Shown: positions 1 through 29,756 of the stretch, in pieces | Layout: the number at the start of each line of letters is the position of its first letter | How positions within the stretch are numbered: position 1 is the stretch's first letter | Virus record (IMG/VR): IMGVR_UViG_3300048586_000321 | Span: 1-29,756 of that record | Strand: one strand, 5' to 3' | Length of the DNA stretch: 29,756 nt | Source of the DNA: a virus | Position numbers and translations under genes: made by a program | Notes under the pieces: model-generated | Seen by the model: the letters and a program-made list of their open reading frames with translations, nothing else | The model's database searches: none | Told to the model about the DNA's origin: nothing

Positions 1-1
1 C

Positions 2-274
2 ACCGGCACCCCCATCGTCGCCGGCAACGCCGGCCGGGTCACCTGGGTCGCGCCCGCCGGGTCCTACGGCAACCTCATCAAGATCGCCCACGCCGGCGGC
101 ATCGAGACCCGCTACGCCCACCAGTCCCGTTTCGCCGCCCGCGTCGGCGCCGAGGTCCGCGCCGGCGACCTCATCGGCTACGTCGGCTCGACCGGCCGCT
201 CGACCGGGCCGCATCTCCACTACGAGGTCCGCATCAACGGCAAGGCCGTCAACCCCGACCCCTACACCGGCTAG
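2..274 (+). CDS. M23 family (LytM-like) peptidase, C-terminal part
   Basis: The gene enters from outside the window; 90 codons are visible, ending in TAG. The reading frame contains the M23 signature: YAHQSRF supplies the HxH-side region and the end has GSTGRSTGPHLHYEV, the glycine-rich turn followed by the HLH zinc-binding motif. M23 enzymes are zinc endopeptidases that cut peptide cross-bridges in peptidoglycan. Its place directly before the baseplate genes suggests it is the C-terminal domain of a tape-measure, hub or spike protein that opens the cell wall during injection, not the lysis enzyme, which is at 3622. The parent protein cannot be told from this fragment. Confidence 0.9.
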   Translation, partial: TGTPIVAGNAGRVTWVAPAGSYGNLIKIAHAGGIETRYAHQSRFAARVGAEVRAGDLIGYVGSTGRSTGPHLHYEVRINGKAVNPDPYTG

Positions 275-281
275 GCCCCGC

Positions 282-608
282 ATGCTCCGCAACGCCACCC
301 TCATCCGCATCGCCCCCGCCGTCGAGCGCGACGGCGCCGCCCGCATCCGCGACCTCGCCGCCTGGGTCTCCTGCCCCGCCATCGCCGGCGACCGCGAGCT
401 CGGCCCGCTCCCGCTCGTCAGCATCCTCGCTCTCATCGACGGTGGCGGCCCCGACGAGGAGCTCACCCCCGAGCTCCTCGCCGGCATCGCCGCCAGCTAC
501 AACGGGCTCCCCATCCTCCTCGCCCCAACCGACGGCCCCGACGGCTGGGCCGTCCTATGGGTCGGGCTCATCACCCCGACCACCTGGGCCATCCCGACGC
601 CGCCGTAG
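282..608 (+). CDS. Small protein of unknown function in the baseplate operon
   Basis: This 108-residue protein begins at an ATG seven bases after the M23 stop. I do not recognise it. It is acidic in the middle (GGGPDEELTPELL) and has a hydrophobic C-terminal half (LPILLAP, WAVLWVGLI) that reads more like a small globular beta fold than a membrane anchor. Codon use matches its neighbours. Lying between the M23 protein and the gp25-like wedge protein, it occupies the slot where baseplate hub or spike components are usually found, so a structural role is a reasonable guess. No motif proves it. Confidence 0.7.
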   Translation: MLRNATLIRIAPAVERDGAARIRDLAAWVSCPAIAGDRELGPLPLVSILALIDGGGPDEELTPELLAGIAASYNGLPILLAPTDGPDGWAVLWVGLITPTTWAIPTPP

Positions 609-618
609 CCCCAGCGGC

Positions 619-624
619 CACAAT
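619..624 (+). promoter_or_regulatory. Possible -10 box for a leaderless transcript
   Basis: CACAAT lies seven bases before the GTG at 632, the same spacing as the stronger TANNNT boxes found before 2849, 21616, 23403, 27540 and 29519. The first base does not fit TANNNT and no -35 is visible, so it is supported mainly by the shared layout. Confidence 0.35.
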
Positions 625-631
625 GGGGCCC

Positions 632-928
632 GTGGCTCGCGTCCTCGCTCACCCCCTCCGGCTCCTGCCCAACGGCTCGCTCGGCACCGTCGAGACCGAC
701 ACCGACGCGCACCACGCCCAAGAGCTCGCCGTCCTCGTGTCCACCCGCCGCGGCGAGCGGCCCCTCGCGCCCACCTTCGGCATCACCGACCCCGCGTTTG
801 CCGGCGTCGACCCCGCCGAGCTCGCCGCACAGGTCGCCGTGTTCGGCCCGCCCGTGACCATCACCGGCGTCACCACCACCTACAACGACACCGGCGACAC
901 CGCCGATGTCCTCGTCACCTTCGACTAG
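632..928 (+). CDS. Baseplate wedge protein, gp25/P2 W-like
   Basis: A 98-residue protein with the features of the gp25-like family: a short N-terminus reading VARVLAHPLRLLPNGS and the conserved central block TRRGERPLAPTFGI, followed by a region rich in aspartate and valine. In T4 gp25 and P2 W this protein forms part of the inner baseplate and triggers sheath assembly, so it implies a contractile tail. An upstream in-frame ATG at 623 would add three residues. I prefer GTG 632 because family members start close to the hydrophobic afPlrl stretch and because a -10-like box sits seven bases upstream, as for other leaderless genes here. The baseplate J gene follows after 14 bases. Confidence 0.85.
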   Translation: MARVLAHPLRLLPNGSLGTVETDTDAHHAQELAVLVSTRRGERPLAPTFGITDPAFAGVDPAELAAQVAVFGPPVTITGVTTTYNDTGDTADVLVTFD

Positions 929-942
929 GGGAGCCCCCGCCG

Positions 943-2085
943 ATGCCATCGCCCGACGTCCGCGACTACGTCGACCTCACCCTCCTCGACGTCACCGCCG
1001 ACGACCTCGCCGCGGCCGCGCTCGCCATCCTCGCCGGCCGGCTCCCCGGCTGGGTCCAACGCGAGGCCGCCACCGAGGTCATGCTCATCGAGGCCAACGC
1101 CGCCATCACCGCCGAGCTCGTCAACGCCATCAACCGCATGCCGGGCGCCGTCCTAGAGACCCTCCTCCGGCTCGTCCCCGGCGTCGAGCGGTCCACCGGC
1201 ACCCCCGCCGTCGGCGACATCACCGTCACCGTCGCCGACGCCCTCGGCACCACCATCCCCGCCGGCTACCGGTTCCGCACCGCCGTCAACGACGAGCCCA
1301 TCGAGCTCGTGCTCGACGAGGACCTCGTCATCGGCTCCGGGTCGACCACCGGGTCGGGCGCCGTCACGGCCGCCGCCGTCGGCGTCCTCGCCAACGGCGT
1401 CGCCGCCGGCACCGCGCTCCTCCCGCTCGACGCCGGGCCCGTGCTCCGCGCCGAGCTCGCCACCGACCTCGCCGGCGGCACCGACCCCGAGGACGGCGCC
1501 ACGTTCCTCGACCGGGCGTCGGCCCGCCTCGGCCGGCTCACCTCGACCCTCGTGCTCCCGCAGCACTTCACCGACCGGGCGCTAGAGGAGCCCGGCGTCT
1601 ACCGGGCCACCACCCTCAACCTCTACGACGCCGACACCGACACCCCCGACACCCCCGGTCACGTCACCGTCGCCGTCGCCGGGCCCGCCGGCGCCGAGCT
1701 CACGTCGGGGGAGCTCATCGACATCGCCGACGCCCTCGCCGCCGAGGCCCTCGCCTCGCTCACCCTCCACATCATCAACGCCACCATCACCGCCGTCGAC
1801 ATCTACGCCGAGGTCGCCGTCGCCCCCGGCAACGACGCCGGCGTCGTCACCGCCGGCGTCGAGGCCGCCCTCACCGCCTACCTCGACCCCGACGCCTGGG
1901 CATGGGCCGCCACCGTCCGCCGCAACGAGCTCATCGCCATCGTCGACGGCGTCGACGGCGTCGACTACGTCGTCGAGCTCTACGACACCGCCCTCGACCC
2001 GTTCGCCGACCTCGTGCTCGGCGGGCCCGCCAACCTCGTCACCGCCGGCGACATCACCGCGAGCACCGAGCCCCCGACGCCATGA
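943..2085 (+). CDS. Baseplate J-like protein
   Basis: This 380-residue protein starts at an ATG preceded by AGGGGAG. It shows the baseplate J layout: a helical N-terminus, a beta region around GTTIPAGYRFRTA, the run of small residues VTAAAVGVLANGVAAGT, and the family signature GGTDPEDGATFLDRASARL near residues 180-200. The C-terminal half (NATITAVDIYAEVAVAPG, then VVTAGVEAALTAYLDP) matches the usual J C-terminal domain. J, with gp25/W and I, builds the wedge of contractile-tail baseplates. The stop TGA overlaps the ATG of the next gene (ATGA), so the two are translationally coupled. Both Leu-Glu pairs are written CTA GAG. Confidence 0.93.
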   Translation: MPSPDVRDYVDLTLLDVTADDLAAAALAILAGRLPGWVQREAATEVMLIEANAAITAELVNAINRMPGAVLETLLRLVPGVERSTGTPAVGDITVTVADALGTTIPAGYRFRTAVNDEPIELVLDEDLVIGSGSTTGSGAVTAAAVGVLANGVAAGTALLPLDAGPVLRAELATDLAGGTDPEDGATFLDRASARLGRLTSTLVLPQHFTDRALEEPGVYRATTLNLYDADTDTPDTPGHVTVAVAGPAGAELTSGELIDIADALAAEALASLTLHIINATITAVDIYAEVAVAPGNDAGVVTAGVEAALTAYLDPDAWAWAATVRRNELIAIVDGVDGVDYVVELYDTALDPFADLVLGGPANLVTAGDITASTEPPTP

Positions 2086-2801
2086 GCGCACCGCCCGACA
2101 TCACCGGCACCGTCCTCGCCCTCCTCGGGCCCTACGCCCCCGACGACCTCACCCCCGGCTCGCCCACGCCCCGAGCCATCGCCGCCTACGAGTCGCTCCC
2201 CGCCGCCCACCGCGCCGCCGACGACGGCACCCTCCTCGCTCTCGTCGTCGCCATCGCCGACCTCACCGGCGGCATCGAGCTCATGGTCGACGCCCTCAAC
2301 TACATCGCCCCCGACGAGGGCGGCCCCGGGCCCGACGTCGTCCCCGGCGGCCGGTCCATCCTCACCGACCTCGACCGGCCGCTATGGGTCCCGTGGCTCG
2401 CCCAGGCCGTCGGCGTCGACCTCGCCGCCGCCGGCATCACCGACGTCTACGGCGACGACGCCCGCGACGCCGTCCGGGCCGCCGTCAACGGGTGGCGGGC
2501 CGGCTCACGCGACGCCATCGCCTCGGCCGCCCGCCGCACCCTCACCGGCGCCCGCACCGTCCGGGTCCGCTCCGGCGTCGGCGTCGATCCGTTCGTCATC
2601 ACCGTCAGCACCGCCGCCGCCGAGACCCCCGACACCGCCGCGCTCCGGGCCGCCGTCGAGGCCGTGCTCCCCGCCGGCCACGCCCTCGACCTCAACAACG
2701 CCGTCGGCTCCTGGGCCGGCATCGAGGAGCTCGCCCCAACCTGGGACGACATCGAGGCGCTCACCAACGACGAGCTCGACGAGCTCTACGTCGCCGAATA
2801 G
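2082..2801 (+). CDS. Tail protein I-like baseplate protein
   Basis: A 239-residue protein coupled to baseplate J by an ATGA overlap. Around residue 100 it has LDRPLWVPWLAQAVGVDL, the W-PWLA block typical of P2 gpI-like proteins, followed by a helical stretch (DARDAVRAAVNGWRAGSRDAI) and a C-terminal beta region ending in the acidic ELDELYVAE. In P2-type phages I follows J and joins the wedge to the tail fibre, and here a fibre-like gene follows too. The family assignment rests on the PWLA block and gene order; overall identity to known I proteins is probably low. Confidence 0.75.
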   Translation: MSAPPDITGTVLALLGPYAPDDLTPGSPTPRAIAAYESLPAAHRAADDGTLLALVVAIADLTGGIELMVDALNYIAPDEGGPGPDVVPGGRSILTDLDRPLWVPWLAQAVGVDLAAAGITDVYGDDARDAVRAAVNGWRAGSRDAIASAARRTLTGARTVRVRSGVGVDPFVITVSTAAAETPDTAALRAAVEAVLPAGHALDLNNAVGSWAGIEELAPTWDDIEALTNDELDELYVAE

Positions 2802-2835
2802 GCAGGCCATCCGCACGGGCCCGGCGCCCGCCGCG

Positions 2836-2841
2836 TACCCT
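2836..2841 (+). promoter_or_regulatory. -10 box of a leaderless promoter before the fibre gene
   Basis: TACCCT is followed by seven bases and then ATG 2849. There is no Shine-Dalgarno sequence in the gap of 47 bases after the tail protein I stop, which fits transcription starting at or next to the A of the ATG. GGCGCCCGCC lies three bases upstream, similar to the element before three other promoters. No clear -35. Confidence 0.6.
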
Positions 2842-2848
2842 CGACCCC

Positions 2849-3619
2849 ATGGCCGTCACGTCCTCCACCCGGCTCGGCATCACCCGATGGTCCGCCGGCA
2901 CCGACCCCTACACCCGCGCCCAGCGCGACGGCAACAACGCCACGCTCGACGACCTCGTCGCCATCGACCGCCAAGGTCTCGCCGCCGGCCGCCCCGCCAC
3001 CGGCACCCGCGGCACCTACCACTACGCCACCGACACCGGCGTCCTCACCCGCGACACCGGCACCGCCTGGGTCACCATCGCCACCCTCGGCACCGACGAG
3101 CGCCTCAAGCTCGGCGCCGCCGCCCGGGCCGGCACCAACCTCCCCGCCACCCCGGCCCGGCTCACCGTCACCGCCGACGGCTCCGGCACCATGCCCATCG
3201 CCGCCCAGGTCGGCGCCGGCTCCGCCGCCACCGACGACGCCATCGCCCTCGTGTCGTCCACCGGCGCCGAGCTCCTCGTCATCGACGCCGACGGCGCCCT
3301 CCGGGCCGGCAACATCGCCGGCGCCGGAGCGATCACCCGCTCGGGCTACGTCACCGTCAACAACCCCGACCCCGCCGCCCGCACCCTCACCATCAACGTC
3401 AACGGGCCCGGTGGGCTCACCGCCGACCTCATCCGGGCCGCCACGCAAGGCACCCGCCGATTCACCGTCGACGCCCTCGGCCGCGTCTACCTCTCGGCCC
3501 TGTCCGACAACGCCGCCCCCGACACCCCGACGGGCGCCGGCGTCCTCTACTGCGACAACGTCGGCCGGCTCCGCTACAAGGGCCCGGGCGGCACCGTCAC
3601 CATCCTCGCGGAGCGTTGA
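2849..3619 (+). CDS. Tail fibre-like protein
   Basis: A 256-residue protein with low-complexity, beta-rich sequence. The N-terminus has the block GTYHYATDTGVLTRDTGTAWVTIATLG, seen in many phage fibre and head-decoration proteins, where a short YxATDTGxL..DTGTAW unit repeats a beta hairpin. The middle is rich in Ala, Gly and Thr, and the end (GAGVLYCDNVGRLRYKGPGGTVTILAE) resembles C-terminal tips of fibre proteins. Position right after tail protein I fits a tail fibre that contacts the host. It is short for a fibre, so it may be one part of a longer assembly or a tail tip protein. It stops three bases before the endolysin start. Confidence 0.6.
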   Translation: MAVTSSTRLGITRWSAGTDPYTRAQRDGNNATLDDLVAIDRQGLAAGRPATGTRGTYHYATDTGVLTRDTGTAWVTIATLGTDERLKLGAAARAGTNLPATPARLTVTADGSGTMPIAAQVGAGSAATDDAIALVSSTGAELLVIDADGALRAGNIAGAGAITRSGYVTVNNPDPAARTLTINVNGPGGLTADLIRAATQGTRRFTVDALGRVYLSALSDNAAPDTPTGAGVLYCDNVGRLRYKGPGGTVTILAER

Positions 3620-3621
3620 CC

Positions 3622-4713
3622 ATGGGCGAGATTCTCCTACCCGGCGCCGAGGTCGACCGCACGGCGTTCACCGGCTCCGGCCCGCACCCGGCCGCCGGCG
3701 TCACCGTGCTCACCCTTCACACCACCGAATCGGGGCCCGGCAGCATCAACGGCGTCGTCGGCACCGTCGAGGCCAAGCGGTCGCAATACAACGTCGTCGC
3801 CGAGCACCGCGCCGCCGCACGAGGCGGCCGGCGCGCGATCCAGTTGGTCGACCTCAACCGCGCCGCCCGGTCCCTCCGCAACACCTCGGCACCCGGCGAG
3901 ACCAACAAGGCCGGCACCGTGCAAGTCTCGCTCATCGGCTACGCCGAGGACCCGGTCGCCGGCACCACCGCCGACGATTGGCGATGGCTCGGCCGCACCG
4001 TCATCGGGCCCATCGCTCGCATCTTCGGCATCCCGCTCGTCGCGCCGCTCGGGTTCCCGCCCTACCCGCCCACCCGGCTCAACCCGCCGCAGTACCTCGG
4101 CCGCGAGCGTTACCGGGTGCTCCCCAACGGCACCCGCGGCGTCGCCGCTCATGCCCATTGGCGCGAGAACAGCCACGGCGACGCCGGCGACCTCGCAAGC
4201 CCCGACCCCCGCCTCGGCGGACGTTCGCCGTGGTCCCTCATCGTCGAGGGCGCCGGCGGCACCACCACCAACCCCACCACCCCGGAGGACCCGCTCATGG
4301 GCATCACCATCGCGCAGATCGAGGCGGCCGCCAGCCGCGCCGCCACCAAGGCCGTCGCGCCGCTCGCCCACGCCGGCAAGGCCGTCGCCGCACGCGACGA
4401 CCGCACCGGCCGCGTCTACGTCGTGTCGGGCGCCGGCAAGTTCCACGCCATCAACCGCGACGTCCTCGCCGGGCTCGCCGTCATGGGCCAGCTTCGCCCC
4501 GTCGACCTCAACCGCATCCCGGTCATCGACGGCGCCAAGTTCCTCGACCCGCTCCCCGACCTCGGCACCATCGACGCCGGCGTCGACGAGCTCGTCGACC
4601 TCGCCGCCGCCCAGGCCGCCGACCTCAACGCCGACCGGCGCACCCTCATCGCGTCCCTTGAGGCGCTCACCGGGCCCGATGCGCTCGCCGTCGACGCCCT
4701 CGACGACAAGTAG
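3622..4713 (+). CDS. Endolysin, N-acetylmuramoyl-L-alanine amidase (Amidase_2)
   Basis: A 363-residue lysin. The first 200 residues form an Amidase_2 (PGRP-like) domain: LTLHTTES carries the first zinc ligand His33, and AHAHWRENSHGDAGDL carries the second cluster with His177 and Asp187, matching the usual GH..-NxHxDPG block. The enzyme cuts the bond between muramic acid and L-alanine in peptidoglycan. A Thr/Pro linker (GGTTTNPTTPEDP) leads to a C-terminal part of about 150 residues, probably for cell-wall binding, though I recognise no repeat in it. ATG 3622 has no strong Shine-Dalgarno box; translation is probably coupled to the fibre gene two bases upstream. Membrane protein genes for lysis follow directly. 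Confidence 0.9.
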   Translation: MGEILLPGAEVDRTAFTGSGPHPAAGVTVLTLHTTESGPGSINGVVGTVEAKRSQYNVVAEHRAAARGGRRAIQLVDLNRAARSLRNTSAPGETNKAGTVQVSLIGYAEDPVAGTTADDWRWLGRTVIGPIARIFGIPLVAPLGFPPYPPTRLNPPQYLGRERYRVLPNGTRGVAAHAHWRENSHGDAGDLASPDPRLGGRSPWSLIVEGAGGTTTNPTTPEDPLMGITIAQIEAAASRAATKAVAPLAHAGKAVAARDDRTGRVYVVSGAGKFHAINRDVLAGLAVMGQLRPVDLNRIPVIDGAKFLDPLPDLGTIDAGVDELVDLAAAQAADLNADRRTLIASLEALTGPDALAVDALDDK

Positions 4714-4728
4714 CCCGGGCGGGCCCGG

Positions 4729-5130
4729 GTGGTCGACCGGCTCATCCTCCCCGCCACCGTCCTCGGCGCCGCCCTCTCGGGCGCCGAGGCGTTCGCCGCG
4801 CTCGTCGTCGCCCAGGCATCGACCGGCGGCACCGACGTCGGCAACATCGCCACCGGAGGCGGCGCCCTGGGGCTCACCGCCGTCCTCGGGTTCATCGCCC
4901 TCAAGCTCTCTCGCGGCGAGCTCGTCGTCCGCGACGCCGCCGCCGTCGAGGCCGCGCTCATCAAGGTCGGCGAGGAGCGCAAGGCGGAGCGCACCGAGGT
5001 CGTCGAGCTCCGCAACGACAACGCCGAGCTCGCACGCGAGGCCATCGCCGAGCTCGCCCTCGCACGCGCCGAGCTCACCCTCACCCGGGCCGAGCTAGCC
5101 CGGCACCGCCACCACGGAGGCACCGCATGA
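4729..5130 (+). CDS. Small membrane protein with coiled coil, holin candidate
   Basis: A 133-residue protein from a GTG start. Two hydrophobic stretches are visible (about residues 5-28, LILPATVLGAALSGAEAFAAL; and 42-60, GGGALGLTAVLGFIAL), followed by a strongly charged helix with heptad-like Leu/Ala spacing to the C-terminus (ELRNDNAELAREAIAELALARAEL). Two N-terminal membrane segments with a charged tail fit class II holins or holin-associated proteins of actinophages, and it lies directly after the endolysin. No Shine-Dalgarno sequence is seen; a CCCGGG-cggg-CCCGGG inverted repeat (4714-4729) lies against the start codon. It overlaps the next gene by ATGA. Confidence 0.75.
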   Translation: MVDRLILPATVLGAALSGAEAFAALVVAQASTGGTDVGNIATGGGALGLTAVLGFIALKLSRGELVVRDAAAVEAALIKVGEERKAERTEVVELRNDNAELAREAIAELALARAELTLTRAELARHRHHGGTA

Positions 5131-5777
5131 CCATCCGAGACCTCGACGTCGCCACCCTCATCGGGCTCCTCGCCGGCGGCGCGCTCCTCGTCATCCTGTT
5201 CGGCAACCACCTCGACCGGCGCGCCACCCGCCAGCGGGCCCGGGCCGCCACCGACGAGCTCCTCGGCGGCGCAACCCCCGAGGCCCATACCCCTCGGGCC
5301 CTCACCGCCGCCGTCATCGCCGCCGCCCTGTTCGGCGCCATCGCCTCCGGGTACGCCATGGCGGGCCGCAACGACACCGCCGAGGCCAACCGCGCCGGCG
5401 CCGCCTCGGCGAACCTCGCCCGATGCCAGGACGCCGTAGCGACCGGGTGGCGGCGCGGCATCGCCGTCCTCATCGTCGGCTACGCCACCGAGCCCGGCGC
5501 CCCCGACGAGCTCCCCGCCGAGCTCGCCGACATCGCCACCGAGCTCGACCTCCCCAACCCCCTCGCCGGCATCCGCGAGGAGGGCCGCCGGCGCATCATC
5601 GCCGCGCTCGCCGACGACGCCCGCCTCGCCGACGTCACCGACCGCATCTGTCCCTACACCCCCGGCGACCCCGACGCCACGCCCGACGAGCCCATCCGCT
5701 CCGCCACCGAGGCGCTAGAGGACGAGCTCGCCGCCGAGGTCGAGGCCACCACCACCACCGCGCCAGGAGGCGACTGA
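5127..5777 (+). CDS. Two-pass membrane protein of the lysis module
   Basis: A 216-residue protein with a membrane segment near the N-terminus (residues 10-27, TLIGLLAGGALLVILFG), a basic stretch (DRRATRQRARA), and a second segment around 60-80 (LTAAVIAAALFGAIASGYAMAG). The long C-terminal part contains two cysteines (ARCQDA and RICPYT) that could pair by a disulfide outside the membrane, and an acidic Thr-rich tail. It could be a second holin, an antiholin or a spanin-like protein; none is proven. ATG overlaps the previous stop (ATGA), preceded by GGAGG. Confidence 0.7.
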   Translation: MTIRDLDVATLIGLLAGGALLVILFGNHLDRRATRQRARAATDELLGGATPEAHTPRALTAAVIAAALFGAIASGYAMAGRNDTAEANRAGAASANLARCQDAVATGWRRGIAVLIVGYATEPGAPDELPAELADIATELDLPNPLAGIREEGRRRIIAALADDARLADVTDRICPYTPGDPDATPDEPIRSATEALEDELAAEVEATTTTAPGGD

Positions 5778-5779
5778 CC

Positions 5780-6193
5780 ATGACCACCCCCAACCCGCCC
5801 ACGGGCGTCCGACCCCGCATCGTCGGGCTCATCCGGGCGCTCCTCATCCTCGCCGCTCTCGGCGCCCTCGGCGCCGTGCTCGCCGCGGTCCAGGCCATCA
5901 CCGGCGCCGACCTCGCCGGCATCGTCCCCGACGAGTACCGGCCGCTCGTGCTCATGGTGCTCGCCATCATCGCCCGGGCCATCGAGGGGCTCATCGACGA
6001 CCTCCGCGGCCAAGCTCCCCAGGCTGGGCCGCTCGGCGGCGCACCGGCCAACCCGCTCACCTACACCGCCGGCGCCCGCCACCTCCGCGGGCTCACCGAC
6101 GTCGACCTCTCCACCCTCAACGCCGAGGAGCGCGCCGCCGCCCTCGACGCCGTCGCCGTCCGCCGGCGCGCCGTCGAGGTCTCGCGCACCTAG
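5780..6193 (+). CDS. Small two-pass membrane protein, holin candidate
   Basis: A 137-residue protein with CGCCAGGAG eleven bases before its ATG. It has two membrane segments (about residues 15-40, LIRALLILAALGALGAVLAAV; and 55-72, PLVLMVLAIIARAIEGLI) separated by a short polar loop with GADLAGIVPDEYRP, a layout common in phage holins, then a mostly polar tail. It is the last gene before a strong hairpin, so it closes the tail-lysis transcription unit. With the two preceding genes it makes three membrane proteins in a row; which is the holin cannot be decided from sequence. Confidence 0.7.
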   Translation: MTTPNPPTGVRPRIVGLIRALLILAALGALGAVLAAVQAITGADLAGIVPDEYRPLVLMVLAIIARAIEGLIDDLRGQAPQAGPLGGAPANPLTYTAGARHLRGLTDVDLSTLNAEERAAALDAVAVRRRAVEVSRT

Positions 6194-6226
6194 CTCGCCC
6201 AGCCGCTCCGGCGGCCGCCGGCGACC

Positions 6227-6290
6227 GACGCCCGCCCGAACACCACGACCGCCCGCCGTGGACGGGGCCGGTGGTCGACGGGCGGGCGTC
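6227..6290 (+). terminator. Large inverted repeat, probable transcription terminator
   Basis: GACGCCCGCCCG (6227-6238) pairs perfectly with CGGGCGGGCGTC (6279-6290), and ACCAC (6242-6246) with GTGGT (6271-6275) continues the stem inside. There is no T tract, as is usual for terminators in very high-GC phages. It lies between the last lysis gene and the promoter of the RecT-like gene, just where termination is expected, and it may work in both directions. Confidence 0.65.
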
Positions 6291-6306
6291 GCCGCGCCCA
6301 CCGTGC

Positions 6307-6312
6307 TACCCT
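6307..6312 (+). promoter_or_regulatory. Extended -10 promoter of the RecT-like gene
   Basis: TACCCT preceded by TGC gives an extended -10 (TGN-TANNNT). No -35 is visible, which extended -10 promoters can do without. The predicted start near 6319 gives a leader of about 45 bases that carries a hairpin and a Shine-Dalgarno box. CCTAGCG between box and hairpin is shared with the 9228 promoter. Confidence 0.65.
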
Positions 6313-6323
6313 GTCCGCCTAGC

Positions 6324-6345
6324 GGGCGCCGATGACGAGGCGCCC
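6324..6345 (+). promoter_or_regulatory. Leader hairpin with GATGACGA loop
   Basis: GGGCGCC (6324-6330) and GGCGCCC (6339-6345) form a 7-bp stem around loop GATGACGA. It is one of five such leader hairpins (others at 9245, 17563, 18610 and 27757) whose stems differ in sequence but keep pairing, and whose loop always holds ATGACG. The right arm ends 19 bases before ATG 6365. Confidence 0.7.
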
Positions 6346-6349
6346 CCAT

Positions 6350-6358
6350 CCCAGGAGG
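6350..6358 (+). repeat. Start-associated CCCCAGGAG box (representative copy)
   Basis: CCCAGGAGG before ATG 6365. Exact CCCCAGGAG copies lie at 9266, 10214, 11435, 12644, 14763, 17590, 18637, 19878, 21881, 22706 and 27782, with close variants at 5761 and 15443, each about 7-15 bases before a start codon. AGGAG is a normal ribosome binding core; the fixed CCCC on its 5' side is not explained by pairing with 16S rRNA. Confidence 0.85.
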
Positions 6359-6364
6359 ACCACC

Positions 6365-7924
6365 ATGGCCGACGCCATCCCCACCGAGCTCGTCGACGAC
6401 GCGCTCACCCCCGAGCTCCCCGAGCCCGAGCTCACCGCCAAGCCCATCACCGCCGAGGTCGTCGAGCCCGACCCGCCGGCCGCCACCGGCGTCGAGCCCG
6501 CCGCCACCGCCGCGGCCGCCCCCGGGCTCGACGTCCGCAACATCGACGGCGCCAAGCTCATCCCCGGCACCGAGCTCCCCATCGTCCCCGAGGCGGCCGA
6601 GCTCGCCGGGCTCGCTCAACTTGCGGTCACCCTCTCGGCGGCCGCCATCGTCCCCGCCGCCCTCCGCGGCAAGCCCAACGACGTCCTCCTCGTGCTCCTC
6701 TCCGCCCGAGACCTCGGCGTCGCCATCACGACGGCGCTTCGCGAGTTCCACGTCATCGACGGCAAGGTCACGCTCTCGCCCAAGGTCAAGCTCGCGCTCG
6801 TCCGCCAGTCCGGGCTAGGGCGCATCTACCCGCACCAGCCCCCGCGCACCGTCACCGTCCGAGGCCGCGAGCGCCGGGTCCTCTGCCCATGCGGTCAGGA
6901 GGACGGGCCCAACGACCACCTCGGCGCCATCTGGCACGCCGAGCGCGCCGACGAGCCCGGCATCTTGCACTCGTCGCGGTTCACCGCCGAGGACGCCGCC
7001 CGGCCCACGGGCTGCAACGCCCTCACCGGCAAGGACAATTGGCAGAACTACCCGCAACGCATGATGTCGTGGCGGGCCCTCGGCTACCTCCTCGATGACG
7101 TGTTCCCCGAGGTCGGCACCGGGCTCTACTCGCCCGACGAGCTCGGCGCCGTCACCGACGACGAGGGCGAGCCCATCATCGACGTCGTCGGCTCGGCCGC
7201 GCCGCTCTCCGGCATGAGCGCACCCCGCGGCCACAACCGCCCGGCGCCCGAGCCCGAGCCCGCCGCCACCGAGGAGGAGCTCACGGCGCTCCGGGCCCGC
7301 ATCGACGCCCTCCCCGCCGGCGGCCGCGCCGCGCTGCGCGACCTCTGGACCCGCACCCCCGAGGACGGTGGGCCGCCCTCGCTCCCGCCGCTCGGCAAGC
7401 TCTCGGCGCGCCAGCTTCCCAAGGCCGACGCCATGGTCAAGAGCATCGAGCTCCGGGCCGGCCGAGGCGAGTGGGCCGACGAGGCGCCCCAGGACGCCCA
7501 GGAGCCCCAGGAGGGCCCGGAGGCGGCCGCCGAGGAGCTCCCGGCCACCGACGGGCCCCAGGACGTCGACGACGCCCAGGACGACCCGCCGATCATCGAC
7601 CCGGCCACCACCGACGGCCCCGCCATCCCCGCCGAGCACCGAGACCCCGACGAGGACGTCGACGCCGGCCCGCCCACCCGGCCCAGCATCACCGCCGACG
7701 TCACGGCGCTCGACCTCCGGGTCGTCCGCCGCGAGCTCGCCGACCGAGGGCTCCGCGCCGCCGCCGGCCCACCCGCCTACCTGCGCGCCGTGCTCGCCGC
7801 CGACCTCATGGCCGAGCACGAGCTCGCCACCGAGGTCGAGGTCGCCGAGCTCGACGGCATCCGCACCGCCACCATCGAGCTCGACGCCGCCGACGCCCAG
7901 GACGCCGGCGAGGCTCGGCCGTGA
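6365..7924 (+). CDS. RecT-like single-strand annealing protein with long acidic tail
   Basis: A 519-residue protein. Residues 80-265 look like a RecT/Bet-family core: SAAAIVPAALRGKPNDVLLV, DLGVAITTALREFHVIDGK, LSPKVKLALVR, then NWQNYPQRMMSWRALGYLLD and the FPEVGTGLYSPDEL ending. Such proteins anneal complementary single strands during phage recombination and repair. A CPCGQE insertion sits inside the core near residue 175. The C-terminal 250 residues are acidic and Pro/Ala-rich with low complexity, far longer than usual, ending in a small folded segment. I choose ATG 6365 because a CCCAGGAGG box lies seven bases upstream; an in-frame ATG at 6332 falls in the leader hairpin loop and would add eleven residues. 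GTGA overlap with the next gene. Confidence 0.85.
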   Translation: MADAIPTELVDDALTPELPEPELTAKPITAEVVEPDPPAATGVEPAATAAAAPGLDVRNIDGAKLIPGTELPIVPEAAELAGLAQLAVTLSAAAIVPAALRGKPNDVLLVLLSARDLGVAITTALREFHVIDGKVTLSPKVKLALVRQSGLGRIYPHQPPRTVTVRGRERRVLCPCGQEDGPNDHLGAIWHAERADEPGILHSSRFTAEDAARPTGCNALTGKDNWQNYPQRMMSWRALGYLLDDVFPEVGTGLYSPDELGAVTDDEGEPIIDVVGSAAPLSGMSAPRGHNRPAPEPEPAATEEELTALRARIDALPAGGRAALRDLWTRTPEDGGPPSLPPLGKLSARQLPKADAMVKSIELRAGRGEWADEAPQDAQEPQEGPEAAAEELPATDGPQDVDDAQDDPPIIDPATTDGPAIPAEHRDPDEDVDAGPPTRPSITADVTALDLRVVRRELADRGLRAAAGPPAYLRAVLAADLMAEHELATEVEVAELDGIRTATIELDAADAQDAGEARP

Positions 7925-8205
7925 CCGCGCCCGCCCGGCTCCCCATCGGGCCGCTCCTCGACTACATCGAGCGCCGCTACGGCCCGCTCCGCATCAACGT
8001 CACAGACCCCGACCTCGTGCTCTCGGCGCTCACCTACGACGACGTCGCCGCCATCCTCGGCGTCAACCGCGACAGCCTGGGCCGCTGGGTCCGGCGCGGG
8101 TGGCTCGACGAGCTCGTCGCCGAGCGCATCGCCCTCGACCTCGTCGGGCATCCCTCGATCCTCTGGCGCGCCGAGTACGCCGAGCTCGCCGCCGCCGTCG
8201 CATGA
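7921..8205 (+). CDS. Helix-turn-helix DNA-binding protein
   Basis: A 94-residue protein starting at GTG, overlapping the RecT-like stop (GTGA). LTYDDVAAILGVNRDSLGRWVRRGWL is a clear helix-turn-helix with the DVAAILGV and SLGRWVRRG helices. The end, AERIALDLVGHPSILWRAEY, matches the short conserved unit (A..lG.HPs.iW) found in many actinophage HTH proteins. It lies immediately before the iteron region at 8275-8548, so it is a candidate for binding those repeats as a replication initiator or regulator. That link is inference from position. Confidence 0.8.
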   Translation: MTAPARLPIGPLLDYIERRYGPLRINVTDPDLVLSALTYDDVAAILGVNRDSLGRWVRRGWLDELVAERIALDLVGHPSILWRAEYAELAAAVA

Positions 8206-8274
8206 GGTCGAGCTCGGGCCGCCGCCATCACCAACGCCGGCCCGAGCTCGCCGCCGAGCGTAGGCGCCGCTCCT

Positions 8275-8402
8275 CCCCAGGCTGGGGACAACCCTGGGGA
8301 GAACGGCGGCCGCCGGCTGGGGACGATCCTGGGGGAGACCTGGGGACGACCGGGCCCTCCTCCACAGGCCCGGCCACCGGCGCCGACCTCCTGGGGAGAA
8401 CC
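8275..8402 (+). repeat. Iteron array (CTGGGGA-type), candidate replication origin
   Basis: Six direct copies of a 12-base unit of the type CTGGGGACRACC start at 8282, 8294, 8317, 8329, 8340 and 8391, and inverted CCCCAG copies lie at 8275 and 8479. The reverse complement of the best copy contains TTGTCCCCA, one base from the actinobacterial DnaA box TTGTCCACA. The whole gap 8206-8540 has no gene and is the longest non-coding stretch of the window. It lies between recombination genes, a common place for a phage origin. A regulatory operator array is the main alternative. Confidence 0.6.
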
Positions 8403-8434
8403 GCCTCCGCCATCCCCATCGTCATCAACACCCG

Positions 8435-8548
8435 TTGTGGACAGAAAACCCGGCGCCACCTGGGCCCCGGCCGCTCCTCCCCAGGTTCCACAGCCCCCAC
8501 CACTACCCCCGCTCATCTACATCAAGATCCGAGGTCCACAGTGGACAA
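8435..8548 (+). other. DnaA-box-like sites beside the iterons
   Basis: TGTGGACAG (8436-8444) and AGTGGACAA (8540-8548) each differ by one base from TGTGGACAA, the reverse complement of the TTGTCCACA box of high-GC actinobacteria. Weaker TCCACA sites lie at 8361 and 8487. GTCCACAGTGGAC (8534-8546) is a perfect palindrome around one base and includes the GTG start codon of the next gene, so a protein bound there would block its expression. Confidence 0.5.
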
Positions 8549-9230
8549 CGACACCCCGCCCACCATCCCCGCCGCCGGCCGGCCCACCGTGCTCGCCATC
8601 GACCCCGGCGGCAAAGAGACCGGGCTCGCCGCCATCACCGTCGCCGGCGCCGCCGACCCCGAGCTCCTCGCCGCCGCCGTCCTCGACCGCGGCGCCCCGT
8701 GCTCGGCCGCCCACGGCTACGAGCTCGACGCCTGGGCCGAGGCCAACGTCGCCGCGGTCGCCCGCCTCCTCGTCGAGCTCGACCACCGGCCGACCGCGTC
8801 CGCCCGCCGCCAGCTTGACGACGTCCTCGCCGGCCACCTCCCGCACGGCATCACGCTCGCCATCGAGAACGTCCGCTCGCCCAACCCGCACCGCCGGCGC
8901 GCCGACGGCAACGCCCTCACCAACCCCGACGGCATCCTCGCTACCGCATGGGTCGCCGGCGCCATCGCCGCCCGGTGGCCCGGCATCGTCATCGTCGAGC
9001 CCGCCGCCCATGGTCAAGGCCCGCCCGCCGCGTACCCGCCGGCGATCACCTACAAGGTCAACCTCAAGCGCAAAGGCCCGCCCGCCGACCGGCTCCGCCA
9101 CGCCCGCGCCGCCTACGACGTCGCCCGGGCCGCCCGGTGGGCCCTGCCCCGGTTCCACCCCGAGGCCCAGCGCGCCGCCCGCATCATCGAGCCCACCCTC
9201 TACCGGGCCGCCGTCACCGCCACCCGCTAA
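8541..9230 (+). CDS. RuvC-like Holliday junction resolvase
   Basis: A 229-residue protein from GTG. It has an RNase H-fold resolvase pattern: LAIDPGGKETGLAAI with Asp21 at the end of strand one, LAIENV with Glu109, and a late helix RHARAAYDVARAA with His188 and Asp194, matching the D-E-D/H metal-binding set of RuvC. It would cut recombination or replication junctions before packaging. The start codon lies in a 13-base palindrome; no Shine-Dalgarno sequence or leaderless -10 box is evident, so the exact start is less sure than the product. Its TAA stop forms part of the next promoter's -10 box. Confidence 0.8.
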   Translation: MDNDTPPTIPAAGRPTVLAIDPGGKETGLAAITVAGAADPELLAAAVLDRGAPCSAAHGYELDAWAEANVAAVARLLVELDHRPTASARRQLDDVLAGHLPHGITLAIENVRSPNPHRRRADGNALTNPDGILATAWVAGAIAARWPGIVIVEPAAHGQGPPAAYPPAITYKVNLKRKGPPADRLRHARAAYDVARAARWALPRFHPEAQRAARIIEPTLYRAAVTATR

Positions 9231-9233
9231 CCT
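9228..9233 (+). promoter_or_regulatory. -10 box overlapping the RuvC-like stop codon
   Basis: TAACCT uses the TAA stop codon as its first three bases. It is followed by CACCGCCTAGCG and the leader hairpin at 9245, the same order as at the RecT-like gene (TACCCT, GTCCGCCTAGCG, hairpin). No -35 seen. Confidence 0.55.
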
Positions 9234-9244
9234 CACCGCCTAGC

Positions 9245-9260
9245 GGCCGATGACGCGGCC
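9245..9260 (+). promoter_or_regulatory. Leader hairpin with ATGACG loop
   Basis: GGCCG (9245-9249) pairs with CGGCC (9256-9260) around loop ATGACG. This is the shortest stem of the five. Its right arm ends 19 bases before the TTG start, exactly as at the RecT-like gene, and a CCCCAGGAG box follows. Confidence 0.65.
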
Positions 9261-9279
9261 CTCGACCCCAGGAGACCCC

Positions 9280-9837
9280 TTGACCCGCCTGCTCATCATC
9301 AACCCCGAGCCCGTGCTCACCGACGAGGAGCGCCGGCTCATCGCGTCGCCGCACCTCGACCGCATCCCCGGCACCCTCGCCCACGGCTGGGCCCTCGGGT
9401 GCTCCCGCCTCGCCGGCGATGTCGTCGACGTCGTCACCGACCGCGAGCTCCGCGGGCTCCGCATGGCGCTCGGCCGCTCCGGGCTCCACCCCCGCCCCGA
9501 CCCCGCCATCCCCGGCCGCTGGGTCATCGTCGGCACCATCGCCCCCGCCATCAACCCGCTCGACGCCGCCGACCCGTCCGCCGCCGGCATCGGGCTCCCC
9601 GTGCGGCTCTCCCGGCTCGTCCCGCCCGGCAAAGCCATCGTCGTCGACCTCGCCCACCTCACCGACGACGAGCGGAGCGGCTACCTCGGCGCCGCCACCG
9701 TCCCCGTCTACCCCTCCGGCACCATCGGCTACGCCACCCTCGACCGGGCCCGCTTCGACCTCGACGCCCTCCTCGCCGCCCGCTACTCGCTCGCCGCCGC
9801 CCAGCCCGCCACGCTCATCCGGGCGGCCGGAGCATGA
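9280..9837 (+). CDS. Protein of unknown function
   Basis: 185 residues from TTG 9280, chosen because CCCCAGGAG ends five bases upstream; an in-frame ATG at 9250 lies in the hairpin loop and would give 195 residues. I recognise no family. The protein mixes helices and short strands; a stretch VPPGKAIVVDLA resembles VPGKAIVVELA in the product of 17606-18166. It is the first gene of a coupled run reaching to 14010 that starts from its own promoter, and it overlaps the next gene by ATGA. Confidence 0.75.
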   Translation: MTRLLIINPEPVLTDEERRLIASPHLDRIPGTLAHGWALGCSRLAGDVVDVVTDRELRGLRMALGRSGLHPRPDPAIPGRWVIVGTIAPAINPLDAADPSAAGIGLPVRLSRLVPPGKAIVVDLAHLTDDERSGYLGAATVPVYPSGTIGYATLDRARFDLDALLAARYSLAAAQPATLIRAAGA

Positions 9838-10226
9838 GCGCCCCCCGCCGAGCCCGCCGCCGCGAGGACCGGGCCATGCGCCGCGCCGGCATCACCCCGG
9901 TCACGCTCCCCACCGCCGCCGAGGTCGAGGAGCGCAAGGCCCAGGCCGCCACCCGCGACGCCCTCCGCGGCGCCGTCATCGCCTGGGCCGCCGCCACCCC
10001 CGCCACCGACCTCATCGCCAACCTCGACGTCGGCAAGGCCAACGGCGCCGGCTACGAGCTCGACCGCGACGACCTCAACGTCATCGACGGCGCCAGCGGC
10101 GAGGCCACCCCCATCGCCGGCATCCCCACCCTCACCACCCCCACCATCATCCGGGTCGACGCGCTCACGCCGTCGGGCCACCCCATCACCGTCGCCATCA
10201 CCGCGACCATCACCCCCAGGAGCTAG
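9834..10226 (+). CDS. Protein of unknown function with basic N-terminus
   Basis: 130 residues, coupled to the previous gene by ATGA. The N-terminus is strongly basic (APRRARRREDRAMRRAG), followed by a charged helix (AAEVEERKAQAATRDALRG) and a Thr/Ile-rich C-terminus that looks like beta strands. The basic start suggests contact with nucleic acid, but there is no recognisable fold. Confidence 0.7.
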   Translation: MSAPRRARRREDRAMRRAGITPVTLPTAAEVEERKAQAATRDALRGAVIAWAAATPATDLIANLDVGKANGAGYELDRDDLNVIDGASGEATPIAGIPTLTTPTIIRVDALTPSGHPITVAITATITPRS

Positions 10227-10232
10227 AGCCCC

Positions 10233-11120
10233 ATGACCACCCGCTACGACACCGCCGCCCGCGTCCTTCGCGACGCCGCCGACGCCCGCACCCGGGCCGC
10301 CCGCCGGGCCGCCGGCGTGCTCACCGAGGAGCTCGCTACCGGCGAGGAGTCCGACCCCCGCAAGGGCGCCGTCGCCATCTACCGCATGCTCGCCGAGGCC
10401 GACGAGCTCGTCCTCGTCGCCGACGAGCTCGACGCCCAGGCCACCACCGTCGCCGGCGACCCGTCCGCCGCCGCGGCCGCCGACCCGCCGGCGCCCACCA
10501 CCGACGCCGAGCTCGGCGACGACGCCACCGACGCCGAGCTCGCCCGCCTCGACGCCAAGGCCGTCGTCCGCTGGGTCACCGCGCACCCCGGCCACGCCGC
10601 CCGGGTCCGCACCATCGAGGACGCCCGCACCAAGCCCCGCGCCACCGTGCTCAAGGTCCTCGACACCATCGCCCCGCCGGCCACCGACCCCGCCCCGGTC
10701 GACGAGCTCGCCGAGGCCCGAGCCCGCGCCGCCGGCGTCATCGACGCCATCGACGCCGACCCCAGCCTCGACGCCGAGGGCGCCCTCGACGCCGCCGAGG
10801 ACGCCCTCGACCCCGACGCCCCGCCCATGCTCGCCGACCCCGAGCCCCCGACCGCCGAGCACCCGCTCACCGGCGCCACCGACGAGGACGACCCCACCGA
10901 CGAGGACCTCGTCGACGCCGAGCTCGCCCTCGCCGGCGCCCCCAGCCTCGCCGAGCTCCGCACCATGACCACCGAGGAGCTCATCGCCATCGCCGACGGC
11001 ACCGACCTCGGCGCCACCCCCGACACCGGCAAGGGCCCCGAGCTCCCCGGCGGCACCACCCCGCCGGCGCTCGTCGACGCCGCCGCCGCCATCGTCGCCG
11101 ACCGCATGACCCCCGCATGA
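10233..11120 (+). CDS. Acidic Ala/Asp-rich protein of unknown function
   Basis: 295 residues, with CCCCAGGAG ten bases before ATG. The N-terminal 70 residues are helical (AARVLRDAADARTRAARRAAG; YRMLAEADELVLVADELDAQ). The rest is acidic and low in complexity, rich in Ala, Asp, Glu and Pro, with repeated DAELxxDATDAELA-type units. No catalytic motif is seen. A scaffold-like or nucleic-acid-mimicking acidic protein is possible but unproven. Ends in an ATGA overlap with the XRE regulator. Confidence 0.75.
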   Translation: MTTRYDTAARVLRDAADARTRAARRAAGVLTEELATGEESDPRKGAVAIYRMLAEADELVLVADELDAQATTVAGDPSAAAAADPPAPTTDAELGDDATDAELARLDAKAVVRWVTAHPGHAARVRTIEDARTKPRATVLKVLDTIAPPATDPAPVDELAEARARAAGVIDAIDADPSLDAEGALDAAEDALDPDAPPMLADPEPPTAEHPLTGATDEDDPTDEDLVDAELALAGAPSLAELRTMTTEELIAIADGTDLGATPDTGKGPELPGGTTPPALVDAAAAIVADRMTPA

Positions 11121-11455
11121 GCCCCACCGCCCGCACCGCCCTCGCCGCCCAGGTCGGCGCCATCCTCGCCCGCCACCGAGGCGACGAGCCCCGCCGCGAG
11201 CTCGCCCGCCGCCTCGGCGTCGCCGACGTCACCCTCGTCGACGTCGAGCGCGGCACCGTCAACCCCACCCTCGCCCGCGTCGAGGCCCTCGCCGGCCAGT
11301 ACGGCGCCCGCCTCGCCATCGTCGACGTCGACGAGCTCATCGAGGAGGTCGACCTCATCCTCCGCGGCAAGCTCGGCGTCCCCGCCCGGGTCCGCCGCAA
11401 CATCACCACCCGCCTCACCACCTACATCACCGCACCCCAGGAGCCCCAGCCATGA
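11117..11455 (+). CDS. XRE-family helix-turn-helix protein
   Basis: 112 residues, coupled by ATGA to both neighbours. Residues 25-62 form a Cro/cI-type HTH: RRELARRLGVADVTLVDVERGTVNPTLARVEALAGQYG, with the typical LA..LGV...TL...E.G..NPTL..v..la pattern. The C-terminal half (DELIEEVDLILRGKLGVPARVRRNI) is helical. It may regulate its own operon or act at the operator-like palindrome 8534-8546; neither is shown. It is inside an operon and not divergent from a partner, so a lysogeny switch is not evident. Confidence 0.8.
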   Translation: MSPTARTALAAQVGAILARHRGDEPRRELARRLGVADVTLVDVERGTVNPTLARVEALAGQYGARLAIVDVDELIEEVDLILRGKLGVPARVRRNITTRLTTYITAPQEPQP

Positions 11456-12225
11456 CCATCAACCCCGACCCCAACCTCCTCGCCGACGTCCTCGCCTGCT
11501 ACCGGGCCGCCGACGACCTCGACGACCACGAGCGCGCCGTCGCCCGCCTCGACGCCGCCGACCGGCTCGCCGACGCCGTCGAGCTCCTCCTCGACCTCGA
11601 CGCCCACGCCCGAGAGCTCAACCCACCGCCCGCCGCCGGCGTCGAGGTCCCCACCTCGGTCGCCCACCTCCTCGACGCCATCACCAACCTCGTCGACCCG
11701 CCCCCAGCCAACGACGGCGCCCTCTGCGCGCCCACCTGGGCCACCAACGACGAGCGCATCCCCGAGCTCGACCGATGCCGCGACCTCATCGAGCACCTCA
11801 CCGACTACGCCGGCCACGCCCTCACCGCCCCGCTCGACGCCGCCATCACCGACCTCGGCGGCCGCACCATCGAGCACCGAGACCGCGTCGTCGACCTCGA
11901 CGACACCAACCGCGTCCTCGCCCTCGACGTCGCCCACCGCAACCGCATCCTCCGGGCCCTCATCCCCGTCCTCGCCCGCCTCGGCGCCGTGCTCGTCACC
12001 GCCGACGCCGCCAAGACCCGCGCCGAGACCGAGGCCGCCGAGCTCGCCGAGGTCATCCGCCGCATCCCCGAGCCCAAGCCCGGCCACCCCGCCACCAAGC
12101 CCCTCACCCACCGGCAGGCCACCGCCCTCGTCCGCGAGGCCCGAGACCGCGCCGCCACCGAGGCCGCCGAGCTCATCCGGCTCACCGACCTCGACGAGCT
12201 CCTCGACCTCCGCGTCGAGCTCTAG
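11452..12225 (+). CDS. Helical protein of unknown function
   Basis: 257 residues, ATGA-coupled to the XRE gene and also preceded by CCCCAGGAG. It is almost wholly helical with many Leu/Ala/Asp, and the C-terminal third has charged coiled-coil-like stretches (TRAETEAAELAEVIRRI; REARDRAATEAAELIRL). Two cysteines lie near residue 90 to 110. No motif of known function. Confidence 0.72.
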   Translation: MTINPDPNLLADVLACYRAADDLDDHERAVARLDAADRLADAVELLLDLDAHARELNPPPAAGVEVPTSVAHLLDAITNLVDPPPANDGALCAPTWATNDERIPELDRCRDLIEHLTDYAGHALTAPLDAAITDLGGRTIEHRDRVVDLDDTNRVLALDVAHRNRILRALIPVLARLGAVLVTADAAKTRAETEAAELAEVIRRIPEPKPGHPATKPLTHRQATALVREARDRAATEAAELIRLTDLDELLDLRVEL

Positions 12226-12234
12226 GCGGCCACG

Positions 12235-12663
12235 GTGGGCGAGTGGACCCTCGACAAGCGGTACGGCCGCCAAGGCGGCCGCCGAGCACCCGGCGCCGGC
12301 ACCGGGCCCAGCATGGCCGAGCTCCGCGACCGCCACGCCGCAACGTGGCCCTACGGCGCCGCCACCGCCTCACCGTTCCACCCCGACGAGCAAGCCCGCC
12401 GCCGCACGCAAGACGAGTACCTCGCCGCCACGTTCCCCGGGTGCACGCGCAAGGCCCTCACCGACCGCCAACGCGCCGAGGTCGCCGCCGTCCCCGCCAG
12501 CACCGCCAACACCGCCGAGGCGTGGGGCGCCCGGGCCCGCATGGCGGACGCCCGACGCGCCGCCGGCGCCCACCTCGACGACGTCGACATCGAGGCGCTC
12601 CGCCGCTACCCCACCCCGCCCCGCATCCCCATCACCAACACCGCCCCAGGAGGCACCCCATGA
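12235..12663 (+). CDS. Protein of unknown function
   Basis: 142 residues from GTG 12235, nine bases after the previous stop. The N-terminus is basic and Gly-rich (TLDKRYGRQGGRRAPGAG), the middle helical and charged. No Shine-Dalgarno box stands out, so the start could be slightly different; the frame itself is supported by codon use and by the ATGA overlap at its end. Confidence 0.65.
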   Translation: MGEWTLDKRYGRQGGRRAPGAGTGPSMAELRDRHAATWPYGAATASPFHPDEQARRRTQDEYLAATFPGCTRKALTDRQRAEVAAVPASTANTAEAWGARARMADARRAAGAHLDDVDIEALRRYPTPPRIPITNTAPGGTP

Positions 12664-12914
12664 GCAACCCCAAGCGCCCGCACACCGCCGCCGACAAGAC
12701 GGTCGGCGTGTTCGCCGCCGCCGCCGTCATCGCCCTCGGCTACGGGCTCATCGCCGTCGCCATCGTCGCCGGCGTCATCGCCGTCGGCGCGTTCGGCTAC
12801 TCGCTCGCCGAGTACCGCCGCGACGAGCGCGACCGGACCGCCATGCGCGGCGCCGCCGACCGCGCCGCCAACGGAGGCCCCGCCGCCACGAGCCACGAGG
12901 ACGGCCCCCGATGA
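12660..12914 (+). CDS. Small membrane protein
   Basis: 84 residues, preceded by CCCCAGGAG and overlapping its neighbour by ATGA. One long hydrophobic region covers about residues 15-48 (VGVFAAAAVIALGYGLIAVA, then IVAGVIAVGAFGYSLAEY), long enough for a hairpin of two membrane helices, followed by a charged tail with RRDERDR facing the cytoplasm. Function unknown. Confidence 0.75.
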   Translation: MSNPKRPHTAADKTVGVFAAAAVIALGYGLIAVAIVAGVIAVGAFGYSLAEYRRDERDRTAMRGAADRAANGGPAATSHEDGPR

Positions 12915-13429
12915 TCGACGACCCCATCCTCAACCCGCCCACCGACCCCGCCGGCCGCCGCCTCGGCCCAGCCTCCGGCATCACCCCCGACCACCTCGGC
13001 ACCCCCGGCTACGAGTGGCTCGACGCCCTCGGTGTCGTCGTCGCGTCCATCACCATCGTCGGCGACCGCCGCCTCGACGACGGCACCGTCACCCCCGTCC
13101 CCCAGGTCGTCGCCGCCGCGCTCCTCGACGCCGTCGGCGACCTCATCGCCAAGGGCGACCTCCCGCTCGGCCCCGTCAAGGCCGCCGCCGCCGGCGAGGA
13201 CGAGCCCCTCAAGCTCGCCGCCCTCCTCAACGCCATCGGCACATGCCACGACCCCCGATGCGACTACGACCACGCCCACGAGCTCGCCGAGGTCCGCGCC
13301 GGCATCGAGAGCTCCGCCGAGCCCCTCGTCATGGTGGGCCAAGTGGTCACCCTCCCCGGGCGCGCCGGGCCCGGCATCCTCCTCGGCGGCGAGCTCTACG
13401 CCAAGCGGCCACCCGGAGGCGGCGCATGA
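12911..13429 (+). CDS. Protein of unknown function, possible metal site
   Basis: 172 residues, coupled by ATGA on both sides. It contains GTCHDPRCDYDHAHELAEV, where Cys-x4-Cys and His-x-His could bind a metal. The first 40 residues are Pro-rich and the end is Gly-rich (KRPPGGGA). No family recognised. Confidence 0.7.
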   Translation: MIDDPILNPPTDPAGRRLGPASGITPDHLGTPGYEWLDALGVVVASITIVGDRRLDDGTVTPVPQVVAAALLDAVGDLIAKGDLPLGPVKAAAAGEDEPLKLAALLNAIGTCHDPRCDYDHAHELAEVRAGIESSAEPLVMVGQVVTLPGRAGPGILLGGELYAKRPPGGGA

Positions 13430-14010
13430 TCCCCGCCGGCGTCGACGCCCACGACGGGCCCAAGGGCTCCGCCGACCTCTCAACCGACGGCCGCTACCGC
13501 TACGAGCTCCGCCGCAACCTCCTCGGCAACCCACCCCACCGCCGGCGCGCCGTCGCCGTCATGCTCAACCCCTCGACCGCCGACCACGAGCGCAACGACC
13601 TCACCATCACCAAGCTCCTCGGGTTCGGCTCTCGCTGGGGCGCCACCGAGCTCATCGTCGTCAACCTGTTCGCCTACCGGGCCACCGACCCCGACGACCT
13701 CGCCCTCGCCCACCGGGCCGGCACCGACATCGTCGGCCCCTACGACGACGCCTACGTCGCCGGCGCCCTCTCGCTCGCCGCCGACGGTCTCGCCGTCGCC
13801 GCATGGGGAGGACGACCCAAGGCGCTCCCCGCCGAGCTCTACTACCGGCGCATCGAGGAGGTCGTCGACCTCGCCCGACGCCTCGACCGGCCCCTCACCT
13901 CGCTCGGCACCACCAAGCGCGGCGACCCCCGCCACCCCTCCCGCCTTGCCTACGACACCGAGCTCACGCCCTGGGCCCCGGTCGTCGACGACCACCCCGG
14001 CGCGTCGTAG
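13426..14010 (+). CDS. DUF1643 family protein
   Basis: 194 residues. The sequence carries the DUF1643 pattern: RYRYELRRNL near the start, VAVMLNPSTADHERNDLTIT, then FGSRWGATELIVVNLFAYRATDPDDL and the later AAWGG. The family is common in phages and bacteria and is of unknown biochemical role. It overlaps the previous gene by ATGA and closes the coupled run that starts at 9280; its TAG stop doubles as the first half of the -10 box for the small terminase gene. Confidence 0.85.
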   Translation: MIPAGVDAHDGPKGSADLSTDGRYRYELRRNLLGNPPHRRRAVAVMLNPSTADHERNDLTITKLLGFGSRWGATELIVVNLFAYRATDPDDLALAHRAGTDIVGPYDDAYVAGALSLAADGLAVAAWGGRPKALPAELYYRRIEEVVDLARRLDRPLTSLGTTKRGDPRHPSRLAYDTELTPWAPVVDDHPGAS

Positions 14011-14013
14011 CAT
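14008..14013 (+). promoter_or_regulatory. Leaderless promoter of the small terminase gene
   Basis: TAGCAT starts with the TAG stop of the DUF1643 gene and is followed by six bases and ATG 14020. No Shine-Dalgarno sequence fits in the nine-base gap. A weak -35 (TCGACG, 13985-13990) lies 17 bases upstream. Confidence 0.65.
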
Positions 14014-14019
14014 CCGGCC

Positions 14020-14760
14020 ATGGCCCAGCGCGGCAAGCCCAACCCCAAGCCCAAGGGCAAGCGGTACACCGACGCCGACCGGGCGCGCGCCGTCGAGGTC
14101 CTCAAGGCCGACGGGCTCACCGCCGCCGCCAAGGCCATCGGGTGCGCCAAGGCCACCGTCCTCGCCTGGGCCAAGGCCGCCGACGTCGACCCCAGCGACT
14201 ACGCCGACCGTTCGACTGACCAAAACACGCGGGCCGCCGTCGCCGCCGTCGCCGCCCGCCGGGCCACCATGGTCAAGAACCGCGCCGCCCTCTCGGACGA
14301 GCTCATCGGCAAGCTCGCCCCCAAGGCCGCCGCCCTCATCGCCGACCGGCTCGACGAGGAGGCCCGCTACGCCGAGCTCATCGCCGAGGCCGAGGAGCGG
14401 CTAGAGCTCGCCGTCATCGGGCTCCTCGCGTGCGGCGACCCGCCCGAGGACGCCGACGTCGACACCCGCAAGACGTTCGCCGAGGCCCGCAAGACCGCCC
14501 GGGCCGCGGTCGCCGACGCCCGGCTCATCCTCGACGCCTACCGGTCGGGCCGGGTCAAGGTCCCCGAGCTCGTCGGCGTGCTCACCCGGTCGGTCACCGA
14601 CCACCTCGCGCTAGAGGGCGAGGCCCAGGACGCGGCCGCGGCGTCGGGCTCGTTCGCCGTCACCATCACCGCCCCGCGGCCGCCTCGTCGTGCGCCGGCG
14701 CCGGGCGTCGTCACGCTCGACCCGGTCGCCGACCCGGGCGTCCCCACCGTCACCACCTAG
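14020..14760 (+). CDS. terS: Terminase small subunit candidate
   Basis: 246 residues. The N-terminus is basic (RGKPNPKPKGKRYT), followed by a transposase-type HTH (DADRARAVEVLKADGLTAAAKAIG, then CAKATVLAWAKAA). The middle is long and helical (about residues 85-200), with a Pro-rich end. A HTH plus a helical oligomerisation region is the usual layout of small terminase subunits, which recognise phage DNA and hand it to the large subunit. The large subunit gene lies 1 kb downstream. A regulator with the same HTH type is the alternative. Three Leu-Glu pairs are coded CTA GAG or avoided. Leaderless promoter. Confidence 0.7.
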   Translation: MAQRGKPNPKPKGKRYTDADRARAVEVLKADGLTAAAKAIGCAKATVLAWAKAADVDPSDYADRSTDQNTRAAVAAVAARRATMVKNRAALSDELIGKLAPKAAALIADRLDEEARYAELIAEAEERLELAVIGLLACGDPPEDADVDTRKTFAEARKTARAAVADARLILDAYRSGRVKVPELVGVLTRSVTDHLALEGEAQDAAAASGSFAVTITAPRPPRRAPAPGVVTLDPVADPGVPTVTT

Positions 14761-14778
14761 AGCCCCAGGAGGCCCAGC

Positions 14779-15048
14779 ATGCCCACCAAGAACGCCGGCA
14801 CCGCCGTCGTCACCCCCGAGGTCCTCGACGCCGAGGTCCCGTTCACCTACGGGCCCGACGTCGACGAGCTCCGCGAGCGCCGCCACCGGGCCCGGGCCGC
14901 CAAGGTCGCCGGCAACGACCGGGCCCCATGGGAGCGCGGCACCCGCACCGAGGTCGACGCCGCGCTCGGCGATGTCGCCGACGCCAACCGCCGGGCCCGG
15001 GTCGTCCGCCCCACCCGCCGCACCGGAGGCGGAGCTCGACGCCGATGA
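14779..15048 (+). CDS. Small charged protein of unknown function
   Basis: 89 residues, with CCCCAGGAG seven bases before ATG. Helical, rich in Arg and Asp, and ending in a basic tail (RPTRRTGGGARRR). It overlaps the next gene by ATGA. No family recognised; the basic end suggests nucleic-acid contact. Confidence 0.7.
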   Translation: MPTKNAGTAVVTPEVLDAEVPFTYGPDVDELRERRHRARAAKVAGNDRAPWERGTRTEVDAALGDVADANRRARVVRPTRRTGGGARRR

Positions 15049-15233
15049 GGCGCAAGGTCGCCAAGAGCAAGCGCAAGGGCGGCCGATGCCCCACCGGCAA
15101 GGTCCGCTATCGAGACCACGCGAGCGCCACCGCCGCCCTCCGCTACAAGGCCCCCGGCCGAGAGGTCACCCCGGTCCGCGCCTACCCGTGTCCCCGATGC
15201 AACGGGTGGCACACCACGAGCAAGGCCCGATGA
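15045..15233 (+). CDS. Small zinc-ribbon-like protein
   Basis: 62 residues. It shows a pattern common among small actinophage proteins: a lysine/arginine-rich start (RRKVAKSKRKGGRCPTGKVRY), the helix ASATAALRYK, and the end YPCPRCNGWHTTSK with Cys-x2-Cys and a following His. With the first Cys it can form a zinc site. Function unknown, probably nucleic-acid binding. ATGA overlaps on both sides; too short to be caught by simple length filters. Confidence 0.8.
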   Translation: MRRKVAKSKRKGGRCPTGKVRYRDHASATAALRYKAPGREVTPVRAYPCPRCNGWHTTSKAR

Positions 15234-15409
15234 CCCCGCCCGCACCCCGCCGCCGGCGCACCTGGGTCGTCCCCTGCCACGGGTGCGGCTCCACCGACCG
15301 GGCCCGCCCCCTCGACGAGACCGTCACCCCAGCCATGCGCGTCATCCTCTGCGCGTCGTGCGGCATCGAGCTCTACCGGTTCCCCACCGGGCTCGGCGCC
15401 GGCCAGTAG
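15230..15409 (+). CDS. Small two-CxxC zinc-finger protein
   Basis: 59 residues, coupled by ATGA. Two Cys-x2-Cys pairs are spaced to bind one zinc: PCHGCGS near residue 16 and LCASCGIE near residue 45, with a basic N-terminus (PAPRRRRTWV). Typical of phage mini zinc ribbons. The TAG stop forms the start of the -10 box TAGCCT. Confidence 0.75.
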   Translation: MTPPAPRRRRTWVVPCHGCGSTDRARPLDETVTPAMRVILCASCGIELYRFPTGLGAGQ

Positions 15410-15412
15410 CCT
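15407..15412 (+). promoter_or_regulatory. Candidate promoter before 15461
   Basis: TAGCCT overlaps the previous stop codon. GGCGCCGGCC lies two bases upstream, as before 17405 and 27527, and GCGCCGG (15396-15402) with CCGGCGC (15415-15421) forms an inverted repeat around the box, a possible operator. It would give a leader of about 45 bases with a GCCCAGGAG box, but no ATGACG hairpin. Confidence 0.5.
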
Positions 15413-15460
15413 CACCGGCGCAACGGCACCACCACCACCACCGCCCAGGAGGGCCCCGCC

Positions 15461-15805
15461 ATGAGCGTCACCGAGACCAACACCACCGCCCCCATGACCC
15501 TCGACATCCACATCACCATCGGGCTCGACGGCGAGGCGCTCAACGCCCTCGGCGCCGCGCTCAACCCCGAGGGCGACCCCACCGACGACGGCTCGGGCGT
15601 GCGCGACGTCCTCGGCGACCTCATCACCGGCGCCCTCATGCGGGCCGGCGCGGCGATCATCGCCCCGGTCGAGGAGGCCATCGGCGCCGGGCTCACGTCG
15701 CTCCCCGGCGTGTCGGTCGCCGGCTCCGCCAACGTGTCCGGTGGGTTCACCGTCACCACCGAGCTCGCCGCCGAGACCCCGGCCGAGACCCCGGCCGAGG
15801 GCTAG
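15461..15805 (+). CDS. Protein of unknown function
   Basis: 114 residues with GCCCAGGAG ten bases before ATG. It starts with a Thr-rich stretch and a beta strand (TLDIHITIGLDGEALNALGAAL), continues with a helix (VRDVLGDLITGALMRAGAAII) and has a beta-rich, Thr/Glu-rich C-terminus with two TPAE units. No family recognised. It ends three bases before the large terminase start, so it is likely expressed with it. Confidence 0.7.
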   Translation: MSVTETNTTAPMTLDIHITIGLDGEALNALGAALNPEGDPTDDGSGVRDVLGDLITGALMRAGAAIIAPVEEAIGAGLTSLPGVSVAGSANVSGGFTVTTELAAETPAETPAEG

Positions 15806-15808
15806 CCC

Positions 15809-17386
15809 ATGGGCGGCCGCCGGGCCGCCGCCGACCTCACCCCCGCCGGCGACGGTCGGCCCGTCATCCTCGACTACCCGCCCTCGGGCGATGGGTCACG
15901 GCAAGGCCCCAACGCGGCCCAGGCCGAGGCCCACCGCATCGAGGTCGACGAGCTCCTCTACGGAGGCGCCGCCGGCGGAGGCAAGACCGACTACCTCATC
16001 GCCGAGGTCCTCGCCGTCCTCATCGAGTTCCCCGGGTCCGCCGGCGCCATCTTCCGGCGCACCGTCCCCCAGCTACAAGAGCTCGGCGGCATCGCCAACC
16101 GCCTCCTCGACCGGCTCCCCCAGCCCGAGGCCGGCACCTACAACGCCGTCCAACGCGTCTGGACCCTCCGCAACGGCTCGATGCTCCGCCTCGCCGCGTG
16201 CGCCCGCGACGCCGACGTCACCAAGTACCAAGGCGCCGAGTGGGCCATCGTCGCGTTCGACCAGCTTGAGCAATTTACCGAGTTCCAATACCGGTACATG
16301 CTCCACCGCCTCCGCCAATCGGGAGGCGTCGCCGCCGCCATGCGCGAGGTCGGCTACCGGCCCAAGGCCATCGCCTCCGCCAACCCCGGAGGCGTCGGTC
16401 ACGGCTGGGTCAAGCGCCGATGGATCGACCCGTTCCCCCGCGGGCGCCAACCGTTCCGGCCGGCACCGACCGCCACCGAGCCCGACCCGTCGGTCCGCGT
16501 GTTCATCCCCGCCACGCTCAACGACAACGAGCACAACGTCGACCCCGGCTACCGCCGCCAGCTTGAGGCCCTCCCCGACGACACCCGACGCGCCATGCTC
16601 GACGGCGATTGGAACGTCTACGCCGGCCAGCGGTTCCGCCAGTTCACCACCGGCACCCACGTCGTCGACCCCTCACGGCTCCGGCTCCCGCTCTCCTCGG
16701 CGATCCCCCGGGCCCTCGGCATCGACTACGGGCTCTCGGCCCCGTTCTGCGCGTTGTGGGGCGCCAAGCTCGCCGACGACCTCATCTACGTCTACCGCGA
16801 GCTCTACCGCACCGAGCTCACCCCAACCCAACAGGCCGAGCTCATCCTCGCGTCCGAGGCGCCCGGCGAGCGCACCCGCGCCCGCCCCATCCCCGCCGCG
16901 CTCGACCCCGCATGCTGGGCCCGAGGCCCCGACGACCCGGCCACCGTCAAGGGTGACGTCGGCGCCGTCACGGGCCCGCCGCCGTCGAGCATCGCCGGCA
17001 AGTACGTCGCCGCCGGCGTCCCCGTGTCCAAGGCCAACAACGACCGGCTCGCCGGCGTCGCCGACATCGACGACCGGCTCCGGGTCCGGGCCGATGGGTT
17101 CCCCCGGCTCCTCATCTCCTCCGCGTGCACCAACCTCATCCGCACGCTCCCCGAGCTCCCCCGCTCGACCAAGCGCCCCGAGGACATCGACACCACCGCC
17201 GAGGACCACGCCTACGACGCGCTCCGCTACCTCGTGCTCAAGCTCGGCCGCATGCGCCCGGGCCAGTCGGCGACCGCCGGCGTGACGCCGTCCGCCCCTC
17301 CGCCGGGTGCGCCGCCTCGCCCGGGTGGGCGCGGCGCGGCCGCCGTGCTGGGCCGCCCGGTCGTCGAGCCCATCGGCGAGCTCTAG
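15809..17386 (+). CDS. terL: Terminase large subunit
   Basis: 525 residues, an ATPase-nuclease that pumps DNA into the prohead and cuts it. Walker A is YGGAAGGGKT (Lys59, Thr60). The Walker B region is WAIVAFDQLEQFTEFQYRYM: Asp151 is followed by Gln152 where the family usually has the catalytic Glu, with Glu154 two residues later. SANPGG (about 190) is the coupling motif. The nuclease half has LGIDYG (Asp306), AALDPACW (Asp366) and EDHAYDALRY. A Pro/Gly-rich tail follows. Length is normal. Leu-Glu and Gln-Leu pairs use CTT or CTA in place of CTC. Confidence 0.93.
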   Translation: MGGRRAAADLTPAGDGRPVILDYPPSGDGSRQGPNAAQAEAHRIEVDELLYGGAAGGGKTDYLIAEVLAVLIEFPGSAGAIFRRTVPQLQELGGIANRLLDRLPQPEAGTYNAVQRVWTLRNGSMLRLAACARDADVTKYQGAEWAIVAFDQLEQFTEFQYRYMLHRLRQSGGVAAAMREVGYRPKAIASANPGGVGHGWVKRRWIDPFPRGRQPFRPAPTATEPDPSVRVFIPATLNDNEHNVDPGYRRQLEALPDDTRRAMLDGDWNVYAGQRFRQFTTGTHVVDPSRLRLPLSSAIPRALGIDYGLSAPFCALWGAKLADDLIYVYRELYRTELTPTQQAELILASEAPGERTRARPIPAALDPACWARGPDDPATVKGDVGAVTGPPPSSIAGKYVAAGVPVSKANNDRLAGVADIDDRLRVRADGFPRLLISSACTNLIRTLPELPRSTKRPEDIDTTAEDHAYDALRYLVLKLGRMRPGQSATAGVTPSAPPPGAPPRPGGRGAAAVLGRPVVEPIGEL

Positions 17387-17404
17387 CCCGTCGGCGCCGG
17401 CCGC

Positions 17405-17410
17405 TACCGT
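17405..17410 (+). promoter_or_regulatory. Leaderless-type -10 box after terL
   Basis: TACCGT is followed by seven bases and GTG 17418, the spacing of the other leaderless promoters. GGCGCCGGCC (17393-17402) lies two bases upstream, as before 15407 and 27527. What it drives is uncertain because the frame from GTG 17418 is short. Confidence 0.5.
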
Positions 17411-17417
17411 GGTCGTC

Positions 17418-17516
17418 GTGGCTCCTCTCCTGGGGCTCACTCGGGCCCGGCCCGGTCATCCTGGGGCTCTACGTCGTCATCGTCGAGCTCGCCGCCGCAC
17501 CACGGCGAACAGGTAG
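17418..17516 (+). CDS. Uncertain 32-residue ORF, or disrupted small membrane protein
   Basis: GTG 17418 has leaderless spacing to TACCGT but its frame gives only 32 arginine-rich residues with codons unlike the neighbours. The frame one base later (from 17419 to the TAG at 17548-17550) uses the window's normal codons and reads LLSWGSLGPGPVILGLYVVIVELAAA, a good membrane segment, but has no start codon. A one-base indel just after the GTG would join the two. It could be a sequence error, a decayed gene or chance. Confidence 0.25.
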   Translation: MAPLLGLTRARPGHPGALRRHRRARRRTTANR

Positions 17517-17547
17517 GCCGGCGCCGGGCCCGCTCGCGCTTGTGTGC

Positions 17548-17553
17548 TAGTCT
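17548..17553 (+). promoter_or_regulatory. Extended -10 promoter
   Basis: TAGTCT preceded by TGC (TGTGCTAGTCT), an extended -10 like the one at 6307. No -35. Upstream, 17524-17539 is an exact copy of 23371-23386. Transcription should begin near 17560, just before the leader hairpin. Confidence 0.65.
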
Positions 17554-17562
17554 GTGCGGGTA

Positions 17563-17583
17563 GCGGGCCGATGACGGGCCCGC
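17563..17583 (+). promoter_or_regulatory. Leader hairpin with GATGACG loop
   Basis: GCGGGCC (17563-17569) pairs with GGCCCGC (17577-17583) around loop GATGACG. A CCCCAGGAG box follows at 17590. The ATG of the loop opens a 12-codon frame whose TGA overlaps the ATG at 17606, so a coupled leader peptide is possible here. Confidence 0.7.
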
Positions 17584-17605
17584 CCAACGCCCCAGGAGGC
17601 ACCCC

Positions 17606-18166
17606 ATGACCACCAACCCCTACGCCATCGGCGACCGCGTCACCGCCGGCCGAGGCACCAACACCTACGAGGTCGTCGAGGTCTCGGGCGGCAACGTCGT
17701 CGTCGAGAACGTCAACGACCGCGGCGTCCGCTACACCCTCGGCGCCCGCGACGTCCGGCCCACCAACACCCGCCACGGCGACCCCCTCGCCCTGTTCCCC
17801 ATCATCGACGCCCAGGTCCCCGGCAAGGCCATCGTCGTCGAGCTCGCCACCGACACCCCCGAGGGCGCGGCCCCGTGCTACCTCGTCATCGAGCGGGCCG
17901 ACGGCGCCTACGACACCATCGTCGAGCGGTCCTACATCGCCGGCGCCGCCATCGCCAAGGCCATCGCCCTCGCCGGCTGGGCCAAGGCCGTCGTCCCCGA
18001 GGTCGTCGGCGACGAGGAGCTCGGCCGCGAGCTCGCCGACCTCATCGTCACGACCACGGGCCGGGCGGCCGCCCAGCCCCAGCGCCGGGCCATCATCGAG
18101 CGCCACGTCACCCGCTGGGACGCCGAGGCCATCGACCTCGCCGACGCCGAGGAGGCGGGCGCTTGA
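17606..18166 (+). CDS. Unknown protein with KOW/SH3-like N-terminus
   Basis: 186 residues, with CCCCAGGAG seven bases before ATG. The N-terminus YAIGDRVTAGRGTNTYEVVEVSGGNVVVENV has the GDxV start and alternating strands of a small SH3/KOW barrel. The middle has VPGKAIVVELA, similar to a stretch in the 9280 product, and the C-terminus is helical. It heads the accessory run between terminase and portal and overlaps the next gene by TTGA. Confidence 0.75.
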   Translation: MTTNPYAIGDRVTAGRGTNTYEVVEVSGGNVVVENVNDRGVRYTLGARDVRPTNTRHGDPLALFPIIDAQVPGKAIVVELATDTPEGAAPCYLVIERADGAYDTIVERSYIAGAAIAKAIALAGWAKAVVPEVVGDEELGRELADLIVTTTGRAAAQPQRRAIIERHVTRWDAEAIDLADAEEAGA

Positions 18167-18573
18167 GCGCCACCGAGCTCCGCCAGTACCGGGCGCCCGG
18201 CGTCCGCACCTACCTCCGCCCCGGCGACCTCGTCGTCGTCGAGCCCGCCACGGGCCGGCGCATCGTGGTCCGGGTCAAGGCCATCACCATCCCGTCCGAC
18301 ACCGCCGAGCGCCTCGTCGCCGCTGGGGAGGACGACATCGTCGCCGGCATCCTCGCCGCCGAGGGCATCGTCGAGCCCGAGCTCGTCACCGTCCACGCCG
18401 CCACCGTCGCCACGACGGGCGGCACGCTCCACCCGCAGCGCGGCACGGCGCGGGCGTTCACGGCCGCCGCCGTGGTCTCCCGCGTCACCGGGCGCCGCCT
18501 CGACCGCATCCTCGCCGCCGAGGCGGAGCACCCGCCGCCCGCCGGCCCGGCACCGAGGCGGCCCCGGCGGTAG
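18163..18573 (+). CDS. Unknown protein, small beta-barrel-like start
   Basis: 136 residues from TTG 18163, whose bases overlap the previous stop (TTGA); GAGGAGG lies upstream. There is no ATG or GTG before the conserved-looking part (YRAPGVRTYLRPGDLVVVEPATGRRIVVRVKAI), which supports the TTG. That part again has the GDxVVV strand pattern of SH3-like barrels. The C-terminus is basic and Pro-rich. Confidence 0.65.
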   Translation: MSATELRQYRAPGVRTYLRPGDLVVVEPATGRRIVVRVKAITIPSDTAERLVAAGEDDIVAGILAAEGIVEPELVTVHAATVATTGGTLHPQRGTARAFTAAAVVSRVTGRRLDRILAAEAEHPPPAGPAPRRPRR

Positions 18574-18596
18574 TGGCATCCGCTAGCCCCATCGCC

Positions 18597-18602
18597 TAGC
18601 AT
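18597..18602 (+). promoter_or_regulatory. -10 box before 18657
   Basis: TAGCAT ends seven bases before the leader hairpin, so the transcript should begin at or next to the hairpin's first base. GTGGCA (18573-18578) is a weak -35 at 18 bases. Confidence 0.55.
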
Positions 18603-18609
18603 CAACCCC

Positions 18610-18631
18610 GGGCCCGCATGACGGCGAGCCC
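18610..18631 (+). promoter_or_regulatory. Leader hairpin with ATGACG loop
   Basis: GGGCCCGC (18610-18617) pairs with GCGAGCCC (18624-18631) at seven of eight positions around loop ATGACG. A CCCCAGGAG box follows at 18637. The loop ATG is in frame with the gene start 39 bases later. Confidence 0.65.
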
Positions 18632-18656
18632 CGACACCCCAGGAGACACCAACCCC

Positions 18657-19124
18657 ATGAGCACCACCACCACGCCCGCCAAGTTCTACCGGCTCCCCGC
18701 CGAGGAGCGCACCCGCACCGCCGAGGCCCGCACCGGCACCTACGTCACCGCCGTCGTCGACTACCGAGGCAACGGGCCGCACGAGCGGTACACCGGCGAG
18801 CTCGTCACCGTCGCCATCACCAACACCGGCACCACCTCGGCCGAGGCCATCATCCGCATCCCCAACCCGCGCAAGCGGGCCCGGGCTATCTCGCTCGCCA
18901 CCATCACCGAGCTCCGCCCGGCCACCAACGGCGAGCTCCTCGCCGCCGGCATGCTCGACGTCGTCGAGGGCCGCCGGCTCGTCGAGCGCGTCGCCATTGT
19001 CCGCGAGGCCCAGGCCCTCGGCGCCATCGACGAGCCCACCGCCGTCGCCATCCGAGAGCTCGCCGACGAGCTCGTCGAGGCCCAGGTCCGGGCCGCCCAC
19101 CGCGCGGCCGGAGCGGTCCGATGA
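18657..19124 (+). CDS. Protein of unknown function
   Basis: 155 residues from ATG 18657, chosen over the in-frame loop ATG 18618 because CCCCAGGAG lies eleven bases upstream. The first half is beta-rich (GTYVTAVVDYRGNG, YTGELVTVAITNTG, AEAIIRIPN) and the second half helical (EPTAVAIRELADELVEAQVRAAH). No family recognised. Overlaps the next gene by ATGA. Confidence 0.75.
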   Translation: MSTTTTPAKFYRLPAEERTRTAEARTGTYVTAVVDYRGNGPHERYTGELVTVAITNTGTTSAEAIIRIPNPRKRARAISLATITELRPATNGELLAAGMLDVVEGRRLVERVAIVREAQALGAIDEPTAVAIRELADELVEAQVRAAHRAAGAVR

Positions 19125-19279
19125 GCGCACACTCGGGCGCGTGTCGCTCGACCGAGCCCTCGGGGCTCGGCACCCGTTGGGCGTGCTCGCTCCCCACCGG
19201 TCACAAGGGCCCGCACAAGGCCAAGCTCCCCGGCGGCACCGTCGTCAAGACGTGGGCCCGCAAGGGCGGCCGGCGATGA
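19121..19279 (+). CDS. Small Cys/His protein
   Basis: 52 residues, with ATGA overlaps at both ends. Cys8, Cys22, His28 and His32 are arranged as C-x13-C-x5-H-x3-H in CRSTEPSGLGTRWACSLPTG followed by HKGPHKAK; the CxLPxGHxGxH element recurs in short actinobacterial and phage proteins and may bind zinc. The end is basic (TWARKGGRR). Very short, but the tight coupling and codon use make it convincing. Confidence 0.75.
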   Translation: MSAHSGACRSTEPSGLGTRWACSLPTGHKGPHKAKLPGGTVVKTWARKGGRR

Positions 19280-19389
19280 GCGGCACCGTGCTCGCCTACG
19301 CCACCGGCGCCGACCTCTACGGCGCCCTCGCCCTCCTCGCCGGGTCCGCCATCATCGGGCTCGCCGCCGTGCTGGGCCGACGCCCATGA
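19276..19389 (+). CDS. 37-residue membrane miniprotein
   Basis: Coupled by ATGA on both sides. Residues 12-34 (DLYGALALLAGSAIIGLAAVL) form one membrane helix followed by GRRP, a positive cytoplasmic end. It has no recognisable family. Its place in a tightly overlapped run argues that it is a real gene. Confidence 0.65.
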   Translation: MSGTVLAYATGADLYGALALLAGSAIIGLAAVLGRRP

Positions 19390-19652
19390 GCGCCCCCGAG
19401 CTCGTCGTCGGGCTCTCCACCACCGACGCCATGCTCGCCGCCCGGGCCGGCGCCCGCCTCGGGCTCGACCTCATCCGCCTCGACGACGCCGGCGAGCTCA
19501 TCGCCGCCGGCGCCGTCGAGGACGTCGAGGCCCTCGTCGACGAGCTCAACACCATCGCCGGAGCCCGGGCCGAGGCCCAGGACGTCCCCGGCACCGACGA
19601 GGCGGCCGAGCTCGCCCTCCGGCTCCTCGACGCCATCGAGGCGGCCGCCTAG
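19386..19652 (+). CDS. Acidic helical protein of unknown function
   Basis: 88 residues, starting in an ATGA overlap. It begins with a short strand (PELVVGLS) and is otherwise helical and acidic (AVEDVEALVDELNTIAG; DEAAELALRLLDAIEAAA). No motif recognised. Confidence 0.68.
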   Translation: MSAPELVVGLSTTDAMLAARAGARLGLDLIRLDDAGELIAAGAVEDVEALVDELNTIAGARAEAQDVPGTDEAAELALRLLDAIEAAA

Positions 19653-19654
19653 CC

Positions 19655-19873
19655 ATGAGCGCCGAGCGCCGGCGGCTCGCCCGCCTTGCCGACGTCGCCG
19701 AGGCCCGCCTCGCTCTCGCCCGCACCAAGCCCGACGGCGCCACCCCGGCCCGCCTCGCCGAGCTCGCCGAACGGGCCCGGGCCGCACGCGTCGCCGCCGA
19801 CACCTACCATGAGCCACGCCCGACCGGAGTGACGCCGGCCGAGCCCCGTACCCGTCGAGACCTCGACGGCTAG
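19655..19873 (+). CDS. Small Arg/Ala-rich helical protein
   Basis: 72 residues, starting two bases after the previous stop. The first 48 residues are one long charged helix (RRRLARLADVAEARLALART; LAELAERARAARVAADTYH), followed by a Pro-rich end. No family recognised. Confidence 0.65.
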   Translation: MSAERRRLARLADVAEARLALARTKPDGATPARLAELAERARAARVAADTYHEPRPTGVTPAEPRTRRDLDG

Positions 19874-19895
19874 CAACCCCCAGGAGACCCCAACG

Positions 19896-20555
19896 ATGAG
19901 CACTCACGCCGTCGAGCCCCACTACCCCACCATCGCCCCGTTCGCCATCGCCGACGTCGAGACCGTCCTCGGCATCGTCGAGAGCACCGAGGACCTCGCC
20001 ATCGAGGAGCGCCTCGCCGTCGAGCGCCTCCGCCTCACGCTCACCGCCGCCCAACAGGCCCAGGCCCGGGCCCGGTCCGATCATCCCAGCCTCGACGGGC
20101 TCCTCGGCGCCGAGGTCGACGCCGGCAACGTCGTCGCCGGCCCGGTCCACGGGCCCGCCACCCACGGCGCCCACGTCACCGAGGAGGACGCCGCCGAGCG
20201 CATCCGGCTCGTCGCCGGCAACCTCCGGGCCCGGGTCCTCGCCGCCATCGTCGAGGCCGGGCCCGCCGGGCTCACCGACACCGAGGTCGAGGCCAAGCTC
20301 GGGCTCCGCCGGCCGACCGGCGGCAACCGCCGCGGCGAGCTCGTCAAGCTCGGGCTCGTCGCCAAGCGGCTCGACGAGGGCGGCGCCACCATCAAGCGCA
20401 CCGTCGCCGGCCACGGGCCCGCCGCGTGCTGGGCCGCCACCGACCGGGCCATCCCGGCGCTCCGCGAGCTCGGCTACGACGTCGTCGAGGACCTCATCGG
20501 GTGGTCCGCCCCGACCGTCACGGCGCCGGGCCCCGAGCTCGACATCGTCCGATGA
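19896..20555 (+). CDS. Winged-helix-like DNA-binding protein
   Basis: 219 residues with CCCCAGGAG nine bases before ATG. Residues about 110-170 look like a winged helix: RARVLAAIVEAGPAGLTDTEVEAKLGL, then GNRRGELVKLGLVAKRLDEG and a strand pair GGATIKRTVAG. The pattern resembles MarR-type or type II restriction-linked wHTH modules that sense or bind DNA. A second part ends WAATDRAIPALRELGYDVVEDLIGW. It may regulate the accessory run it lies in. Overlaps the next gene by ATGA. Confidence 0.7.
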   Translation: MSTHAVEPHYPTIAPFAIADVETVLGIVESTEDLAIEERLAVERLRLTLTAAQQAQARARSDHPSLDGLLGAEVDAGNVVAGPVHGPATHGAHVTEEDAAERIRLVAGNLRARVLAAIVEAGPAGLTDTEVEAKLGLRRPTGGNRRGELVKLGLVAKRLDEGGATIKRTVAGHGPAACWAATDRAIPALRELGYDVVEDLIGWSAPTVTAPGPELDIVR

Positions 20556-21067
20556 GCGGGCCCGTCACCATGGCGGCCGCCGACCTCGACACCGGCGCCC
20601 GCCTCGACCGCTACACCCCGGGCGTCGCCGCCCTCCTCCCCTGGGCCCGCTCGGTCGTCCTCGTCCACGCTCCCGCCGGCGAGGACGACCGCGGGCTCTC
20701 GTGCGACGAGCGCGGTTGTCTCGTGTGCAACGTGGGAGGCGAGGACGCCGCCGAGCTCCTCGCCGCCGGCGTCGTCGCCGGCCACTACCCCGAGCCCGAC
20801 GACGACGAGCTCGACGAGCTCATCGAGGAGGCGGCCGCCACCGGCGTCAACCCGGCCCGGCCCATCCCCGAGCTCGTCTACGCCGCCCGCCACGCCCGAG
20901 GGCAGGGTCACCGCCGGGTCACGCACGCGCTCGCCCCCGAGGACCCCGCACGAGGCGGCCGGCGGGCCGCGTGCGGCGCCGCCCCAGCCTCGGGGCTCGT
21001 CCACGCTCTCGGGCTCCTCGGGCCGGCGCCGTCGTGTCCCCGGTGCGCCGCCATCGTCGCCCGATGA
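20552..21067 (+). CDS. Cys-rich protein, probable zinc binding
   Basis: 171 residues, coupled by ATGA on both sides. Two Cys groups are visible: SCDERGCLVCN near residue 52 and AACGAAPASG followed by CPRCAAIVAR at the C-terminus, so one or two zinc sites are likely. The middle is acidic (DDDELDELIEEAA). No family recognised. Confidence 0.7.
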   Translation: MSGPVTMAAADLDTGARLDRYTPGVAALLPWARSVVLVHAPAGEDDRGLSCDERGCLVCNVGGEDAAELLAAGVVAGHYPEPDDDELDELIEEAAATGVNPARPIPELVYAARHARGQGHRRVTHALAPEDPARGGRRAACGAAPASGLVHALGLLGPAPSCPRCAAIVAR

Positions 21068-21318
21068 GCGCCACCGCCGCCCAGGTCGCCGAGGCGTTCC
21101 TCGACCGGGGAGGCTGGGCCCTCGTCGCCGAGAGCTCGTCGGGCCGCATCTACCGGCGGCCCGATGCCCAGCCCGGCGCCGCCCGCATCGCCCACATCGG
21201 CGCACGCGGCCGCGTCGAGCTACGCCGGGCCGACGGCGTCACGGTCGTCAAGGGCATCCCGGCGGCCGCCCACGAGCAGACCGCCCGCACCGCCATCCGC
21301 AAGGCCCTCGGGCGTTAG
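21064..21318 (+). CDS. Protein of unknown function
   Basis: 84 residues, starting in an ATGA overlap. It reads as a compact alpha/beta unit: helix (AAQVAEAFLDRG), strands (WALVAESSSGRIYRRP; RIAHIGARGRVELRR; VTVVKGIP) and a final helix (AAHEQTARTAIRKAL). No family recognised with confidence. Confidence 0.7.
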   Translation: MSATAAQVAEAFLDRGGWALVAESSSGRIYRRPDAQPGAARIAHIGARGRVELRRADGVTVVKGIPAAAHEQTARTAIRKALGR

Positions 21319-21322
21319 CCCC

Positions 21323-21351
21323 TTGACCTAGCGCGCCCGAGCGCCGACCAT
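21323..21351 (+). promoter_or_regulatory. Leaderless promoter with -35 and -10
   Basis: TTGACC (21323-21328), one base from the TTGACA consensus, is separated by exactly 17 bases from GACCAT (21346-21351), which lies seven bases before ATG 21359. The good -35 may make up for the G at the first position of the -10. This is the best two-box promoter in the window. Confidence 0.65.
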
Positions 21352-21358
21352 GGTGGGC

Positions 21359-21592
21359 ATGGCCCTCGACCGCATCCTCGTCGCCCAGTCCGCCCGCCGG
21401 CGGCTCTCGGCGCGCGCCGATGCGCTTGCCATCGAGGCGGCCGAGCTCGCCGATGGCGGCCGCCGGGTCGAGGCGGAGGAGCTCGCCCGGGCCGGCATGG
21501 CGGCCGAGCTCGCCATCGGGCTCGCGCTCGACGCCGAGGTCGAGGCGACGGTCGACGACCTCCTCGCCCGCGCCGGTACTTGCGTCCGCTAG
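21359..21592 (+). CDS. Small helical protein of unknown function
   Basis: 77 residues from ATG 21359; an in-frame ATG at 21350 would add three residues, but the promoter spacing fits 21359. Nearly all helix, rich in Ala, Leu, Arg and Glu (RILVAQSARRRLSARADAL; RRVEAEELARAGMAAELAIG). No motif. Its codons (GCG, GAGGCG) are slightly less C-biased than in neighbours. Confidence 0.65.
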   Translation: MALDRILVAQSARRRLSARADALAIEAAELADGGRRVEAEELARAGMAAELAIGLALDAEVEATVDDLLARAGTCVR

Positions 21593-21608
21593 CCCCACGG
21601 GCTAGCGT
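21580..21608 (+). promoter_or_regulatory. Leaderless promoter before GTG 21616
   Basis: TAGCGT (21603-21608) is seven bases from GTG 21616, and TTGCGT (21580-21585) lies 17 bases upstream as a half-matching -35. No Shine-Dalgarno sequence is present. Confidence 0.6.
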
Positions 21609-21615
21609 TCTCCTC

Positions 21616-21879
21616 GTGACCACCGCACCCGCCACCACCGCCATCGAGCTCGACGCCGACCTCCTCTCGCTCGGCGATGTCGTCCGGTTCCCCGGCGAGC
21701 GCCGCCGCTACCGCATCGGCCGCATCCGCCGCTACGCCCTCATCCCCACCCGGGCCCAGGAGGCGGACCTCCCCACCGACGACCGGGCCCGCATCGACCT
21801 CGACCTCTACCCGGTCTCCCGTGGCGGCTCGTCCGACCGCCGCACCGTCCGCCCCACCGACCGCGTCCTCACCTACTGA
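21616..21879 (+). CDS. Small beta-rich protein of unknown function
   Basis: 87 residues from GTG, placed by the leaderless promoter. LLSLGDVVRFPGERRRYRIG followed by RIRRYALIP has the GDxVxF strand pattern of small SH3-like barrels, and the end is basic (SSDRRTVRPTDRVLTY). It may bind nucleic acid. It ends 17 bases before the next ATG. Confidence 0.7.
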   Translation: MTTAPATTAIELDADLLSLGDVVRFPGERRRYRIGRIRRYALIPTRAQEADLPTDDRARIDLDLYPVSRGGSSDRRTVRPTDRVLTY

Positions 21880-21896
21880 GCCCCAGGAGCCCCAGC

Positions 21897-22688
21897 ATGA
21901 CCACCACCACCCTCGCCACCGCCGCCGTCGCCATCGTCGACGCCCTCGCCGACAACGACCACCGGGCCCGCCTCGGCGACGCCCTCGACGCCTACCGCAC
22001 CGCCCGAGGGCTCAAGGCCGGCGACCGGGTCACCGTCCCCACCGACACCGTCCGCGCATCCCGCTCCGCCTGGGGCGCCCGCATCTACGGCGAGGTCGTC
22101 GTCGGCGCCCGAGGCGGCATCACCGTCCGAGCGTTCTACGACGGGTCCGAGTGGGCCGTCCCCGCCGGCCGGCTCGACGAGGTCGAGGTCCGCGCCGACC
22201 TCCTCATCGCCGAGGCCGAGGAGCTCGCCCCCATCGCCATCGCCGACCTCGACGCCGGCACCGACGCCCCGGTCGTCCTCGTCCCGTGCGGCGCCGCCAA
22301 GCTCGACCACCGGGCCCCCGCCGGCGAGCTCTACGTCGGCTCGCTCCACCGCTCCGCCCGCCGGGCCGCCGACCGCTACGCCGCCGAGCTCGGCGCCACC
22401 GTGCTCATCCTCTCGGCCGCTCACGGGCTCGTCGCCCTCGACGCCGAGCTCGACCCCTACGACGTCACCATCGGCGACGCCGGCGCCATCACCGCCGAGG
22501 AGCTCGCCGCCCAGGCCGCCGAGCTCGGCATCACCCGGGCCGTCGTGCTCGGCTCCGCCGGCTACGTCGCCCTCGCCCGCTCCGCCGGCATCGACGTCGA
22601 GGCGCCGCTCGCCGGCTCCCCGGGTCTGTTCGCCATGCGCGGCCGCCTCCGCGCCCTCGCCGTCGGCGAGCTCCCGCTCGCCGCATGA
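21897..22688 (+). CDS. DUF6884-like protein with SH3-like N-terminus
   Basis: 263 residues with CCCCAGGAG seven bases before ATG. The N-terminal third has KAGDRVTVPTD and VVVGARGGITVRAFYDG, a small barrel pattern. From about residue 122 it matches the DUF6884 type: VVLVPCGAAKLDHRAPAGEL, YVGSLHRSARRAADRYA, VLILSAAHGLVALDAELDPY. This family is widespread in phages and actinobacteria; the conserved Cys, Lys, His and PYD residues suggest an enzyme, but its reaction is not established to my knowledge. The fusion with the barrel is notable. Its stop overlaps a possible upstream start of the next gene. Confidence 0.75.
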   Translation: MTTTTLATAAVAIVDALADNDHRARLGDALDAYRTARGLKAGDRVTVPTDTVRASRSAWGARIYGEVVVGARGGITVRAFYDGSEWAVPAGRLDEVEVRADLLIAEAEELAPIAIADLDAGTDAPVVLVPCGAAKLDHRAPAGELYVGSLHRSARRAADRYAAELGATVLILSAAHGLVALDAELDPYDVTIGDAGAITAEELAAQAAELGITRAVVLGSAGYVALARSAGIDVEAPLAGSPGLFAMRGRLRALAVGELPLAA

Positions 22689-22723
22689 CCACCACCAACC
22701 CAACACCCCAGGAGACACCGACC

Positions 22724-23320
22724 ATGACCAGCACCCCAGCCCCCACCGAGCTCATCCCCGACCCCGGCCGGCGCCGCCTCCGCCTCGCCTGCCCCGACGG
22801 CGACCTCACGAGCATCATGCCCCGGGCCAACGCCGACCGGCTCGCGGCCCGCACCGGCGCCGACCTCGACGACCTCAACGACGTCGAGGTCGCCGAGTGC
22901 GTCGCCCTCGCCATCGAGGTCGCCGCCGCCCAGGCCGCCGGCGCACCCGCCGACGTCGAGCTCGTCACGGTCCGCCCGGTCGTCCTCCCGCCCATCGAGG
23001 ACGGCGCCGACCCCGAGGTCGTCGTCGCCGGCGTCATCGCCCTCGGCATCTACGGCGCCACCTCGGGCGAGCTCCTCGCCGCCGCCACCATTGACGCCCG
23101 GGCGGCCCTCGACGTCTACGTCCGAGGCTCGGCCGACCACCGAGGCCCCGAGCTCTCGCTCGACCTCGACGACGAGCGGTTCGCCGAGCTCGTCGGCGAG
23201 CTCATGGTCCGGCTCATCGTCCGGCCCGCCGGCGCCGCCAGCCTCGCCGGCCGCATGCTCCGCGTCGCCGCCGGCGACGAGCTCGCCACCTCGGTCGCCG
23301 AGGAGCTCGCCCGCCGATAG
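22724..23320 (+). CDS. Protein of unknown function
   Basis: 198 residues from ATG 22724, nine bases after CCCCAGGAG. An in-frame ATG at 22685 overlaps the previous stop (ATGA) and would add 13 residues; I prefer the start with the box. It is mixed alpha/beta and acidic: an N-terminal strand region (RRRLRLACPDGDLTSIM), a helix with DDLNDVEVAECVALAIEVAA, and a helical C-terminus (ERFAELVGELMVRLIV). No family recognised. It is the last gene before a hairpin terminator. Confidence 0.7.
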   Translation: MTSTPAPTELIPDPGRRRLRLACPDGDLTSIMPRANADRLAARTGADLDDLNDVEVAECVALAIEVAAAQAAGAPADVELVTVRPVVLPPIEDGADPEVVVAGVIALGIYGATSGELLAAATIDARAALDVYVRGSADHRGPELSLDLDDERFAELVGELMVRLIVRPAGAASLAGRMLRVAAGDELATSVAEELARR

Positions 23321-23345
23321 CCCCACCCCACCTAGCACCCCACCA

Positions 23346-23379
23346 CGGGCCCGGCCGACACCCTCCTCGGCCGGGCCCG
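23346..23379 (+). terminator. Perfect 13-bp hairpin upstream of the portal gene
   Basis: CGGGCCCGGCCGA (23346-23358) and TCGGCCGGGCCCG (23367-23379) form a perfect 13-bp stem with an 8-base loop. No T tract follows. It lies 25 bases after the last accessory gene and 10 bases before the portal -10 box, so it probably ends the upstream transcript and separates it from the head operon. Its right arm occupies the -35 position of that promoter. Confidence 0.7.
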
Positions 23380-23389
23380 CTCGCGCCCC

Positions 23390-23395
23390 TACCAT
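23390..23395 (+). promoter_or_regulatory. Leaderless promoter of the portal gene
   Basis: TACCAT lies seven bases before ATG 23403, with no Shine-Dalgarno sequence between. The -35 region is inside the terminator hairpin arm and has no consensus. Confidence 0.65.
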
Positions 23396-23402
23396 GGCGC
23401 CC

Positions 23403-25082
23403 ATGCCACCCCTCGCGCCGCCCCCGACCAACGAGCTCGGCGCCCCCGGCATCGTGTCGTTCGCCGGCTACGTCGACACCTGGGAGGAGACCCCCGAGCT
23501 CCGGTTCCCGTTCGCCGTGCGCGTGTACGACCGCATGCGCCGCACCGACGCGCAGATCGACGCCGTCCTCCGGGCCGTCGACCTCCCCATCCGCCGGACC
23601 GGTTGGTCCCTCTCGACCGACGGCGTCGACCCCCGGGTCGCCGCGTTCGTCCGCGACGAGCTCGGGCTCGACCTCGACCGCACCGCCGCCGCCCGCCGCC
23701 GGCGCCGCCGTCAAGGCATCGTGTGGGCCGACGTCCTCCGGCATGCGCTCCTCGCCCGCCCGCTCGGATTCATGCCACTAGAGCAGGTCTACGAGGTCGG
23801 CCCGCCCGGGCCCGGGCAGGAGAGCTACGGGCTCCCCCGCCTCACCGCGCACGTCCGCAAGCTCGCCCCGCGCATGCCCCGGAGCGTCACCGCCATCGAC
23901 ATCGCCGACGACGGTGGGCTCACCGCCATCCGCCAGCACGTCGCCCGGCAGGACCGGCCCACCGATGAGGTCATCATCCCGGCCGACCGGCTCGTCATGT
24001 TCGTCAACGAGCGCGAGGGCGCCGACTGGACCGGCCGCTCCTGTCTCCGCTCGTCCTATGGGCATTGGCTCATCAAGACCCAACTACTCAAGCTCGGGCC
24101 CGTCATCGCCGAGCGCAACGGCATGGGCATCCCCGTCGTCACGTTCTCCAACGGGCAGGACCGCAACGAGGCCCTCGACATCGCCACCAAGCTCCGCGCC
24201 GGCGAGACCGCCGGCGTCGCGCTCCCCGAGGGCATGGCGCTCTCGCTCGTCGGCGTCGAGGGCTCGCTCCGCGACGAGCTCCCCCTCCTCAAGTACCACG
24301 ACGAGGCCATCGGCCGGGCCGCGCTCGCCATGGTCCTCAACCTGGGCCACGACAACGGCGCCCGCTCGCTCGGCGACACCTTCCTCGACCTGTTCCTCCT
24401 GTCCGAGCAAGCCACCATCGTCGACATCGAGGACACCGTCACCGAGTACGTCATCCGCGACCTCGTCGAGCTCAACTACGGCGAGGACGAGCCCTACCCG
24501 GTGCTCAAGGCCGACGAGCTCGCCGCCGACGCCGCCCCCACCGCCGAGGCCCTCAAGTCGCTCGCCGACGCCGGGCTCCTCGACGGCGACCCCGAGCTCA
24601 AGGCCGACGTCCGCCGCCGGTTCCGGCTCCCCGCCCCAGCGGTCGCCGACGCCCCCCAGGACGCCCCCACGCCGGCGCCGACCGACCCGGCCGGGCCCGA
24701 GCCCATCCGAGAGCTCCCCGCCGGCTCCGCCGCCCCCGGCATGACGGCCGACGAGCTCCTCAAGCTCGTCAACGCCGCCGCCGCGCTCATCCGCTCCGGG
24801 TTCTCCCCCGACAAGGCGCTCACCGCCGTCGGGCTCGACCCCATCGAGCACCTCGGGCTCCTCCCCGTCACCGTGCAGAAGCCCGAGCAACCCGTCGCCG
24901 GGCTCTCCGCCGCGTCCGAGCCCACCGCCCTCGACGTCGCCCGGGCGCTCGCATGGGCCACCGAGGCGCTCGCCACCCCGGCCCCGCCGGCGCGCATGAG
25001 CTCGCCCGCCGCCCGGGCCCAGCGCGCCGCCGAGCTCGCCGCCCGGGCCGCGGCGCTCGCCGGCGCCACCGTCGACGAGTAG
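23403..25082 (+). CDS. Portal protein, DUF935/Mu gp29-like
   Basis: 559 residues. The portal is the ring at the capsid vertex through which DNA enters. Features: ELRFPFAVRVYDRMRRTDAQIDAVLRAVDLPIRRTGWSL at the N-terminus is the typical start of portals that count off crown and stem; then MPLEQVY, the strand IIPADRLVMFVNEREGADWTGRSCLR, and the long helix NGMGIPVVTFSNG to TFLDLFLLSEQATI. The C-terminal 130 residues are Ala/Pro-rich, acidic and then Ala/Arg-rich, longer than usual. Gene order portal, Mu F-like, small genes, Mu I-like protease follows the Mu arrangement and supports the call. It starts from a leaderless promoter. Confidence 0.85.
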   Translation: MPPLAPPPTNELGAPGIVSFAGYVDTWEETPELRFPFAVRVYDRMRRTDAQIDAVLRAVDLPIRRTGWSLSTDGVDPRVAAFVRDELGLDLDRTAAARRRRRRQGIVWADVLRHALLARPLGFMPLEQVYEVGPPGPGQESYGLPRLTAHVRKLAPRMPRSVTAIDIADDGGLTAIRQHVARQDRPTDEVIIPADRLVMFVNEREGADWTGRSCLRSSYGHWLIKTQLLKLGPVIAERNGMGIPVVTFSNGQDRNEALDIATKLRAGETAGVALPEGMALSLVGVEGSLRDELPLLKYHDEAIGRAALAMVLNLGHDNGARSLGDTFLDLFLLSEQATIVDIEDTVTEYVIRDLVELNYGEDEPYPVLKADELAADAAPTAEALKSLADAGLLDGDPELKADVRRRFRLPAPAVADAPQDAPTPAPTDPAGPEPIRELPAGSAAPGMTADELLKLVNAAAALIRSGFSPDKALTAVGLDPIEHLGLLPVTVQKPEQPVAGLSAASEPTALDVARALAWATEALATPAPPARMSSPAARAQRAAELAARAAALAGATVDE

Positions 25083-25094
25083 ACCGGGCCGCCC

Positions 25095-27509
25095 ATGCCG
25101 GCGCACCACCACGACCACGAGCTCGACGACATCGAGGGCGAGCTCGCCGACGCCGAGCTCGACGCCATCGAGCTCGCGCTCGACATCGAGGCCGGGCTCG
25201 TCCCCGCCTGGGCCCGACGAGCTCTCTACCCCCACGAGCGCCGCGCCGGCGTCAACTTCGCGCTCCTCGACGACGCCGTCGTCACCCGCGTCGACCGCAT
25301 CACCGAGCTCATGCGCGACCACCGCGCCACCATCGCCGACACCATCGACACCAAGCTCGACGCCGCCACCACGCCCGACGAGCTCGGCGACCTCATCACC
25401 GGGCTCGCCGACCCGGCCCGGCCCATCACCGCCGACGTCCCCCGCTACCGCGAGCTCACCGACGAGCTCGCCACCCGCATCGAGGTCGAGCTCATCGGCT
25501 CGCACCTCGACGGTCTCGACGCCGTCGCCGGCGAGGCCCGGGCCCAAGGCATCCCCACCGCCTACATCGACGCCGCCCGCGCCGGCGCCCTCGCCCCCGA
25601 CGTCACCGGCCGCTACCGGGCCACCGGCCGCCGGCTCGCCGACGTCCCCGCCCGCATCGTCATCGCCGCCGTCGAGGGCGCACGCGTCCCCGTCTACGCC
25701 CAAGACGTCGACCGCTCCCGCGCCGACGTCGCCCGCGCCGCCCGCGAGAGCCGCGCCGCCGGGCTCGACGAGGAGGGCCGCACCGCCGCCCAACAGGCCC
25801 AGGCATCGGGCCGGGCCCAGGCCGCCGAGCTCCTCCCCGCCGCCGCGTACTACTACGCGTCCGAGCTCCTCGACCGGAACACCTGCGGGCCCTGTTCGCT
25901 CGTCGACGGACGCGAGTACCGCACCCTCGCCGACGCCCGCGTCGACTACCCCGACGGGCTCTACCGCTTGTGCGCCGGCGGCCCCCGATGCCGCGGCACC
26001 CTCGTCACCGTGTGGGATTCCGAGGCCGCACCGACCCCGCCCTCGACCCCGCCCCGCTCCGGGCCCGCCACCCCAGCCCCGCCCACCGGCGGCCCCGAGC
26101 TCGTCACCGTCGCGCTCCCCAACGGCGCCGGCATCAACAAGCTCGACGTCCTCGCCGCCTACCCCGGAGCGGTCACCGCCGCCGACCTTGAGGGCGCCCG
26201 GTTCGCCATCACCGGCGGCGCGATCCATGGCACCGACGTCTACGACACCGTCGGCACCTTCCACCGCGGCCGGCTCATCACCGTCGAGCGGTCCCGGCCC
26301 GGGCGCAACCCGCTCACCCCCGAGGACATCGACGCCCGCATCGACGCCCTCGCCGGCTGGACCGACACCGTCCCCGACCGCCTCACCGGGTCGGTCGAGA
26401 CCGTCCATAGCTCGCTAGGTGTCTCCTCGCATTGGGGGAGCTCCGCCGCGGCCACGAGCAACGGGCCCGAAATCGTCGTGTGGTCCGACTGGACCGGCCG
26501 CGACGAGCTCGCCACCCTCATCGAGCTCCTCGACCACGAGAGCGGCCATAGCTCAATCGCCTACCTCAACGAGTCGCTCAAGGTCCTCACCACCGGCCGC
26601 CCCGGTGGGCTCTACCGGTCGCTCACCGAGGCCGACGCCCGGCGGCTCATCGCCGACATCGCCGGCCGCGACGTCGTCCCCGAGGTCGACAAGTTCGGCC
26701 GGCTCATCGGGTTCCGCGAGTACCGCCCCGACGCCCCGCCACCGCTTGAGCTCATCGACGCGCGCCGCACCGTGACGAGCCCGCCCGAGCTCGACAAGAT
26801 CATCGAGCGCATGCTCGGCGACGGCATCCCCCGGGCCGAGCACGTCGACCGCATCGAGCCCTACATCGAGGAGGCGGCCAACAAGCTCATCGCCGAGCGC
26901 GACGCCCTGCGCGGCCGCCTCATCCCCGACGACGAGCTCAACGACAACGAGCGGGCCCTCATCGACCTCGGCATCGGCAACCGCACCACGCCCGGCGCCG
27001 GCTGGAACGACGCCACCATCGCCGACGGCAAGCGGCTCGCCACCGTCGCGCCCATCGAGGAGGAGCTCGTCAAGCGCGCCACCGGGTCGCGCATCCTGGC
27101 CCGGTTCCCCCGCCGGCTCACCGAGGACGACAAGGCCGAGGAGCTCGACAAGGTCCTCAAGGCCATCAAGGCGCTCCGCCGCGCCGACAAGCGCGACGCC
27201 ATGAGGCTCGCCGGGTTCACCGAGACCGGCCGCCCCGACGGCTCGTTCGCCATCCGCACCGAGGGCTCGGGCTCATGGACCGACACCAACGGCAACCGCA
27301 AGCGCCGATGGGCCGTCACCGACTACGGCGCGTCGCACGACGCCGGCGTCGAGGATTGGGCCGAGTCGGTCCGGCTCTACCTACGAGACCAGCGCGACGG
27401 CGAGCTCGGCGCGTCGCGCTACCACGGCGACCGGCTCCGGTTCGGCGACCTGTTCCCCTCTCGGGTCCGCATCCTCGACGCCCTCTACGGGCCCGGCGGC
27501 CCGGCATGA
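25095..27509 (+). CDS. Mu F-like head protein fused to a zinc-metallopeptidase-like domain
   Basis: 804 residues, about twice a plain Mu F protein. Residues 1-305 are helical and end with the Mu F signature: RNTCGPCSLVDGREYRTLA (Cys264, Cys267) and LYRLCAGGPRCRGTLVTV. A Pro-rich linker (about 312-335) leads to a second region. There, ELATLIELLDHESGHSSIAY contains HESGH at 481-485, an HExxH zincin motif with Glu482 as the base, and near the end GVEDWAESVRLYLRDQ (Glu753, Glu757) gives a candidate third zinc ligand, followed by FGDLFPSRVRILDALYG. This E-D-W/F-A-E arrangement recalls lethal-factor-like metallopeptidases. Mu F proteins with C-terminal toxin domains are known in other phages. The domain could be injected with DNA, process head proteins, or act on rivals. 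Confidence 0.82.
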   Translation: MPAHHHDHELDDIEGELADAELDAIELALDIEAGLVPAWARRALYPHERRAGVNFALLDDAVVTRVDRITELMRDHRATIADTIDTKLDAATTPDELGDLITGLADPARPITADVPRYRELTDELATRIEVELIGSHLDGLDAVAGEARAQGIPTAYIDAARAGALAPDVTGRYRATGRRLADVPARIVIAAVEGARVPVYAQDVDRSRADVARAARESRAAGLDEEGRTAAQQAQASGRAQAAELLPAAAYYYASELLDRNTCGPCSLVDGREYRTLADARVDYPDGLYRLCAGGPRCRGTLVTVWDSEAAPTPPSTPPRSGPATPAPPTGGPELVTVALPNGAGINKLDVLAAYPGAVTAADLEGARFAITGGAIHGTDVYDTVGTFHRGRLITVERSRPGRNPLTPEDIDARIDALAGWTDTVPDRLTGSVETVHSSLGVSSHWGSSAAATSNGPEIVVWSDWTGRDELATLIELLDHESGHSSIAYLNESLKVLTTGRPGGLYRSLTEADARRLIADIAGRDVVPEVDKFGRLIGFREYRPDAPPPLELIDARRTVTSPPELDKIIERMLGDGIPRAEHVDRIEPYIEEAANKLIAERDALRGRLIPDDELNDNERALIDLGIGNRTTPGAGWNDATIADGKRLATVAPIEEELVKRATGSRILARFPRRLTEDDKAEELDKVLKAIKALRRADKRDAMRLAGFTETGRPDGSFAIRTEGSGSWTDTNGNRKRRWAVTDYGASHDAGVEDWAESVRLYLRDQRDGELGASRYHGDRLRFGDLFPSRVRILDALYGPGGPA

Positions 27510-27526
27510 GCGTCGGCGCCGGCCGG

Positions 27527-27532
27527 TAGCGT
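27527..27532 (+). promoter_or_regulatory. Leaderless promoter before 27540
   Basis: TAGCGT followed by seven bases and ATG 27540. GGCGCCGGCC (27515-27524) lies two bases upstream as at 15407 and 17405. No Shine-Dalgarno sequence. Confidence 0.65.
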
Positions 27533-27539
27533 CCGCGTC

Positions 27540-27734
27540 ATGGCAGACGACGACCCGCTCACCGAGACCACCGAGCTCGACACCCCGACCGCGCTGGGCT
27601 CGGTCAGGCTCGTCCGGTCCTACACCAACGACGACGGCGAACAGGTCCCCCGGTCCGAGGCGACGCGCTGGGTTGGCTGGGGCTACGACGCCGCCGGCGA
27701 GCTCGTCGAGACCGCACAAGGCCGCATCGGTTAG
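27540..27734 (+). CDS. Small acidic protein of unknown function
   Basis: 64 residues. Acidic start (ADDDPLTETTELD), a strand (GSVRLVRSYTNDDGEQVP) and an aromatic stretch (RWVGWGYDAAGELVE). It has no recognised family. It lies between the Mu F-like gene and the next promoter and has its own leaderless promoter; its TAG stop starts a TAGCCC repeat unit before that promoter. Confidence 0.65.
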   Translation: MADDDPLTETTELDTPTALGSVRLVRSYTNDDGEQVPRSEATRWVGWGYDAAGELVETAQGRIG

Positions 27735-27744
27735 CCCCAGCGGC

Positions 27745-27750
27745 TAGCAT
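27745..27750 (+). promoter_or_regulatory. -10 box before 27798
   Basis: TAGCAT ends six bases before the leader hairpin, so transcription should start on or beside its first base, as at 18597. No -35. Confidence 0.55.
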
Positions 27751-27756
27751 GCCGAC

Positions 27757-27776
27757 GGGCCCGATGACGCGGGCCC
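27757..27776 (+). promoter_or_regulatory. Leader hairpin with ATGACG loop
   Basis: GGGCCCG (27757-27763) pairs perfectly with CGGGCCC (27770-27776) around loop ATGACG. CCCCAGGAG follows at 27782. Here the loop ATG is out of frame with the gene and has no nearby stop, which argues that the loop is conserved as RNA and not as a start codon. Confidence 0.7.
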
Positions 27777-27797
27777 CCCAACCCCAGGAGGACCCCC

Positions 27798-28238
27798 ATG
27801 GCTCGCACCGACCTCGCCATCGCCAAGCGCGACGGCCGCTACCTCGTCGTCATCGACACCGGCCCGGCCGCCGGCATGAGCATCGCCGGCGCCCGGCTCA
27901 AGCGCGACGCCGAGGCCGACGCCGACCGCCTCGCCGGCGAGCCCTGGGCTCACCTCTACCCGACGGTCAAGGCGGCCGCCGAGAGCGACGGCGTCCTCAC
28001 CGCCACCGTCCCCATCGCCGAGCTCCGCATCGAGCGCAACGAGCTCCTCAAGCTCCGGCGCGACAACGAGGCCATGCGCCGCATGCTCGTCGAGCTCAAC
28101 CCGGCCATCGTCGAGCGATGGGGCCAAGGCGGCGCCATGGTCACCGACCGCTACCGCGCCACCGTCAAGGCCGAGGCCGAGGCCAAGCTCCTCGCCGGCG
28201 ACGAGGCCCGCGCCGACCACCTCGGCGGCACCCGATGA
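27798..28238 (+). CDS. Protein of unknown function with coiled-coil region
   Basis: 146 residues, with CCCCAGGAG seven bases before ATG. The N-terminus is a strand pair (GRYLVVIDTGPAAGMSIAG) followed by charged helices; ELRIERNELLKLRRDNEAMRRMLVEL (residues about 75-100) has the heptad spacing of a short coiled coil. Perhaps a dimer. No family recognised. Overlaps the next gene by ATGA. Confidence 0.72.
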   Translation: MARTDLAIAKRDGRYLVVIDTGPAAGMSIAGARLKRDAEADADRLAGEPWAHLYPTVKAAAESDGVLTATVPIAELRIERNELLKLRRDNEAMRRMLVELNPAIVERWGQGGAMVTDRYRATVKAEAEAKLLAGDEARADHLGGTR

Positions 28239-28522
28239 GCGCCGGCCACAACCTCGCCGTCGGCGCCATCGTCGAGCTCGACGGCCGCCGTTGGCTCGTC
28301 CGCCGCACCAACGGCTACGACGGCCGCGGGTTCCGAGTCGCCGGGCGGCTCGTCATCGAGGCCATCGGGCTCGACGACCCCAAGCTCGGCGAGCTCCGCG
28401 AGGTCTCGTCGTCCACCATGTTCCGCAACGTCGACCACCGCGGAGGGCTCGACGCCGCCCGCATCCGCGAGCTCGACCGCGAGCGGCTCGGCCAGCGGCC
28501 CCGCCGGAGGACCGACCGATGA
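28235..28522 (+). CDS. Small SH3-like protein of unknown function
   Basis: 95 residues, ATGA-coupled on both sides. VGAIVELDGRRWLVRRTNGYDGRGFRVAG has the strand pattern of a small KOW/SH3 barrel, followed by a strand and a basic tail (RRRTDR). It may bind nucleic acid or protein; unproven. Confidence 0.68.
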   Translation: MSAGHNLAVGAIVELDGRRWLVRRTNGYDGRGFRVAGRLVIEAIGLDDPKLGELREVSSSTMFRNVDHRGGLDAARIRELDRERLGQRPRRRTDR

Positions 28523-28914
28523 GCGACGACGACGCCCTCGCCCTGTTCGCCGAGCCCGAGCCCGAGCTCACCCCGGCCGAGCTCGCCGACCGCAAGCTCG
28601 ACGCCCTCATCGCCGCCCGCGCCGACGCCAAGCGGGCCGCCGAGCGCGCCCGCAACGAGCGCCGCAAGGGGACCCGCACGAGCCACCGATGCCCCGGGTG
28701 CGGCCGCCGCACCTTCCGCAAGCGCACCGTCCTCGACGCCGGCCGGGTCGTCGACGAGCGATGCGAGCGATGCGTCCGAGAGCTCGCCGCCTGGGCCGAA
28801 CAGTCGACCGACCGGGCCCGCCCTGACGCGCTCCCGCTCGACGTCCGCCCCCGGTGCTCGACCCACCCCCGCGAGCTCCTCCCGTGCGAGCTCTGCGCGC
28901 TCGCCGGCCAGTGA
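28519..28914 (+). CDS. Zinc-finger protein with four CxxC-type sites
   Basis: 131 residues. After an acidic start and a very basic helix (ADAKRAAERARNERRKGTRT) come HRCPGCGRRTFRK and DERCERCVREL, two CxxC pairs forming one zinc ribbon, then RCSTHPRELLPCELCALAGQ, a third group. It is probably nucleic-acid binding. Coupled by ATGA upstream and GTGA downstream. Not a known head protein despite its place in the head region. Confidence 0.75.
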   Translation: MSDDDALALFAEPEPELTPAELADRKLDALIAARADAKRAAERARNERRKGTRTSHRCPGCGRRTFRKRTVLDAGRVVDERCERCVRELAAWAEQSTDRARPDALPLDVRPRCSTHPRELLPCELCALAGQ

Positions 28915-29474
28915 ACTACGACGAGCTCCCCGGGCTCTCCCCGCACGAGGTCGCGCTCGCCAACGGCATCGCCGGCCACGTCGCCCGCTACGACCGGGCC
29001 CTCGTGCGCGCCGTCGACGGGCTCCGCCGGCGCGTCGGCGACGAGCTCGTCGACGACGCCGTCACCCTCGGCGGCATCGGCGCCATGCTCGCGCTCGCCA
29101 CCGAGGCCGAGGGCCGGCACGGCAGGCCGCTCCCCACCCCGGTCCTCGTCATCCCCTACCGGCTCCTCGACCACCTCACCGTCGCCGAGTACCCCGTCGA
29201 GGAGCTCACCGGGCCGACACCGTGGGGCCCACGGTGCTCGGTCCGGCCCTTCGACGACCCGCCCGCCACCGGCGTCGGGCTCGACCGCAACGCCCTCGCC
29301 ATGGCGGACCTGTGGTGCCTGCGGCCCGCCCACCACGCCGGCGACTGTTGGGCCGAGCCCACCATCGAGGCCGCCCTCATGGCCGCGCTCGCCGACGCCG
29401 AGCCCGAGCTCTACGACGCCGGCGAGGGCATCCTCGTCGAGCTCTACGAGCGGGCCCTCGCCGCCGACCTCTAG
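28911..29474 (+). CDS. Protein of unknown function with C-terminal Cys/His cluster
   Basis: 187 residues from GTG, overlapping the previous stop (GTGA). Helical N-terminal half (EVALANGIAGHVARYDRALVRAVDGLRRRVGDEL), a strand region (PTPVLVIPYRLLDHLTVAEY), then WGPRCSVRPFDDPP and LWCLRPAHHAGDCWAEP, a Cys/His-rich segment that could hold zinc. It ends 44 bases before the head protease. No family recognised. Confidence 0.7.
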   Translation: MNYDELPGLSPHEVALANGIAGHVARYDRALVRAVDGLRRRVGDELVDDAVTLGGIGAMLALATEAEGRHGRPLPTPVLVIPYRLLDHLTVAEYPVEELTGPTPWGPRCSVRPFDDPPATGVGLDRNALAMADLWCLRPAHHAGDCWAEPTIEAALMAALADAEPELYDAGEGILVELYERALAADL

Positions 29475-29505
29475 CCCATCCCCCAGGCCGGCGCCGGCCG
29501 AGCTC

Positions 29506-29511
29506 TACGAT
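29506..29511 (+). promoter_or_regulatory. Leaderless promoter of the head protease gene
   Basis: TACGAT lies seven bases before ATG 29519. The 14-base palindrome GGCCGGCGCCGGCC (29486-29499) is six bases upstream and may be an operator or activator site. The CCCCAGG at 29482 is too far upstream (over 30 bases) to act as ribosome binding site. Confidence 0.6.
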
Positions 29512-29518
29512 GCGCGGC

Positions 29519-29756
29519 ATGGCGCTCACCAAGACCATCCCCGGCGTCGAGCTCGTCCGGGCCGGCCGTTGGTACTCGCGCTCGCACCCCGACGGGCTCA
29601 CCATCACGCCCGGCCAGCTTGCGGCCGCCGTCGCCGCCGAGGCCGACCCCGAGGTCGACGCCGGCGGCATCAAGATCGGCCACGACGGCAAGCTCAAGGC
29701 CAAGCTCGGCGACGGCGTCCCCGCGTTCGGCTGGGTCCGCAACCTCCGCACCTCCG
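29519..29756 (+). CDS. Mu I-like head protease, N-terminal part
   Basis: 79 codons are visible before the window ends. RWYSRSHPDGLTITPGQLAAAVAAE and then GGIKIGHDGKLKAKLGDG followed by VPAFGWVRNLRTS match the N-terminus of Mu gpI-type prohead proteases, where the conserved KlGH..(x)..pAfGWv.nLr block occurs. The protease cleaves scaffold and head proteins during maturation; in such phages scaffold and major capsid genes follow. Gene order after portal and Mu F-like protein supports the call. The catalytic residues lie outside the window. Confidence 0.75.
   Translation, partial: MALTKTIPGVELVRAGRWYSRSHPDGLTITPGQLAAAVAAEADPEVDAGGIKIGHDGKLKAKLGDGVPAFGWVRNLRTS

Follow-up and report, generated by a model that had tools for sequence, protein, structure and literature searches.

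Five genes in the 29,756-nt stretch of viral DNA analyzed here (IMG/VR record IMGVR_UViG_3300048586_000321; the whole stretch is hereafter the window) are preceded by a covarying structured RNA element: its stems change on both sides of their base pairs, and it recurs in related genomes. Its sequence features indicate a leader element at the level of RNA, with a loop that a putative trans-acting factor probably reads; the stem could also guard the 5′ end by itself. Our tentative account, to which we give somewhat less than even credence, is that a single RNA element is repeated at all five sites, in a phage with contractile-tailed actinophages as relatives, and that each site constitutes a minimal leader served by a loop-reading factor.

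Layout of the Five Leaders

A first-pass annotation of the window had listed five hairpins with stems of 5–8 positions and one mismatch overall, lying 6–11 nt after a box and 19–25 nt before a start codon. These coordinates and spacings were all borne out, and each hairpin has a CTANNNT box upstream and a CAGGAG ribosome site downstream, all on the plus strand. The first leader contains a TACCCT box (GCTACCCT; 6307–6312), a putative −10 element, followed by the hairpin GGGCGCC gatgacga GGCGCCC (6324–6345), the ribosome site CAGGAGG (6352–6358) and the first gene of unit 1, encoding a RecT-like single-stranded DNA annealing protein (6365–7924; PHROG 561, E 2e-24). In the second, a TAACCT box (GCTAACCT; 9228–9233), the hairpin GGCCG atgacg CGGCC (9245–9260) and CAGGAG (9269–9274) precede a gene with a TTG start and no family match, delimited by our own gene caller (9280–9837). 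The third hairpin, GCGGGCC gatgacg GGCCCGC (17563–17583), lies immediately 3′ of terL (15809–17386) between a TAGTCT box (GCTAGTCT; 17548–17553) and CAGGAGG (17593–17599). The gene that follows it (17606–18166) had no match in the family search, as was also the case for the genes behind the remaining two hairpins. The fourth, GGGCCCGC atgacg GCGAGCCC (18610–18631), contains the single mismatch, C-A, and is accompanied by a TAGCAT box (CCTAGCAT; 18597–18602), CAGGAG (18640–18645) and a gene at 18657–19124. The fifth, GGGCCCG atgacg CGGGCCC (27757–27776), is placed between another TAGCAT box (GCTAGCAT; 27745–27750) and CAGGAGG (27785–27791), and its gene (27798–28238) is flanked by capsid protease and scaffolding genes.

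Taken in this order, the stems comprise 7, 5, 7, 8, and 7 positions (33 of 34 paired), the boxes are separated from the hairpins by 11, 11, 9, 7, and 6 nt, and the hairpins from the start codons by 19, 19, 22, 25, and 21 nt. The spacer between hairpin and ribosome site is 6–9 nt in all five leaders and consists mostly of C and A. Five of the seven plus-strand ATGACG copies in the window fall inside these hairpins. The loop had been annotated as ATGACG throughout, which holds as an unpaired 6-nt loop at three sites, but it extends to 8 nt (GATGACGA) at 6324 and to 7 nt (GATGACG) at 17563; likewise, the intervening sequence CCCCAGGAG was found in four of the leaders, whereas the first carries ATCCCAGGAG. 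No Rfam family matched the window at its gathering score, and no consensus sigma-70 promoter was found in 5800–19300, a region that covers four of the five sites. Also in the window, the portal gene at 23403 is accompanied by a repeat resembling the box and by a 13-bp hairpin whose loop differs.

Covariation and Loop Constancy

Swapping arms between the window hairpins reduced pairing to 64 of 124 positions, and among the 120 possible orders only the true one reaches the pairing of the native arms. Four of the eight pairs change on both sides across the four sites that share one register (17563, being one position out of register, was omitted), and their covariation score was reached in none of 500 shuffles. 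As for the loop, when the five leaders underwent 2000 dinucleotide shuffles, no stem-enclosed 6-mer was common to more than two of them (a value reached in 11/2000), against five observed. In a shared-loop test, which compares motifs stem-enclosed in the leaders of a genome with 100 shuffles, TGACG was enclosed in 5 of 11 window leaders (gap of at least 45 nt), and no shuffle reached five. Since the TGAC in the middle of the loop is unpaired, we infer that pairing alone does not account for its constancy. When the presumed leader was folded with 60 nt of coding sequence, the hairpin was the predicted structure at three of the five sites, and other pairings won at 9245 and 18610. A strict loop-blind scan (at least six pairs, box required) recovers three of the five window sites and three of the seven described below for G011; the sites it missed came from the first-pass list and from wider settings.

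Recurrence in Related Phages

Changing stems around a fixed loop had been read as the mark of a functional RNA structure, with the lack of further copies bearing compensatory changes in related phages named as evidence to the contrary. Such copies do exist beyond the window, which supports that reading: hairpins with a TGACG core and different self-complementary stems occur in the related genomes G011 (seven) and G248 (three). G011, whose terminase is 52% identical to that of the window, has the loop GTGACGG within differing stems. Eight of nine pairs are changed on both sides there, with a covariation score that 0 of 500 shuffles reach, and sliding the partner abolishes the signal. Its own arms pair at 51 of 63 positions compared with 163 of 378 for swapped arms, the true order being alone among 5040 in reaching this pairing. 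The shared-loop test found 6 of 27 leaders under its loop limit (0/100 shuffles), or 7 of 27 with wider loops. Another TGACG in G011, at 46887, was dropped as it does not sit in a hairpin (4/9 paired).

Among 26 leaders of G248, the TGACG(G) hairpins are at 34034, 25911, and 41307. The first of these, CGGTTGGG atgacgg CCCGACCG, immediately follows terL as in the window, a position also occupied by a hairpin leader, by eye, in L001. At 25911 the best-scoring register has the loop GACG, and L462 carries a leader identical to this one. The counterpart in G248 of one G011 hairpin gene, at 29505, has a leader without the loop. Other phages display the layout with other loops. G001 has two sites with the loop GGACG, for which the shared-loop test was not significant (28/100) and the arm-swap test uninformative (2/2 orders); the single GGACG site of L001 was identified by eye and is without statistical support of its own. 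In G005, ACCGG is the loop in three leaders (7/100 shuffles, not significant), and since the stems are nearly identical (2/24 orders) these show the layout and no covariation. The core shared between phages, TGACG, is five bases long and was recognized only in retrospect. Genomes were counted separately because MAFFT misaligned the mixed set of sites. A tally of GACG over all loci (26/211 rows) contains nested and repeated rows, omits 74 loci and those below 55% GC, and was not used as a statistic.

A covariance model built from G011 alone returned two of the three G248 sites as its second and third matches in 42.9 kb (E 0.083 and 0.13), the top match not being a leader. Against 29 sources other than G011 its best match had an E of 0.13; on the window, the five sites did not rise above noise: the highest-scoring one stood 26th among 127 matches (11.3 bits, E 2.2), and two were absent from the 127. 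Pattern searches of IMG/VR gave 74 matches to exact ATGACG with a ribosome site, none of which passed the filter for box, stem, and start; 11 places had stem and start, none of them with a box. For GTGACGG, 71 matches yielded three places, two in G011 and one without a box. This filter missed the real L462 site, probably because its stem scores low in that register, and the ATGACG filter may thus also have missed sites. Relatives sought through the proteins at 9280 and 25095 were not found; those of the RecT-like protein were two in viral contigs, the better being 51% identical, and none in genomes.

The shared-loop test also returned 0/100 in G002, Altadena, EastWest, and Wyborn, where we read the motifs as operators or GC-rich stems and counted none of them. 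The loop AACAA of Martha, Wyborn, and EastWest (5, 0, and 0 of 100 shuffles) is an arm of an operator-like TTGTTC...GAACAA repeat; in this set own pairing was 43 of 78 versus 409 of 936 when swapped, and was reached in 69 of 20,000 re-pairings. GCGGT in G002 (0/100) sits in the palindrome ACCGCGGT, and CCCGG in Altadena (0/100) in GC-rich stems. Altadena, a phage of Arthrobacter globiformis, also has a leader at 26239 whose loop is GACGG. An RNase III site was set aside, as stems of 5–8 bp appear too short.

A Loop That May Be Read, and Rival Explanations

The order common to these leaders is a CTANNNT promoter-like box, a hairpin near the expected transcription start, a spacer of 6–9 nt, CAGGAG(G), and the start codon. 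Judging by the boxes, the hairpin would form the 5′ end of the mRNA, with the stem presenting the loop and closing that end. A factor that recognizes its sequence may bind the constant loop and so be loaded onto each marked transcript, as lambda N reads boxB or as LoaP reads its leader hairpin, and would subsequently act on RNA polymerase, decay, or the ribosome. A phage-coded factor would explain the genome-specific versions of the loop. The search for a loop-binding protein that the first-pass annotation had proposed turned up no trans-acting factor: neither the NusG family (PF02357; control positive in 10/14) nor the CsrA family was represented in nine phage records, the window being a fragment. 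A broader proposal, which we consider possible but doubtful, is that a set of actinophages labels selected transcripts with a 5′ hairpin, whose loop would be a code word particular to the phage (UGACG, and perhaps GGACG and ACCGG), recognized by an RNA-binding factor that the phage itself encodes. Such a system would parallel boxB/N in actinobacteria while also capping the 5′ end, and would travel as a ready-made unit of promoter and leader placed ahead of inserted gene modules.

Among the rivals, it is conceivable, if on the unlikely side, that the element is a plain 5′-terminal stem-loop protecting the mRNA, in which the paired end hinders 5′-end-dependent decay, an adjacent ribosome covers the rest of the leader, and the loop is incidental or inherited. 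All five hairpins begin close enough to the box, near the expected transcription start, and end close enough to the ribosome site to fit this, and in the excerpted text of PMC3997798 mRNA can gain stability from a hairpin, a ribosome site, or protein binding at the 5′ end or close to it. Leader hairpins free of a fixed loop also occur in related Arthrobacter phages, in hand-picked leaders, although they were sparser in a loop-blind scan of all leaders (Altadena, 3/22 versus 0.10 expected; Vibaki, 2/26 versus 0.80; Abba, 0/23). However, protection leaves unexplained a constant loop at five, seven, and three sites of three genomes with different stems, and in M. smegmatis, according to the portion of PMC10641625 consulted, sensitivity to RNase E was uncorrelated with predicted structure near 5′ ends.

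An antitermination site proper, of the boxB, put, or LoaP kind, would be a special case of a factor-read loop in which the hairpin modifies RNA polymerase for terminator read-through. We regard it as unlikely. The hairpin is promoter-proximal, has a fixed loop and heads several units, and LoaP binds a UNCG-type leader hairpin that is required for antitermination (PMC12691694, in part). However, a simple scan of 5800–19300, with four of the five sites, found no intrinsic terminator or terminator-like site, the NusG family was absent from the nine records, and no boxA-like element was noticed by eye in the five leaders.

The first-pass annotation had raised gating of translation, which is unsupported, the ribosome site lying 6–9 nt outside the hairpin and its mean predicted accessibility over 18 sites being little changed by scrambling. 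An insulator, which would keep the ribosome site free of pairing with the GC-rich 5′ end, we consider very unlikely. Native predicted accessibility does exceed the scrambled-hairpin mean at all five window sites, and at 17606 none of 60 scrambles reached it; but across 18 sites of four phages, two of them with hairpins cut off-register (G011 2620 and G005 28924), native exceeded scrambled in 10, with means of 0.548 and 0.540, and 0.575 upon hairpin deletion. Nor does insulation give a reason for the fixed loop. Similarly slight is the chance of a DNA element, in which a repressor or phage sigma factor would bind an operator or cruciform. Palindromic operator-like repeats over the box do occur in these phages (e.g., GGTAGC...GCTACC in G011), but complementarity inside each site is what is kept here, and because the arms differ between sites the sole common duplex sequence is the 6–7 nt loop, which is non-palindromic. 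A short leader peptide or alternative start at the AUG ACG of the loop is scarcely credible: this AUG is in frame with the gene at three sites and a 12-codon ORF from 17571 ends in ATGA, but it is out of frame at the other two, has scant room upstream for a ribosome site, and is missing from the loops of G011 (GUGACGG), G001, and L001 (GGACG).

Hairpins with a constant loop and varying stems point to a signal in the RNA, one that some component of the infected cell probably reads. Little is known of post-initiation control in phages that infect high-GC Gram-positive hosts, and the element provides a compact system open to experiment, in which several phages combine one loop with many stems. 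A reader protein, if it exists, would constitute a new RNA-protein pair, perhaps usable in actinobacteria as a portable tag or an expression part; without one, the fixed loop would still demand an explanation beyond mRNA stabilization. The element also aids the annotation of transcription units in such phages.

Comparison with Known Systems

No report of this leader element was found in the literature searched. Actinobacterial ANTAR-target RNAs likewise present hexanucleotide loops in stem-loops near starts; as described in the relevant part of PMC8164766, they consist of a pair of stem-loops, each with A1 and G4 in its loop, whereas here there is a single hairpin and the fourth base of ATGACG is A. 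The start-associated (SAS) and extended start-associated (ESAS) sequences of cluster K mycobacteriophages resemble the element in that they too are repeated and start-associated, preceding some of the genes in an actinophage, and the ESAS of Adephagia contains a putative promoter (PMC3203893 and PMC11373665, in part). In the same excerpts, the conserved sequence that makes up SAS, 13-bp GGGATAGGAGCCC, is located at the start, and ESAS consists of 17-bp inverted repeats with a consensus. Here, by contrast, the arms vary and are unconserved, the loop is fixed, the hairpin is downstream of the box, and the ribosome region reads CCCCAGGAG or ATCCCAGGAG, so that the parallel is indeed as loose as had been stated initially.

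The 5′-terminal stabilizing stem-loops of bacterial mRNAs share a stem at the presumed 5′ end adjoining the ribosome site; a constant loop common to genes, present here, does not figure in the excerpted description of them (PMC3997798). LoaP also recognizes a leader hairpin, which this processive factor binds, but the dfn system has a UNCG-type loop, a long leader with a terminator, and a NusG paralogue (PMC12691694, in part). The window element differs from it in its loop, and PF02357 was found in 0/9 records.

Lambda N reads the boxB hairpin of the nut site, of which variants occur in lambdoid phages. Unlike in that system, there are five, seven, and three copies here, the hairpin is at the presumed 5′ end with the ribosome site following at once, the loop is different, and boxA was not noticed by eye. 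As in lambda, a small promoter-proximal RNA hairpin is present more than once per genome, its loop probably matters, and it comes in phage-specific versions.

The Genome and Its Relatives

The window spans the complete virus record (29,756 bases), and the genes called in it with our own gene caller all lie on the plus strand. Similarity to annotated relatives identifies terL (15809-17386), the portal gene (23403) and the capsid protease gene (25095), with baseplate genes towards the left end and the start of a scaffolding gene at the right end; a RecT-like gene at 6365 was recognized by family match. The window TerL is 66% identical to that of fragment L001, 64% to that of phage genome G001, 52% to those of genomes G011 and G248, 51% to that of G005 and ~51% to those of Arthrobacter phages such as Altadena and Vibaki. 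Tail sheath genes are present in Altadena and Vibaki and have counterparts in G248 and G001, so these phages as a group probably have contractile tails; no sheath gene is seen in the window fragment.

Leader Hairpins in the Window

The first-pass annotation had placed hairpins with an ATGACG loop and differing stems at 6324-6345, 9245-9260, 17563-17583, 18610-18631 and 27757-27776, and all five positions are as it gave them. The leader element is real, RNA-level and promoter-linked. At each site a CTANNNT box (GCTANNNT at four of the five) precedes the hairpin by 6-11 nt, and a spacer of 6-9 nt, largely C and A, separates the hairpin from the ribosome site CAGGAG(G); the start codon lies 19-25 nt downstream of the hairpin. 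TTGAC is absent from the 60 nt upstream of all five hairpins, and in a simple scan of 5800-19300, which covers four of the five, no sigma-70 promoter of consensus type turned up.

ATGACG is enclosed by at least five pairs in all five leaders; in shuffles the best-shared 6-mer was so enclosed in two leaders at most (11 of 2000 shuffles). Across window positions at large, a stem of 5 is reached at 3.6% and one of 7 at 0.6%. Left arms form 33 of 34 pairs with the right arms of their own sites as opposed to 64 of 124 with swapped arms, and the true order is the only one of 120 to reach the observed value.

The genes behind the hairpins comprise the RecT-like gene and four without family match, three of which sit between terL and the scaffolding gene. 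No counterparts of these first genes were found in the 11 phage sets compared, save for the RecT-like one (27%, G006), whose protein has a further relative in locus L064 (51% identical).

The portal leader (23318-23403) shares the layout of the five sites: downstream of box-like repeats TAGCCCC..TAGCACC stands a hairpin of 13 bp whose loop is another one. TAGCCCC has six copies in the window (606, 18584, 21316, 21590, 23318 and 27732), and five of these coincide with the stop codon of a gene; those at 18584, 21590 and 27732 run on as CCCCANNGNCTAGCNT and resemble a promoter motif.

Hairpins in Two Further Phages

Independent covariation is found in a second phage, G011, and further sites in a third, G248. 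Other genomes were screened by a loop-blind leader scan (17 genomes or fragments) and a shared-loop test (22), both of which brought out G011, the 48-kb parent record of L239. A GTGACGG loop occurs in 7 of its 27 leaders, some on the plus and some on the minus strand. Their left arms read CGGGT, GTGTGTTCGG, GGCGGG, CCCACCGGG, CCATTCGGG, GGGCAGGAC and CCGGGT, and every arm faces a complement of its own. Two of the seven stems contain a mismatch, and the stem listed second is further interrupted by an A-A, A-A internal loop. Arms of the same site pair at 51 of 63 positions versus 163 of 378 when swapped, a value attained by the true order alone out of 5040, and both sides change in eight of nine pairs (covariation score 0.677 versus 0.171 in shuffles). 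A TANNNT box lies 5-18 nt upstream of the hairpin at six of the seven sites, site 3592 being without one.

With a Mobilicoccus genome as centre, 394 genomes of its class were searched, and TerL matches at E 1e-60 or better came from two, the centre itself and G248. On the 42.7-kb G248 contig 26 leaders have a gap of 40 nt or more, and three of them contain TGACG(G)-loop hairpins: 34034 (8 pairs, loop ATGACGG), which lies directly 3' of terL as does the third window hairpin; 41307 (5 pairs, ACTGACGG); and 25911 (CCGGG TGACGG CCCGG, with an alternative register of one pair more and loop GACG). The leader at 42424 has a 7-bp stem around CGACGGA. TGACG is present in 5 of 27 Mobilicoccus-region and 3 of 17 Nakamurella-region leaders, in which no comparable hairpin was seen by eye.

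Four G011 leaders (2620, 3202, 44600 and 45987; L394, L396) carry a palindrome, GGTAGC(N)GCTACC, across the box, probably a repressor operator, and G248 has GGTACC-TGACA-GGTACC-like repeats at the matching place.

One Family or Several

The window, G011 and G248 have only TGACG in common, five bases spotted post hoc. A model built from G011 ranked two G248 sites second and third (E ~0.1), its top match not being a leader, and did not single out the window sites. Against one family stand the longer hairpin and other loop of the window portal leader, and G248 29505: this gene corresponds to the one that hairpin 17808 precedes in G011, and its leader is without the loop. The shared-loop test also responds to other motifs: in G002, Altadena, EastWest and Wyborn, too, the observed value was reached in 0 of 100 shuffles, for motifs read as operators or GC stems, and in G001 and G005 it was not significant.

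Among other relatives, two hairpins with a GGACG loop occur in G001; in L001 one such hairpin, recognized by eye and interrupted by a 2x2 internal loop, follows terL; and G005 has the loop ACCGG in three leaders. In Altadena the leader ahead of the recombination genes, by gene order the place of the first window hairpin, contains a GACGG loop. A hairpin is also predicted at that place in Bolt007, Klevey, Prairie, Lilmac1015 and Bumble, where both arms and loops have changed.

Several other leader types were encountered. Minus-strand promoters in G001 at 247, 2042, 13336 and 37769 (L066, L067) look leaderless (TTGAC and a TACGGT-like box ~17 nt apart, with AGGCCC or AGGCCT directly before the ATG), some with an operator-like TAGGTTG..ACCTA repeat. 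Operator-like TTGTTC..GAACAA repeats lie just 3' of promoter boxes in Martha, EastWest and Wyborn (L153, L400, L401) and overlap leader hairpins, and G002 (L069-L071) has an operator-like palindrome, ACCGCGGT, in several leaders (2589, 35553, 36394 and 45214 in its own coordinates). The Arthrobacter phage Salgado has a further repeated leader type: its leaders 8467, 30932 and 33561 (L473) share TTGRTTCATCAG followed by a predicted GC-rich hairpin.

Possible Function and Known Systems

The function of the element we can only infer. In three genomes the loop stays constant on stems that change, for which a loop reader is the best explanation; of known readers, NusG and CsrA were each found in 0 of 9 phage records. 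The stem would set a closed 5' end beside the ribosome site, in keeping with reports from other bacteria that hairpins at the 5' end stabilize mRNA (PMC3997798); in Mycobacterium smegmatis, RNase E sensitivity is reported to be uncorrelated with 5' structure (PMC10641625). A simple scan found no terminator-like site in 5800-19300, so antitermination would have no visible target there. The idea of an insulator, a hairpin that keeps the 5' end from pairing with the ribosome site, did not fail on the window sites alone but was not upheld across 18 sites.

Titles and abstract openings of the papers listed contain no report of such leaders, most subscription papers being outside this coverage, and the words hairpin, stem-loop, promoter and intergenic do not occur in the main text of a survey of 46 Arthrobacter phages (PMC5513430). 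Rfam gave no match in the window. Known systems offered for comparison include boxB; the SAS/ESAS, the LoaP hairpins and the ANTAR RNAs, as their sources describe them, are set apart from the window leader hairpins by unlike defining features.

Follow-up and report, generated by a model that had tools for sequence, protein, structure and literature searches.

The locus considered here raises the question of why a run of small genes stands between the genes for the large terminase (TerL) and the portal protein, and what such a run might do for the phage. The window analyzed, i.e., the whole stretch of 29,756 nucleotides (IMG/VR record IMGVR_UViG_3300048586_000321), belongs to a phage of high-GC bacteria, and its DNA has a GC content of about 75%. 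According to the reading that we favor, and that we regard as fairly probable, the TerL–portal junction is a variable accessory slot, and the block filling it is a separate operon, most likely expressed early together with RecT, with products directed at DNA or at the host.

The TerL–portal interval in the window and in its relatives

All the features described below lie on the plus strand. The left border of the slot is terL (15809–17386; Terminase_6N, 2e-6), whose product is 64–66% identical to those of two relatives, G001 and L009; the right border is the portal gene (23403–25082; Portal_Mu, E 1.2e-45), whose product shares 57% identity with the G001 portal. The interval from the end of terL (17386) to the portal start (23403) holds 14 same-strand ORFs (17606–23320; g1 to g14), 12 of which were found by a codon-composition gene caller, while two small ones (19121–19279 and 19655–19873), which fit the tiling, were added. 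The first-pass annotation had described about fourteen small, mostly unrecognized genes at this place, and this is indeed the case, 12 of the 14 being without even a weak domain assignment. The ORFs are all co-directional and form a tiled operon, with strong codon-position bias and start/stop overlaps. Moreover, the GC content of the block (0.74–0.78) equals that of the rest of the window; thus, its base composition gives no sign of recent import.

The same interval was compared in 47 relatives carrying both genes; the relatives of the portal were retrieved with alignment queries, a single-sequence scan having found nothing. The gap ranges from 43 bp to 8.2 kb: it does not exceed 133 bp in 26 of the 47, in agreement with the earlier statement that the two genes are usually neighbors, and it measures 0.5–2 kb in others and 6–8 kb in three (the gap of L314, where the terminase match is partial, is uncertain). 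Beyond these 47, the slot reaches 13.7 kb in the closest complete relative, IMGVR_UViG_3300037193_001287 (G001; 51,146 bp, complete by a 141-bp end repeat). The contents of the slot are almost wholly different from one relative to another. A DNA methyltransferase is found in it at seven loci (Vibaki, Hirko, Jinkies, L090, L320, L365, and L101), a UvrD helicase in L009, with a close homolog in the slot of G001, and 15–20 small genes without assigned function in L330 and L337; no C5 or N6/N4 DNA methyltransferase was found in the window. The comparison across related phages proposed by the first-pass annotation hence revealed a variable interval, tens of bp long in some genomes and 13.7 kb in G001, with differing contents. 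We found no paper describing this TerL–portal slot.

The genes of the block

One gene of the block, g13, is identifiable, and the others are near-orphans. Gene calling and profile searches assigned no function to g1 (17606–18166, 186 aa), g2 (18163–18573, 136 aa, TTG start), g6 (19386–19652, 88 aa), g10 (21064–21318, 84 aa), g12 (21616–21879, 87 aa, GTG start), and g14 (22724–23320, 198 aa); the same holds for the added ORF g7 (19655–19873, 72 aa) and for the called gene g11 (21359–21592, 77 aa), the start of which was shifted from 21350. No tblastn match to g1 was retrieved among 50,697 phage records, nor to g14 in the phage records. Only g3 (18657–19124, 155 aa) has a relative inside the G001 slot (phmmer 1.4e-6, with alignment), and none in the phage records. 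The SH3-like proteins proposed for the block were not confirmed, and the AF2 model of g3 (pLDDT 51) is of too low a quality for a fold assignment.

The description of Cys-rich miniproteins turned out to be a loose one, g4 (19121–19279, the other added ORF) having two Cys in 52 aa, besides a GHKGPH motif, and g9 (20552–21067; gene call, profile searches) six in 171 aa. The gene-called g5 (19276–19389, 37 aa), from the one hydrophobic stretch in its short sequence, is a possible membrane miniprotein. The winged-helix protein corresponds to g8 (19896–20555, 219 aa), which matches MarR_2 with a score (6e-4) below the cutoff and phrog_18663 at 6e-5; it is probably a winged-helix DNA-binding protein over residues 97–170, and has no relatives in the viral contigs or phage records. 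PADLOC matches of g8 to CARF3 (4e-3) and of g10 to JetB (5e-3) were too weak and were set aside; likewise, a paralogy among block proteins, looked for on account of recurrent ELLAAG-like words, obtained no support from phmmer. Profile searches retrieved neither a structural family match nor a recognizable replication enzyme for the block products, and no tested anti-defense homolog was found among the block genes.

The DUF6884 fusion was borne out in g13 (21897–22688, 263 aa), which joins an N-terminal half of no known fold to a DUF6884 domain (PF21818; Pfam 1.3e-18; residues 126–240, 67.9 bits against a gathering score of 30). The signature motifs of DUF6884, CxxxK and LSAxxG (PMC11701544), are both present, as CGAAK (131–135) and LSAAHG (172–177). 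DUF6884 is also the Pfam domain of DpdC (PMC11888242), and PADLOC matched g13 to PDC-M57A (5e-13) and DpdC (1e-6). In the VIA-align comparison, the AF2 model of residues 121–263 scored Z 6.8 against AF0587 and, over 131 residues, Z 6.0 against YaaA, while unrelated folds came next at Z 5; Foldseek gave no match under 1e-3. Nucleic-acid binding by way of the DUF6884 domain is the most likely activity of g13. A phage relative of g13 in L164 sits between the QueC and QueD genes; no DpdA/TGT was found in the 29.8-kb window, which is a partial genome, nor in the L164 contig. DUF6884 was not found in G001, L330, L337, L101, or L084.

Predicted promoters, leader hairpins, and the link with RecT

A standard scan for sigma-70 promoters and T-run terminators gave no match in this 75% GC window, with no site reaching at least 9/12 for sigma-70, and Rfam and ARAGORN gave no match either. 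TANNNT, in turn, occurs 14 times on the plus strand versus twice on the minus strand; nine of the 14 are wholly intergenic, intergenic DNA making up 5.8% of the window (binomial P ~1e-8). Of the promoters claimed for the block, three have such a −10-like element: TAGTCT (17548–17553), intergenic and 52 nt before g1; TAGCAT (18597–18602), before g3; and TAGCGT (21603–21608), of the leaderless type, with 7 nt separating it from the GTG start of g12. The one before g11 (21323–21351) is weaker, consisting of TTGACC, 17 nt, and GACCAT, a −10 that is not TANNNT; the −35 elements are poor. The perfect 13-bp hairpin reported at the end of the block (23346–23379) is present (−40.9 kcal/mol, z −6.6), and no other perfect hairpin of the window reaches its length; it is terminator-like and has no T-run. 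It is followed by a leaderless-type TACCAT (23390–23395), 7 nt before the portal ATG. A promoter (17548) and a terminator (23346) of its own are thus predicted for the block. Leaderless or hairpin promoters are also found at the tail, small-terminase-candidate, portal, and post-MuF genes, so that the presence of promoters does not by itself set the block apart.

Both leader hairpins noticed in the block were found, and they belong to a set of five in the window sharing an AUGACG loop. The two of the block are GCGGGCC-GATGACG-GGCCCGC (17562–17583) and a bulged one before g3 (18610–18631); the others precede a RecT-like gene starting at 6365 (phrog_561, 2e-24; promoter and leader at 6307–6364), the gene at 9280 (9240–9279), and a small gene at 27798 (27745–27797). 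Four of the seven ATGACG sites on the plus strand lie in perfect stems 5 bp long or longer, versus a background of 2.4%, and none of the 31 on the minus strand does. A scan of the viral contigs with the hairpin-leader pattern retrieved a single hit in each contig; these were hits by chance, and none lay in surroundings convincing for a leader. In G001, the leader GGCGGACGG, the hairpin of which differs from that of the window in its loop sequence, occurs exactly twice, once in the slot and once before the RecT region; in L009, this 9-mer is found directly behind TerL, at the entry to the slot. Furthermore, three of the four strong TTGAC/TANNNT promoters of G001 are in the slot and the fourth is before the RecT region. 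The strong ribosome site CCCAGGAG precedes seven of 17 early-region genes, five of 14 block genes, and none of 13 structural genes (block versus structural genes, Fisher 0.04, with gene classes set by the analyst).

The sharing of leader hairpins between the block and the RecT gene argues against a plain late-structural expression, and suggests that the block is most likely early, with the recombination genes, rather than late with the head genes. A further, tentative suggestion, which we consider possible but doubtful, is that the hairpins with the AUGACG loop (a GGACG loop in G001 and L009) represent a novel RNA element, specific to the lineage and read by a phage-encoded factor; this would tie RecT and the slot into one early regulon and make the slot an early-expressed counter-defense island.

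Possible role of the block and comparison with known systems

The variability of the slot, its gene content, the anatomy of promoters and hairpins, the shared leaders, and the DUF6884 domain can all be demonstrated on the sequences themselves. On this basis, the TerL–portal junction of a Portal_Mu-type tailed-phage lineage would represent a variable accessory slot, of which the window carries one of the larger fillings. The block would be a transcription unit of its own, with promoters starting after TerL and restarting inside, closed by the 13-bp hairpin, where transcription presumably terminates, ahead of the portal's own leaderless promoter. Its timing would be early, under RecT-type control, and its products would have the DNA of the phage or processes of the host as their targets, g8 being a probable DNA-binding regulator. 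Since the slots of relatives hold methyltransferases or a helicase, the net effect is most likely the protection or processing of phage DNA. The idea of a regulated cargo region fits the variable interval, the promoters predicted where the block begins and within it, and the hairpin at its end. That of anti-defense or host takeover is circumstantial: the methyltransferases in other slots and the DpdC/YaaA-like g13 speak for it, while 12 of the 14 genes lack even a weak domain assignment and an essential role in DNA metabolism is conceivable. An anti-restriction or DNA-modification role, suggested by the slot and g13, is plausible. The grounds for a DNA-directed role are g13, the match of g8, which is weak, and what other phages carry in their slots.

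Alternatively, instead of dispensable cargo, the block could be a piece of an essential region, early or for DNA replication, that came to lie at the junction in this sub-lineage. The UvrD-type helicase of the G001 and L009 slots would agree with this, and so would the sharing of leaders with the RecT gene in the window and with the RecT region in G001; however, the block has no recognizable replication enzyme, is wholly missing in most relatives, and, g3 excepted, its contents are not kept between the two closest relatives, so we consider this scenario rather unlikely. A module for DNA modification or counter-restriction built around g13 could be invoked on the grounds of the domain shared with DpdC (PMC11888242), the position of the L164 relative between QueC and QueD, and the methyltransferases in other slots. 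Nevertheless, TGT/DpdA is missing from the window (a partial genome) and from the L164 contig, the window has no methyltransferase, and YaaA-like domains have also been tied to DNA damage (PMC11701544), which leaves such a module unlikely.

The position inside the head gene order and the common direction of all genes might instead point to late-expressed accessory proteins of the head or of packaging (decoration, internal, or ejection proteins). This is improbable, given that most relatives whose terminase and portal are homologous lack the block, that its leaders and ribosome sites are common to it and the RecT region, not to it and the structural genes, and that it has no structural family match. 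Lastly, the record is an uncultured IMG/VR contig, but an artifact of assembly or gene calling is hardly credible in view of the uniform GC, the codon-position bias, the overlapping and tiled genes, and the expanded slots in independent contigs. If the accessory slot, which we prefer to these scenarios, is real, the TerL–portal junction would be a predictable address for accessory, probably early-acting genes, to be located through two conserved flanks; uncultured phages of high-GC hosts could then be searched directly at this place for novel proteins of counter-defense or acting on DNA, and co-expressed genes could be recognized at the sequence level by the leader hairpin that they share.

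Like DUF6884/YaaA/DpdC proteins, g13 contains the domain, with a score exceeding the curated cutoff, and both motifs, and its predicted fold may resemble YaaA; unlike in them, the domain is fused to the N-terminal half of no known fold, and the record, a partial genome, is without a DpdA gene. The Arthrobacter phages Vibaki, Hirko, and Jinkies use the same place, between homologous terminase and portal genes (~50% identity), but have one or two genes there, including a methyltransferase, whereas the window has 14 genes and no methyltransferase. G001 shares with the window an expanded slot with promoters, a leader hairpin in common with its own RecT region, and the g3 homolog, and differs in length (13.7 kb), in the UvrD-type helicase, in its otherwise different genes, and in the leader loop. 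Finally, the block resembles phage morons and other accessory insertions in lying between conserved late genes, in being absent from relatives, and in having a predicted promoter and terminator of its own. Deviant base composition is common in moron-type insertions, though not obligatory; the block of the window has a phage-like base composition and, differently from morons, consists of 14 genes in one run, with leaders shared with the RecT gene.

Organization of the window and of the block between TerL and portal

The window is an entire IMG/VR virus record (29,756 bp, 75% GC, without end repeats). It comprises tail and lysis genes (1–6193), a stretch rich in small genes that also encodes a RecT-like protein (6365–15805), the large terminase gene (TerL, 15809–17386), a block of 14 ORFs (17606–23320) and, 3' of it, a Mu-type portal (23403–25082), a MuF/protease-like protein and the start of the capsid region. 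Among 50,697 phage records, the only nucleotide-level relatives were two Arthrobacter phages, matching in TerL only (74%); the top protein matches were Arthrobacter phages (about 50%), and a genome scan retrieved actinobacterial terminase relatives from Jiangella and Nakamurella only (47–49%). A DUF1643 protein (13426–14010; 2e-27) is encoded directly 5' of a putative small terminase (14020), and 335 bp of intergenic DNA (8206–8540) with several CTGGGGA repeats represent a possible origin or operator region.

The block of small genes that the first-pass annotation placed between TerL and portal is real: the interval is tiled by 14 co-directional ORFs (g1–g14), whose start codons mostly overlap or almost touch the preceding stop. 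It ends, in agreement with that annotation, at a 13-bp hairpin, which is stronger than any other in the window (z −6.6), and the portal's own -10 element lies directly 3'.

The TerL–portal slot in related phages

The gap was measured by terminase and portal profile searches in 47 relatives harboring both genes, identical copies having been removed. It spans 43–133 bp in 26 of them, 193–272 bp in four, 463–2170 bp in fourteen and more than 6 kb in three (L101, 6.2 kb; L330, 8.1 kb; L337, 8.2 kb). The nearest relatives by terminase (64–66%) are L009, whose contig ends inside the slot, and G001 (IMGVR_UViG_3300037193_001287), a complete genome of 51,146 bp with a 141-bp end repeat and 13.7 kb in the slot. 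Regarding annotated isolates, the gap is 14–43 bp in Altadena, Sonny, PrincessTrina and Vasanti, while the slot holds one methyltransferase or DNA methylase in Hirko and Jinkies, and a methyltransferase plus a small gene in Vibaki. According to Pfam, C5 or N6/N4 methyltransferases occur in the slots of L090, L365, L101 and L320; the C5 enzyme of L101 (14716–17301) is split by an intein (Hint domain), and the same slot encodes an ASCH protein. A UvrD helicase is found in the slot of L009, with a close homologue in G001. As judged from these sequences, the ladder of gaps and the differing contents indicate that the place is conserved and its filling is not, bearing out the variable content anticipated for this interval.

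The partly alike slots of L330 (2066–9945) and L337 (1854–9987) hold about 8 kb of small genes of unknown kind.

Genes of the block

Only one of the 14 genes, g13 (21897–22688), was confidently identified in Pfam, PHROGs and PADLOC. The winged-helix protein previously suggested corresponds to g8 (19896–20555), which does match the MarR type, yet below threshold. All the others are orphans in the three databases, and tblastn of g1, g3, g8 and g14 (22724–23320) against the 50,697 phage records did not retrieve any match. The g3 product is the sole one with a relative in the slot of G001 (phmmer, 1.4e-6). A window gene 3' of MuF (28911–29474) resembles one located just after TerL in G001 (L010:12123–12602; 32%, 6e-4), suggesting that small genes may move between slots.

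The proposed DUF6884 fusion corresponds to g13, in which Pfam places the domain at residues 126–240 (1.3e-18); in PADLOC, g13 hits PDC-M57A (5e-13) and DpdC (1e-6). Pfam describes DUF6884 as distant kin of the DNA-binding protein YaaA, with conserved motifs CxxxK and LSAxxG (PMC11701544), both present in g13. In the AF2 model, residues 123–260 have pLDDT mostly of 74–93 and the N-terminal half is below 50; in the structural comparison, AF0587 (Z 6.8) ranks first, followed by E. coli YaaA (Z 6.0), with the background just below (Z 5), so that the model supports, without proving, a YaaA-like fold. A Bacillus DUF6884 member interacts with DNA lesions (PMC11701544); the domain is also part of DpdC, in the 7-deazaguanine DNA modification cluster (PMC11888242), and 7-deazaguanine shields phage DNA from restriction (PMC6884629). 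In the uncultured phage contig L164, a relative of g13 lies between the QueC and QueD genes (5310–6851), but TGT/DpdA was not detectable in that contig, nor was it found in the 29,756-bp window; hence, a link of g13 to 7-deazaguanine or restriction is no more than possible.

Leader hairpins and expression of the block

Because TANNNT, the -10 hexamer, seldom occurs in this DNA, its positions are informative: there are 14 on the coding strand vs. two on the opposite one. Nine of the 14 are intergenic: four lie 7 nt 5' of a start codon, as in leaderless genes (2849, g12 at 21616, portal and 27540), four lie 47–54 nt 5' (RecT gene, g1, g3 and 27798) and one is isolated (17405). The small-terminase candidate has a TANNNT 6 nt 5'. 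Each member of the 47–54-nt class is accompanied by a leader hairpin (6307–6364, 17548–17605, 18597–18656 and 27745–27797, respectively), and a fifth (9240–9279) precedes 9280. The five leaders, which have no Rfam entry, share a constant AUGACG loop, stems of varying sequence and a CCCAGGAG ribosome site 3'. Five of the seven plus-strand ATGACG words fall within them; four of these seven sit in a perfect stem 5 bp or longer, vs. 2.4% in the background and none of the 31 minus-strand words. The CCCAGGAG site precedes 5/14 cassette, 7/17 early-region and 0/13 structural genes, in classes that we assigned and that are small.

G001 has a different leader, GCCGGC-GGACG-GCCGGC, whose 9-mer core occurs exactly twice on that genome strand: inside the TerL–portal slot and just 5' of the gene preceding RecT. 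In L009, the same 9-mer is found 3' of TerL, ahead of the first genes of the slot. Three of the four TTGAC/TANNNT promoters of G001 are within the slot and the fourth opens the RecT region. On sequence grounds, slot and recombination genes are thus linked by a leader in two divergent genomes, from which we infer early expression of the block. Palindromic GTAGGTTGACAACCTAC-like sites at G001 promoters (L076:1770–1873; L075:15967–16057, minus strand) and GTTAGGCTGACCACCTAAC, present twice in the slot of L011 (near 2800 and at 3449–3470), resemble operator sites at which a phage regulator would bind.

Overall, the block fills a variable accessory slot with an unusually large set of genes, most likely switched on together with the phage recombination genes; an anti-defence function would be the most economical reading, although a guess. 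Cargo of this accessory kind, inserted between conserved genes of a phage, is already known; what is new here is the size of the block, the lineage-wide TerL–portal address and the shared leader hairpins.
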